The position numbers and the translations under genes were made by a program. From positions 1 through 45,004 of IMG/VR virus record IMGVR_UViG_3300040815_001568: a stretch of 45,004 bases of DNA; one strand, given 5' to 3'. This DNA is from a virus. This document shows positions 1 through 45,004 of this stretch, one piece after another. Position 1 is the stretch's first letter. Every line of letters starts with the position of its first letter. The notes beneath the pieces were generated by a model, which saw only the letters and a list, made by a program, of their open reading frames with translations, ran no database searches and was not told the origin of the DNA.

Positions 1-277
1 CTGTCACCCCCGAACCGCCCTGAACGGTCACGGCTCCCGCGCCGTAGTTCACCACGCGAAGAATCGTGTTATCAGCCCATGTTACGGACGACTGCGGAGG
101 GATAGTCAAGGTGACCGCTGCCGCGTTGGATGCCGTCGTCAGTTTCTCTGCGTCGGCGAGAACGAAAGTGTATGTCGTGCCGGTCTGCGCGTTCGTCGGC
201 AACGCATAGTCCACTTTGGATGCTAATTCGACGCTCACATCCTCAACAATGTCAGCCGTATCACGGGAACGTGTCAT
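1..277 (-). CDS. Tail adhesin-like protein, allele A, 3' part missing
   Basis: The gene starts at the ATG read from 277 and runs off the left edge, so about 92 residues are seen and the C-terminus is lost. AAGGAG lies just upstream. The visible part is Ser/Thr/Ala/Val rich (it begins MTRSRDTADIVED, with a later TFVLADAEKLTTASNAAAV stretch), like beta-rich tail tip proteins in which a short N-terminus anchors a repeated or beta-sandwich body. It sits directly downstream of the tip gene at 331-912, exactly where the other copy of this locus carries the unrelated Gly-rich gene at 40755-41717. The two share only the leader and the first few residues (MTR.R). Function as an adhesin is inferred from position and composition. 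Confidence 0.6.
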   Translation of the reverse strand, partial: MTRSRDTADIVEDVSVELASKVDYALPTNAQTGTTYTFVLADAEKLTTASNAAAVTLTIPPQSSVTWADNTILRVVNYGAGAVTVQGGSGVT

Positions 278-360
278 ATGAAAACTCCTTGCGAATCAAT
301 CAAACGTGGACTACGGGACAAGTGGCGGGGTCAGTCATTGGCATAGCCGTAGATGCGGAT
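273..360. repeat. Conserved flank of the variable tip locus (copy 1)
   Basis: This 88-base stretch matches 41713-41800 with a single mismatch seen at 352. It holds the start codon and ribosome binding site of the next gene, the intergenic spacer and the last codons of the tip gene (the shared C-terminal RIYGYAND). Sequence on both sides differs between the copies, so it is a short conserved island between two variable cassettes and a possible recombination point. Confidence 0.8.
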
Positions 361-912
361 AGAGCCGGTGAAGGTTCCAGAACTTATGTAAGCCCGAAAT
401 CCGTCAAAACTTTGGCTATCAGTTTGACTAAGCCCACGGAGGTGAAGTGACGGCTGGCCAAAATAGTTTGCGCTGCTAGAAGTGCCCGTAGTCACGTTTG
501 CCCCAAACGGCTTTGCAACCTCTAAAAGGAAAAAGTTTTGATTAGTTATTGCGCCTGTCCCCAGATCCCAATTATCATTTGAGGTAACGCTGCCAACGGA
601 GACAGATGAAGTACCATTCTGATACGAGAAGGCGTAGTTGGATGAATAAGTTGACGCAGCACTTCTAAAGCGGATTCGCAGCGGGGTCTGATTACTCTGA
701 ACAATCGTCGCGACAATGCGGTAGACTTCGTAAGTGGCTGAAAACACGCTGTCTATGTTGACCTCGCTGACAGCAGAACTGATCGTTTCGTTATGAACCA
801 GCACTAGCCCACCAAGACCAGCACCACCAGACACGCTGCCGTCACTAGCCAACACAAGATTCGGTGACCCAGCGGAGGGGTGTTGAATGTTCGTCGTTTT
901 CAACGTACTCAT
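331..912 (-). CDS. Tail tip / receptor-binding protein, allele A
   Basis: A 193-residue protein. Residues 1-36 form an anchor (MSTLKTTNIQHPSAGSPNLV..., with a Gly-rich GGAGLGG) that is almost identical to the protein at 41771-42373. The middle, about residues 38-184, is different in sequence although the pattern of beta strands seems kept. The end returns to a shared TGSIRIYGYAND. The protein at 1803-2396 has the same kind of C-terminus, so the three form one family. It is translated after the Gly-rich protein at 923-1537 in the leftward tail operon. No catalytic motif is seen. The variable body between constant ends suggests the receptor-contact domain; this is inference. Confidence 0.7.
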   Translation of the reverse strand: MSTLKTTNIQHPSAGSPNLVLASDGSVSGGAGLGGLVLVHNETISSAVSEVNIDSVFSATYEVYRIVATIVQSNQTPLRIRFRSAASTYSSNYAFSYQNGTSSVSVGSVTSNDNWDLGTGAITNQNFFLLEVAKPFGANVTTGTSSSANYFGQPSLHLRGLSQTDSQSFDGFRAYISSGTFTGSIRIYGYAND

Positions 913-922
913 GTGCTAACTC

Positions 923-1537
923 CTACGCCTGTGCATATGTTGAAGGGACACGGAGAATTACGCGACCAGCAGTACCCATACCACCCGGCACACCCGTCGG
1001 AGATGAACTCCCGTTACGCCCCGGTGAATAGGTGACACTTGTTCCGGTGATCGAACTGGCCTTGCCAATGGTTCTATCCGCACCACCCGTGACCCAGCCC
1101 TGCCCAGCACCAAACCCGCTGTACGGGGCGTGCGTACCTGCCGTGAAATACGGGCCTAAGTGTGACGATTGACCATCCGTACCAGTCGCGCCAACAGTAA
1201 CGGTGTGGCTCCCCGCCGAGAACTCATGCAAACCATCCAACATTTGACCACCAGAACCATTGTTGGGAAAAGCCCAAACACTTCCAGCAGAAACAATGAG
1301 AATGTCGGCAAGGCCATCCGTCACGGTTACGGAACCATTAGAACTCCACTCGTAAGCAACCCACGAAACCCCATCGCCGTCCGTGTACGAGTGTTCTGTG
1401 GGTGTTCCAGTTACCGCCGTTACGGTTGCCCAATTCTGCAAACCATCAGGGAACTTGAGGTACGGCACGAACACTCCACCGACCTCGTACTCAATGATCG
1501 GCTCACCGCTAACCGTGCCAGTAATACGAGTAGCCAT
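923..1537 (-). CDS. Gly-rich tail protein
   Basis: 204 residues. The N-terminus (MATRITGTVSGEPIIEYEVG) is a short anchor. Residues about 80-195 are rich in Gly, Ser and Thr with turns such as NNGSGGQ and PGGMGTAGR, as in Gly-rich phage tip adhesins, and the protein ends RVILRVPSTYAQA like other Gly-rich tail proteins whose last strand is V.VRV. Its ATG overlaps the stop of the small gene 1537-1764 (ATGA), so the two are probably translated together. The same protein, with no residue change that I see, is encoded at 42384-42998. Adhesin role is inferred. Confidence 0.7.
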   Translation of the reverse strand: MATRITGTVSGEPIIEYEVGGVFVPYLKFPDGLQNWATVTAVTGTPTEHSYTDGDGVSWVAYEWSSNGSVTVTDGLADILIVSAGSVWAFPNNGSGGQMLDGLHEFSAGSHTVTVGATGTDGQSSHLGPYFTAGTHAPYSGFGAGQGWVTGGADRTIGKASSITGTSVTYSPGRNGSSSPTGVPGGMGTAGRVILRVPSTYAQA

Positions 1538-1764
1538 CAGGCTCCCACAATCGCCGCAACCTCAGACTCCGACAGTCCAAGAGCAGCCAACTTCTCCATC
1601 GCGGAAGCCTTCGCAGCAGCAGCCGCATCAGCGGCAGCCTGCTCCGCAGCAACACGCTCCGCCTCCGCAGCAGCATCAGCCTCACGCTGCGCCAGTTCCT
1701 CCGGCGTGAAGTCACGTTCGACCCGTTCCCCGGTCTTAGCGTTCACGATCAGAACATCAGCCAT
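1537..1764 (-). CDS. Small Ala-rich coiled-coil tail-locus protein
   Basis: 75 residues from the ATG at 1764 (MADVLIVNAKTGERVERDF), preceded by GGAAGGAAAC; a longer reading from 1782 is possible but lacks a better site. After a short N-terminal strand it becomes an Ala/Glu helix (residues about 25-60) and ends LGLSESEVAAIVGA. Small proteins of this layout are common next to phage tail-fibre genes, where some act in fibre assembly; here that role is only a guess. Identical copy at 42998-43225. Confidence 0.65.
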   Translation of the reverse strand: MADVLIVNAKTGERVERDFTPEELAQREADAAAEAERVAAEQAAADAAAAAKASAMEKLAALGLSESEVAAIVGA

Positions 1765-1802
1765 TTTCTTGTTTCCTTCCAATGATGAGGGGACTTGGGT
1801 TG

Positions 1803-2396
1803 TTATGAGTTGCGGTAGCCGTAGATACGGATAGTGCCGGTGATGGTTCCGGTGGACGCTAAAATAGTGAAACCGTCATTAGACTTCACTTGGTTGTGGT
1901 CTGCCGAAATTAGGCTATTTGCGTAGCCGTAATTTCCGGTCGTTCCAATTCCTACCAACTCGCTCTTGTTAGAAGTAAATGGTTTTATAACCTCTATGTG
2001 GGACGAGTAGTATCGGGTTCCATCGACATAGATTGTCCGTGCGTAAGAATCTGTTTGAGTTCCGAAAGCATAGTTAGACCCGCCTCCCCAAATGTTGTAG
2101 AGAGATTTATAACTACTTGCGGTGGTGTCGTCTGTTCCACTAGAGCGAAAGCGGAAGCGTATGTCGCACCCAGTTCCGTAAACTCCCGCAAAAACGACTT
2201 GATAGTTGTCGTAGGTTGCATCGAATACATCGTCAATGCTCACCGCGCTTTGAGCCGAGAAAGTCTCCGTGTGCAAATGCACCAGTCCCGGCTGCAACGA
2301 ATCAGACGGCAACACCAACGCCGCATCAGGGGCAACGTCAGGAGCCTGCAACTCCAAATAGCCGCTAGTCGCGCCATACAAACGAACAGAACCCAT
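1803..2396 (-). CDS. Tail tip protein, invariant paralogue
   Basis: 197 residues from the ATG at 2396, which overlaps the stop of the tail-fibre gene (TGATG). The N-terminus (GSVRLYGATSGYLELQAP) is the attachment motif widely seen at the start of phage tip and fibre proteins. From residue about 50 it follows the same plan as the proteins at 331-912 and 41771-42373: HTETFSAQ, then IDDVF.ATYDNYQVVF, a variable beta body and TGTIRIYGYRNS at the end. Unlike those two it is the same in both copies of the locus (second copy 43264-43857). Probably a receptor-binding or tip component; inferred. Confidence 0.7.
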   Translation of the reverse strand: MGSVRLYGATSGYLELQAPDVAPDAALVLPSDSLQPGLVHLHTETFSAQSAVSIDDVFDATYDNYQVVFAGVYGTGCDIRFRFRSSGTDDTTASSYKSLYNIWGGGSNYAFGTQTDSYARTIYVDGTRYYSSHIEVIKPFTSNKSELVGIGTTGNYGYANSLISADHNQVKSNDGFTILASTGTITGTIRIYGYRNS

Positions 2397-4117
2397 CAGA
2401 CAACCACCCAAACTGAACCAGAATTGACCGTGACCGTGACACCAGAATCAATCGACACCGGCCCGAACGTGCCAGCGTTCTGCCCCGAAGTAATCGTGTA
2501 ATCAGTCGTCACCGACTGACCGTTCTCCCAAAACACCTTGTCGCCACCAGCACCCGTAGCACCAGCAGCAGCATCAGAAGCCACCCACCCGGAACCGTCA
2601 TACGACAACACCTGATCCGCAGACTTCGACGCAGGGTCTTCAATGAACAACGCATCCGCTTGGGCTTGCGTGTAAGTGTCAGCGACATTGAATGACGCGA
2701 ACGCCACCACCACCAGCACATCGTTCAACGCCGCACCACTAGCGAGCGTCACCGTGTTCGTAGTGGTCGTGTAGTCATCACCGGGCGAAAGCAGCACACC
2801 GTTCAAGAACACCTGAATCAGGCCGCTCGTAAACGACATAGACACGGCGTTATCGTCAGCACCCGAGAACACCGTCTGGCTTGCGGTAGCCGTGTACTCG
2901 TAGGTGACAATCGACGCGACCGAAGCGGCACTAGCCTTCAACCAGCCAGAACCGTCATAGACGTACATGCCGATCTGCTCAGCAGTACCCGTGGACAAGT
3001 AGGCGAGAGCACCAGTAACTAGCGGATCTCCGTCATTGTCGGTACTAGGTAGCGACGATTTGCTCCCGAGAAATCTGTCATCGAAATTATCTAACGCCGT
3101 CGCAGCGGCAGCAGCCGAACTAGCGGCAGCAATAGCGTCAGAGGATGCGGAACTGGCGGAAGTGGCGGCATTGGAGGCCGAGGTCGCAGCCGCACTCTGA
3201 GAAGCGGAGGCAGCCGAGGCACTACCGGCACTAGCAACTGCCTGAGTCGCAGACTCCTGCGAGTAATACTTCGCGGAATACTCCGACCCGTCCACCGTCC
3301 CGGTGGTCTTAGTCGCCCAATCAGAAGCCAAATCACGGGCAGTCTCAGCCGCCGTCTGAGCAGTCTCCGCGTTAGTCTCCGCAGTTTCCGCGTTTGTCTG
3401 AGCGGTTTCCGCAGCAGCCTGCGCTGCTTCCGCAGCAGTCTGCGCGGTCTGCGAATCCGTGGCCGACGAAGCACTAGCCGAGGCACTAGCAGCCGAGGCC
3501 GAGGCCGAGTTAGCGGAGGCCGTGGCCGATGCAGCCGAGTTCGTGGCCTGAGTTGAGGCCTGGGCAACAAAAGAACTACCCGATGTCTCAGCCCAATTCT
3601 TAGTGGCAGCATCCTGGGCCGAAGTCGGATCAGCAAGATCAGTGATCTTGTTCGACCCGGCATCCAAGTCAGCACCCAGGTCAATCGTCGCTGACGTGAT
3701 CGTTGGGCTATTCACCGTAGGTGAAGTCAAAGTCTTATTCGTAAGGGTCTGCGTCGAGGTGTCACCCACCACAGCCTCACCCAAACCAAGACCATGCACA
3801 TTCTCCGACGCGGCCTCATGCTGCCGAGACTCACGGAAATCCCGAGCTGAGACACCGTGCTCGACCTGAGCACCGACACTATGGGAGACAGCGGTAGTCC
3901 CGTCCACACCTCGAGTGACCGTCAAAGTGCTGCCGGCAACCGCCGTGCACTCCACAATCTCCTCATCGATGGTGTCGCGGTCGATCAGGATCGTGAAAGG
4001 AAACGTGGCAGGGAAACCCTGAGCCTGGTTGACAACAATGGTTGTCGCGCTCGAATCAATCTGCTGAGCCAACGCCGTCTTACGGGCCGTCGAACTGTAA
4101 TAACGGGATTGCGCCAT
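2396..4117 (-). CDS. Tail fibre protein with long Ala/Ser coiled coil
   Basis: 573 residues. Residues 1-100 (MAQSRYYSSTARKTALAQQI...) resemble the beta-rich anchors that bind a fibre to the tail. TLTNKTLTSPTV near residue 125 is a common tail-fibre repeat. Residues about 170-345 are a long Ala/Ser/Thr/Glu coiled coil broken by DLASDWATKTTG and DGSEYSAKYY, both typical of trimeric phage fibres. The C-terminal part is beta rich, with a fibre-like VFLNGVLLSPGDDYT segment, and ends in GSVWVVV. The second copy (43857-45004) differs mainly around 3120-3275, in the coiled coil. Part of the leftward tail operon, four bases after the connector gene. Confidence 0.85.
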   Translation of the reverse strand: MAQSRYYSSTARKTALAQQIDSSATTIVVNQAQGFPATFPFTILIDRDTIDEEIVECTAVAGSTLTVTRGVDGTTAVSHSVGAQVEHGVSARDFRESRQHEAASENVHGLGLGEAVVGDTSTQTLTNKTLTSPTVNSPTITSATIDLGADLDAGSNKITDLADPTSAQDAATKNWAETSGSSFVAQASTQATNSAASATASANSASASAASASASASSATDSQTAQTAAEAAQAAAETAQTNAETAETNAETAQTAAETARDLASDWATKTTGTVDGSEYSAKYYSQESATQAVASAGSASAASASQSAAATSASNAATSASSASSDAIAAASSAAAAATALDNFDDRFLGSKSSLPSTDNDGDPLVTGALAYLSTGTAEQIGMYVYDGSGWLKASAASVASIVTYEYTATASQTVFSGADDNAVSMSFTSGLIQVFLNGVLLSPGDDYTTTTNTVTLASGAALNDVLVVVAFASFNVADTYTQAQADALFIEDPASKSADQVLSYDGSGWVASDAAAGATGAGGDKVFWENGQSVTTDYTITSGQNAGTFGPVSIDSGVTVTVNSGSVWVVV

Positions 4118-4120
4118 GTC

Positions 4121-4996
4121 TTACCTTTCGTAGTGGGCGCGGATCGGGTTCTCTGCCTGCTGCTGCCGGCGAACTTCCTCAAGGCGCATCTGATACATAC
4201 CCAGCAGGTACTTACCTAGACGTTCGGCAGCCCCAACAGGACGCATATTTGCGGCAAAATCAGCGGAACTCGTCAAACCGGAAACCATCGGAACCTCCAC
4301 ATACGGAACAAGCCGGTATGCGGCCCCAAGGCGAATAACATCCTCCGCACTAGCCGGCAAGCCAGACACCGAGAAATTATCACCGGAAGAAAGCTGCGTC
4401 GGAGGTCCAGCCAACCGGACGTAAATCTCACGACCCGGAACCGGCTGGTCATACACGCTGATCTTCGAGCCATCCTTCGCATACGGTTTCAACTCGTAAC
4501 GGCGGGACGGCAACCACTCCTCAGACGGACCAACCGTGTCGAAATTGACCTTGATGACGTGGCGTGCATTCTGCGTCGTCAACGGGTAGTTGATCGTCGC
4601 GGCCGAGCTAGTTATGTATTCCTCGTACACGGCAAACAAATCCGGGTACACCGCGGAAATCGAATCATTCAACGCCTGCGCCACCGTGTGCCGCGGGAAC
4701 TGTGGACTCGAGCACACTCGAGTACCGCTCGCGTGCGATGCCGCCGTCGTGCCACGGAACCCTCGACCATACGGGGGGCACGTAATCGTTTGGCTGTTGC
4801 GGTCGATCACATCGACCTGCATGATCTCGTTACCAACCTCAACGATGCCTCGAGAAACCGCGGAAGCGTCATTGACTTGAAACGTCAACTCGCTCGAGTC
4901 AACCGGCTGCACAAGATACGTGGCCTGGTCCTGCTTCGTGCTAAACCCCGACAAGTACAGGATCGTGGAATCAATCAGTTCATCGAACGTACTCAC
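4121..4996 (-). CDS. Head-tail connector / tail tubular-like protein
   Basis: 291 residues from a GTG start that overlaps the stop of the small gene upstream (GTGA). The N-terminal half has beta segments around IMQVDVIDRNSQTITC and GRGFRGTTAASH, the latter frequent in phage proteins that carry an Ig-like or ubiquitin-like strand. The middle is acidic and aromatic (YPDLFAVYEEYITSS), and the C-terminal 80 residues are helical (LGKYLLGMYQMRLEEVRRQQ). Position between capsid and fibre genes and length fit an adaptor or tail tubular A-type protein. No diagnostic motif is visible, so the assignment rests on synteny. Confidence 0.55.
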   Translation of the reverse strand: MSTFDELIDSTILYLSGFSTKQDQATYLVQPVDSSELTFQVNDASAVSRGIVEVGNEIMQVDVIDRNSQTITCPPYGRGFRGTTAASHASGTRVCSSPQFPRHTVAQALNDSISAVYPDLFAVYEEYITSSAATINYPLTTQNARHVIKVNFDTVGPSEEWLPSRRYELKPYAKDGSKISVYDQPVPGREIYVRLAGPPTQLSSGDNFSVSGLPASAEDVIRLGAAYRLVPYVEVPMVSGLTSSADFAANMRPVGAAERLGKYLLGMYQMRLEEVRRQQQAENPIRAHYER

Positions 4997-5196
4997 GCGC
5001 CTACCGCCCTCAATACATCATCAGCCGCTTTCGCGGTGCTGTTCTTCGGCTGCAAACCAAGCGACCGGGCGTAGGCGTAACGGTTCAAGTCCCTATTGTT
5101 CTGCGCCACAGTTTCACCCTGCACCCGCAGATTCGCGGCTCGAGCACACTCACCCCACGACGAGTGATCTTGGGTTCGGCATCCCTTACGACACAT
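4993..5196 (-). CDS. Small conserved Cys/His phage protein
   Basis: 67 residues from ATG 5196; a TTG two codons earlier is less likely. The start CRKGCRTQDHSSWGECARA has three Cys and one His in a spacing seen in small structural-cluster proteins of many phages of aquatic bacteria. The rest is helical (NNRDLNRYAYARSLG). It overlaps the preceding gene by 11 bases and the next by 4. Function not known; the Cys/His set may bind a metal. Confidence 0.7.
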   Translation of the reverse strand: MCRKGCRTQDHSSWGECARAANLRVQGETVAQNNRDLNRYAYARSLGLQPKNSTAKAADDVLRAVGA

Positions 5197-5443
5197 CGAC
5201 AATCAAATCTCCAAAGCCGGCAGCGGTCACAGCAGCGATCTCGTCCTCGTTGAGAACGTTGTAATGCCCACCGAGGAAGTAGTAATCGGCGGCAAGAAGT
5301 TCACTATTAGCGGGATAGTCGGTAATCCGACCAACACCGTTCGTGATAATCAAAGACTTAGGTGTGGGGATGCGAACAAACTCACCAAACAGGTCATCGG
5401 TGGCGTATGTAATATCAACAGACGGCAAGTTCAGAATCTTCAC
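5186..5443 (-). CDS. Hypothetical structural-cluster protein
   Basis: 85 residues from the GTG at 5443, chosen because GGGGAG lies six bases before it; the longer reading from 5497 would run through the capsid hairpin. The sequence is mixed alpha/beta (VKILNLPSVDITYATDD at the start, ITDYPANSELLAADYYFLGG in the middle). It lies just after the capsid gene, where head-completion or decoration proteins often sit. I do not recognise the family. Confidence 0.6.
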   Translation of the reverse strand: MKILNLPSVDITYATDDLFGEFVRIPTPKSLIITNGVGRITDYPANSELLAADYYFLGGHYNVLNEDEIAAVTAAGFGDLIVDVS

Positions 5444-5461
5444 AAATATCTCCCCAAATGG

Positions 5462-5495
5462 GGGAGGGGCCGACCGAAACCGGCCGACCCCTCCC
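5462..5495 (-). terminator. Strong hairpin after the capsid gene
   Basis: GGGAGGGG (5462-5469) pairs with CCCCTCCC (5488-5495), and inner CCG/CGG pairs extend the stem. There is no T run on the leftward strand, so it may be a partial terminator or RNA-processing site that keeps capsid expression above that of the genes after it. Confidence 0.55.
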
Positions 5496-5508
5496 ATTCA
5501 AGAACCGA

Positions 5509-6486
5509 CTACGGGTTGACCGCAATCGTGGACTTGGTGGTGATCTTGTACATCGCCTCAGGGCGGTACAGATTCCAGCCGGCGATCATGTGCCAACCTA
5601 GAGGACGGAACCTCTCGAGGCGGTCCACAACCGGTCCGAGCACGGTGCGTGCTTCGACTGCGACGGCCTCAGCGAGAGCCTGACGGCCCACGATGAAGGA
5701 CGAGTAATCGTCACCATCAACAGCATCCGTAGCGACCGGGCAGCGCGGGGTTTCCACGATGCTCGCACCGCCATAGACACCGATGGTCTGGCCGAGGATC
5801 GGCTCAGCACCGGTGTACTTGCGAACGTCCTCAAAGGCGTTCGGGCCGGAAGCGTTACGCAAGTCAAAGCCCACGTCCGGGTGGATCATCGCCGTGTAGA
5901 GCGAACCGTCCCGCGGGACAACGTTCGCGCCACGCAGCTTAGCGACGGCCTTGCGGATCTCCACACCGTCAATCTCGCCGTTAGTGCCCTCACCCGACAG
6001 CGTGTTGCTGCTCGAGTTGAGGACATTGGCGACAACCTCATCAATGCTGTCAGCCATGTTGTAGGCGAGAATATTTCCAATGCTGCTGTCGATGTCCGCG
6101 AACGCGGTTTCACGCGAGTACCGCGTGTTCACGACAACGTTGCCGTACTCCTTCAGGACAACGCTAACGGTGTCAACGTCATCCAGAGCAGCGGATTCCA
6201 CGTCAGAGGTTTCACTGAGTGGAGTGGTCGCCTTAGCCAGATCATTGTAGAGGCTAAAGGTGACCGCGTAACCTGGCATTGCCTGCTGCACCGGACGCTT
6301 ATCAGCGAGCATCCGGAACATGGGCTCCGAGCGCAGAGCGAACTCGACCATACGGTCGTAGGCCCGCTGTACGAGATTGTCGTAAGACGCTCCCGAACCA
6401 CCAGCAACGAGGCTGGTCGAGACTGCCTGAGCGGTCTTGATGGTTGCGCCGGAATTGGCCGCAGAAGTCACAAAGGAATCTGCCAT
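5509..6486 (-). CDS. Major capsid protein (N4-gp56-like)
   Basis: 325 residues. An N-terminal Ala/Ser/Thr-rich arm (residues 1-35) leads into NLVQRAYDRMVEFALRSEPM, then the spine region around AVTFSLYNDLAKATTPLSET and YGNVVVNTRYSRETAFADID, which resembles N4-gp56-type HK97-fold capsids. The P-domain part includes AMIHPDVGFDLRN, and the end is VEARTVLGPVVDRLERFRPLGW. Preceded by the scaffold gene and followed by a strong hairpin, which is the usual arrangement for the most abundant virion protein. Confidence 0.85.
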   Translation of the reverse strand: MADSFVTSAANSGATIKTAQAVSTSLVAGGSGASYDNLVQRAYDRMVEFALRSEPMFRMLADKRPVQQAMPGYAVTFSLYNDLAKATTPLSETSDVESAALDDVDTVSVVLKEYGNVVVNTRYSRETAFADIDSSIGNILAYNMADSIDEVVANVLNSSSNTLSGEGTNGEIDGVEIRKAVAKLRGANVVPRDGSLYTAMIHPDVGFDLRNASGPNAFEDVRKYTGAEPILGQTIGVYGGASIVETPRCPVATDAVDGDDYSSFIVGRQALAEAVAVEARTVLGPVVDRLERFRPLGWHMIAGWNLYRPEAMYKITTKSTIAVNP

Positions 6487-6529
6487 GTGCGTTCACCCCC
6501 TTCCAAGGGTGTAGTAGTGAATAGTTGAA

Positions 6530-6991
6530 TTACTTGACTTGACCGATGGGGTTGCCGAACAGGGCCTCGTTTAGCTCCTCGACTGACGTTGCTGACTCGA
6601 TACGAGACATCAGATCGCCACCATCGAGCGACGGGGCCGCATTAGCCATGTTCGCCATGCGATAAGCCGCCTCGACCTCCGGGGCGGCTGGTTCCTGCTG
6701 CTGTGCAACCTCAACACCGAACAGGTCACCGTTCTCGGAAAGCCACTCTTGTACGCCTTCCGCTGACGTGACCTCATCGGGGATGAACCTCGCAATGCGA
6801 GTGTCCACACCGGCGTTCGTCAAAACGCCCTCAATGGTGTTTCGCCTCGAGGCTGTTGATATTTCTGTCAACTTCTCCTCGAGTTCCCTCACCTGCTTCT
6901 CCTTGGCCTTGTAAGCCTTGCGAAGCTCTTTCAGGACATTGCTTCCCGAATCGTCATCCAGGTTGTCAATATCGAAATCCATTTCGGACAT
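6530..6991 (-). CDS. Scaffolding protein
   Basis: 153 residues, acidic start (MDFDIDNLDDDSGS), then a coiled coil at residues about 20-50 (LRKAYKAKEKQVRELEEKL). The middle carries a small helical segment (GVDTRIARFIPDEV), common in phage scaffolds that precede the capsid gene, and the C-terminal third is Ala/Glu rich. No protease motif is seen. Its position directly before the capsid gene supports an assembly-chaperone role. Confidence 0.8.
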   Translation of the reverse strand: MSEMDFDIDNLDDDSGSNVLKELRKAYKAKEKQVRELEEKLTEISTASRRNTIEGVLTNAGVDTRIARFIPDEVTSAEGVQEWLSENGDLFGVEVAQQQEPAAPEVEAAYRMANMANAAPSLDGGDLMSRIESATSVEELNEALFGNPIGQVK

Positions 6992-7084
6992 GCGTTACTC
7001 CCATTTCTGTTTACCTTGGAATCGCCAACCACAACAACCACTTGGGGGAGGGGCTGTTGGCTTTGACTACCGGACTACTACACG

Positions 7085-7105
7085 GGCAGGGCCGGCCGGT
7101 CTGCC
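7085..7105 (-). terminator. Hairpin between tRNA-like element and scaffold gene
   Basis: GGCAG (7085-7089) pairs with CTGCC (7101-7105) around a GGCCGGCC palindrome. It lies just after the 3' end of the tRNA-like element on the leftward strand. It could mark a processing point or weak terminator; no T run follows. Confidence 0.3.
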
Positions 7106-7111
7106 TCGGAG

Positions 7112-7195
7112 TGGACGCGCCCGGAATCGAACCGGGGTAGGAAAGCGCAACTCCGTCCGGAGTAGCGACTTACATCCTCTGACCATTACGCGCCC
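7112..7195 (-). tRNA. tRNA-like element, atypical centre
   Basis: Read leftward, the acceptor stem is formed by GGGCGCG (7195-7189) and CGCGTCC with discriminator A at 7112, with one G-T pair. The T arm is perfect: CCCGG, TTCGATT, CCGGG. Total length is 84 bases. Between them I cannot fold normal D and anticodon arms; instead CGCTACTCC and GGAGTTGCG make a long hairpin with a GGAC loop and one mismatch. It may be a tRNA with a long variable arm that I fold wrongly, a decayed tRNA, or a tRNA mimic. Its place inside the late operon, between basic protein genes and scaffold, is also unusual. Confidence 0.6.
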
Positions 7196-7205
7196 GAAGT
7201 GACAA

Positions 7206-7472
7206 CTACCACTTCACTTTGTCAGCCCAATAAGCAGCCGACATTTTGCCTTTCTTGATGTTGCTCGCGTGGCGAGCCTTGAAAGCCTTGTTGCGTTTGG
7301 AACCATCTGGTGATCCCTTTACACCTTGCTGCCCGAAACGAATCGTTTTCACCTTGTCGCCCTCTTTCGCCACAACAACGTGCGACTTTTTTGGATGCTT
7401 CGGTGTGCGCTTAGGCTTGTTGTAACCGGACACACCGGCCTTCTCAAGCCGGGGATCTTTCTTCGCAGGCAC
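7206..7472 (-). CDS. Conserved basic structural-cluster protein
   Basis: 88 residues from a GTG start at 7472. Very Lys rich, beginning PAKKDPRLEKAGVSGYNKPK and ending KGKMSAAYWADKVKW. Proteins with these two end motifs are common in the structural cluster of marine and freshwater podoviruses and siphoviruses; their role is not established. The high charge suggests contact with DNA or the capsid interior, which is inference. It follows the short basic gene 7475-7633 with only two bases between. Confidence 0.7.
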   Translation of the reverse strand: MPAKKDPRLEKAGVSGYNKPKRTPKHPKKSHVVVAKEGDKVKTIRFGQQGVKGSPDGSKRNKAFKARHASNIKKGKMSAAYWADKVKW

Positions 7473-7474
7473 TA

Positions 7475-7633
7475 CTACTTCTTCTTTCGCTTCACGGCCG
7501 CGTTATCCACAAGGTTCGGGTAGGGCCTACCAGCAGCCTTAGCCCGCCGTTTTGCAGCTGCCTTTTGCGACGACGACAGCGGCGATGACTTCTTCTTCGG
7601 GTTCGGCTTATCCCAGAAAGCCCTACCTGGCAT
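7475..7633 (-). CDS. Small basic phage protein
   Basis: 52 residues from ATG 7633, which overlaps the TAA of the gene before it (TAATG). The start MPGRAFWDKPNPKKK and the later AAGRPYPNLVDN are conserved features of a small protein found beside structural genes of many aquatic phages; the end is VKRKKK. Function unknown. Recognised by reading the frame between two known genes. Confidence 0.7.
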   Translation of the reverse strand: MPGRAFWDKPNPKKKSSPLSSSQKAAAKRRAKAAGRPYPNLVDNAAVKRKKK

Positions 7634-7752
7634 TACTTCTTCTTCGGCTTCTTAGCCGGCATAGCCTTCTTCTTCGGCATTGCCTTGGCCTTCGGACCCT
7701 TGCCGTAACCGGCCTGGCCGCGCTTCTTCCCGCATCCACAGGACATGCACAT
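7633..7752 (-). CDS. Very small Cys/Lys-rich protein
   Basis: 39 residues from ATG 7752 (MCMSCGCGKKRGQ), with GGAG nine bases upstream. Three Cys near the N-terminus (CMSCGC) are followed by Gly, Lys and Met-Pro repeats (AMPKKKAMPAKKPKKK). Tiny proteins of this type recur in the structural cluster of aquatic phages. A metal-binding or DNA-binding role is possible but not shown. Confidence 0.65.
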   Translation of the reverse strand: MCMSCGCGKKRGQAGYGKGPKAKAMPKKKAMPAKKPKKK

Positions 7753-7754
7753 AA

Positions 7755-7871
7755 CTACTCCTCACACAATGCCGCGCCCTCACAGCACGAACTTTTCAAC
7801 TTGCAATTAGGGCAGAACCAGCGATGCCACGTCCCGTCATACGTGAAACCGCAGTTATCGCAATCAACCAC
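7755..7871 (-). CDS. Small zinc-ribbon protein
   Basis: 38 residues from the GTG at 7871. Two CxxC pairs (CDNC and CPNC) lie 14 residues apart around a TYDGTWHRW strand, as in a zinc ribbon; a further CC and C follow near the end. It overlaps the upstream virion gene by 8 bases. Start choice is uncertain because no strong ribosome binding site is seen. Confidence 0.6.
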   Translation of the reverse strand: MVDCDNCGFTYDGTWHRWFCPNCKLKSSCCEGAALCEE

Positions 7872-9006
7872 GATTCGTTTCGAGGCTCTGCGAGGAAAGA
7901 CCGCTCGAGCCACCGAACCGGGCGCGTTCCCTCGAACGCAATCCACGGATCTTCTGCATAGCGTTCTGATCCAAATCCAGCTCAGAAAGCAGCACCTCAC
8001 TGTCGGTCAAGTTGCTGTCCTCGATACTCGCCAGTCGGCTTGTCGCATCACGCGACACTGTTGCTCGAGCGAACTCACGGGAGTATTGGGCGACGTTCAC
8101 GTCCTCATTGCCGGCCAAACCAGCAACCTGCTCCATCGCGGAACGTTCCACATCCAGGCCACTTCGACGGGCGGCAGCACCCAACATGGTCGTGTTAGCG
8201 ATCTCATTGATCTTGTTCTGAGTGCGAACAGGGTCAAGAACGTACTCGGTCAGCGTTGCCGCATCAATGCCGTAATACTCCTCGAGCGCGTCAGCGACCT
8301 CAGGAGTCGTATCCGCAACCACGCGGGCAGCGTCATTGACGCGGGCACGAACCTCGTTCACGGAAACCTTGTAGTCGGACACCAGATCAGCGATGTTGTC
8401 GAACTGATCCTGTGACCCGTCAACACCGAGAAAGTCGTTCATGCCGGCCTCACGGAACACCGACCGGTACTCCGACTCGAGCCGCAGGTACTCGTCCTCA
8501 TTACGGATGTCGGTGATGCCTTGCTGCTGCAACTGCACCAGGCCCTTGAAGCGACGCTTGTACGGCTCCGTCTGGCGAACCTTGCCAACAAGAACCTCCG
8601 GGCTGTTGCCGTAGTCACGAATCATTTGGTCGATCTGACCTACAAGATCCTGCATACCTCCGTATTGACTGAATAAGTCCTCGAGGTAAGCCTTGGCTTC
8701 TTGATCCCGGCGACGTTTCTCGGCCTCTTGGCGAATGCGCTCCTGCTCGGCAGCTATTTCCGCTGCTGTTGGGCCGGTGTAGCCGCCACCACCGCTTCCT
8801 TGACCCGCACGGATCTGTGCCGCAAGCCTGTCCCGCTCCTGAACAGCCGCCGACATAGCACTTTCATTAGTGCGAATGATGTTCTGCAACGCCTGAACTT
8901 GAACCGCGGCAAGGTTCGGAGTGTTGTTTAGGTAGTTCTCTGCGGCGTTACGACGCTCCTCTGCTTGCGCATACGCTGCGTCTGTTGCTGCGTGCCATGT
9001 TGCCAC
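7864..9006 (-). CDS. Internal virion / helical structural protein
   Basis: 380 residues, mostly helical and rich in Ala, Glu, Gln and Arg. Residues 1-75 and 90-110 look like coiled coils (IAAEQERIRQEAEKRRRDQE). A Gly-rich hinge (GQGSGGGGYTG) lies near residue 70. The C-terminal part has regular helices without recognisable enzyme motifs. Together with the next two genes and the giant gene it makes a block like the internal core or ejection proteins of podoviruses (gp14-gp16 of T7). Exact role unknown. Confidence 0.55.
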   Translation of the reverse strand: MATWHAATDAAYAQAEERRNAAENYLNNTPNLAAVQVQALQNIIRTNESAMSAAVQERDRLAAQIRAGQGSGGGGYTGPTAAEIAAEQERIRQEAEKRRRDQEAKAYLEDLFSQYGGMQDLVGQIDQMIRDYGNSPEVLVGKVRQTEPYKRRFKGLVQLQQQGITDIRNEDEYLRLESEYRSVFREAGMNDFLGVDGSQDQFDNIADLVSDYKVSVNEVRARVNDAARVVADTTPEVADALEEYYGIDAATLTEYVLDPVRTQNKINEIANTTMLGAAARRSGLDVERSAMEQVAGLAGNEDVNVAQYSREFARATVSRDATSRLASIEDSNLTDSEVLLSELDLDQNAMQKIRGLRSRERARFGGSSGLSSQSLETNRG

Positions 9007-9011
9007 CTAGA

Positions 9012-9941
9012 TCACCCAAACCCAAACATCTTGCCGATACGAGCACCCACAGACGCATATGTGTCATAAGCATCATCCGTGTACTGCCACTCGTCGGTGT
9101 TACGGATGAACTTTTCGGCCTCCCACAGCGGGCGTGCCTTCCAAGACCCGCCCTCATCCTGGTACTGCATCATCTGCTTCATGATCGGGTCAGCCATTGA
9201 AATATCCGTGCGGCCCAACATTCGCTGCGCCAAACCGCGATACGGGGCCGACAAGTCATACACATCGAACCCCTGCTGGATCTGCTCAGCCCACGCCGGA
9301 TACGCGCCAATCATGTACTGCTGCCGCAGTTGAGACTTCACTTGATTCAAGTCCATCTCATCAAACGCGATGGAACTCACAAGCGAGTTAGCGTCCTGCT
9401 CAGAAATATCCAGACCATTACGGGTAGCCCAATCCGACAGTTGGGCAGCAATGTTGCCCATCTCCCCGGCCATATCCGCGGAGTCTTGCCGTTGCGCAAT
9501 AGGCATCAACGCCGAGCGAGTCTCCTCGTCGGTCCAGTTGTTTCGCTGAGCCTCAGTCGCTAGTTGATCCAGGATGGCATCATCAATCGTGAAACCGATA
9601 CGTCGAGCCTCAGCCTCGAGCAGATCCCTACGATCCTTGACGTTCGACTCATACTGCGCGGTCGTCGCCGGGTTGAACTTCTGAACATCACTCTCACGCT
9701 GGTCCGTATCCAGGCTGTTCCAGTACGGATTCGTGGCGAGTTCGGAATCAAGCCAGTTGGCGACATCGGTAGCGTCACGGAACTGCCCCGTGGTCAGCTT
9801 GTTATCAAGATTGTCAAGCATCTTGCGGAAAGACTCATCGCCCTCCGCGGCTGCCTGTTCCGCGATCTCGTACCAGAAAGCGTAAGCTTCCTTGAGCCGA
9901 TCACGCTCCCGCTTCTTCATCTTCTTCTCGTCGTCAGCCAT
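9012..9941 (-). CDS. Internal virion protein candidate
   Basis: 309 residues, ATG overlapping the upstream stop (TAATG). A basic N-terminus (MADDEKKMKKRERDRLKEAY) opens a helical protein with many Trp, Asp and Gln residues. The last 90 residues (YRGLAQRMLGRTDISMADP, then WQYTDDAYDTYASVG and GKMFGFG) look like a folded end domain rather than coiled coil. I do not recognise the family. Position within the ejection-protein block is the main evidence for its role. Confidence 0.55.
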   Translation of the reverse strand: MADDEKKMKKRERDRLKEAYAFWYEIAEQAAAEGDESFRKMLDNLDNKLTTGQFRDATDVANWLDSELATNPYWNSLDTDQRESDVQKFNPATTAQYESNVKDRRDLLEAEARRIGFTIDDAILDQLATEAQRNNWTDEETRSALMPIAQRQDSADMAGEMGNIAAQLSDWATRNGLDISEQDANSLVSSIAFDEMDLNQVKSQLRQQYMIGAYPAWAEQIQQGFDVYDLSAPYRGLAQRMLGRTDISMADPIMKQMMQYQDEGGSWKARPLWEAEKFIRNTDEWQYTDDAYDTYASVGARIGKMFGFG

Positions 9942-10792
9942 TACACACCGCTATCCAATCTCTTTCCTTCTTGGATGCTGCGCGTCAACGCATCAAGGAC
10001 ACCCTGCGACATTTGGTGCTGCCGCCACTCAGGACGTTCCTGCAACAACTCAGCCATAACGGATTGACGTTCCTGATCGGTGATACCGGTTTCCGTCGTA
10101 GTCGTGTTGCCAACAGTGCGGGTGACGGTTGGGTTGGCTTTCTCCTCCTGCCGCACCCTAGACAGCAACTTCCCGAACTGCTTTTCGGTAATAGGGCGAC
10201 CTATCATTTCCATCGCCAACGATTGAGCAATCGTGTAAACGTCCTCCTCGTTGGCGTTAGTAATCGTGTACCGGGGTCCACTCGACCCCGATCCGCGGCG
10301 ACCCTTCTCAAAATCCTTAGGATCAAAGTTGGCTCGGCCTTGGCTAAGAAGGTCCATAGCGACCTTGTTGCCGGCCTTTGCGTCCTCGACTACACGATTC
10401 CATGCGGCATCAGCTGACGTGTAGGACTCAAAACTCTGACCAAAGTAACCCTTTAGGCCTTTGATGAATTGCTTGTACTCTTTACTATCGGTCCCACCAG
10501 ATTCGGCCCTGATGCGGTTAGGCAAGCCTTCCGCGTAATCAATACTTGTGCGAATGTCCTGGTCGCTGCGGTCAAAAGTGTCCGTGACACCAAGCTCACG
10601 CGCACCACCAAGATCAACAAGTGGAGTAGGGCGAATCTGCTTATTGCCGTCGGACTCTGGCTCGGCTGAGTCAGAAACGTACTTCGGTGTCACATCGGGG
10701 AGAACGTCACCGTTTTCATCGATGCAAATCCAGCCCTCGATGTCATCTCTTTTTGCTGTTCCAACTTCACAAACCCAAGCCATGTCACTCAC
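9941..10792 (-). CDS. Internal virion protein candidate
   Basis: 283 residues from a GTG start that overlaps the giant gene by 8 bases; an ATG three codons later is possible. Residues 1-35 (MAWVCEVGTAKRDDIEGWIC) form a short strand-rich start and residues about 35-60 are low complexity. The rest is helical, including YTIAQSLAMEMIGRPITEKQ and a C-terminal helix set. Some large-virion-protein clusters of aquatic phages carry a similar protein between the giant protein and the connector side. No enzyme motif seen. Confidence 0.5.
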   Translation of the reverse strand: MSDMAWVCEVGTAKRDDIEGWICIDENGDVLPDVTPKYVSDSAEPESDGNKQIRPTPLVDLGGARELGVTDTFDRSDQDIRTSIDYAEGLPNRIRAESGGTDSKEYKQFIKGLKGYFGQSFESYTSADAAWNRVVEDAKAGNKVAMDLLSQGRANFDPKDFEKGRRGSGSSGPRYTITNANEEDVYTIAQSLAMEMIGRPITEKQFGKLLSRVRQEEKANPTVTRTVGNTTTTETGITDQERQSVMAELLQERPEWRQHQMSQGVLDALTRSIQEGKRLDSGV

Positions 10793-13700
10793 CCATCGGA
10801 ATCACGACGGACTCGATGAAGTTTTTGATCTTCGGGTTGATCTCCATGAGTCTCCTGTACTCGGCATCACGATTCGCTTTGATCTCATTGCGCACAAACT
10901 TGTCGCGGTTCGTCTGGCGCGGGTACTGCTTCAACGCCATTTCGGTGTCGTCGTAGATGTTCAACGCCTGAGAAAACAACTGCACGTCAGGGTTGCTGAT
11001 CTCACCGTCAGGTGACTGTTCCCGCTCCCAAGCGATCAACCGGCGCACGTTCTCAGCCGCCTCAACCGCTGTACCTCGATCAATGTCAAACACCGCAAAC
11101 TCACTTCGCGGGTTCTCCTCTTTGATCTCCTTGCGCTCCTGCGCCTCACTAGCGTTGACCTGGCGCAACTCATCAGCATAGGTAGGGGAGTAGGGGTCGA
11201 GCTTGTTGCGCTGAGCGTCGTACCGAAACTTCACGCGCCCTAAAGCAGCCGACACCTCGACGTTCATAATGTCGCGCAACTTGTCGTCATCAGACTTCTT
11301 CACCCGCGTATTGAGCAGGTTCTTGATGACGTAGTGCCCGTTAGCGTCCCACTCGCCCTCTCGGGGTGCAAGGAACAAAGCCGCCCCCTGCAAATCTTGC
11401 GGGTAACGCTGGTATCCCTCATCGCTGTTGAACCAATCGAGAGTTTCCGACGTGGCACGAACATTGGCTCGCTGCACGTTCGGGTCATCCCGATCCTCAT
11501 AGGAGCCAACCGTGAAGGGAAGGAACGATCCACCATCAGCAATGTCGTCGCCGTCAATGACCTTGTTGACTTTCATCAACCACCATTCGGCCATTGCGTA
11601 ATTCCACGGATCAGCAATCTCCTTGCCAATGGCATCCTCAAGGAGTTTTACGTACTCCTCGTCGTAAGCCACCAGATCCATGTAGTCGTAGTAGGCATCG
11701 CTCATACCGTCGGTGTTCATCGAGCGAGCAAAATCGGTGACGTTGTTCTGGTAAATCTGCGGGAACGCCGGCAGCATGAAGCTGCTCACCAACTTGGTCC
11801 AATACAAGCCCGTCCCGAACACGTCAGCCGCCCGCATTTCTTCGCTCGCTTGCACCTGCGCTTCGGTAGCTTGATCTAGCGGGATCTTCGTCACTATTCC
11901 GGTCTTGCGATCCCGAATAGTCACCTCATCAAACAATCCCCAACCGGACATGATCTGGACGGCTTTCACCGTCGAGTCCCCAATCTGACCCTCGATCAGT
12001 TCCGGGTCTTGAATAGCGGAGATCCGTCGAGCACCAGCCGGCAGGAACGAGTTGAGGAAATCCCCAAGAAAGTTGCCGGTCGGCTGGTTGTATTGACCAA
12101 GCACCAGTGACCTTGCACCAGCGAACTTCGGAATGGCACTAAACGTCATGGTTGCCGGGATCTGCCCCCAACCAGCAGTGAGCGGAGGTGCAAAAAAGTT
12201 GACCGGATCAGCCGATGGGGTAGATCCCAATAACTTGCCGCCGATAGTAAACGGCTGCGCGTCAAAGAACTGAGGGGCAGCATCCATTCGGAAAACCTTG
12301 CGCAGCGCAAGTTGCACTGTTTGCTGAGCGACACCGTTCAACGGGTACGAGAAGTACTTATCTCCGTAGTCGTCAGTGAACACCAGGCCCGTGTCATCAA
12401 TCAGGCTGTACGCCAACGCCGCCTTCGCGTAACCCTCCGGGTTCGAGACAGCCATGCGGCGCATACGACGATAAAAGTCCTCGCTAGCCCGGTAGTACCG
12501 GGAGATGTTGCGGGCCTTCCACGCCAGATTCGACCGGTTGGCCGGGTTGTCCATGAAAGCAAGAGACAACTCGTAAGCGTCATCAAATATCTGCTTCGAC
12601 ACCAAAGCGCCGGCAGCATCATCCATGTACTTACGTGTCTCTGGCGCGAGGTCGTCATAGGACTTGCCTCGAGTGCTTGCCAACGCTCGAGAAATCTGCT
12701 CCCGACGCGCCTGTGATGCCTTCCATAGCGTCAGCACATTCCCCAAAAACACTGGCTCGCGGGAAAGTCGAGCGTTCTGGCGACCCATCCAGGCGTAAGC
12801 CCGGTCAATAATTCCTGGCATGGAACCGGCAAACGGAATGTACTCACGGTCGCTACGGTTCGGCAAGAGCAGCTGCTCGGGGCGTTCCTTCGTTGGGATA
12901 GCGGCAAGGTCAGCAACCGTGATGCGATCCTCGTACACGATCCCGTCATCAAGGGTGGCTGTGGGTCGGCCCCAGCCGAGGTAGTTGCCCTGCTTGTCAA
13001 AGAACCGGTCAATGAGGCGAGTGTTGAGCGAGCCGTCTGCCCGCTGGAACATCGCAAGAACATCCTCGAAATAGTCGCTCGAGAATTGGTCAATTCCTGC
13101 CTCGTCACTCAACCGACTGAAACGGGCCAGATAGTCACCGCTGTCGTCGTTGCGGATTGCTTGCGCGATACGGGCCTTTACTTGAGCGGTAGTTGCGCGA
13201 CCGTAGGAGATGTCAAACAATCCCTTGATCGCTTCTTCGCCAATAACCCCGTCGCCCTGGCCGACAGCACGCAACAGGTGATGCCAGTCGTCAAGTTTGC
13301 GCCGCGTCGAGATGGAGTCCATCTTGAAGCCATCAATCTTCACGCCTACCTTGTCACCCAACGCCTTCATCGCGGCCAGGGCGCGCTCCTCGTCAACAGT
13401 GCCGAGCAAGACACCCGCGGGAAGTTCATCAAGACCGTCTAGGCTGTTGGCTAGGCCTCGAGTAGAGGGGTTACGTGCGCTGTTGAGGAACGTGCCACCT
13501 TGCAGAACCTCATCCATCAAGCCCAAGGCGTGTGAGGAGTTCAGGAGGTGACCAATGATTTGTAGGTCATCCTCACTAATCAACCCCATTGAGGCTAAAG
13601 AGCGACCACCTAGGCGGTAACCGACCAACGCCTCCATAACAAGTTTCGACCACTCCTCAGGGTTACCCTGCGCGTACTTGAGAAGTGCCTGCTCCATAGC

Positions 13701-16700
13701 CTCGACGTTCACGCGGGGGGCAACTACTGGCAGGAAAATGTTTCGCATGAAGTAGCCGGGCATACCTTTCGCCTCGGCCCACTCTGCTTGCCACGACGCG
13801 AGAGTGTCACCCTGTGGACGGCCGGCTACGCGAGCAACACCACGACGACTTTTCTCAATGGCCCTATTGACAGGTCCAAGGGTTTGCTTCCAGACCGGTT
13901 TGATCTCACCCTTGCGGGGACCAACCTTTATTTCTTTCCAATACAGGTCCGGGCTGAACTTGCGTCGAGCCGTTGAGGTGACACGCCCCTTAGCGAGAGC
14001 ACTCACGCTACCGGCCGTGAGGAACCACATCCCAAGTTCTTCGATAGCGTTACGGATTGAGAATCGCCAACCGAACAGGGTCCAGACGGACCACATGTTC
14101 GTGTACCACTCAACGCCACGGTGACTGGCGAACATGGCCTTGCCTAAAGGCCCCATGTCCAGTCGCAGTTCTTCCATCTCAGCCAGGTTGGGCACTCGCA
14201 CGAATCGGCTTGTTTGATCCAAATGCAAAGCACTCTCAATGCCTCGAGCGTCAGCACTCAGCGAGACAGGCTCGTTGGCTTCCTGAGTAGTGCGGAAGGG
14301 AACCGGCTCCGGTTCGATAACCTCAGGGTTGAAAACTGGCTCGCGTGCCGGAACAGCCTCCCACCGGACATCGCGGCTCATCTCCCGGTTAGCGGTGATG
14401 TACTCCTCGATTTGGCGGTCGTAGTAGCCGGCCCGCATCTCGTTCTCGAGATTGTCGCGGAACATGTTGTACTGATCGTCAACCTCGTCAACGATCTGAT
14501 CCTTACGACCCTTCGTTCCACCCTTAGCCCACGGAACAGCGATACGGGTTTCGCCCTTGCGCTTACGTCCCTTGCGGCCGGTCCTCTGCATGACGACCTC
14601 GAGGCCCGTGTACCAATCCTCAGGTACGCCTCGCCACCCAGGGAGAACGTTTCCAAAATCGTCCTTGAGCCTTGGGGTAGGGGTGGGTATCCCCAGGCTG
14701 TCGTCAAGGGAGTTGTCCACATAGCCGGTGTACAGCCACGACAACGCACCCTCATCGCCGTACTCGTCGGCAATGTCAGCCAGCACTTGCCGGGAAATCG
14801 TTCCATCGGACTGCAAGCGTGCCGTTGTGGAACGTGAAGCACCCACCTCATCAGGCATTTGTGGTGCGTTACGTATCGGCTGGTTCGGGACCGGCTCAAG
14901 CCACCAATCCGTTACGTCGTCAGTTGCACCACGACCGAGCGACAGATAGTTGTCAATAAAGTCATCTAGCAGTTCCGGGTTGTCAAGGATCTGGCCCCGG
15001 TATTCGTCCAGCAATTCCGCTTCAACGCGGGACGCTTCTTCCCAGGATATGCGTCCTTCGATCAGGTCATCTTCCGTGCCGCCAAGACGACCAAATAGTT
15101 CGTCCTGCTTCTCGGAGCGGGTTTTGACTGTGGGAGTGCGGTCAACAACCGGAGCAACCGCGTCAAGTGGCCGAGAAGGTCCAGTAAACGGGACATCATC
15201 ACCGACCAACTTCACGACAGTATTGCCGATAAAGGTGTCAGAAATGGACGTTCCCGAACCCCTGAAAGTATCGGCAAGATCAACGATCATGCCGTCGTGA
15301 CCTTTATTGGTTAGATAGCCACGAATCTTGGCCTGAACATCAGATATGTCGTTTGGCCCCGGCTTACCAGGAATGCCAAGCTCATTGGCAAAAGCGTTCC
15401 ACTCATCCTGACCACGAATAACAAATGGGTTGTATAGAGTTACCTCTTGACTAACAACCTCGCCAACAATCGGTATCTCATCATCAACTTGCTCTCGAGG
15501 AACCGAATAGTCTCGAGAGAAATCCGATGCCATTTCCGCGTCATCGGTCAGATAAATGCCAGGCCCAGCGATTGACTCATCTCCAGTCCCCCTAAGAGAA
15601 CCACCTCTGGCCCCAACGCCGCCCTCGCCTCGCAGAAGGTCGCCACGGAAAGGAACTCCCGTCTGAGCCTGACCAATAGATTGCTCTGGAACGTCTAGCT
15701 CTGGACCCGTGCCAGGAATGCGAGCGTCGTCAACACCACCAACGCCCTGCGCCTGCACACCCCGGTATTGCTGACTCGCCAACCGCCTTGAGGGAACCGT
15801 GCTGGCCGTCACTTGCTGCCCGTAAGCCTCATTCGACTTCCGGCCAGTCATGTCAAGTAGATCCTCGACACGACCCATCCATGCGTCAGCCTGCTTACGA
15901 GTAACCGTCAAGCCACGGGACGTAGCGGCAGCTCGAACAACCGCACTCAACAGCAAACGACGCGAGCCGGTGTCACCACCGCGCCAAGCGTTAGCTACAG
16001 TCTCCGACACCTTCTGCGGCAGGAAAGCCCGCGCATACCGATACACAGTTCGGGCCGAATCCGGGTCCGTCAAGTCAATAACGTTGTCAATCGCAATGCT
16101 CGAAAACATGCGACGGGTAGAATCGAAAAAACCTTCCGAGTCGCCGCGCTTGAACTTCTGAGCCTCACGACCAATCTCGAGCGCGTTATCGGACATTGAC
16201 TGCGCGACAGTTCCCGCGTTCGTCGTGTCCACGTAATCCTCGAGGATCTTCAACGCCTTCTTCTTAGGCATCACCTCGGCAGAGATACGGTTCGCAATGG
16301 CCTTACGGACGACACCAAGAGATGTCATCTGTGGGGTCAAGTCACCGCGCTTGAGTCGAGCACCACCGGCGATCATCTGATCGAAACTCTTGATGCCTTG
16401 CTCATCCAAAACGTAGGCAACAAATCGGGGAATCTCGCTTAGCGCATAGCCTTGCTTCAGTGCCTCATCTTCAAGAACCGAATACGACAACAAATAGTTG
16501 CTGTTCGTTTCGTCAATGTAATCCGCAATCGTGTCAACAGTTATCTTGCCGTCAGCATTCCGGGGCACTGTTGCAAAAATGTCACTAATAGTGGAGTCAG
16601 GTATCTGTCCGTACTGCCGCTCAATACGCATACGCATCGCGTCGGCTTGACTGCGGGCAGCAACCTGAGCGTCCCCCGCCGGCAGATCGTCGGCCTTCTT

Positions 16701-18125
16701 GACCGCCTCCTCATACCGGTTTAGGTCTTTAGCGAGCTGGTCAAAAAAGCGGTACGTCTTGTTGTTCAGCCGAAACGGACCAAAGCCCTTGCCCTTAGTG
16801 AGAATGGACCGAGCACCGGTAGTGCCGGCAGCGGTAGGTGCAAGATTCGCCAGCATGTAGCGAGCACCCTGCACGCCGCGGTAAACCTTGGTTCCAACAA
16901 TCGTCGGATCGAGAACAACAGAAGTCGTAAAGCCGGCAATGTTCGCAATATCTTGGCGGGTTTCACCACCGCGGGCTTCGCTGTACGCCTCATCAACACC
17001 CGCACCGAAAAGCATCTGACCGGTGTTGCCCAAGTGAGCAGAATCAACCTGTCGCAACAATTCCGCGTGCTGTGCTGCTCGAGGACCAACCCCCGACACC
17101 ATAGATCCAAGAATTGCCTTGGCTTCATTATTTGTGGCGAACTGGACCAGGATCTCCCACGGGGAAGCCGTAGGATCAGTGGCCTTCAACTTCGCTAAAG
17201 CGACAGCAATGTCAACCTCGAGCTGCGAATACAAGGGGTCGCCGTTCTCGCCCTGAGCGTCACGGATCGACTGAATGTAATCCTCGTTGAAGTCTCCTTC
17301 TTCAACGTCACCGCGACGGGTAACCGTGCCACCGAGGAAAGCACCCATGACCCCAAGTTGGCCGTTGCCTGCTTGAGCTGCCTCCTGCGCTTGCAGCGAC
17401 CCAGCCCGAACAGACTGCATAACGGCTTCATTGGCAACAATCAGTGGAGTGAGGATCGTGTCAATGGCCTGCAACGCACCAGCAACAAAGTTGTCCACCA
17501 CGCTCGGGTCTTGAGCGAGTGCGCCAATCTTCTCCGTAACCACATCTGGCACAAGACCCGCCAGCATGGGATTGTCTGCCTCGAGTGTCTTGTACACATT
17601 CTCGATAGCAAGCCGGTTCTTCTCCGGGTCATCCAACATGAGCCGGGAAATCTTGTCAGCAGCAAGGTTGACCTTGTTCCAGTCAACCGCATTGTTCAAG
17701 TCATCAACGTTGATCTTCGCGCCGGAAGCCTTAGCCCCCTCGAGAGCCTGCGCAATGAACTCAAAATCTCGAATGTCACGAACGGTCTTGAGTTTGCTCT
17801 CACGCTCCGAGATCGCGGCAGACATCTCAAGGAACTGTTGACCGGGCGAGTAGTCGTTCTGATCCGCGTAGTAAGCGTAAAAGTCTTGACCTGCTGCTGC
17901 CTGCTCGGTTTGCCGCTCATCGGCCCGCATCGCGGCAGCATTCAGTTGACGCTTGGAGTCGGCAACATCCAAGTCACGACGATCCTGTAACGCATCGCCG
18001 CGGAAATCCTCGCCAGGTTGGAGGTTTATTGGCTGCTTCGCACGCTCGTCAGCAATCGCCTTGTCAATGTACGGCCAAGGGTTACGTTGCTGCGCCTCGC
18101 GCTCTAAGCGATCCGCAGTAGCCAT
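10785..18125 (-). CDS. Giant polyvalent internal virion protein with ART-like domain
   Basis: 2446 residues, a sixth of the genome; ATG 18125 overlaps the stop of the previous gene (TAATG). The N-terminal 450 residues are helical. Residues about 825-975 resemble the ADP-ribosyltransferase-like domain found in phage polyvalent proteins: FRGDLLRG, GPGIYLTDDAEMASDF, YNPFVIRGQDEW and NKGHDGMIVD are in the right order. A hydrophobic stretch near residue 1350 (WSVWTLFGWRFSIRNAIEEL) could cross or touch a membrane. The rest is helical and lacks a visible transglycosylase motif. Proteins of this size and position in podoviruses are packed in the head and ejected with DNA. An injected enzyme acting on host proteins is inference. 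Confidence 0.75.
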   Translation of the reverse strand: MATADRLEREAQQRNPWPYIDKAIADERAKQPINLQPGEDFRGDALQDRRDLDVADSKRQLNAAAMRADERQTEQAAAGQDFYAYYADQNDYSPGQQFLEMSAAISERESKLKTVRDIRDFEFIAQALEGAKASGAKINVDDLNNAVDWNKVNLAADKISRLMLDDPEKNRLAIENVYKTLEADNPMLAGLVPDVVTEKIGALAQDPSVVDNFVAGALQAIDTILTPLIVANEAVMQSVRAGSLQAQEAAQAGNGQLGVMGAFLGGTVTRRGDVEEGDFNEDYIQSIRDAQGENGDPLYSQLEVDIAVALAKLKATDPTASPWEILVQFATNNEAKAILGSMVSGVGPRAAQHAELLRQVDSAHLGNTGQMLFGAGVDEAYSEARGGETRQDIANIAGFTTSVVLDPTIVGTKVYRGVQGARYMLANLAPTAAGTTGARSILTKGKGFGPFRLNNKTYRFFDQLAKDLNRYEEAVKKADDLPAGDAQVAARSQADAMRMRIERQYGQIPDSTISDIFATVPRNADGKITVDTIADYIDETNSNYLLSYSVLEDEALKQGYALSEIPRFVAYVLDEQGIKSFDQMIAGGARLKRGDLTPQMTSLGVVRKAIANRISAEVMPKKKALKILEDYVDTTNAGTVAQSMSDNALEIGREAQKFKRGDSEGFFDSTRRMFSSIAIDNVIDLTDPDSARTVYRYARAFLPQKVSETVANAWRGGDTGSRRLLLSAVVRAAATSRGLTVTRKQADAWMGRVEDLLDMTGRKSNEAYGQQVTASTVPSRRLASQQYRGVQAQGVGGVDDARIPGTGPELDVPEQSIGQAQTGVPFRGDLLRGEGGVGARGGSLRGTGDESIAGPGIYLTDDAEMASDFSRDYSVPREQVDDEIPIVGEVVSQEVTLYNPFVIRGQDEWNAFANELGIPGKPGPNDISDVQAKIRGYLTNKGHDGMIVDLADTFRGSGTSISDTFIGNTVVKLVGDDVPFTGPSRPLDAVAPVVDRTPTVKTRSEKQDELFGRLGGTEDDLIEGRISWEEASRVEAELLDEYRGQILDNPELLDDFIDNYLSLGRGATDDVTDWWLEPVPNQPIRNAPQMPDEVGASRSTTARLQSDGTISRQVLADIADEYGDEGALSWLYTGYVDNSLDDSLGIPTPTPRLKDDFGNVLPGWRGVPEDWYTGLEVVMQRTGRKGRKRKGETRIAVPWAKGGTKGRKDQIVDEVDDQYNMFRDNLENEMRAGYYDRQIEEYITANREMSRDVRWEAVPAREPVFNPEVIEPEPVPFRTTQEANEPVSLSADARGIESALHLDQTSRFVRVPNLAEMEELRLDMGPLGKAMFASHRGVEWYTNMWSVWTLFGWRFSIRNAIEELGMWFLTAGSVSALAKGRVTSTARRKFSPDLYWKEIKVGPRKGEIKPVWKQTLGPVNRAIEKSRRGVARVAGRPQGDTLASWQAEWAEAKGMPGYFMRNIFLPVVAPRVNVEAMEQALLKYAQGNPEEWSKLVMEALVGYRLGGRSLASMGLISEDDLQIIGHLLNSSHALGLMDEVLQGGTFLNSARNPSTRGLANSLDGLDELPAGVLLGTVDEERALAAMKALGDKVGVKIDGFKMDSISTRRKLDDWHHLLRAVGQGDGVIGEEAIKGLFDISYGRATTAQVKARIAQAIRNDDSGDYLARFSRLSDEAGIDQFSSDYFEDVLAMFQRADGSLNTRLIDRFFDKQGNYLGWGRPTATLDDGIVYEDRITVADLAAIPTKERPEQLLLPNRSDREYIPFAGSMPGIIDRAYAWMGRQNARLSREPVFLGNVLTLWKASQARREQISRALASTRGKSYDDLAPETRKYMDDAAGALVSKQIFDDAYELSLAFMDNPANRSNLAWKARNISRYYRASEDFYRRMRRMAVSNPEGYAKAALAYSLIDDTGLVFTDDYGDKYFSYPLNGVAQQTVQLALRKVFRMDAAPQFFDAQPFTIGGKLLGSTPSADPVNFFAPPLTAGWGQIPATMTFSAIPKFAGARSLVLGQYNQPTGNFLGDFLNSFLPAGARRISAIQDPELIEGQIGDSTVKAVQIMSGWGLFDEVTIRDRKTGIVTKIPLDQATEAQVQASEEMRAADVFGTGLYWTKLVSSFMLPAFPQIYQNNVTDFARSMNTDGMSDAYYDYMDLVAYDEEYVKLLEDAIGKEIADPWNYAMAEWWLMKVNKVIDGDDIADGGSFLPFTVGSYEDRDDPNVQRANVRATSETLDWFNSDEGYQRYPQDLQGAALFLAPREGEWDANGHYVIKNLLNTRVKKSDDDKLRDIMNVEVSAALGRVKFRYDAQRNKLDPYSPTYADELRQVNASEAQERKEIKEENPRSEFAVFDIDRGTAVEAAENVRRLIAWEREQSPDGEISNPDVQLFSQALNIYDDTEMALKQYPRQTNRDKFVRNEIKANRDAEYRRLMEINPKIKNFIESVVIPMGE

Positions 18126-18568
18126 TATCTCCCTAGTCGTCTGATCGCGTTTGCCGTGTTAGCTAACGCCGGATCACCGGTCACATCGGCAAGAAGTTGC
18201 ATAGAATCCGAGATAGTCGGCTTCACTCGACGCGAATTGCGCATCGGGCCAGGGCCGGGACCAACCGACGCGCCAGCAGTCACCGGCTCGTTCGGTCGCG
18301 CCGTGTTCTGGAAAAGACTCAAGTTGGGTGAACTACCCCCGGTGCTCTGCGACTTGTTTCGGGTTCGCGCACCAGCATCGGGGGTAGCTCGCAATGGAGC
18401 AGCAGACTGCATCTCATTGAAATCAGCATTTTCGCCATACGGTAATCCCGTCATCTCTTGCGTAATTTGCTGTGGCCCACCGTCTGTTCTCCGCGAAAGC
18501 GACCCCGGCGCGGAAACAGGAGCAGGATTGCGTGGCCGCTGGTAACCGCCCCTACTCAAACTCCTCAC
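18125..18568 (-). CDS. Hypothetical structural-cluster protein
   Basis: 147 residues from a GTG start overlapping the end of the previous gene by 17 bases. The sequence is largely low complexity, rich in Arg, Pro, Ser, Asn and Gly (GGSSPNLSLFQNTARPNEP; GPGPGPMRNSRR), with a short helix at the end (DSMQLLADVTGDPALANTA). It may be a disordered linker or minor virion protein between portal and ejection proteins. Family not recognised. Confidence 0.55.
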   Translation of the reverse strand: MRSLSRGGYQRPRNPAPVSAPGSLSRRTDGGPQQITQEMTGLPYGENADFNEMQSAAPLRATPDAGARTRNKSQSTGGSSPNLSLFQNTARPNEPVTAGASVGPGPGPMRNSRRVKPTISDSMQLLADVTGDPALANTANAIRRLGR

Positions 18569-18830
18569 CTAGCCCTTCCAAAAATCGAACAACACGGGGA
18601 TCTTGTAGCTCACGCGGCGGGACCGGAAACTCCTCGTCCTCGTCCTCAACTTCCGCGTTATCGAGCATGTCTAGGTCATCAAGTTCAGACAAAGCACCGT
18701 TCCACAAATCCAACGTGCGGCGAACAAGATCATCGGCAATATCGGGGGAGTAGGAAGTTCCGGTACACACAAGAGACACCGCAATATCACCCATGCGGAT
18801 ACCAGCAATGATGTCTTGCTGACGCGCCAT
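18552..18830 (-). CDS. Small acidic structural-cluster protein
   Basis: 92 residues from ATG 18830, eleven bases after AGGGG; a GTG two codons earlier is less likely. The first 55 residues form two or three helices (IIAGIRMGDIAVSLVCTG, DDLVRRTLDLWNGALSEL) and the rest is very acidic (EVEDEDEEF). Placed right after the portal gene. Function unknown. Confidence 0.6.
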   Translation of the reverse strand: MARQQDIIAGIRMGDIAVSLVCTGTSYSPDIADDLVRRTLDLWNGALSELDDLDMLDNAEVEDEDEEFPVPPRELQDPRVVRFLEGLGEEFE

Positions 18831-18838
18831 ACCCACCC

Positions 18839-20677
18839 CTAAATTGGAATGCGCCGAGAAACCCCGGCACTCATGTTTGGTTCACCATTACGACCAAGAG
18901 AAGCAAGAAGAACGTTCAAGTCAGGGCGACCGCCAGGCCCCATGCCCTGCTGACCAGGGGCAACACCACGCATCGTGCCGTCCGGGTTCAACCCGTCACC
19001 ACCAAGCGCGCCACCCTCAGGCCCCATACCGGGAATACCACCCATGCCAGCCTGCGCGTCCATCATCGCCTGCTCCTCAGGCGTAGGCTCCGGGGGAGCG
19101 AAAGCGTCCGTCACCAGCTCCTCAATCGGCTTGCCCTTCTCGCGGCCCTCAATGATCTGAGCGACCCGCTCCAAAACCTGACCCGGATCTTGACCGCTCT
19201 GCGCCAAAGCGGGAATCGACTGCGCGTAACCAGCGATAGCGGTCTTGAGGGCATCACGCATCTCCTCAATGTCCACCATCTGCTCCTCCTCGCTCGCATC
19301 GAGCGCGAAAGGCATCTGCCGGCGCAGAAAATCACGACTAATCAACTTGTCGCCACGGGCCTGCAAACCAAACACAAGCGCACGGTTCGGGTCCAAACCA
19401 GCCATGAGGCCGTACTGCACGTCAACCGTGTGGTCACCCTTGATGTCACGGGACGGCCTGTACTTGATCTCATACGGGGTTCCGTCATTGTTACCCCGCA
19501 TCGTGCGCTCAATATCAGGCCACACGCGCTCATCCAGCTCGAGAGCCTTCGACACCAGCCGCTCGAGGGTCTTAGCGAACATCGCCTGACCCGCACGGAT
19601 CTGCGAATCAAAACCACCCATAAGAGCCTGCACACCGCGACCGGTCACAATGCTCGAATCAAGCTGCCCACTACGGGCCTCCGGATACCGCGACCCCTGC
19701 CGCAACTCCGCATCCAGCAAACCCTGCTCAGCGAACGCACTCGAGGGAACCTCAAGGGGGATACGACGCACCTTCTCCGCAGACGCGGTACGCAACACGC
19801 TATCCGGACCCAACGCGAGTTCCTGAGCGTCCGGAGGCAACACCAGCGGAGCCTGAACCGCCTTGTTAGCCGCCTCAAGAGCCAGCAAAGCCATACGCGA
19901 CTTCGCCACCTGAACACCGATCACGTCATCGAACTGGCCCCGAGCCTCACCATCAACACTCGGCCTAAACGTCCACTCCGCGAGACACATCTGCGCTGGG
20001 TTCTCCCACATCTCGAGAACCACGCCACCATGCTCCGGAACAAACAACGTGTTATGCGATGCGGTGTGATGACGAACAACCGTCAAACGGTCATTGTCGC
20101 CGTTACTCCAACGATCCTGCGGCTTACGCAGCACCCGAGCAGACTCCGGATACTGCTCCATGATCTGAGCGCGAGTCATCGTGTGAGCGAAAAACGCTTC
20201 CTTGACGTGACCCCACCGGTCACTAACCGGATACGACCCCATCGGCTCCATGAAAGTAATCCGAGGCAGCTGATTCTCCGCATCAACCTCCACCATCGCC
20301 GGCACGAAACCGTAAGTGAAGTAATGATCCGCGGCCACATACATCTGCCGGGCAAGATCAGAATGCTCCAAATAGCCCTGAACAATCAACTGCCGCTTCT
20401 CAGCGAACTTACGAGCCGAATCCGACACCGACTTAGACGACGCACAGTTGAAAGACGGTAGGGGAGCGAGCACCTCAGACAAGTCATGCGCGGCAACATC
20501 AATCATGTTCGCCACAATCCCCGACTTGAACGGCCCATCAGCGAACATGTCAGGGTAAACCTCGTTGATACGTCCCTGACGCACCGAACGAACAAGACTC
20601 ATACGCATATCACGTTCGCTATGACGCGCACGCAACTGCTCAAACTTGTGCGAAAGTTGTTTCGCGGTATCGCTCAT
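18839..20677 (-). CDS. Portal protein (T7-type head-tail connector)
   Basis: 612 residues from ATG 20677, whose first bases overlap the terminase stop (ATGA). The N-terminus (FEQLRARHSERDMRMSLVRS) and the strings GIVANMIDVAAHDLSEVL, YGFVPAMVEV and FMEPMGSYPVSD are typical of portals of podoviruses from aquatic environments. The middle carries the stem and wing segments; the C-terminal 100 residues are Gly/Pro/Met rich (GMGGIPGMGPEGG) and probably flexible. It forms the ring through which DNA is packed and on which the tail is built; this follows from the family. Confidence 0.8.
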   Translation of the reverse strand: MSDTAKQLSHKFEQLRARHSERDMRMSLVRSVRQGRINEVYPDMFADGPFKSGIVANMIDVAAHDLSEVLAPLPSFNCASSKSVSDSARKFAEKRQLIVQGYLEHSDLARQMYVAADHYFTYGFVPAMVEVDAENQLPRITFMEPMGSYPVSDRWGHVKEAFFAHTMTRAQIMEQYPESARVLRKPQDRWSNGDNDRLTVVRHHTASHNTLFVPEHGGVVLEMWENPAQMCLAEWTFRPSVDGEARGQFDDVIGVQVAKSRMALLALEAANKAVQAPLVLPPDAQELALGPDSVLRTASAEKVRRIPLEVPSSAFAEQGLLDAELRQGSRYPEARSGQLDSSIVTGRGVQALMGGFDSQIRAGQAMFAKTLERLVSKALELDERVWPDIERTMRGNNDGTPYEIKYRPSRDIKGDHTVDVQYGLMAGLDPNRALVFGLQARGDKLISRDFLRRQMPFALDASEEEQMVDIEEMRDALKTAIAGYAQSIPALAQSGQDPGQVLERVAQIIEGREKGKPIEELVTDAFAPPEPTPEEQAMMDAQAGMGGIPGMGPEGGALGGDGLNPDGTMRGVAPGQQGMGPGGRPDLNVLLASLGRNGEPNMSAGVSRRIPI

Positions 20678-22581
20678 GCTGCTCCAACTGGCCGCCACAG
20701 AGAACTAGCCTCTGCGTCCAGCAAAGAAATCGTCCGACGTTGGCGGTAATCCCACGGGACGAGATACGGGTTTTTACGATGACTCGAGCCGGTGATTCGG
20801 ACGACGCGATCCCTACACGCCAACTCCGCAAACCACGCAGCCATAACAATGTCCTGCTTCTGCTTCTTACTCATATCCGGAGCCCACGTCACAAACTGCT
20901 CCATCAGAGCCTTCATAGCCTCACTATTCATTGACGATGGGAACTCAATGAGGCATTTCTTGTCCTCCCAGCCAGCGAACAGGCTGGTCATGGAGGCGAC
21001 ACCGAAATCGGTGTCGTGTTTGTTGTGCCCGGTGAAGTGGGGCTGGATGATTGTGCCGCGGGATGCGGCGTAGTTGTTCAGCTCGGTGTCGTGGACGAGA
21101 AATCCTTGGAATCCGTTTTTCTCGATCCGGACTTCCGCTAAACCGTATGTGTCGATGTATCCGGTGATCATGTCCCGCATTTGGTCGGGGGTGATTCCGG
21201 GTTTGTTGAATACGTCTATCACGTAGCGTTGCTGCGTTTGCACGTCTAGGCCCATGACGACAGCAGCGGTGTGTCCCGACGTTGCGGGATCGACTCCCAT
21301 CACGTAGATCAACCCGTCGCCACCTTTACCGTTCCTGACGGCGTTGTGGTTTTTCGGCATAGGCCCCGCGAACCTGGCCCCGTTCACTGCCGCGGCGAGC
21401 ATTTGCGGGGTGAAGATCGCGTCGGTGTTGATTTGTTCCTGCTGGTACACCATCGCCCAAGTGCGAGGCTGGATGCGGGCGCGTTTTTTCGCCAGCCGCG
21501 GCCCGTCCCACTTCGGGTACAGGCCTTGCTCGTCTGGTTCTGCCGCGTCACCTTTCGCACCGGGCTCCACAATGTTGCTCTTAGGCCACAACGTCACCCA
21601 CTCGTTAGGGGTGTCGGCGTATTCGAGGACCGCCGGCATCGACAGATACGACCAGGGGGACACCTCATCGGGGTAACGTTCCGGCTTGCGCAGCTCCGAA
21701 TACAAATCCTGGCTCGATAGCCGCGTCCCCACCACGACAAGCATCCCGCTCGAGGCGATACGGGAAATAACTTCGCTTTGTATCCACTCGATCTGCTTCT
21801 CGTATTCGTGAGCGTTCGTGCCGTCCACAATGTCATCGAGGATGATGATGTCGGCGCGGGAACCGTAAATATGGCCCCGCACACCCAGGCTCAACACTGT
21901 GGGGTCTTTCTCACCACCAGTGCGCGCATCCTGAGACACGTAAATCATCGACTGCGACCACGACTCCGAGCCGGCCGAGAAACCCCCCTGGGGGGCGAAA
22001 TCCATTTGCAGCTTCCCGTACTGCGGGTGCGTCAACCTAGTCTTGATGCCGTACAAAAACTTCGCGGCCATAGCCTGCGTCTTAGACACGATAATGATCC
22101 GCACATTCGGGTCTTTACAGATCCGATACGTCAAATAGTTGACGGTCAACGTGGTTGACTTGGAATGTTCCGGCGGCATGTTGCAGATCACCAAATCCGG
22201 TTCGTTCTTCTCCCACGTCATCGACGGATGCACCCACGCCGGGTCGCGGCCCTCCATCAAATCCACAACGTTCTGCATATGCGGGAACACCTGCGCACCC
22301 AGGTACTTGTCACTGAACTCCGCAAACGACGGAAACTCACCCGTCGCCGCCGGCCGGTCAGCGAACCCGTTACGCACCCGGTCCACATTCGCCGCGAACT
22401 CTTTATCGTTGTACCGCCACGACTCATACGTCTTGACCGTGCGGCCAACCTTCGTCATAGCATTTGCAACACTGTCCCCCTCACCGAGGGACGCAATCAC
22501 GCGACGCTTAGCCTCATCCACACCCATCTGACGGCGGGCACTCGAGGCACGACGGTTACCCAACACGCCTCCTTGTGACAT
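20674..22581 (-). CDS. terL: Terminase large subunit with N-terminal HTH
   Basis: 635 residues from ATG 22581 (MSQGGVLGNRR). A reading from 22809 adds 76 low-complexity residues and is unlikely. Residues about 20-75 (AMTKVGRTVKTYESWRYNDKE) look like the HTH of small terminases, fused here. The ATPase has the P-loop MPPEHSKST (about 136-143) and Walker B IIILDD; the nuclease has MGVDPATSGH and later acidic residues (RIEKNGF, KQDIVMAAWFAE). It cuts and packages concatemeric DNA into the head. I see no separate small-terminase gene. No clear ribosome binding site precedes the start. Confidence 0.9.
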   Translation of the reverse strand: MSQGGVLGNRRASSARRQMGVDEAKRRVIASLGEGDSVANAMTKVGRTVKTYESWRYNDKEFAANVDRVRNGFADRPAATGEFPSFAEFSDKYLGAQVFPHMQNVVDLMEGRDPAWVHPSMTWEKNEPDLVICNMPPEHSKSTTLTVNYLTYRICKDPNVRIIIVSKTQAMAAKFLYGIKTRLTHPQYGKLQMDFAPQGGFSAGSESWSQSMIYVSQDARTGGEKDPTVLSLGVRGHIYGSRADIIILDDIVDGTNAHEYEKQIEWIQSEVISRIASSGMLVVVGTRLSSQDLYSELRKPERYPDEVSPWSYLSMPAVLEYADTPNEWVTLWPKSNIVEPGAKGDAAEPDEQGLYPKWDGPRLAKKRARIQPRTWAMVYQQEQINTDAIFTPQMLAAAVNGARFAGPMPKNHNAVRNGKGGDGLIYVMGVDPATSGHTAAVVMGLDVQTQQRYVIDVFNKPGITPDQMRDMITGYIDTYGLAEVRIEKNGFQGFLVHDTELNNYAASRGTIIQPHFTGHNKHDTDFGVASMTSLFAGWEDKKCLIEFPSSMNSEAMKALMEQFVTWAPDMSKKQKQDIVMAAWFAELACRDRVVRITGSSHRKNPYLVPWDYRQRRTISLLDAEASSLWRPVGAA

Positions 22582-22608
22582 TGTGAACCGGTAAGCACTA
22601 GATGTACC

Positions 22609-22680
22609 TAGACCCAAAAACGGGGGCACACCACAGGGGGCGCGTAGGCGACCCCACAGGGGGTCACTTAGACCCAAAAA
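22609..22680. repeat. Direct repeat TAGACCCAAAAA with hairpin
   Basis: The 12-base word occurs twice in the terminase leader, about 60 bases apart. Between them, GACCCC and GGGGTC can pair closely. It lies 30-100 bases before the terminase start, so it could bind a regulator of late transcription or a packaging protein. Confidence 0.4.
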
Positions 22681-22797
22681 ACAGAAAGAAAACTCAAACC
22701 CTGCGAGTCCTCCGAGCGAAGCCCCAAGGCTGAGCGAGGAGGACGAGCATCGGGGTTCCGCGGGTCGCTTTTCGGCTCCCCGCTCCACCCCCAGGGA

Positions 22798-22817
22798 GGC
22801 AGGCCCCAAAGCCTGCC
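22798..22817. terminator. Perfect 7-bp hairpin
   Basis: GGCAGGC (22798-22804), loop CCCAAA, GCCTGCC (22811-22817). No T run on either side, so its role as a terminator is unsure. Confidence 0.35.
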
Positions 22818-22827
22818 GACCCCCCTC

Positions 22828-22855
22828 TGTCAGCTCGCCTGGCGGCTCGCTGACA
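22828..22855. repeat. Inverted repeat TGTCAGC/GCTGACA
   Basis: Seven-base arms at 22828-22834 and 22849-22855, with a smaller CGCC/GGCG pair inside. It could be an operator or RNA hairpin. Confidence 0.35.
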
Positions 22856-22929
22856 TCTCCCCCCGCTGGAAACAGCCCTCACCCCTATTACCAACAGTTT
22901 CAACCCCATAGTGACGCGCAGTTCGCAAA

Positions 22930-22961
22930 TTGTGACAATATTGCGACATAAGTGGTAGATA
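22930..22961 (+). promoter_or_regulatory. Possible rightward early promoter
   Basis: TTGTGA (22930-22935) with TGGTAG or TAGATA 17-20 bases on, in the only AT-rich patch of the region. The match to a -35/-10 pair is modest, and the first gene lies 550 bases further on. Confidence 0.3.
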
Positions 22962-22976
22962 TGTCCAAATTAGCAG

Positions 22977-22989
22977 CCCCCAGTGGGGG
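22977..22989. repeat. CCCCC-AGT-GGGGG hairpin
   Basis: Five perfect G-C pairs around a three-base loop, just after the possible early promoter. Could act as an operator or 5' RNA hairpin. Confidence 0.3.
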
Positions 22990-23453
22990 TCAAAAAGAAC
23001 CAGCTAGCCCCCACCGGAATAGTGCAGATTTTTTGGGGGATCACGTAACTGATATGCGCGCCCGCGCATAAAGGGGCCGGGTCGGTCGCGTGCGTGGCGT
23101 GTGCGCGGGTGCGTGCGTGCGGCGCGAGGCTGCTCGAGGTGCTGGCTGGGACTGCGGCACAAGTCCCCCCCGCACCCCCTCGAGCCTGCCGCCCCCTAGT
23201 GGCCGCAAACGTGCCCCGATCCGCGGCCGGTGGCGCATAGTGCGCGCCATTGTGTGCAGTCTGTGGACGGACTGTCCAAGCCCCACCGTGCCCGGCTTGC
23301 CCGTGCTGGTGTTGGTGCTCGAGTGATCGACGGAGCCGGCCGCGTGCAGGCTTGCCGTCCTCGAGTGTGCACCGCCCCGAACTAGATAACGGTTTGATAA
23401 CAGTGTGCGGCTTGCCGGTTGGGGAGTGTTTGACACAGTGACCCCGGCCTGCC

Positions 23454-23515
23454 ACCGTGGCCCTACGTTCACGGGTTCACCGTGGCGAACCTTTCTAGGA
23501 CAGGAGCACCCCACC
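23454..23515 (+). promoter_or_regulatory. Repeated intergenic cassette, copy A
   Basis: It begins ACCGTGGCCC like copies C and E, and ends CTAGGA-CAGGAG followed by ACCCCACC before the ATG. The middle is different from the other copies. AGGAG at 23502-23506 is the ribosome binding site. Confidence 0.5.
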
Positions 23516-23758
23516 ATGACCACCAAGACCCGCCCCGTGGCCTTCCCCGCTGACATTACGGACCTCGACCTAGACCTATTCGATGTCGAGATCGAGGTGG
23601 GCGAACTGCTCGAGGACGTCGAGTACCGGTACGGGTTCGACACGGCCGAGCGGTTGCGCGAGTTGTACGGGTACTGCGCTTACAACGTGCCGCACACGTT
23701 GAGCCCCGCCCAGATCCTCGAGGAGGCCCGAGCGGTCTACGACCGCGTGACCCGCTGA
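23516..23758 (+). CDS. Small acidic early protein
   Basis: 80 residues from ATG 23516, nine bases after AGGAG. Residues 15-40 are very acidic (ITDLDLDLFDVEIEVGELLE), then a helical part (DTAERLRELYGY) and ILEEARAVYDRVTR at the end. First gene of the rightward early region, alone between two intergenic cassettes. Family not recognised; an acidic early protein could be a DNA mimic or inhibitor, but nothing shows that. Confidence 0.65.
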   Translation: MTTKTRPVAFPADITDLDLDLFDVEIEVGELLEDVEYRYGFDTAERLRELYGYCAYNVPHTLSPAQILEEARAVYDRVTR

Positions 23759-23778
23759 CCGCTTGCCTACGCCGCCCG

Positions 23779-23843
23779 CCCTCGAGGTCGGACGGCTAGG
23801 GGAGGCGACACAGCCCCCACCAATCAGGACAGGAGACACCACC
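23779..23843 (+). promoter_or_regulatory. Repeated intergenic cassette, copy B
   Basis: Contains CCCTCGAGG, CGGCTAGGGGAGG and then CAGGACAGGAG with ACACCACC before ATG 23844. The end matches copies A and C; the front part is shorter. Confidence 0.45.
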
Positions 23844-24035
23844 ATGCACCACCACACCACCACACGCACCGAGTCCCCCGCGGCCCGCCGTTCACGCCTC
23901 GAACACCTCGACCGGGAGGGACTCGAGCCGACGTATTCCCGCGGGCAGTGGTTCGCCGGCGCGGTAGTTGTCGTGATCTTGTTCGGGACCGCCCTTGGCG
24001 GGTTCTTGTCGGCACTCGAGGCGGTGACCCGATGA
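23844..24035 (+). CDS. Small single-pass membrane protein
   Basis: 63 residues. A His/Thr-rich start (MHHHTTTRT) and a basic stretch (AARRSRLEHLDRE) precede one clear membrane segment (FAGAVVVVILFGTALGGFL, about residues 38-56). Short tail. It overlaps the next gene by four bases (ATGA). Small early membrane proteins of phages are often involved in exclusion or host take-over; no evidence for either here. Confidence 0.65.
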   Translation: MHHHTTTRTESPAARRSRLEHLDREGLEPTYSRGQWFAGAVVVVILFGTALGGFLSALEAVTR

Positions 24036-24436
24036 CCGGCACAGATCCGATCCTCAATCCGTGCCCCGGCTGCAATGCGGAACCGGGGGAGCCGTGCCGC
24101 CCGGCGTGCCTGTCGTGGACGGACCGCACCGAGTTTGACTTAAACGACCTTGCGCGCCGCGTGTCGTCGCTAGGCGTGCCCTCGAGCGTCGAGCACTCCG
24201 GAGGGGACGTAGCGACCCTGTACGCGGGCTATTCCGGTTACCCGGAGGTAATCGCCGGCCCCGGTTGGTTTACCGGCCCCGGCTGGACAAATGCCCGCGC
24301 GTCTTGGGACGAGTTCAGTTACGGAATAGACGACGACAAAGAAACGGAACACGTAACGGACATCAGCCCGCGCACCCTTGACGCGGTAGCGCGTGCTATC
24401 GCGGAACTTGCGCGCAGCCTCGAGGCCACAACGTGA
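24032..24436 (+). CDS. Early protein with N-terminal Cys cluster
   Basis: 134 residues from ATG 24032, coupled to the gene before by ATGA. CPGCNAEPGEPCRPAC at residues about 10-25 is a four-Cys set like that of small zinc-binding actinobacterial proteins. The middle has GYPEVIAGPGWFTGPGW, and the end is helical (LDAVARAIAELARSLE). Its stop overlaps the next start (GTGA). Function unknown. Confidence 0.65.
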   Translation: MTGTDPILNPCPGCNAEPGEPCRPACLSWTDRTEFDLNDLARRVSSLGVPSSVEHSGGDVATLYAGYSGYPEVIAGPGWFTGPGWTNARASWDEFSYGIDDDKETEHVTDISPRTLDAVARAIAELARSLEATT

Positions 24437-24585
24437 CCCGCCTCGAGATCACCCGCACCCGTGCCGGCCGCTACCAGATCCGCAACGAGCACGGCCGCGT
24501 ACTGCACACGACCTCGAGCGCAGGTGCAGCACTCAAAGCCCGCGCCCGCTTGCAGCGCGCCGCCTACTACCGAGCCAACCGCTAG
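24433..24585 (+). CDS. Very small basic early protein
   Basis: 50 residues from the GTG at 24433 that overlaps the previous stop. Sequence plan: two short strands (LEITRTRAGRYQIRNEHG), then a basic Ala/Arg helix (ALKARARLQRAAYYRANR). The strand-strand-helix layout and charge suggest nucleic-acid binding, which is inference. Followed at once by cassette C, whose hairpin may end this transcript. Confidence 0.55.
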   Translation: MTRLEITRTRAGRYQIRNEHGRVLHTTSSAGAALKARARLQRAAYYRANR

Positions 24586-24592
24586 CGCGTGG

Positions 24593-24664
24593 ACCGTGGC
24601 CCCTCGAGAGTCCTCGAGGGCCCGCGGCCTAGGCGAAGGCCCTAGGAGATCAGGAGAACCCACC
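24593..24664 (+). promoter_or_regulatory. Repeated intergenic cassette, copy C
   Basis: ACCGTGGCCCCTCG, then a perfect hairpin CCCTCGAG (24601-24608), AGTC, CTCGAGGG (24613-24620), then CCGCGGCCTAGG, CCTAGGAGA, CAGGAGAAC and ATG 24665. It matches copy E (25917-25990) through most of its length. The hairpin could end the upstream transcript while the end serves the next gene. Confidence 0.65.
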
Positions 24665-25030
24665 ATGATTACCGCCCAAGACCGCGCCGCCCGCATGATG
24701 CGCGACAACACTGCCACGACCGTCTACGACGACGGATTGACGATGCTCGAGCAGTCTGCCGAGTTTGCAGCCAAATTGATCGACGGCGCATACACCGGCG
24801 AAACCAACATCGAAACCGCCGCAGGGCGTAGCACCCACACCGCCGAAACGTTCACGCTATCCGGTGGCGGCCCCGCCTCAGATCTAACCGTGATCCTCAA
24901 CGACGGCGGCGAGCCCATCGAAGCGTTTCACACCTACTACGACGGCGGGAAAACCGCGACCGTTTACCTAGACCGCGCCAATGCGAACGAAGTGTTCGCC
25001 GCCCTCACGGGGCTACAGCCGACCGACTAG
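24665..25030 (+). CDS. Early protein of unknown function
   Basis: 121 residues from ATG 24665, eight bases after CAGGAG. Helical start (ITAQDRAARMMRDN), then beta-rich from residue about 60: THTAETFTLSGGGPASDLTV, GGEPIEAFHTYYDGGKTATV. The body recalls small alpha+beta proteins that bind a partner through an exposed sheet. Flanked on both sides by intergenic cassettes, so possibly its own transcript. Family not recognised. Confidence 0.65.
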   Translation: MITAQDRAARMMRDNTATTVYDDGLTMLEQSAEFAAKLIDGAYTGETNIETAAGRSTHTAETFTLSGGGPASDLTVILNDGGEPIEAFHTYYDGGKTATVYLDRANANEVFAALTGLQPTD

Positions 25031-25048
25031 ACCCCGCCCGCCCGCGTG

Positions 25049-25128
25049 ATCCTCGAGGAGTCGAGCTCAAACCCTCGAGGGTTGCGCAGGTGATCGGACC
25101 GACCGACACCGGAACAGGAGAAAACCCT
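25049..25128 (+). promoter_or_regulatory. Repeated intergenic cassette, copy D
   Basis: Diverged copy. It holds CCTCGAGG and the perfect 14-base palindrome AACCCTCGAGGGTT (25070-25083), then GGAACAGGAGAAAACCCT before ATG 25129. Confidence 0.45.
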
Positions 25129-25479
25129 ATGAACACCCACCCGCAACCGACAGAAGCCACACACGGCCTATTTTGGATCGAGGACCCCGGCCACGCGTGG
25201 CTAGCGGTAGACACGCGCAATTTTCCCGATGCGCTCGAGTGTGGAACCGGCTACGGCTACCGCCGAGGCGATTTTGTCTACCTCGAGGAAGATCTCGAAG
25301 CCCCCGCCTTTCTCGAAAATCACCGGGATCTAGCGGCGCACGATCGAGCCGGCCACCTAGCGACCCGCCGCTACGACTTCGACGCACCCGTGCGCCATTA
25401 CAGCGCAAACAGTGAACGGCTGGACGTTGCCGCCTTCCTCGAGCGTAGGCGCGCCGCACAGCAGGAGGTCCAAGCGTGA
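25129..25479 (+). CDS. Early protein of unknown function
   Basis: 116 residues from ATG 25129, eight bases after CAGGAG. Trp/Tyr rich: GLFWIEDPGHAWLAVDT, then GTGYGYRRGDFVYLEED. The C-terminal half is helical and charged (VAAFLERRRAAQQEVQA). DNA-level use of CTCGAG gives Leu-Glu here more than once. The stop overlaps the next GTG (GTGA). Family not recognised. Confidence 0.65.
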   Translation: MNTHPQPTEATHGLFWIEDPGHAWLAVDTRNFPDALECGTGYGYRRGDFVYLEEDLEAPAFLENHRDLAAHDRAGHLATRRYDFDAPVRHYSANSERLDVAAFLERRRAAQQEVQA

Positions 25480-25640
25480 GCGACTACGACCGCCCGACTC
25501 ATGCCTACGTCGAATGTTGCGAACGCGTGCCGCTATTTGAGCGCACCACCCGCATATGGATACGCGACAGCGGTTATGTGCGCGTATGCCTCGAAGGAAC
25601 CGGCTGCACAACCGATCTAGACCAGGGGGCCCGGCGATGA
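25476..25640 (+). CDS. Very small Cys-containing early protein
   Basis: 54 residues from the GTG at 25476. It reads SDYDRPTHAYVECCERVPLF then TTRIWIRDSGYVRVCLEGTG: two beta hairpins with four Cys in all. Coupled to both neighbours by overlaps (GTGA before, ATGA after), which supports it being real. Confidence 0.5.
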   Translation: MSDYDRPTHAYVECCERVPLFERTTRIWIRDSGYVRVCLEGTGCTTDLDQGARR

Positions 25641-25909
25641 TCGAGAACGCGACCCGCGCCGCGTGGGAGGCCGTATTCCAAGCCCGCGAAACGCTCGCCC
25701 GCATCACTCATGCCGCCGACGCATGGACCGACCAGATGCAGCCCACCGACGCGGCCTACCAGGACGCGCTCAACCTGTCGGGCAGCGCGTGGGCGGCTGG
25801 AGCCGACAGCCTCGACCTAATGAAAGCGAGGACAACACCCGGCGAGATCGGCGCGTGGCTAGCCCGCGTGGATCAGATCGAGGCCGAGGCCCGCACGATC
25901 CTGCCGTGA
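25637..25909 (+). CDS. Small helical early protein
   Basis: 90 residues from ATG 25637, overlapping the previous stop. Almost all helix: AAWEAVFQARETLARITHAA, QDALNLSGSAWAAGADSLDL, IGAWLARVDQIEAEARTI, which looks like a three-helix bundle. Last gene of a three-gene coupled set; cassette E follows. Function unknown. Confidence 0.6.
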   Translation: MIENATRAAWEAVFQARETLARITHAADAWTDQMQPTDAAYQDALNLSGSAWAAGADSLDLMKARTTPGEIGAWLARVDQIEAEARTILP

Positions 25910-25916
25910 CCCCGTG

Positions 25917-25990
25917 ACCGTGGCCCCTCGCGCACACGCTCGAGGGACCGCGGCCTAGGGGAACACCTAGGAGAACAGGAGAACAAGCCA
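25917..25990 (+). promoter_or_regulatory. Repeated intergenic cassette, copy E
   Basis: ACCGTGGCCCCTCG, then CCCTCG (25925-25930) pairing with CGAGGG (25941-25946), CCGCGGCCTAGGGGAA, CCTAGGAGAACAGGAGAAC and ATG 25991. The closest relative is copy C; the hairpin arms are kept while loop bases differ. Confidence 0.65.
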
Positions 25991-26176
25991 ATGACCGAGA
26001 ACACCCCAGCAGAGTGTCAGTGGTGCTACCAGCCCGGAATGTATGCAACGTGGACCCCGCGCCACGGTTGGCACGACTTGTGCGAACGCCACCACACGCA
26101 AACCCAGCGCGATCTTGTAGCGCACCTAATCGAGCGCATGACCGAAACCGGCCGGCCGACCAGATCCCGCGCCTAG
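25991..26176 (+). CDS. Small zinc-finger-like early protein
   Basis: 61 residues from ATG 25991 after GGAGAACAGGAG. CQWCYQPG near residue 10 and CERHH near 31-35 give a C-x2-C...C-x2-H set around WTPRHGWHDL; the rest is a helix (TQRDLVAHLIERMTETG). Likely a small zinc-binding protein; partner unknown. Confidence 0.65.
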   Translation: MTENTPAECQWCYQPGMYATWTPRHGWHDLCERHHTQTQRDLVAHLIERMTETGRPTRSRA

Positions 26177-26320
26177 CTTGCGCCGATCCGCGATGCCGGG
26201 GACGCACGACGGCTAGCGCGACAACGACACAACCGAATATCGAGCAATGCCAGATTAGTAACCCTGCACCCGCTACCGTGGTGTATGTCAGTGAATAGCA
26301 CAAGCAAAGGTGGATTAGCG
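26177..26320. other. Spacer before the second early gene block
   Basis: No gene is seen in these 144 bases apart from a weak upstream ATG at 26285 in frame with the next gene. It lacks the intergenic cassette. It is somewhat richer in A and T than its surroundings near 26235-26265, so a promoter is plausible but not readable by eye. Confidence 0.35.
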
Positions 26321-26509
26321 ATGAGCAAACCAGCAATATCTATGCCCCTCGAGCACTGGCACGTCGTTGTGGACGCTATGGCGGTAGCCCTGGAAACAGG
26401 CAGCCTGTCCACGTTCCAGAAAACCAGGGTGCTGACGGCAACACGCCGTATCCATGCCGCCCTGCACACGCACGACGACTATGCAACACTACACCCGAAG
26501 GAGGTGTGA
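26321..26509 (+). CDS. Small helical early protein
   Basis: 62 residues from ATG 26321, preceded by AAAGGTGG; an ATG at 26285 has no binding site. Sequence SMPLEHWHVVVDAMAVALET then TFQKTRVLTATRRIHAAL shows two amphipathic helices. Ends one base before the next start. Function unknown. Confidence 0.6.
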   Translation: MSKPAISMPLEHWHVVVDAMAVALETGSLSTFQKTRVLTATRRIHAALHTHDDYATLHPKEV

Positions 26510-26510
26510 C

Positions 26511-26681
26511 ATGAATGGAATGACGGTTCTCATAGTGCTGGCCGTGTACGTAGTGTCCCTGATCCTGGCCCACCAGGACGGCAAACGGGTCGGAAGGGAG
26601 CAGGGCTTGTGTGAAGCGGAGGCCCGCCGCCGCCACCCCAGCAACCAGCCGAGCAACGTTCGAGTGCGGAACGTCCGGTGA
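26511..26681 (+). CDS. Small membrane protein
   Basis: 56 residues from ATG 26511, after the strongest ribosome binding site in the early region (AAGGAGGTG). Residues 4-21 (MTVLIVLAVYVVSLILAH) form a membrane helix at the N-terminus, followed by a basic cytoplasmic-type tail (KRVGREQGLCEAEARRRH). It overlaps the next gene by GTGA. Role unknown. Confidence 0.65.
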   Translation: MNGMTVLIVLAVYVVSLILAHQDGKRVGREQGLCEAEARRRHPSNQPSNVRVRNVR

Positions 26682-26845
26682 GTACGGAGATCCCAGCCGG
26701 CCACACGTCGAAGGTCACCTCCGGTTGGTGTACCACCGATACGCACGATGCCTGCCCGCAGCGTTGGGAGGTTGTGCGTCACCTCGAGCGTAAGAAAACG
26801 GACATCATTTACGGGGAGTGCATATGCGAATGCCACCACACGTAA
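26678..26845 (+). CDS. Very small Cys-rich early protein
   Basis: 55 residues from the GTG overlapping the previous stop. Cys residues lie in GWCTT, DACPQ and ECICECHH, a spacing fit for one metal site or disulfides. The middle is basic (RHLERKKTD). The 3' end overlaps the next gene by 22 bases in another frame, which suggests dense packing rather than a chance ORF. Confidence 0.5.
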   Translation: MSTEIPAGHTSKVTSGWCTTDTHDACPQRWEVVRHLERKKTDIIYGECICECHHT

Positions 26846-26964
26846 CAAAAGACGACCCCCGCACCGGCAAATGCCTCATGGGGGAGCACGACGAGTGCCG
26901 AGTGTGGAGTAGCCGCGGCCGCTTATGCGGCTGCCCCTGCCACGTTGAGGAGATCCCGTGGTAG
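26824..26964 (+). CDS. Very small Cys-rich early protein
   Basis: 46 residues from ATG 26824, inside the end of the previous gene. Cys positions: GKCLM, DECRVW, RLCGCPCHVEE, so five Cys and several His in 46 residues. Stop overlaps the next GTG by seven bases. Likely a metal-binding mini-protein; inferred. Confidence 0.5.
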   Translation: MRMPPHVTKDDPRTGKCLMGEHDECRVWSSRGRLCGCPCHVEEIPW

Positions 26965-27287
26965 GTCGTTTCACGCTACGCAAACCCGAGAAGCAACGCC
27001 TAGTGCAGTTGCTCATGCTCGAGCACGAATCTGTCGAGAACGCAGCGGAACGAGTGTGGACCGCGAGCCTCGAGGAGTTCCTGAAACGACCGATGTTCTT
27101 CATCGCGGTCATAGACAAGGGAGTCGGAGTGCATTTACACGGCCCATTCCCGACACGTAACGCAGCAAACAAGGCGATAGAGAAAGGAGAAGTGTTCGCC
27201 GCCACCCCAGGAAGCAACGGGATTGTGCTCGAGCTGTTCAGCCACGAGTACGACGACATTGACGACGAAGGGCAAGGATTGTGGTAA
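26958..27287 (+). CDS. Early protein of unknown function
   Basis: 109 residues from the GTG at 26958. Helical first half (KQRLVQLLMLEHESVENAAE), then beta: MFFIAVIDKGVGVHLHGPF, with NAANKAIEKGEVF after it. The end is acidic (YDDIDDEGQGLW). The middle (HGPFPTRNAANKAIEKG) recalls small actinophage proteins of unknown role. It overlaps the secreted protein gene that follows. Confidence 0.65.
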   Translation: MVGRFTLRKPEKQRLVQLLMLEHESVENAAERVWTASLEEFLKRPMFFIAVIDKGVGVHLHGPFPTRNAANKAIEKGEVFAATPGSNGIVLELFSHEYDDIDDEGQGLW

Positions 27288-27739
27288 CCCGATTTTTGTG
27301 TGCCGTATTTGCAACGGTAACCCTGCCGGTGGCCACCGCAGGGACGGTACATGCGGCAAACGAGCAGGCTGCGGGAGTAGCTAGCCGCTACGACGTTCCC
27401 GCACGGTACGTCACTTACGAGTATTGCGTCCGTATGCGGGAGTCCAACGGACGATGGAACGCAGTGAACCCGACCGGTAAATACCGGGGCGCGTATCAGT
27501 TCTCACCGGAACTTGCGCGTGGCGCAACGTTCCACATGCTCGAGGACATCATCAAATACTCGACCGCTGACAGTAGGACCGAGGCTCGAGCGATAGCCAG
27601 CAAGTTGCGCAGTATGCCGATGAACAAGTGGCCGGCGTGGGCGCAAACAAGCGCGTTCGTGCAAACCCTCGATGGGCACGACGCGGAGCAGCCTTGGTCG
27701 GGAAAGTTTCATTGGAACGGGGGACGTTGGTCATGCTGA
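27281..27739 (+). CDS. Secreted Rpf/transglycosylase-like protein
   Basis: 152 residues from a GTG start. Residues 1-25 form a signal peptide (RFLCAVFATVTLPVATAG, cleavage likely after VHA). The rest carries CVRMRESNGRWNAVNPTGK and YRGAYQFSPE, which match the resuscitation-promoting factor/transglycosylase-like fold; Glu54 is the likely catalytic residue. It would cut the glycan strand of the host wall from outside. It sits with early genes next to WhiB, far from holin and endolysin, so it is not an obvious lysis protein; wall remodelling, host growth control or superinfection are options, all inferred. Confidence 0.75.
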   Translation: MVTRFLCAVFATVTLPVATAGTVHAANEQAAGVASRYDVPARYVTYEYCVRMRESNGRWNAVNPTGKYRGAYQFSPELARGATFHMLEDIIKYSTADSRTEARAIASKLRSMPMNKWPAWAQTSAFVQTLDGHDAEQPWSGKFHWNGGRWSC

Positions 27740-28131
27740 TTGAGACACCTCGAGGTGACCATTGGGCTGATCGAGCGTTGTGTTCACAATCGGACCCGGA
27801 AGCGTGGTTCCCCGAGCACACGAAACTAGACATAAAACCGATGATGATCTGCCACACATGCCCGGTGATCCGCGAGTGCGCCAAGCACGCACTGACGACG
27901 CAACCGGAGTACGGAATATGGGCCGGTTTACCTATGCGCGTGCTCCGCGGCTACTACCAGCAGGCTGCCGACGCTGATCCTTTGACTCTCGCACAGACGG
28001 TGCAACGAGTGATCGGTCACGGACGACGGCTCCTGCACAGCGAGTTCGATGCGCGTAAACAGTTCCGCATACGCCAAGGCGAGCGCAAGAAGCAGAACGA
28101 GATGCGCCGTAAGGAGTTAGCTAATGCCTGA
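27733..28131 (+). CDS. WhiB-family Fe-S transcription regulator
   Basis: 132 residues from ATG 27733, overlapping the previous gene by 7 bases. Four Cys at about residues 17, 40, 43 and 49 (C...CHTC...C), AWFPEH after the first and the G-I-W-A-G turn at 61-65 are the WhiB signature. The C-terminal part is basic (RKQFRIRQGERKKQNEMRRK). WhiB proteins bind a 4Fe-4S cluster and the host primary sigma factor. They occur only in actinobacteria and their phages, so this gene is the best host marker here. It may redirect host transcription early in infection. Confidence 0.9.
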   Translation: MLIETPRGDHWADRALCSQSDPEAWFPEHTKLDIKPMMICHTCPVIRECAKHALTTQPEYGIWAGLPMRVLRGYYQQAADADPLTLAQTVQRVIGHGRRLLHSEFDARKQFRIRQGERKKQNEMRRKELANA

Positions 28132-28420
28132 CGTGGACCTAAAGGGAATACCGACGCACGAATGCTTGTGCGGGTGCGACACGTTCATAACGGCCGTGAA
28201 GTTCGATGACTACCATATCGCGTGGTACACGTTGCAGGGCAAATGCTACGCGTGCGGGAACATGGTGACGTTGCCGTGTGAAGTGGATCGGCTCGAGCCG
28301 GCAACAATCAACCTAACGTGCCCGTTGTGCGAGCAGGACACTGATACTCGAGTGCTGCAAGACGATGATCCGATCATTGCCCGCTGCGACCGCTGCACGT
28401 ACTTGTACGTCGCCACCTAA
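28124..28420 (+). CDS. Double zinc-ribbon protein
   Basis: 98 residues from ATG 28124, after AAGGAG, overlapping whiB by 8 bases. Cys sets at CLCGC, CYACG, CPLC and CDRC are spaced for two zinc ribbons. The sheet residues between (FDDYHIAWYTLQGK) are typical of ribbon strands. Last gene of the rightward region; its stop overlaps the end of the leftward sigma-like gene, so the two transcripts converge. Confidence 0.7.
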   Translation: MPDVDLKGIPTHECLCGCDTFITAVKFDDYHIAWYTLQGKCYACGNMVTLPCEVDRLEPATINLTCPLCEQDTDTRVLQDDDPIIARCDRCTYLYVAT

Positions 28421-29115
28421 TCCGAGAATCCAGGTTTACCGAGTTCCTGTTCTCGAGTCTGAGAGACAGCCGCCGCATTGCTGACAGCTTTGCGGCGGTT
28501 TCTCTTTGGCTGCTCACCACCTAGAGATCGAATGATCCGGTTGATAGCCCTCGATAACCGATAGCGGATCTGCCGGTTGGTTGTGTCGTACGTTGTGGCA
28601 ATCACGCTCACGTCCAGCCCGCCAGCACCGTACCGATCCCACAGTAGCCGCTTATCGTCTGGGGATAGTTGAATGAATGCTGAGCGAATATCAGCCCGCA
28701 TCGCTTCACGCTCGAACCCCTCATTAGGTTTCCGAGACTTGGACACGTACACGTCCATCTCAGCCATTTGACTCGGCTGGTATCCGTCGAGCACCTCCGG
28801 AAGAAGCTCCTCGACCACTTGTGACGTGTAGAAATAGAAATCACCAGGCTTGCAACCGGTTCGCCGGTAGCGTTCCTTCATCACGATGTTGTGCAAATGC
28901 ACCCGCAGGCTGGACTTGAGTAAACGACGCACCGCCGTATGGTTGGGGGAGTCGTCGTCCTCCCACCAGCCCTCGAGTTTGCGAGTGTTCAACAGCACCC
29001 ACTCCCAGCCTTCCTGAATGAGATCCTCGACCGGCAGTAGGTAGTGGTGCTGCCTACCAACCGAGGTCGCTACGGCCTTCACCGCTTGGCCGACAAACCG
29101 CTCCTCGATCACCAC
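28417..29115 (-). CDS. Sigma-factor-like protein
   Basis: 232 residues from a GTG start. DLIQEGWEWVL at residues 31-41 matches sigma-70 region 2. LSPDDKRLLWDRYGAGG followed by an HTH (VSVIATTYDTTNRQIRYRL, about residues 170-195) is a region 4 layout. The 125 residues between are longer than in ECF factors and carry a basic stretch (MKERYRRTGCKPGDF). Proteins of this plan are common in phages of actinobacteria. It may direct host RNA polymerase to phage late promoters. Last gene of the leftward replication operon. Confidence 0.75.
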   Translation of the reverse strand: MVIEERFVGQAVKAVATSVGRQHHYLLPVEDLIQEGWEWVLLNTRKLEGWWEDDDSPNHTAVRRLLKSSLRVHLHNIVMKERYRRTGCKPGDFYFYTSQVVEELLPEVLDGYQPSQMAEMDVYVSKSRKPNEGFEREAMRADIRSAFIQLSPDDKRLLWDRYGAGGLDVSVIATTYDTTNRQIRYRLSRAINRIIRSLGGEQPKRNRRKAVSNAAAVSQTREQELGKPGFSD

Positions 29116-29849
29116 GCGTACTTCTCCCCTTCCACGATGAATGACCGGTTGTGTATGGGGATAGGTACTGCCGTTGTGTTGCCTTTATCTACGTACAAAA
29201 GACCGAAGCCTTGCTGCCAATTCTTGAACTTCGCGTACCTCATGCCTTTGCTCGAGAAATCCGCAAGTGTTCCAACCTCGAAACCGGTGAGCACTTGAGG
29301 TTTCTTGTTCCCAAGCCACGTAAACGTGTGATGCTGCAACACTTGACGATGCGTGTGCCCGCATATCACGCTGCGATTAGTTCGCATGGCTAGGTTGAGC
29401 GCGGTTTTGCCGACCGCTTGTGTCCCCTCGTCCCCGTGCATGAGTAGCCAGCCTGGGGCGGGCGACCACGGATCTTGGTGATACTTGATGCCGAGCTCAT
29501 CGAACTTGTAGAAAGCCTCGAGCTTCATCTCGGGGATAGTCTCGAAAGCCGGCACTCGAGAAAGAGCCTGAAACCACCTATCGAGATGGTTGCTGCGCGT
29601 GACGTGCTTCACCTGCAACATGCCAAGAACCTCGACCACGCGGTCGCGTTCTTTACCGAGGTCACCCTCATACATGCTGCGGGTATTCAGCGAATACCGG
29701 GACACCGGAGCCAGATCGGACTCGTCCCCAACACTGATAACGGTAGTCGGTTTGTAGTCGTCAATGAACTGCGCGACCGCATCAACCGCACGCTTATCCT
29801 CGAACGGTATTTGGAGGTCGCTGATAGCAACTATCCGGTCCACTCTCAC
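29109..29849 (-). CDS. Calcineurin-like metallophosphoesterase
   Basis: 246 residues from a GTG start overlapping the previous stop. Metal-site motifs in order: SDLQIP (Asp11, with Gln in place of the usual His), GDESD (Asp42), SNHLDR (Asn87-His88, where GNHD is usual), LLMHGD (His138) and CGHTHR (His165, His167). Phage enzymes of this group are found beside primase and helicase genes and cut phosphodiester or nucleotide bonds; the substrate is not known. The changed third motif keeps Asn and His but not the Gly. Confidence 0.85.
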   Translation of the reverse strand: MRVDRIVAISDLQIPFEDKRAVDAVAQFIDDYKPTTVISVGDESDLAPVSRYSLNTRSMYEGDLGKERDRVVEVLGMLQVKHVTRSNHLDRWFQALSRVPAFETIPEMKLEAFYKFDELGIKYHQDPWSPAPGWLLMHGDEGTQAVGKTALNLAMRTNRSVICGHTHRQVLQHHTFTWLGNKKPQVLTGFEVGTLADFSSKGMRYAKFKNWQQGFGLLYVDKGNTTAVPIPIHNRSFIVEGEKYAW

Positions 29850-30370
29850 TCCATGTCCGAGCTGCCCTCCCGTAGTGTTGTGGTGACTGCCCGCTCAACC
29901 ATGATGCTCAACATTCCGACGTAGTTGATGACATCAAGTAGTTCGTCCTGCAACTCATTCAATAGCCGCTCGACCGTGTACGACTCGAACCGTTGGCCGG
30001 CGATACCGTCGTCGTACTGCCGCATACCGACACCCATGATGCGTTCTCGAGCCCGCAACGTGAGGGCTTGAATGTGGTCGGCTAGTTCGTAGCTGCTCAT
30101 TCCCGGCGCAGGGGCGGCAACTCGACTAGCACTCGTTGTCCTTGTGCTTGGACAATCACAAATCCCAGGCTCGACAGCAGCCGTACCGCTTCCCTCAACT
30201 CGCTCGTCACTCGCACTCCCGTAACACCCGCACTCACATAAACTTGACGCTTCGCCGGAAACTACGTCGCGCACATACGCGACCCGACATCCATCACACA
30301 AACACCGGTCATCGTCCATCGTGGGGACACCAGGGAACCGAGCCTGAAACTCCTCAAGGTAATAACTCAC
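29846..30370 (-). CDS. Possible MazG-like protein with N-terminal Cys cluster
   Basis: 174 residues from a GTG start. The first 50 residues hold six Cys (DRCLCDGCRV, SLCECGCYG), a probable zinc site; a Ser/Thr/Ala linker follows. The last 85 residues are helical with LLNELQDELLDVINYVGML, which resembles the Glu/Asp helix of MazG-type nucleotide pyrophosphohydrolases, though only part of the motif is visible. If right, it would remove a nucleotide triphosphate from the pool during phage replication. Moderately unsure. Confidence 0.5.
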   Translation of the reverse strand: MSYYLEEFQARFPGVPTMDDDRCLCDGCRVAYVRDVVSGEASSLCECGCYGSASDERVEGSGTAAVEPGICDCPSTRTTSASRVAAPAPGMSSYELADHIQALTLRARERIMGVGMRQYDDGIAGQRFESYTVERLLNELQDELLDVINYVGMLSIMVERAVTTTLREGSSDME

Positions 30371-30981
30371 GCTGGCCCCACAATCGCCTCGACCGCTTCA
30401 CGGCCACCGGACAGGTACACACTGTTCACGTCCTCACCGGGCGGCAAGTTCACGGGGATCGCACCGATCTCGTCCTGCATACGACGACCGAACTGCAAGC
30501 CCGCCTCGTCCCCATCGCACGCCACAACGATCCGATCAAAGTCCTCAAACAAGTAGCGAAAGAACCCCTGCCACGCCTGCACGCCTGGAACCCCGACGCT
30601 CACATACCCGAGCTGCATCAGTGTTATGCAATCAATCTCCCCCTCAGCGAGAACACAACTCCTCGAGTCCGTGTTCAACGCCGACACCCCGAACAGGTGC
30701 GTTTCAGCACCGGTCATCGAAAGATACTTCGGGTTGCTGCCGTCCAAAGCCCGATAACGGATTGCCACAATACTTCCATCAGCTGCGATGTATGGGATAG
30801 CGAGTCGTCCAGCGAACATCTCGTCACCCGGAACTTGCCCGTCGCAAACGCCAAGACGGAACATCTCGGCTGCGGCTCGACTTATTCCCCTGCTGGCTAG
30901 GTAGTCGTCGGCCAGGTGCAGGTTTCCTTCGTACCGTGCGGTTTTCACTTCCAGAGAGGCTTTCTGCGAGTCGGACAGCAT
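30367..30981 (-). CDS. DNA primase, Toprim part
   Basis: 204 residues from ATG 30981. An N-terminal helical domain (DDYLASRGISRAAAEMFRLG) leads to the catalytic Toprim fold: LAEGEID (Glu113) and VVACDGDEAG (Asp156, Asp158). It makes RNA primers for DNA synthesis. The zinc-binding half lies in the overlapping upstream gene 30824-31201, in another frame, so the primase is split. AAGGAAGG lies 14 bases before the ATG, a weak start. Confidence 0.85.
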   Translation of the reverse strand: MLSDSQKASLEVKTARYEGNLHLADDYLASRGISRAAAEMFRLGVCDGQVPGDEMFAGRLAIPYIAADGSIVAIRYRALDGSNPKYLSMTGAETHLFGVSALNTDSRSCVLAEGEIDCITLMQLGYVSVGVPGVQAWQGFFRYLFEDFDRIVVACDGDEAGLQFGRRMQDEIGAIPVNLPPGEDVNSVYLSGGREAVEAIVGPA

Positions 30982-31201
30982 CTTTGTAACCGCACCCTTC
31001 CTTCGTTCGTATCACCTTGATCGCGTCACCGCTGAACCCACAGGTGAAACACCTCACGCACGCCTGCTCGACGTTCACGCTCGCACTAGCCCTCGAGTCG
31101 TCGTGCTCATGGCAACGCACTTTCGTCCAGCCGACCGGCTTGAGATACGGCAACTGCCACCCGTAATGCTCGAGGATCGCCTCGATGTCGTAGTCAGCCA
31201 A
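30824..31201 (-). CDS. DNA primase, zinc-finger part
   Basis: 125 residues. VRCHEHDDSRASASV and CVRCFTCGFSGDAI carry Cys30, His33, Cys51 and Cys54, a CHC2-type primase zinc site, followed by the usual KDAVRLAE helix. The last 43 residues are basic (TVRRKPAPGRRLPSQQGNK). They overlap the first 158 bases of the Toprim gene in another frame. The basic tail looks like a genuine end of this protein, so separate products are likely, but a +1 frameshift product cannot be excluded. Confidence 0.8.
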   Translation of the reverse strand: MADYDIEAILEHYGWQLPYLKPVGWTKVRCHEHDDSRASASVNVEQACVRCFTCGFSGDAIKVIRTKEGCGYKDAVRLAESLSGSENRTVRRKPAPGRRLPSQQGNKSSRSRDVPSWRLRRASSG

Positions 31202-31562
31202 GACCGTTCCACCTCAACAGGTTCACAAGTTGGTCCAGCGTCAAGGTCACTCGAGCTTCACCAATGCTCTTGCCTCGAGCCTTACGCACAACGCAACCGA
31301 TTGTGGGTACACCGAAACGCAGTTCGTGGTTGCACGCCTCAATGTCAGCCTCCCGAAGCCACTGAGCCATAGCGTCGGCCTTCACGTTCTTGGCTTCCAT
31401 CACCAACGTCACCGAGTCAGAGACACGCATGTCCACGTCACCGATGTCGTTCTTGCCGGCGCGGGGAAGTCGCCTGGCTTTCATTCCTGACTCGTTCAGG
31501 TAGTTCTCGAGGTCACTCTCAAACTTGGAGCCTTTGACCTTGTTGTATTTCTGCTGGGTCAT
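31194..31562 (-). CDS. Hjc-like PD-(D/E)XK nuclease
   Basis: 122 residues, ATG overlapping the methyltransferase stop. KGSKFESDLENYLNESG carries the N-terminal Glu15; GDVDMRV and VMEAKN give Asp42/44 and Glu57-x-Lys59. This is the layout of Holliday-junction resolvases and related small nucleases. It could resolve branched replication intermediates before packaging. It lies between methyltransferase and primase in the replication operon. Confidence 0.75.
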   Translation of the reverse strand: MTQQKYNKVKGSKFESDLENYLNESGMKARRLPRAGKNDIGDVDMRVSDSVTLVMEAKNVKADAMAQWLREADIEACNHELRFGVPTIGCVVRKARGKSIGEARVTLTLDQLVNLLRWNGLG

Positions 31563-32212
31563 TAGACGAAGACTCCCGCTAGCTGACGGCCAATGTGCTC
31601 GGTGTATGCGGGAGGAAAACCCTCTTTCAGGCTGTTCCAGGGGATCGGGCGATCAACACCCATCACTTCCCACCCCTGCTCGAGTGTTTGCACTGTCCGA
31701 CCACCCTTGGGAATGCTGTCACCCATAACGTGATAAACACCCCAAGGGCGACCCTGCCCCTTGTGGTCACAGCCCGACCCCTCAAGACCCATATTGGACA
31801 AGAACAAGCGATGCCGGCGAACACCCAAGCCGTAGGCAGATCCGCACTCCACTACCGCCTTTTCCATGCCTGGCGATCCCGGCACGTTTTCGACCACCCA
31901 AAACTTTTTGTGACTCCACTGGTCACGCAAGATCGCCAACGTAGGGGTAAGTAGGTCGTCGTATTTACTCTTTCCACCCTGCGCCTTTCGCAAATGCTTA
32001 GCTCGAGTGTGAGCCTGACACGGAGGGCTGGCGTGAATAGCATCAAAATCATCAGCCATATCACCGATCAAGATTTCCAGAGCATCGGCTTGGTGGAACT
32101 CATACGGATAATCCGGTTGAGGGTTTACATCTACACCGACAACTTCCCAACCCGAACGGGAATAACCATCGGCTGCCATGCCCGCGCCACAGAACAAGTC
32201 AAGAAGTTTCAT
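31562..32212 (-). CDS. Compact C5 cytosine DNA methyltransferase
   Basis: 216 residues, short for the family. Motif I FCGAGM (7-12), motif IV ASPPCQ (61-66, catalytic Cys65), motif VI VVENVPG (106-112), motif VIII VRRHRLFLS (131-139) and a motif X-like PPAYTEHIGRQL near the end are all visible. Only about 50 residues remain for target recognition, so the target may be short or partly given by the core. It transfers a methyl group from SAM to cytosine C5 in DNA. No restriction enzyme is seen, so it is solitary and probably shields phage DNA or marks its own sites. Confidence 0.85.
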   Translation of the reverse strand: MKLLDLFCGAGMAADGYSRSGWEVVGVDVNPQPDYPYEFHQADALEILIGDMADDFDAIHASPPCQAHTRAKHLRKAQGGKSKYDDLLTPTLAILRDQWSHKKFWVVENVPGSPGMEKAVVECGSAYGLGVRRHRLFLSNMGLEGSGCDHKGQGRPWGVYHVMGDSIPKGGRTVQTLEQGWEVMGVDRPIPWNSLKEGFPPAYTEHIGRQLAGVFV

Positions 32213-32691
32213 TCCGGCCGGTCCTCATCGCCGTACCGGTCCTCACGACGTGCATAGCATTTGGTGCAGTAGTAGTTGCCGTGCAGCCTGTGATAGGTGT
32301 TGTCGTCGTCGTGTTTGCGGAAAAAATGGCACAAAATATCTTCGTCGTCCTCGTCCCAGGTGCTCGAGGTTTTGTCTTTCGCCGGCCAATCGAAACGAGC
32401 AGGAGCCTTGTCTGGATCGCCGTGGCCGTGCGTGGGGATCAGTACGTCGTATGCGTTCGCTGGGGGAATGTGATCTCCGCACTCGATCCACTGCGCAGCA
32501 ACCCCATCGCCGGTCAAATCCACAAACACTGTCGAAAGGCTCATATCAACGTCGGTATCGTTCGGGACGTTGTATTTGTTCAACCACGCAACCAAGGTTC
32601 GCAGATCCTCCACCGTTTCCACTTGCATCTCGGCCGTAGCCAGGCCGGTAATCGTCACCTCATGCAACTTGTGCCCCCTGTTCACAATCAC
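32209..32691 (-). CDS. Replication-operon protein of unknown function
   Basis: 160 residues if read from GTG 32691; a GTG at 32658 is also possible and would avoid overlap with the helicase. The first half is alpha/beta (AEMQVETVEDLRTLVAWLNK, MSLSTVFVDLTGDG), the second is Asp/His rich (STWDEDDEDILCHFFRKHDD) and ends with YYCTKCYARRED, a likely metal site. Family not recognised. Confidence 0.6.
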   Translation of the reverse strand: MIVNRGHKLHEVTITGLATAEMQVETVEDLRTLVAWLNKYNVPNDTDVDMSLSTVFVDLTGDGVAAQWIECGDHIPPANAYDVLIPTHGHGDPDKAPARFDWPAKDKTSSTWDEDDEDILCHFFRKHDDDNTYHRLHGNYYCTKCYARREDRYGDEDRPE

Positions 32692-33481
32692 GGATCAGGC
32701 AACGCGACGGGTCGTAATCCAGCCACGTCACCTTCTGCCCACTCATGTCCATCTCGCCGTGCCGGTTCTTCACCGGGCAGGCCCGCATGTACCCGTCACC
32801 ATCGGAAGCCACCGACAAGATCATCGCCGGGGTTTCCGCACACTTACCCTGGATCGCAGACATCGGGGGAGTAGTGCTCTGGTCAATGCGCGTGCTCAAC
32901 GACGCATGGTGCAGCACAAGCGCAGCCAGGTTGTAGTCGCGGGCAAGAAACTTCAAGTCTTTCAAGAATGCCCGCTGGCCCGACCATTGATCTTGACTAT
33001 CCACAACCACGTCGGTCAAGTTGTCGATGACCAGAAGCGACGGGGGATAGGACCAGAGCTCAACATGGGCACGTAGTAGGTCATCTATCTGCTCTGTTGT
33101 CGGACTCGACAGAAAGTTCCACCGAATATTGCTTTGCTTGCGCAGCACACTCGCCGCCCATTCACGGTCCTGCATGATCTGCTGCTCAACCACTTTCTGC
33201 GGCTGCTCCGTGAGAAGACTCAACACTCGCAACGCTTGCGTTGCCTTGTGAGAGTCGGCCGACACGTACAACGTGTCCACGCCACTGCGTACCGCAAGCG
33301 ATAACGCCAGCATGGACTTACCGGACGACGGCAAACCAAACACCATGCTCACTTCACCGACACGGATACTCACGTCCCGGTCACATAGTGACTCGAACAT
33401 TCCCGGCAGCGATGGTGCTTCCGCTTCCGGAGACAGGATCGCTTTATGGAGCAGTTGCATAGCAGTACCGACCACACTCAT
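32660..33481 (-). CDS. DnaB/RecA-like replicative ATPase
   Basis: 273 residues. Walker A GLPSSGKS (49-56), then a RecA-type core with TLYVSADS, Walker B SLLVIDN (148-154) and LVLHHASLS (the switch His region). It lacks the N-terminal primase-binding domain of full DnaB, as do many actinophage helicase-like ATPases. It probably loads or drives unwinding at the phage fork together with the split primase. Start at 33481 has no clear binding site; ATG 33460 is an alternative. Confidence 0.8.
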   Translation of the reverse strand: MSVVGTAMQLLHKAILSPEAEAPSLPGMFESLCDRDVSIRVGEVSMVFGLPSSGKSMLALSLAVRSGVDTLYVSADSHKATQALRVLSLLTEQPQKVVEQQIMQDREWAASVLRKQSNIRWNFLSSPTTEQIDDLLRAHVELWSYPPSLLVIDNLTDVVVDSQDQWSGQRAFLKDLKFLARDYNLAALVLHHASLSTRIDQSTTPPMSAIQGKCAETPAMILSVASDGDGYMRACPVKNRHGEMDMSGQKVTWLDYDPSRCLIRDCEQGAQVA

Positions 33482-33575
33482 ACAGGTTCGTGCAACGCAT
33501 CAGATAGCGGTGGCTCATACCGACCACTAGCTCGCTTCCGCAATGCTCACATCGAGCAATAGGTGAGGTTGTCAT
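33444..33575 (-). CDS. Small zinc-binding protein
   Basis: 43 residues from ATG 33575, preceded by GAGGAG. CEHCGSELVVG and MRCTNLYECGRYC carry five Cys, spaced like a small zinc ribbon of actinophages. It overlaps the start of the ATPase gene by 38 bases in another frame. The strong binding site and Cys pairs support it. Confidence 0.6.
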   Translation of the reverse strand: MTTSPIARCEHCGSELVVGMSHRYLMRCTNLYECGRYCYATAP

Positions 33576-33600
33576 TGGTTCTCCTCGAGGGGCCGAGGTT

Positions 33601-33624
33601 GGGAGCCACCCGAAAGTGGCCCCC
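33601..33624. terminator. Hairpin upstream of the small zinc gene
   Basis: GCCAC (33605-33609) and GTGGC (33616-33620) with flanking GGG/CCC pairs. It lies in the 123-base gap between two leftward genes. No T run; it may moderate expression within the operon. Confidence 0.35.
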
Positions 33625-33698
33625 TTCCCCGGCAGTACCCATCAACACACACGGAACGGTCGCCCTGTTTCCGTATCTCCCGACAAACGCCGGAAGTT

Positions 33699-34187
33699 CT
33701 AGTTAGCCCAATCGCCTTCCCACTTGGGACCGTTATGGGCGTGCGAGCGTGGCCCGTCCAACGGGTCCACCCACCGCTTGAGGTGCTTACCAGCCTGGCT
33801 GGTCCAATCCTTGAGCACGGCTTTGCGGCCGTCCGGAGTCAAGGGGGCATCGGGCCGGTTGTAGTAATACTTCTTCCCCCACCGGTCCGTTTCCATTTCA
33901 CCTTCCGGTGAGCCTGCGGTTTCCTGCATGGGGGAGGGGGGAGGCTTGGGTGCGTTGGCTGGCTCCTGGGAGACAACCTGCGCCGGCATCGCCGCCTGTA
34001 CGTTCGCTACCGCCTGCTGCGGGGTCGGTACTGCTCCGACCTTGGTGACCGCGGTGAACTGCTCGAGCAGAACCGGAAACTCGATGTCGTTCACCATCTC
34101 ACGCATCTTCTCGTTGAGCGTGGCGATGTCGTCGGCTTCTACGTTGCAGTAGTTAGCCGATACCGTGTAGTGGTACTTACCTGCCAT
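33699..34187 (-). CDS. Replication-operon protein of unknown function
   Basis: 162 residues. Residues 1-55 form an alpha/beta unit (YHYTVSANYCNVEADDIATL; MREMVNDIEFPVLLEQ), residues about 56-95 are Pro/Ala/Gln rich and probably disordered, and the end (WGKKYYYNRPDAP, LKDWTSQAGKHLKRW) is basic and aromatic. It starts two bases after the nuclease gene. The plan, a small fold plus a flexible tail, would suit a single-strand-binding or nuclease partner protein, but no OB-fold signature is seen. Confidence 0.55.
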   Translation of the reverse strand: MAGKYHYTVSANYCNVEADDIATLNEKMREMVNDIEFPVLLEQFTAVTKVGAVPTPQQAVANVQAAMPAQVVSQEPANAPKPPPSPMQETAGSPEGEMETDRWGKKYYYNRPDAPLTPDGRKAVLKDWTSQAGKHLKRWVDPLDGPRSHAHNGPKWEGDWAN

Positions 34188-34189
34188 AA

Positions 34190-35032
34190 CTAACCCTCTC
34201 CCGCTGTTACTTGGTTTACTGTGGCAATCTCAGCATAACGAGATCCCATCGCAGAGCAATAGGGACGCACCGCACATGCCTTGCACAACATTCCCGGTGA
34301 CGGCAAGAACACTTCATTCTCGATAGCCCGCAACGCTGTCGCAAAAATCCGTGACAGATCCGGTCGTTCCGCATCGAGGTCGTGCATCTCGCCGGTGTTG
34401 CCTTTGCGGGACATGTAGTAGGCGTAGTGGGTGGGCCGAACCCCAAGGGTTTGCTCCATCAACTCCGCGTACACATGCTGCTGAATGCTGGTCGGTTCCT
34501 GCAAACCGGTCTTGATGTCGTACAAATGCACTTCACCTTCAGGGCTGACCATTACCCGGTCGATGTATCCGCGCACGAACACGCCACCGAGATCCCCGGA
34601 CACTTCCACCTCGATTGCGTCCCGGCCACCGGGCAGCTCGAGCCACCGCCAGCCGTTTGCGAACCGGCTGTCCCGCCAGGTGACGTATTCGGCCAGCATC
34701 GCTGGACCCTTCACTTGCCACCAATCAGGGTTTTCCTTGTTCGGGAACTCCTTAGACGCTCGACCGGTGGCCCGGATCTCCTCGGGGTTGGTGATGTCTT
34801 TGGTTTCTTCCCGCCACGCCTCAGCCCACGCGAGGTCGGAGGTTTGGTAGTTGCCCTTGTCGAGCCATTCGCTTGCGGTGTGGAAGGCCTTACCTCCGTA
34901 CAACGCCCACGATCCCGCGTCGGGGATCTTCATAACCCTGGTGAGGTAGAACTGCTCACCGCAGGTTGATAGTTGATTCACCGCACTAAAGCTCAAATAG
35001 CCCTTGCCGGTGATGTCCATCAGACTGCTCAC
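34190..35032 (-). CDS. Cas4/RecB-like exonuclease
   Basis: 280 residues. Cys24, then GKAFHTASEW (His51), GYIDRVMVSPEGEVHLYDIK (the Asp and D-x-K of the PD-(D/E)XK site), QQHVYAEL (Q-x3-Y) and, near the end, CKACAVRPYC (Cys250, 253, 259). With Cys24 these four Cys match the Fe-S cluster of Cas4/AddB-type nucleases. It probably resects DNA ends for recombination during replication. No CRISPR repeats are present in the window. Overlaps the preceding small gene by ATGA. Confidence 0.85.
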   Translation of the reverse strand: MSSLMDITGKGYLSFSAVNQLSTCGEQFYLTRVMKIPDAGSWALYGGKAFHTASEWLDKGNYQTSDLAWAEAWREETKDITNPEEIRATGRASKEFPNKENPDWWQVKGPAMLAEYVTWRDSRFANGWRWLELPGGRDAIEVEVSGDLGGVFVRGYIDRVMVSPEGEVHLYDIKTGLQEPTSIQQHVYAELMEQTLGVRPTHYAYYMSRKGNTGEMHDLDAERPDLSRIFATALRAIENEVFLPSPGMLCKACAVRPYCSAMGSRYAEIATVNQVTAGEG

Positions 35033-35223
35033 TTGGCCACCTCAAAGATGACGGTTTCTGTCCCATCACCGTTGTCTTGGAAATCAAAAAAACGGGCCTG
35101 GTCGGTGAGGCCGGCAGCCTTGATTTGCTGCCGCCATTCCTCACGACTCAAGCCCTTATCGCACGTAACCCGAACATCGGACGCAGTGCGTTCCACTGTT
35201 ACTAATTCAACCTTCGTTGACAT
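35029..35223 (-). CDS. Small protein, first in replication operon
   Basis: 64 residues from ATG 35223, after GGGGG; a GTG five codons earlier is possible. Strand-helix-strand layout: STKVELVTVERTASDVRVTC, SREEWRQQIKAAG, FFDFQDNGDGTETVIFEV. Only about 60 bases separate it from the promoter and operator at 35282-35310. Function unknown. Confidence 0.6.
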   Translation of the reverse strand: MSTKVELVTVERTASDVRVTCDKGLSREEWRQQIKAAGLTDQARFFDFQDNGDGTETVIFEVAK

Positions 35224-35281
35224 ATCAACCCCCGCCACCCGTGGTTTCGATAGACTTTCAGCAGAGCCTCACTGAACGCTC

Positions 35282-35310
35282 ACAATATTGACCGGTCATT
35301 GACTGGTCAA
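35282..35310 (-). promoter_or_regulatory. Leftward promoter with overlapping tandem operator
   Basis: Read leftward: TTGACC (35310-35305), 17 bases, TATTGT (35287-35282), a good -35/-10 pair for the replication operon. It is covered by two head-to-tail 11-base words, TTGACCGGTCA (35288-35298) and TTGACTGGTCA (35299-35309); the first holds the perfect palindrome TGACCGGTCA. A repressor bound here would block the promoter. The HTH protein at 35539-36000 is the obvious candidate. Confidence 0.6.
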
Positions 35311-35337
35311 GGGTCATGGCCAGATTATGTACAACTA

Positions 35338-35375
35338 TTTGCAACAGATGTCACACGGCGTGTCGGTGTTGCAAA
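35338..35375. repeat. Inverted repeat TTTGCAACA / TGTTGCAAA
   Basis: Perfect 9-base arms at 35338-35346 and 35367-35375. A further GTTGCAAA lies at 36070-36077 on the other side of the repressor gene. Candidate regulator sites; the same word also occurs inside genes (near 22465 and 27305), so chance is not excluded. Confidence 0.4.
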
Positions 35376-35492
35376 CGATAAACACCGAAATTAGAATGCC
35401 TTACACCAGGGGACGGGGGGAAACCAAGTCCACTGGTACGGGGGCCGAGCCGTGGTGGGCGAGGCCCACCGTGGGAACAATCTCCTGTTCTG

Positions 35493-35530
35493 CACGCTCC
35501 AAGCACCCCCAGCTTGGGGCGTGTTTATTT
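35493..35530 (+). terminator. Rightward intrinsic terminator
   Basis: CACGC-T-CCAAG (35493-35503) pairs with CTTGG-G-GCGTG (35513-35523), one mismatch, and is followed by TTTATTT. It would stop rightward transcripts before they run antisense into the repressor gene. Confidence 0.65.
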
Positions 35531-35538
35531 GTCACCGG

Positions 35539-36000
35539 CTAGTAAACCGGGTCGTCCAAGATCCGTACCGGTATCGGATGCACCGGAACGTCCGGTAGGC
35601 AATCATCACACCGGTCGCCGTAGGCGAACCCCGCTTCGGGGTCATACATCACTACCGCGTCGTCGGCATCCATGCGCTCAAGCCAGGAGTCCAAGCGGGC
35701 TTCGTCGTGGTCGCTCAACGGGTCGCCGTTGCGCCGGCGTGCCAGCAGCCGCAACATGCGAACCGGGTAGTCCCGCAGGTACTCGACCTTCACCGTCCAC
35801 GGGATCACTTCGTTGTGTCGGGTCTGCCGCTGGTTCAGCCCGCCGCGGCTGATCGCCGCCGACACGGTAGCCCGCCCGATCTTGTGCCCGGTCTGCCGGC
35901 TGATCTCGTCAGCGATCTGCTGATGGGTCAGGCCGTCCTCGAGCATACGAGCCAGCTCGTCTTTACTCGGTAGAATCCGTGGTCGTCCGACCGTCCCCAT
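35539..36000 (-). CDS. HTH repressor-like protein
   Basis: 153 residues from ATG 36000, six bases after GGGGAGG. Residues about 14-52 form an HTH: ELARMLEDGLTHQQIADEIS then KIGRATVSAAISRGGL, with the recognition helix at the second part. The C-terminal half is mixed, with YLRDYPVRMLRLLARRRNG and a CDDC pair. Divergent from the integrase and next to a tandem operator, so an immunity repressor is the best guess. No protease or oligomerisation domain is recognisable. Confidence 0.7.
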   Translation of the reverse strand: MGTVGRPRILPSKDELARMLEDGLTHQQIADEISRQTGHKIGRATVSAAISRGGLNQRQTRHNEVIPWTVKVEYLRDYPVRMLRLLARRRNGDPLSDHDEARLDSWLERMDADDAVVMYDPEAGFAYGDRCDDCLPDVPVHPIPVRILDDPVY

Positions 36001-36020
36001 AGCATCCTCCCCGGAAGGTG

Positions 36021-36031
36021 GGTTACAAATT
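36021..36031. repeat. GGTTACAAATT, possible integrase arm site (1)
   Basis: The same 11 bases recur at 36278-36288, inside the integrase gene, so the two lie on either side of the attP core. Paired direct repeats around attP often bind the integrase arm domain or an excision factor. Confidence 0.4.
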
Positions 36032-36106
36032 ATGTTACTAACTTGTATGCCCGATGCTAATGGGTTGCCGTTGCAAAATCAAACAACCCTCCAAAACCCC
36101 CGTAAA

Positions 36107-36130
36107 GTGTCCGGAGGGGGACTTGAACCC
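36107..36130. other. attP core: tRNA 3'-end sequence
   Basis: Read leftward this is GGGTTCAAGTCC followed by CCCTCCGGACAC: the T loop (TTCAAGT), the 3' T stem and the 3' acceptor strand of a tRNA. The 5' T-stem bases no longer pair, as expected when only the 3' part is kept. It lies between repressor and integrase, where attP sites are usually found. The implied host tRNA would start GTCCGGA; its identity is not known. Confidence 0.75.
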
Positions 36131-36186
36131 AAGAACGCAACGGTGTACCTTGACGGTGAACCAATCAACACATTGCAGGAGACACC

Positions 36187-37185
36187 GTGCCAATTTCCAC
36201 CACACTCGCCAAAGCTCACTCCGAATACAGCGAAAGCCTCATTGCCAGGAAACTTGCTGACAATTCCAGAAAATCCCGGTTACAAATTGTTCGCCATGCG
36301 GAAAACCTGTGGGGCCGAGACTTCCCCCTAACCTCCGTGAAAGAAGAACACGTCAGCGGCCTGTTCGGGGAACTCGAACTCACCGAATCAACATTCAACC
36401 TGTACCTAGGAAACCTGCGATTGTTCTTCACCTGGGCCAGAGCAAACAACTACATGGCCGCCAGTCAAGACCCCGTAGCCGGCTGGTCCAACGCCAAAGT
36501 TCGCCGCCGTGACCCGTTTATGCTGCCCGCCGCCCGCTTCGCTGAACTCCTCGATGCCTGCGAGCACCCCAGAGATCGAGCCGTGTGCGCTATCGGCCTG
36601 TTCGCCGTGCCTCGAGGTGGAGAAATCTCCACCCTTCGGATCAAGGACGTGGACTTCGGTAGCGGCCTGCTGCACCTCGAGCGGCACAAGACCAAAGACC
36701 TCGATGAACTGCAACTAATGGTGGATCTGCGGGAAGAACTCGAACGCTGGCTGGACTACTACCGGTGGGCCACCGGGGGAGAGCTCAAAAGGGATTGGTA
36801 TCTCACGCCCCGTAGGGCTTCCGGTAAGTCCACGGCCACCGGTTTGTTCGAGTCTGAGGGTACGCACTTGTGGCCGACGCAGCGGGTCCACCACATTTAC
36901 GAGATCCCCAAGCGCGCCCTGCGCGCCATAGGGGTAGATGACCGAGGCCAAGGGGTTCACACGCTCCGTCGAGCAGGCTCGAGGGCCACCTTCGATGCCC
37001 TCTCGCAGCAGAACTACGATGGGGCTTTGCGGTACGTGTCCTCCATGCTCGGCCACGCCTCCGTAACGATGACCGAAAAATATCTGAACATTTCCTTAGA
37101 TCGCAGAAACCGTAATAAAGTGCTCGAAGGTTTCCGGCTGATCCCTACCCGACAAGGGGAACTACGCCTGGTGGAAGGAGGCTGA
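36187..37185 (+). CDS. int: Tyrosine integrase
   Basis: 332 residues from a GTG start after GGAG. The N-terminal arm and core-binding domain covers residues 1-105 (SAM-like, LTESTFNLYLGNLRLFFTWA). Catalytic residues: Arg143 (AVPRGGEIS), Lys near 168-170 (RHKTKD), His258-x-x-Arg261 (VHTLRRAGSR), His290 (MLGHASVT) and Tyr299 (MTEKYL). The set is complete, so it should be active. It would recombine the attP next to it with a host tRNA gene. Convergent with the late operon. Confidence 0.9.
   Translation: MPISTTLAKAHSEYSESLIARKLADNSRKSRLQIVRHAENLWGRDFPLTSVKEEHVSGLFGELELTESTFNLYLGNLRLFFTWARANNYMAASQDPVAGWSNAKVRRRDPFMLPAARFAELLDACEHPRDRAVCAIGLFAVPRGGEISTLRIKDVDFGSGLLHLERHKTKDLDELQLMVDLREELERWLDYYRWATGGELKRDWYLTPRRASGKSTATGLFESEGTHLWPTQRVHHIYEIPKRALRAIGVDDRGQGVHTLRRAGSRATFDALSQQNYDGALRYVSSMLGHASVTMTEKYLNISLDRRNRNKVLEGFRLIPTRQGELRLVEGG
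36278..36288. repeat. GGTTACAAATT, possible integrase arm site (2)
   Basis: Second copy of the 11-base repeat at 36021-36031, 257 bases away, inside the integrase coding region. Confidence 0.4.
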
Positions 37186-37189
37186 CATA

Positions 37190-37423
37190 GTGGAGGTCAA
37201 GGTAACCGCGTGTGATGTCTGTGCCGAGCAGCCCGCCCGGAAAGTCCTCATCCAAGAGGGTCGCATGAAGTTCGAGGTGGACCTATGCGACAAGCATTAC
37301 GACGTGATCGACCAGCTCCGAAACGTCGGCCGTGCCCCCGGTAGCAACCGGCAGTACCGCCGGTATCGGAAAGTCCAAAACGTAGAGGACCGACCAACAA
37401 AAAAAGGCCCTCAGGAGGCCTAG
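37190..37423 (+). CDS. Small zinc-finger protein after integrase
   Basis: 77 residues from a GTG start, four bases after the integrase gene. VTACDVCAEQPARKVLIQEG then FEVDLCDKHYDVID give a C-x2-C...C-x2-H site as in small actinobacterial zinc-finger proteins linked to Lsr2-type or sigma-associated genes. The tail is basic (GSNRQYRRYRKVQ). Possibly an excision factor, given its place, but there is no winged-helix signature. Its 3' end overlaps the leftward terminator. Confidence 0.65.
   Translation: MEVKVTACDVCAEQPARKVLIQEGRMKFEVDLCDKHYDVIDQLRNVGRAPGSNRQYRRYRKVQNVEDRPTKKGPQEA
37400..37420 (-). terminator. Leftward intrinsic terminator of the late operon
   Basis: Read leftward: GGCCT, a five-base loop, GGGCC and seven T. 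It ends late transcripts inside the 3' end of the convergent zinc-finger gene. Confidence 0.7.
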
Positions 37424-37490
37424 AAAACGCTCCCTGGTGTGGATTACTCACGGTAAACCAGAAAACGCCTCTAAGACCCTCCTGAGGGCC
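37406..37490. repeat. 13-base inverted repeat, possible structured RNA
   Basis: GGCCCTCAGGAGG (37406-37418) and CCTCCTGAGGGCC (37478-37490) pair perfectly around 59 bases, which contain a CTGGT/ACCAG pair and two AGAAAACGC words. It may be a large terminator structure or a small structured RNA at the convergent junction. Confidence 0.55.
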
Positions 37491-37507
37491 AATTTGGGGC
37501 ACTAGAC

Positions 37508-37525
37508 GCGGGGTTGTAACCCCGC
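37508..37525. terminator. Perfect 8-bp hairpin at the late-operon end
   Basis: GCGGGGTT (37508-37515), GT, AACCCCGC (37518-37525), three bases past the stop of the tail protein gene. Symmetric, so it could act in both directions. Confidence 0.55.
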
Positions 37526-37528
37526 CTG

Positions 37529-39442
37529 TTAGACGACTCGGGCGAGCACCGTCACAATCCCCCCATCATTCGCGGAATTATGGTTCGGGGGAGCGGTCCT
37601 CGAGTACGACAAACGCTCAATGTAGATCGTCTGCTGCTCATTAGTCGTGTAATCAATGTACGGAACCAGGGCATACGACTGCTCGAGAGCTTCCAAAGCC
37701 AGCAACCGGTCATGGGCAAAACCCGGATAACCCATCGTCATACCAGCCCGATCCACCTCGAAATCGAAAAGTTGAAGCGGGATACGCAGCAGGCGAGTGC
37801 GTTGAGGCGACGGGATCGCCCGCAACTGATACGACCGCAACACCGGAGACTCACTCTGGTCATCACTCGCCCGCAGATTCAACGCCACATACAGGCTCGT
37901 CGCCGGCTCATTCGGGTTCGAGGACACCTTGCCGGTAGCGTCATAACGCTCACCGGTCACCTGCACCACTTCCTGCCAGCTTGACGGCTCACTCGAGTCG
38001 TCCTCACGGACAGCAAGAGCAATCACCGAACCAGGGGAACCCACCTGGGCAAGCAGGCGCAAGTCACGCCACGTCTTATCCTCCGTCGTCCCCAACCGGA
38101 TACGACCGGACTCGAGCCAACCCTCCGACACAAACAAGTCAGACTGCACATACACGCCCTCGCCAGTAACAGCGAGCACAATCTTGTCACCCTGATACGT
38201 CACCGACACGCACGAACCAGAACCATCCACCACCAGATCGTCAGCGATAGCGAAATCCAGGGCAGAGTTGTTGAGAGTCTGGCCGAGGTTGATACGCACC
38301 AACCCAGGCTTACTCACGCGATTGCCGGCGTTACCGTCCGAACCGACAGCGGCATACACATACGAACCGACCGCAACAAAGTCATACGCACCATCAGTGG
38401 ACTCCCGCAAAAGCGGGCCAACCGACAAGTTCCCGGTGTCACCAATGACTGCGACACGAACCCCACTCGAGGTTCCCAGCAAAATGAACGTCCCAATGTA
38501 TGAGTACAGCGTGCGAACCGACTCACCTCGAGGCATCTCAGCCGTCGAAGTCAAAGCCCCGAGAGTCACATTGTTGTTATCGACAGTGACATCGATCTTG
38601 TAAATCTCGCTCGAAGTTCCACTAAAACCCGTGATGTAAATACTCGTAGGCCCATCGGCAACGTCCTGCCACGCCCACGTCGAAGGGAACGTCGTGCCCG
38701 GATCGAGTTGCGTCCAAGTGCCACCAGCACCCTCCCACACCTCACGGCCAAACGCCGCAATAATGCGGCCCTTCACCCAGCGAACAAGAGTGTCCTCAGT
38801 GATGGTCGAGTTGTAGTACAAAGACCCCGAGCCGCTCGTCAAAACAGCCGAATAAATCTTCCCATCGTTAGTGCCCGCGTACCACGACTCACCATCAGTG
38901 GTCAGCGACGTGAGATTCGCATTCGCATACGACCAATCCGTAGAACCATCCGTGTTCAACATGTGAACACCGGCATCGTCCCGAACCAAAATCCCCTCAG
39001 TCGTACCCAGCACGTCAAACACGCTCGAGGTTGAAGCCTCAAGCTGCTCAGTGTCATGCAGCAACGTCAGCTCACCAGCAGTCCACGGGTCCACACCGCC
39101 ACCCCTGGCATACCGGAAACTAGCCTCACCAGCCTCCACCTCGAGCGGTTCAGCACTACGCAAACCAGACCCGTAATGCCACGACTCCTGAGAACGCACC
39201 CAATAACCCGAGTCCAATGACTGCTCGCCAGGGTTACGTTCCGTATCAATACGTTCGCGGCGAAACTCAGCTGTTTCCCGAAGCATCGGGTTCTGGTCAC
39301 TCATCGCATACAAGAACGTCATGTTGCCGAACGCGGCATCCCAGGCCATACCCTCCGGAGCATTGACCTTATCTCCGGGGAACTGAGTGAAACCTAAACG
39401 CTCATTGATGCGTTGAGTGATGTCAAAAAGGTTATTCGCCAT
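37529..39442 (-). CDS. Large beta-rich tail protein (possible tail tubular B-like)
   Basis: 637 residues. Residues 1-90 (NLFDITQRINERLGFTQFPG; NPMLRETAEFRRERID) form an attachment part. From residue about 130 there are repeated blade-like segments: GTTEGILVRDDAGVHMLNTD, LTTDGESWYAGTNDGKIYSA, EIYKIDV, GSYVYAAVGSDGNAG. These look like a beta propeller. A last domain around LYVALNLRASDDQSESPVLR is a beta sandwich. The length and layout fit a podovirus tail tube or nozzle protein. Last gene of the late operon, upstream of two terminators. Confidence 0.65.
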   Translation of the reverse strand: MANNLFDITQRINERLGFTQFPGDKVNAPEGMAWDAAFGNMTFLYAMSDQNPMLRETAEFRRERIDTERNPGEQSLDSGYWVRSQESWHYGSGLRSAEPLEVEAGEASFRYARGGGVDPWTAGELTLLHDTEQLEASTSSVFDVLGTTEGILVRDDAGVHMLNTDGSTDWSYANANLTSLTTDGESWYAGTNDGKIYSAVLTSGSGSLYYNSTITEDTLVRWVKGRIIAAFGREVWEGAGGTWTQLDPGTTFPSTWAWQDVADGPTSIYITGFSGTSSEIYKIDVTVDNNNVTLGALTSTAEMPRGESVRTLYSYIGTFILLGTSSGVRVAVIGDTGNLSVGPLLRESTDGAYDFVAVGSYVYAAVGSDGNAGNRVSKPGLVRINLGQTLNNSALDFAIADDLVVDGSGSCVSVTYQGDKIVLAVTGEGVYVQSDLFVSEGWLESGRIRLGTTEDKTWRDLRLLAQVGSPGSVIALAVREDDSSEPSSWQEVVQVTGERYDATGKVSSNPNEPATSLYVALNLRASDDQSESPVLRSYQLRAIPSPQRTRLLRIPLQLFDFEVDRAGMTMGYPGFAHDRLLALEALEQSYALVPYIDYTTNEQQTIYIERLSYSRTAPPNHNSANDGGIVTVLARVV

Positions 39443-39453
39443 ACCCTCAATCC

Positions 39454-40128
39454 CTAGCGGTATTTGCCAGACGGGTGCTTCGCAACAAACGTGCGGATCA
39501 AAGCCGCAGCCAACTCCGGTCGCTTCTTCGCGTGCCGGCGAGCAATCCCGATCACCTCATGCCACCACGAAATGTCCTGGCGCACGTCGATCTTCCTCGA
39601 GGTCCACAGTTTGTGGGAGATAACCCGTGACACAGGCCACGACCGCCAACCGGGGCTACCCGCGTTCAGCAACGCCGCACACAAGAACGCAGTCGAAACA
39701 ATCTGCTCGGTGTTCATGCCGTCCGGAAACTCGTCCGGCCCCACCTTCGCAGACTTCCCGAGGCTTTCAATTTCGATTCCCCAGAGCCTACTGTTGCCGT
39801 TATCCTTCGGGATTATTACGTCCTTGCCTTTGCGGGGGAACCGCCACGGGCCACCACGCCCAGCGTGGTAGGCCCCCGACCCACTCATGACGACAACTTT
39901 CCCTGACTCGGTGACCAGGAAGTGTGCAGCTCTCACCGGGGCATACGGGTTCCCGTGGGCGATGTACTCCTCACTGTTCACACCAGCGGTGTGATGAAGC
40001 AAGATCCCAGCAAAGTTACTGCGACCCTTGTACGGGTCGATGTTTTTGTGGTTCCAGCCCGGCTTGTAGCGGGCATCAACGTGATACTGCTTCAGCTTGA
40101 ACTTGATCCGCTTGGGGCTAACCCTCAT
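39454..40128 (-). CDS. Endolysin, N-acetylmuramoyl-L-alanine amidase
   Basis: 224 residues. Amidase_2-type core: GILLHHTAG (His45, His46), AHFLVTESGKVV, SGSGAYHAGRGG (His88), GIEIESLG (Glu118/120) and ISHKLWTSRKIDV (His172, Lys179). These are the zinc and catalytic residues of peptidoglycan amidases. No signal peptide and no separate wall-binding domain, but the C-terminal 35 residues are basic (ARRHAKKRPELAAALI). It would be released by the holin encoded just upstream. Confidence 0.85.
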   Translation of the reverse strand: MRVSPKRIKFKLKQYHVDARYKPGWNHKNIDPYKGRSNFAGILLHHTAGVNSEEYIAHGNPYAPVRAAHFLVTESGKVVVMSGSGAYHAGRGGPWRFPRKGKDVIIPKDNGNSRLWGIEIESLGKSAKVGPDEFPDGMNTEQIVSTAFLCAALLNAGSPGWRSWPVSRVISHKLWTSRKIDVRQDISWWHEVIGIARRHAKKRPELAAALIRTFVAKHPSGKYR

Positions 40129-40363
40129 CTACGACATCCCCGTCCCATACGACCGAAGGTGTATTCGCAGGTCCGAATGGTGCAGAGGCGAGGCTTGTGA
40201 GAAAACTTGCAATCGCGGCAACCGCCGCCACGCCACCGACCGTCGCCCAATCAACGTCTGCAACTCCTGTCTCTCCCACCACGAAAAAGGCGAGCCCGGC
40301 CTGGGCTGCTGTCTTGACGGCTCGTTCTGCGCAGCCGCGCCAGAAGCCAATAGTCCACATCAC
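40118..40363 (-). CDS. Holin (r1t-like)
   Basis: 81 residues. FWRGCAERAVKTAAQAGLAFFV is the usual start of r1t-type holins of actinophages, then VDWATVGGVAAVAAIASFLTSL makes a second membrane segment. Short soluble tail. It forms the membrane lesion that lets the endolysin out. It overlaps the endolysin gene by 11 bases and the gene before by ATGA, so the lysis genes form one coupled set. Confidence 0.85.
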   Translation of the reverse strand: MMWTIGFWRGCAERAVKTAAQAGLAFFVVGETGVADVDWATVGGVAAVAAIASFLTSLASAPFGPANTPSVVWDGDVVDEG

Positions 40364-40653
40364 TTCAATCCCTCCACGTCATGCTCCAACTGTTCAACGT
40401 CGTCCTCGAGGGCAACCAGATTCGACTTCACCAAATCCATGTCAATCGCCAACCGGTCCACCTTCTTGTGCAGATCAGCTAAAGACTTGCCCCCATTAGC
40501 AGTCGGCTGAATCTGATACGTGGCCTCTTTGATCTCTTGCACGATTCGCTTCTCGAGGCTGCGGTTAGCCCACCGGACTAGGCCGATGACAATGCCGACT
40601 ACGGCAGCTACCCCGATGATGAGATCGATGTACGTGCTGAGCTGGTTGGCCAC
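40360..40653 (-). CDS. Membrane-anchored coiled-coil protein of the lysis cassette
   Basis: 97 residues from the GTG at 40653, seven bases after AAGGA; an ATG at 40686 would overlap a hairpin. One membrane helix (LIIGVAAVVGIVIGLVRWA) is followed by a coiled coil (LADLHKKVDRLAIDMDLV; LEDDVEQLEHDVEGLK). Proteins of this type sit next to holins in actinophages and may be second holins or regulators of lysis time. Confidence 0.7.
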   Translation of the reverse strand: MANQLSTYIDLIIGVAAVVGIVIGLVRWANRSLEKRIVQEIKEATYQIQPTANGGKSLADLHKKVDRLAIDMDLVKSNLVALEDDVEQLEHDVEGLK

Positions 40654-40678
40654 AATGGTTTCCTTGGGAAATGAGTAA

Positions 40679-40695
40679 GCCCCCATATCGGGGGC
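40679..40695 (-). terminator. GCCCCC/GGGGGC hairpin before the lysis cassette
   Basis: Six G-C pairs at 40679-40684 and 40690-40695, loop ATATC, followed leftward by a T-containing stretch. May lower read-through from the adhesin genes into the lysis genes. Confidence 0.45.
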
Positions 40696-40754
40696 TGTGA
40701 GAATCGCTTGCGGTTATTCGATTGTGGGACTTACCGGGTAGTCCCTGCTACAAG

Positions 40755-41717
40755 TCAGATTTCGACACGGACGTAGACGACGCCCGTGGCCCCTGCCGTG
40801 GCTTGAGTGCCTCCCTGCCCCCCACCTTTACCGCCACTTCCGGTGTTGGCAGTAGGAAACTCTTGGGCCTCAAAACGGTTTCCCTTTCCACCTTTGGCGT
40901 AGGTGACCGCCGACCCATTAAACGTAAGCGTCAATCCGGGGCCGCCGCCAGTAGTGCCGACTCCACTTGCACCACCACCGTTATTACCGCCGCCTGCAAA
41001 TCCTTGCTTTCCGTAACTGGCACTTCCGGTGACAGTTGATCCGCCACCCCACCAGTCACCCCCGTGACCACCGCCACTACCACCGGAGGAACCACCGCGC
41101 CGGTATCCACCACCGCCACCGCCGCCACCCGCCCAGAGGGAATCGAATGATGATGGGTTTCCCGTCCCGCCCGTGCTTCCATAGTCGCCCGGCCCACCTG
41201 CACCCGTTTGCCCCGGTGCTGAACCCCCCGAACCAACGGAAATCGCGTAAGTTGAGCCAGCGGCAAGGTCAATGGTTGTCAGGATGACACCACCACCGCC
41301 CCCTCCACCACCGCCGTCGGAGCCTCCCGCTCCTGCTCCACCCACAATCAAGACCTGAGCGGTTCCTGCCGTGCTGGTGACAAGCGAACCTCCTGACGTT
41401 GAGGTGAAAGACGCAAGTCGGTAATTCTTACCGTCACCGTCGGGGTCGGTTAACGTGGAGAAAGTCGCGCCAGTCGATGCACCCTCATCGAAGGTAGCAG
41501 GACTGGCCCCACTAAAAGCCTTCCACTCGCTCCCGTTCCACACCTTCCCTTTTGGGGATGCACCAGATGTGTCCATCCACAAGTCACCGTTCGACGGTGA
41601 CGAAGGAGCAGAGGCAGAGAAAGCGTAGGTCGGCTTGTTGGCAACAGCACTCGCCAACTCCGCATCGGTGGCAAGCGAAGCAGACCCAAGGTCAGCGAGC
41701 GTCCTTGCTCTGGTCAT
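40755..41717 (-). CDS. Gly-rich tail adhesin, allele B
   Basis: 320 residues from the ATG at 41717, after AAGGAG. The start (MTRARTLADLGSASLATDAE) and SAPSSPSNGDLWMDT are tail-fibre attachment motifs. Residues about 130-300 are dominated by Gly runs (up to nine in a row) and end GVVYVRVEI. Gly-rich bodies like this in phage tip proteins form polyglycine-type cores with exposed loops that touch the receptor. It replaces the protein at 1-277 in the other copy of the locus; only the leader and MTR.R are common. Confidence 0.75.
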   Translation of the reverse strand: MTRARTLADLGSASLATDAELASAVANKPTYAFSASAPSSPSNGDLWMDTSGASPKGKVWNGSEWKAFSGASPATFDEGASTGATFSTLTDPDGDGKNYRLASFTSTSGGSLVTSTAGTAQVLIVGGAGAGGSDGGGGGGGGGVILTTIDLAAGSTYAISVGSGGSAPGQTGAGGPGDYGSTGGTGNPSSFDSLWAGGGGGGGGYRRGGSSGGSGGGHGGDWWGGGSTVTGSASYGKQGFAGGGNNGGGASGVGTTGGGPGLTLTFNGSAVTYAKGGKGNRFEAQEFPTANTGSGGKGGGQGGTQATAGATGVVYVRVEI

Positions 41718-41800
41718 ATGAAAACTCCTTGCGAATCAATCAAACGTGGACTACGGGACAAGTGGCGGGGTCAGTCATTGGCATAGCCGTAAATGCGGAT
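41713..41800. repeat. Conserved flank of the variable tip locus (copy 2)
   Basis: Matches 273-360 with one mismatch. Same role: it holds the start of the downstream adhesin gene and the last codons of the tip gene. Confidence 0.8.
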
Positions 41801-42373
41801 ATTGCCAGTCATAGTTCCTGTACTCGCCGCTAAACTAAATCCATCGTGCGCTTGGTCTGCCCCGTAACGCAGTCCATACGTCCTAAGAATTGTCGTTCCG
41901 GCATTGCTGTTGTAATAGAAAGTTAACAAGGTGTGATGCGGATTTCTAGAATCCAATGGATTGTAGATATTGACTGTCCCAATGGTTCCAAGAGACGCTG
42001 AGGTAACTCTGCCTATGCCCCAACTCGTTTGGCCTGTCGCATATCCATCTCTTGAGTTGCCTCCGTTGTCGTATCCTGTGGCAATCCATTGATAATTTGC
42101 CGCTGTGATGTTAGAACCTGAGTTGCGTAATTGCATTGTCAGATCGGCGTTTGTGCTGCCTGTCAGGTCGTAAACGATCAAGTAGTTGTCATAAGCGGAA
42201 GTAAAGCATGCTGAAATATCTACGGATGAAACTGCGCTAGAAATTGTCTCCGTGCGGAGATGCACTAGCCCACCAAGACCAGCACCACCGGACACGCTGC
42301 CGTCAGCAGCCAACACAAGATTCGGTGACCCAGCGGAGGGGTGCTGGATGTTCGTCGTTTTCAACGTACTCAT
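41771..42373 (-). CDS. Tail tip / receptor-binding protein, allele B
   Basis: 200 residues, seven more than the allele at 331-912. Residues 1-36 differ at only a single position (VLAADG against VLASDG), residues about 38-190 are different, and the last eight are identical. Like its paralogue at 43264-43857 it has HLRTETISSAVS, then FTSAYDNYLIVYD, so its body may be closer to that paralogue than to the other allele. Receptor-contact role inferred from the variable-body, constant-end pattern. Confidence 0.7.
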   Translation of the reverse strand: MSTLKTTNIQHPSAGSPNLVLAADGSVSGGAGLGGLVHLRTETISSAVSSVDISACFTSAYDNYLIVYDLTGSTNADLTMQLRNSGSNITAANYQWIATGYDNGGNSRDGYATGQTSWGIGRVTSASLGTIGTVNIYNPLDSRNPHHTLLTFYYNSNAGTTILRTYGLRYGADQAHDGFSLAASTGTMTGNIRIYGYAND

Positions 42374-42383
42374 GTGCTAACTC

Positions 42384-42998
42384 CTACGCCTGTGCATATG
42401 TTGAAGGGACACGGAGAATTACGCGACCAGCAGTACCCATACCACCCGGCACACCCGTCGGAGACGAACTCCCGTTACGCCCCGGTGAATAGGTGACACT
42501 TGTTCCGGTGATCGAACTGGCCTTGCCAATGGTTCTATCCGCACCACCCGTGACCCAGCCCTGCCCAGCACCAAACCCGCTGTACGGGGCGTGCGTACCT
42601 GCCGTGAAATACGGGCCTAAGTGTGACGATTGACCATCCGTACCAGTCGCGCCAACAGTAACGGTGTGGCTCCCCGCCGAGAACTCATGCAAACCATCCA
42701 ACATTTGACCACCAGAACCATTGTTGGGAAAAGCCCAAACACTTCCAGCAGAAACAATGAGAATGTCGGCAAGGCCATCCGTCACGGTTACGGAACCATT
42801 AGAACTCCACTCGTAAGCAACCCACGAAACCCCATCGCCGTCCGTGTACGAGTGTTCTGTGGGTGTTCCAGTTACCGCCGTTACGGTTGCCCAATTCTGC
42901 AAACCATCAGGGAACTTGAGGTACGGCACGAACACTCCACCGACCTCGTACTCAATGATCGGCTCACCGCTAACCGTGCCAGTAATACGAGTAGCCAT
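42384..42998 (-). CDS. Gly-rich tail protein, second copy
   Basis: 204 residues, same protein as at 923-1537; the one base change I see (near 42465) is silent. Coupled to the small gene before it by ATGA. Confidence 0.7.
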   Translation of the reverse strand: MATRITGTVSGEPIIEYEVGGVFVPYLKFPDGLQNWATVTAVTGTPTEHSYTDGDGVSWVAYEWSSNGSVTVTDGLADILIVSAGSVWAFPNNGSGGQMLDGLHEFSAGSHTVTVGATGTDGQSSHLGPYFTAGTHAPYSGFGAGQGWVTGGADRTIGKASSITGTSVTYSPGRNGSSSPTGVPGGMGTAGRVILRVPSTYAQA

Positions 42999-43225
42999 CA
43001 GGCTCCCACAATCGCCGCAACCTCAGACTCCGACAGTCCAAGAGCAGCCAACTTCTCCATCGCGGAAGCCTTCGCAGCAGCAGCCGCATCAGCGGCAGCC
43101 TGCTCCGCAGCAACACGCTCCGCCTCCGCAGCAGCATCAGCCTCACGCTGCGCCAGTTCCTCCGGCGTGAAGTCACGTTCGACCCGTTCCCCGGTCTTAG
43201 CGTTCACGATCAGAACATCAGCCAT
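42998..43225 (-). CDS. Small Ala-rich coiled-coil protein, second copy
   Basis: 75 residues from ATG 43225; identical to 1537-1764 as far as I can see, including the upstream GGAAGGAAAC. Confidence 0.65.
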   Translation of the reverse strand: MADVLIVNAKTGERVERDFTPEELAQREADAAAEAERVAAEQAAADAAAAAKASAMEKLAALGLSESEVAAIVGA

Positions 43226-43263
43226 TTTCTTGTTTCCTTCCAATGATGAGGGGACTTGGGTTG

Positions 43264-43857
43264 TTATGAGTTGCGGTAGCCGTAGATACGGATAGTGCCG
43301 GTGATGGTTCCGGTGGACGCTAAAATAGTGAAACCGTCATTAGACTTCACTTGGTTGTGGTCTGCCGAAATTAGGCTATTTGCGTAGCCGTAATTTCCGG
43401 TCGTTCCAATTCCTACCAACTCGCTCTTGTTAGAAGTAAATGGTTTTATAACCTCTATGTGGGACGAGTAGTATCGGGTTCCATCGACATAGATTGTCCG
43501 TGCGTAAGAATCTGTTTGAGTTCCGAAAGCATAGTTAGACCCGCCTCCCCAAATGTTGTAGAGAGATTTATAACTACTTGCGGTGGTGTCGTCTGTTCCA
43601 CTAGAGCGAAAGCGGAAGCGTATGTCGCACCCAGTTCCGTAAACTCCCGCAAAAACGACTTGATAGTTGTCGTAGGTTGCATCGAATACATCGTCAATGC
43701 TCACCGCGCTTTGAGCCGAGAAAGTCTCCGTGTGCAAATGCACCAGTCCCGGCTGCAACGAATCAGACGGCAACACCAACGCCGCATCAGGGGCAACGTC
43801 AGGAGCCTGCAACTCCAAATAGCCGCTAGTCGCGCCATACAAACGAACAGAACCCAT
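43264..43857 (-). CDS. Tail tip protein, invariant paralogue, second copy
   Basis: 197 residues from ATG 43857, same sequence as 1803-2396. Its constancy in both copies contrasts with the variable tip gene next to it and suggests a structural rather than receptor-choosing role, or simply recent common descent of this segment. Confidence 0.7.
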   Translation of the reverse strand: MGSVRLYGATSGYLELQAPDVAPDAALVLPSDSLQPGLVHLHTETFSAQSAVSIDDVFDATYDNYQVVFAGVYGTGCDIRFRFRSSGTDDTTASSYKSLYNIWGGGSNYAFGTQTDSYARTIYVDGTRYYSSHIEVIKPFTSNKSELVGIGTTGNYGYANSLISADHNQVKSNDGFTILASTGTITGTIRIYGYRNS

Positions 43858-45004
43858 CAGACAACCACCCAAACTGAACCAGAATTGACCGTGACCGTGA
43901 CACCAGAATCAATCGACACCGGCCCGAACGTGCCAGCGTTCTGCCCCGAAGTAATCGTGTAATCAGTCGTCACCGACTGACCGTTCTCCCAAAACACCTT
44001 GTCGCCACCAGCACCCGTAGCACCAGCAGCAGCATCAGAAGCCACCCACCCGGAACCGTCATACGACAACACCTGATCCGCAGACTTCGACGCAGGGTCT
44101 TCAATGAACAACGCATCCGCTTGGGCTTGCGTGTAAGTGTCAGCGACATTGAATGACGCGAACGCCACCACCACCAGCACATCGTTCAACGCCGCACCAC
44201 TAGCGAGCGTCACCGTGTTCGTAGTGGTCGTGTAGTCATCACCGGGCGAAAGCAGCACACCATTCAAGAACACCTGAATCAGGCCGCTCGTGAACGACAT
44301 AGACACCGCGTTATCGTCAGCACCCGAGAACACCGTCTGGCTTGCGGTAGCCGTGTACTCGTAGGTGACGATCGACGCCACCGAAGCGGCACTGGCCTTC
44401 AACCACGAGCTGCCGTCGTAGACGTACATGCCGATCTGCTCAGCAGTGCCCGTGTTTAGATAGACGAGCGCACCTGTCAGCAGCGGATCGCCGTCATTGT
44501 CCACGCTCGGCAGCGACGATTTGCTCCCGAGAAATCTGTCATCGAAATTATCTAACGCCGTCGCAGCGGCAGCAGCCGAACTAGCGGCAGCCACCTGAGA
44601 AGCAGCCGCCGAACTAGCCGACGAAGCCGCATTCGACTCGCTAGTCGCAGCCGCACCCTGTGAAGCCAACGCCGCAGCAGCACTAGCCGCACTAGCGACA
44701 CTCTCCGAAGCCGACTCTTGGGCGTAATACTTCGCGGAATACTCCGACCCGTCCACCGTCCCGGTGGTCTTAGTCGCCCAATCAGAAGCCAGATCACGGG
44801 CAGTCTCAGCCGCAGCCTGAGCAGTCTCCGCGTTAGTCTCCGCAGTTTCCGCGTTTGTCTGAGCGGTTTCCGAAGCCGCCTGCGCTGCTTCCGAAGCAGT
44901 CTGCGCGGTCTGCGAATCCGTGGCCGACGAAGCACTAGCCGAGGCACTAGCAGCCGAGGCCGAGGCCGAGTTAGCGGAGGCCGTGGCCGATGCAGCCGAG
45001 TTCG
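43857..45004 (-). CDS. Tail fibre protein, second copy, 5' part missing
   Basis: The frame is open to the right edge, so about 382 C-terminal residues are seen; an internal ATG at 44756 is not the start. The C-terminal 200 residues match the fibre at 2396-4117 with a few changes (for example STDNDGDPLV against SVDNDGDPLL). The coiled coil between about 44581 and 44736 differs strongly but keeps the same length and Ala/Ser composition. Confidence 0.8.
   Translation of the reverse strand, partial: NSAASATASANSASASAASASASASSATDSQTAQTASEAAQAASETAQTNAETAETNAETAQAAAETARDLASDWATKTTGTVDGSEYSAKYYAQESASESVASAASAAAALASQGAAATSESNAASSASSAAASQVAAASSAAAAATALDNFDDRFLGSKSSLPSVDNDGDPLLTGALVYLNTGTAEQIGMYVYDGSSWLKASAASVASIVTYEYTATASQTVFSGADDNAVSMSFTSGLIQVFLNGVLLSPGDDYTTTTNTVTLASGAALNDVLVVVAFASFNVADTYTQAQADALFIEDPASKSADQVLSYDGSGWVASDAAAGATGAGGDKVFWENGQSVTTDYTITSGQNAGTFGPVSIDSGVTVTVNSGSVWVVV

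Follow-up and report, generated by a model that had tools for sequence, protein, structure and literature searches.

Genome and gene content

The window, by which we mean the whole stretch of DNA analysed, is a virus record 45,004 bases long in which the start recurs at the end, at offset 41,461, and given this terminal repeat the genome size is about 41.5 kb. The two copies of the repeat (1-3543 and 41462-45004) differ by a 21-bp indel and scattered differences, and against contig L351 the repeat shows 99.7% over 2 kb; it looks as if two reads or two strain variants had been put together. Contig L351 represents the virus of the window itself (100%) and was left out as an independent case.

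The phage was placed using the terminase large subunit (20674..22809, minus strand, phrog_38) and the major capsid protein (5509..6486, minus strand, phrog_1357). Its terminase, portal, capsid and replication genes tie it to the Streptomyces phages Manuel and FlowerPower (Beephvirinae). The core genes are 39-46% identical (TerL 45%, MCP 46%), but a megablast of the window gave no match. A WhiB-type regulator (27628..28131, plus strand, PF02467), which is an actinobacterial mark, and a tyrosine integrase (36187..37185, plus strand, PF00589) suggest an actinobacterium as host and an ability to lysogenise it. The gene content shows the phage to be temperate, and overall it is an actinophage with kinship to Beephvirinae. 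Other genes encode a sigma-70-like DNA-binding protein (28417..29115, minus strand, phrog_354, with TIGR02937 just under the cut-off) and a C5 cytosine methyltransferase of 216 aa (31562..32212, minus strand, PF00145). The structural operon contains a protein of 2,446 aa (10785-18125) that matches nothing in PHROG or Pfam. Relatives have homologues of it at ~30-46%, and it may be a tape-measure protein of great length.

The gene at 35539..36000 (minus strand) encodes an L5-type immunity repressor of 153 aa with an N-terminal HTH and a C-terminal domain. It has homologues in Streptomyces phages that are annotated as immunity repressors, and a search that used one relative as the query matched 172 records, all from Streptomyces phages. 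The AF2 model (pLDDT 83) had a single significant fold match in PDB, the cluster A2 repressor 7R6R (E 3e-4, prob 1.00). Next to the repressor lies a gene for a Cas4-family exonuclease (34190..35032, minus strand, phrog_1870), as in the phage Triumph, and the order repressor - Cas4 exonuclease - DnaB - RusA - primase - metallophosphoesterase is common to both.

Excess of the palindrome CTCGAG

The preliminary description had reported about 100 copies of CTCGAG where base composition predicts about 14. We counted 103 sites, palindromic and thus read on both strands, between 3910 and 40557. This is a density of 2.5/kb and about 7 times the expectation, which amounts to 13.6 at order 0, in agreement with that description, 14.2 at order 1, 16.9 at order 2 and ~31 at order 3 of a Markov model. 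Shorter words therefore fall short as an explanation at orders 0-3, and the order-4 (maximum-order) expectation of 82-85 is circular, because the pentamers CTCGA and TCGAG are mostly created by the CTCGAG sites themselves. No other palindrome comes near: GCCGGC (2.1x) and ACCGGT (2.3x) are far behind, 24 of the 64 six-base palindromes are wholly absent from the window, and the remaining ones, when pooled, reach 0.40 of expectation.

The excess does not depend on codon use. Shuffling of synonymous codons in 29 genes gave 10.9±3.0 coding sites (maximum 21 in 500 shuffles) compared to the 64 present. All three frames are enriched, with 27/18/19 sites against 6.6/1.7/2.5 expected from the shuffles, so both the claim that the word occurs in every reading frame and the proposal of a DNA-level cause outside codon use hold up, and codon use as the cause is ruled out. 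The flanks of the sites carry almost no information, only slightly above the control, which rules out a hidden asymmetric motif and indicates that the signal is the exact bare hexamer. There was no signal of helical phasing among the sites of the window, and an inspection of its gene starts showed no CTCGAG placed at start codons. A mutational origin of the Vsr (repair) type was rejected, as CTTGAG is not depleted.

Distribution of the sites along the genome

The sites lie in genes (91 of 103) and between them, as had been described, but not in all genes, since a stretch of 4,819 bp on the circle (40,558 -> 3,909) has none (p 6.5e-4). In the window this segment runs from 40558 to 45004 and on through the repeated end to 3909. 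It carries tail-fibre-type genes, mostly without homologues in the relatives compared, and is probably imported DNA.

The densest stretch, previously noticed at 23.1-26 kb, was found at 22.8-28.4 kb and corresponds to a block of small plus-strand genes beside the terminase (22810..28416), where 32 sites fall in 5.6 kb and 1.6 are expected. By gene models drawn by eye, the density in this block is 4.9/kb in coding and 8.7/kb in noncoding DNA, and late noncoding DNA has 0.85/kb (p 5e-4 for early versus late), so low coding constraint alone is insufficient to explain where the sites are dense. Four sites (23133, 23179, 23318 and 23360) lie in the noncoding DNA between the terminase and the first small gene (23133..23365), a possible early promoter region, and a pair 10 bp apart occupies a gap between small genes (24603..24618). 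We noticed that two gaps between small genes, at 24.58-24.67 and 25.91-25.99 kb, have a common element, CTCGAGGG(C/A)CCGCGGCCTAGG...CCTAGGAGA, which immediately precedes the start codon.

A similar concentration is seen in other CTCGAG-rich phages. In G001, 64 of the 105 sites are within 10 kb beside the terminase (p 3.5e-12), G008 has 16 in a single 2.5-kb stretch beside the terminase, and in L092 they are also piled up in the small-gene block next to this gene.

The word in related phages

Among actinophages, several of which were available as partial contigs, the CTCGAG count is bimodal, with either 0 or nearly 0 sites or a 3-7-fold excess. The word is missing in Manuel, FlowerPower, G004 and G340 (11-36 expected), in G015 and G016 (~5-7 expected) and in 14 of 15 Arquatrovirinae, with one copy in the remaining Yasdnil (11-36 expected). 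The window thus does contrast, as had been suggested, with the usual loss of palindromes in phages: most relatives have no site, with 11-36 expected in the clearest cases. Excess was found in three more lineages, strongly in G001 (105 vs 15.7) and G008 (37 vs 8.4) and to a lesser extent in G341 (78 vs 25.7). The richness of the window and that of G001 may have arisen independently. Two further cases were discarded, G022, where the excess is a minisatellite, and G021, where it is confined to one block.

Some relatives favour another palindrome. G004 has 23 copies of GTTTAAAC where 0.3 are expected (~75-fold), spread evenly, and G343 has 13 against 0.2; GGATCC or CTTAAG are moderately raised in others. 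G004 also carries GTTTACAC (11 vs 0.6 expected), which resembles the stoperator ACTTACAC. Manuel and FlowerPower, in which we detected no homologue of the window repressor, show just a 3-4-fold excess of AGTACT or CGTACG.

Several observations concern the placement of such words. On the G343 contig L415, GTTTAAAC is placed exactly between the ribosome-binding site and the start codon (GTTTAAACAATG) in three adjacent genes (11631, 12044, 12233), and its one-mismatch variants are absent from the contig. In G012 (L175-L176), CTTAAG (41 vs 14.7) is partly found within the start-associated CTTAAGACAGGAG, and G001 (L164) has seven copies of the probably start-associated CCCCTTAGGAG (0.03-0.04 expected for 10-mers). 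Among Arquatrovirinae, phiHau3, Omar, Issmi, Jevington and Bowden have a 2.4-3.1-fold excess of GCCGGC besides their stoperators, which Celia and Verabelle do not share.

Between close CTCGAG phages, sites are retained about as often as ordinary hexamers (0.44 vs 0.61 for L083/G001, 0.85 vs 0.79 for L092/G008). In the early block of L092/G008 they are kept above the local hexamer rate (p ~0.02, small numbers), and outside it no better than ordinary hexamers. As for genes that might covary with the word, the small genes P0002 and P0003 have only weak or partial homologues and were not retained as candidates, nor was the sigma-like protein at 28417-29115 (51% to G001, 38% to G004).

The repressor as a candidate reader of CTCGAG

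Our leading explanation, to which we assign a probability of about 35%, is that the CTCGAG copies are dispersed sites for a DNA-binding protein of the phage, likeliest the repressor, with a specificity that switches between relatives. The roughly 100 short palindromes would be the lineage's own recognition word, densest over the small-gene block. A sequence-specific phage protein, most likely the repressor at 35539-36000, would bind them and silence the prophage as well as superinfecting relatives, acting via site density more than via fixed positions. Relatives of other specificity would use another word, such as GTTTAAAC, and the whole set would be replaced when the specificity changes. Both the reading of CTCGAG by the repressor and the silencing function are what we infer from these patterns.

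That the sites are read by a protein is suggested by the excess across frames and in noncoding DNA, by the concentration beside the terminase in three lineages (window, G001 and G008) and by the better retention in the early block of L092/G008. The repressor comes into question because the phage encodes an integrase and an L5-type repressor and phages of this repressor family have dispersed motifs. Arquatrovirinae with a homologous repressor have the asymmetric dispersed words CACTT[AG]CACA or CACTGTCACA; in Triumph these are mostly intergenic and oriented and can be recognised as L5-like stoperators. An intergenic motif search that recovered the Triumph motif as a positive control (score 14.8) gave nothing comparable in the window (best score 5.1), which leaves CTCGAG as the only strong dispersed word there and the repressor as its natural candidate reader. 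The GTTTAAAC copies at gene starts of G343, the likeness of this word to a known stoperator and the stoperator-like GTTTACAC of G004 also argue for the repressor.

A near parallel is the immunity of cluster A mycobacteriophages (L5 gp71 and the TipsytheTRex repressor with their stoperators; PMC9283540, PMC6550527) and its Streptomyces phage counterpart in Arquatrovirinae. Like these phages, the window has a homologous gp71-family repressor beside a Cas4-family gene, an integrase of a temperate phage and many dispersed words which differ between relatives. However, stoperators are asymmetric and oriented, 13 bp (L5) or 9-10 bp (Arquatrovirinae) long, mostly intergenic and present in 8-26 copies per genome, and no asymmetric, intergenic, oriented dispersed sites were found in the window, where the word is a 6-bp palindrome with 103 copies, mostly in genes. 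The words of the homologous repressors (asymmetric, 9-10 bp, intergenic, 8-20 per genome) therefore argue against the repressor, as does the presence of CTCGAG also in late genes, in the integrase gene (36611, 36676, 36978) and in the repressor gene itself. The recognition helices of the HTH hardly differ between CTCGAG and GTTTAAAC phages, which is a further argument against it and eliminates the recognition helix as the determinant of specificity. The C-terminal domain could differ between the two groups, however, and cluster A includes repressors that share an HTH and yet differ in their sites (PMC6550527). Also unfavourable are the ordinary retention of sites outside the early block, the thousands of competing 6-bp sites that a host genome would contain, and the unrelated CTCGAG-excess phages, in whose incomplete contigs no homologue of the repressor was detected.

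Alternative explanations

The main competing explanation, which we rate only slightly below the first, is that CTCGAG is a modification-linked motif similar to HIP1 of cyanobacteria. The hosts would have an XhoI-type CTCGAG methyltransferase, so that the site would be methylated and escape restriction whereas all other palindromes would be removed, and a bias tied to methylation would add new sites. CTCGAG resembles a Type II site in being an exact 6-bp palindrome with no preference in its flanks, and bimodal counts, turnover near the neutral hexamer rate at a persistently high density, and the lack of sites in the probably imported tail-fibre segment all suit this explanation. We surveyed 296 Actinomycetota genomes, a species sample outside of which the true host may lie. 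The cognate XhoI-type endonuclease (PF04555) was present in 20 of them (7% of the sampled species), including the top three by CTCGAG/GAGCTC ratio (p 2.7e-4), and such enzymes are a plausible reason why other actinophages avoid CTCGAG. On the other hand, XhoI-positive hosts often have a low ratio (17 of the 20 lie at 0.24-1.8), and that of G104 is high because GAGCTC is rare and not because CTCGAG is in excess. In this genome, which has an XhoI-type endonuclease, we counted 56 GAGCTC in 2.3 Mb and 958 CTCGAG. No prophage relatives were found in XhoI-positive hosts.

The window shares with HIP1 and alternate HIPs a single palindrome in large excess, in and between genes, independent of codon use, without a known positional pattern, and replaced by another palindrome (GTTTAAAC) in some relatives. 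Every HIP genome has a methyltransferase for part of the HIP, and HIPs switch (PMC4390886). HIPs, however, belong to bacterial chromosomes with a matching methyltransferase and reach 1-2/kb, whereas the window is a phage with 2.5/kb, concentrated in one block, in which we found no matching methyltransferase. Its own C5 enzyme was rejected as the determinant, as its relatives (71-85% identity) are in phages with no CTCGAG against 6.0 expected in total, and a motif scan did not find a methyltransferase signature in the incomplete contigs of G001, G341 and G020. Moreover, exemption from restriction accounts for neutrality and not for a 7-fold excess, and the concentration of sites in early over late DNA is not predicted by modification.

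A further and more doubtful idea is that temperate actinophages have a phage-specific password spread over the whole genome. One short palindrome, kept at high density, would mark the DNA as self for the phage's own silencing protein, would be switched as a set along with specificity, and would be recruited among the words that host restriction leads other phages to avoid.

It seems improbable to us that the sites serve another DNA transaction of the phage, be it packaging, replication, recombination or compaction, through a different phage protein. The concentration beside the terminase and the density maintained without fixed positions would fit, but the relatives compared yielded no gene of this role that covaries with the word, and GTTTAAAC is evenly spread in G004.

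That the phage mimics a signal of the host genome, one of the roles proposed initially, or tracks such a signal found no support in the 296 genomes and is very unlikely. Their CTCGAG density is at most ~2.8/kb, and in hosts with a phage-like density the codon-matched control GAGCTC is high as well. Some inspected host segments have a 2-3-fold excess over synonymous shuffles (e.g. 30 vs 9.5 in G074), which is the highest we saw, lies mostly in frame 0 and is far below the phage level; Streptomyces hosts of related prophages have no excess. GTTTAAAC is also rare in all the genomes (at most ~0.04/kb, compared to 0.6/kb in the phage), and for these genomes we rejected mimicry.

A by-product of many avoided neighbouring restriction sites that funnel the sequence into CTCGAG is the least credible: the window is depleted in CACGAG (3 vs 33) and CTGGAG (2 vs 18), but frames 1 and 2, independent of Leu-Glu codon choice, are 8-10-fold enriched, neither depletion accompanies the excess in G008 and G341, and the ~75-fold GTTTAAAC in G004 cannot be a sink.

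Implications

Avoidance of restriction sites by phages is well documented (PMC6286503; for haloviruses PMC7230728), and the absent palindromes of the window as well as the lack of CTCGAG in most relatives resemble it, but avoidance cannot yield a 7-fold excess of one site. In the literature searched we found no description of a palindrome that is strongly enriched in one phage lineage and almost missing from its relatives. The pattern resembles a recognition signal that spans the genome and can be switched. If CTCGAG is linked to methylation, it would parallel HIP1, a word of still unsettled origin, in a phage whose small genome lends itself to testing. If it is the repressor site, L5-type immunity would be possible with ~100 six-base palindromes, and immunity groups would be readable from sequence.
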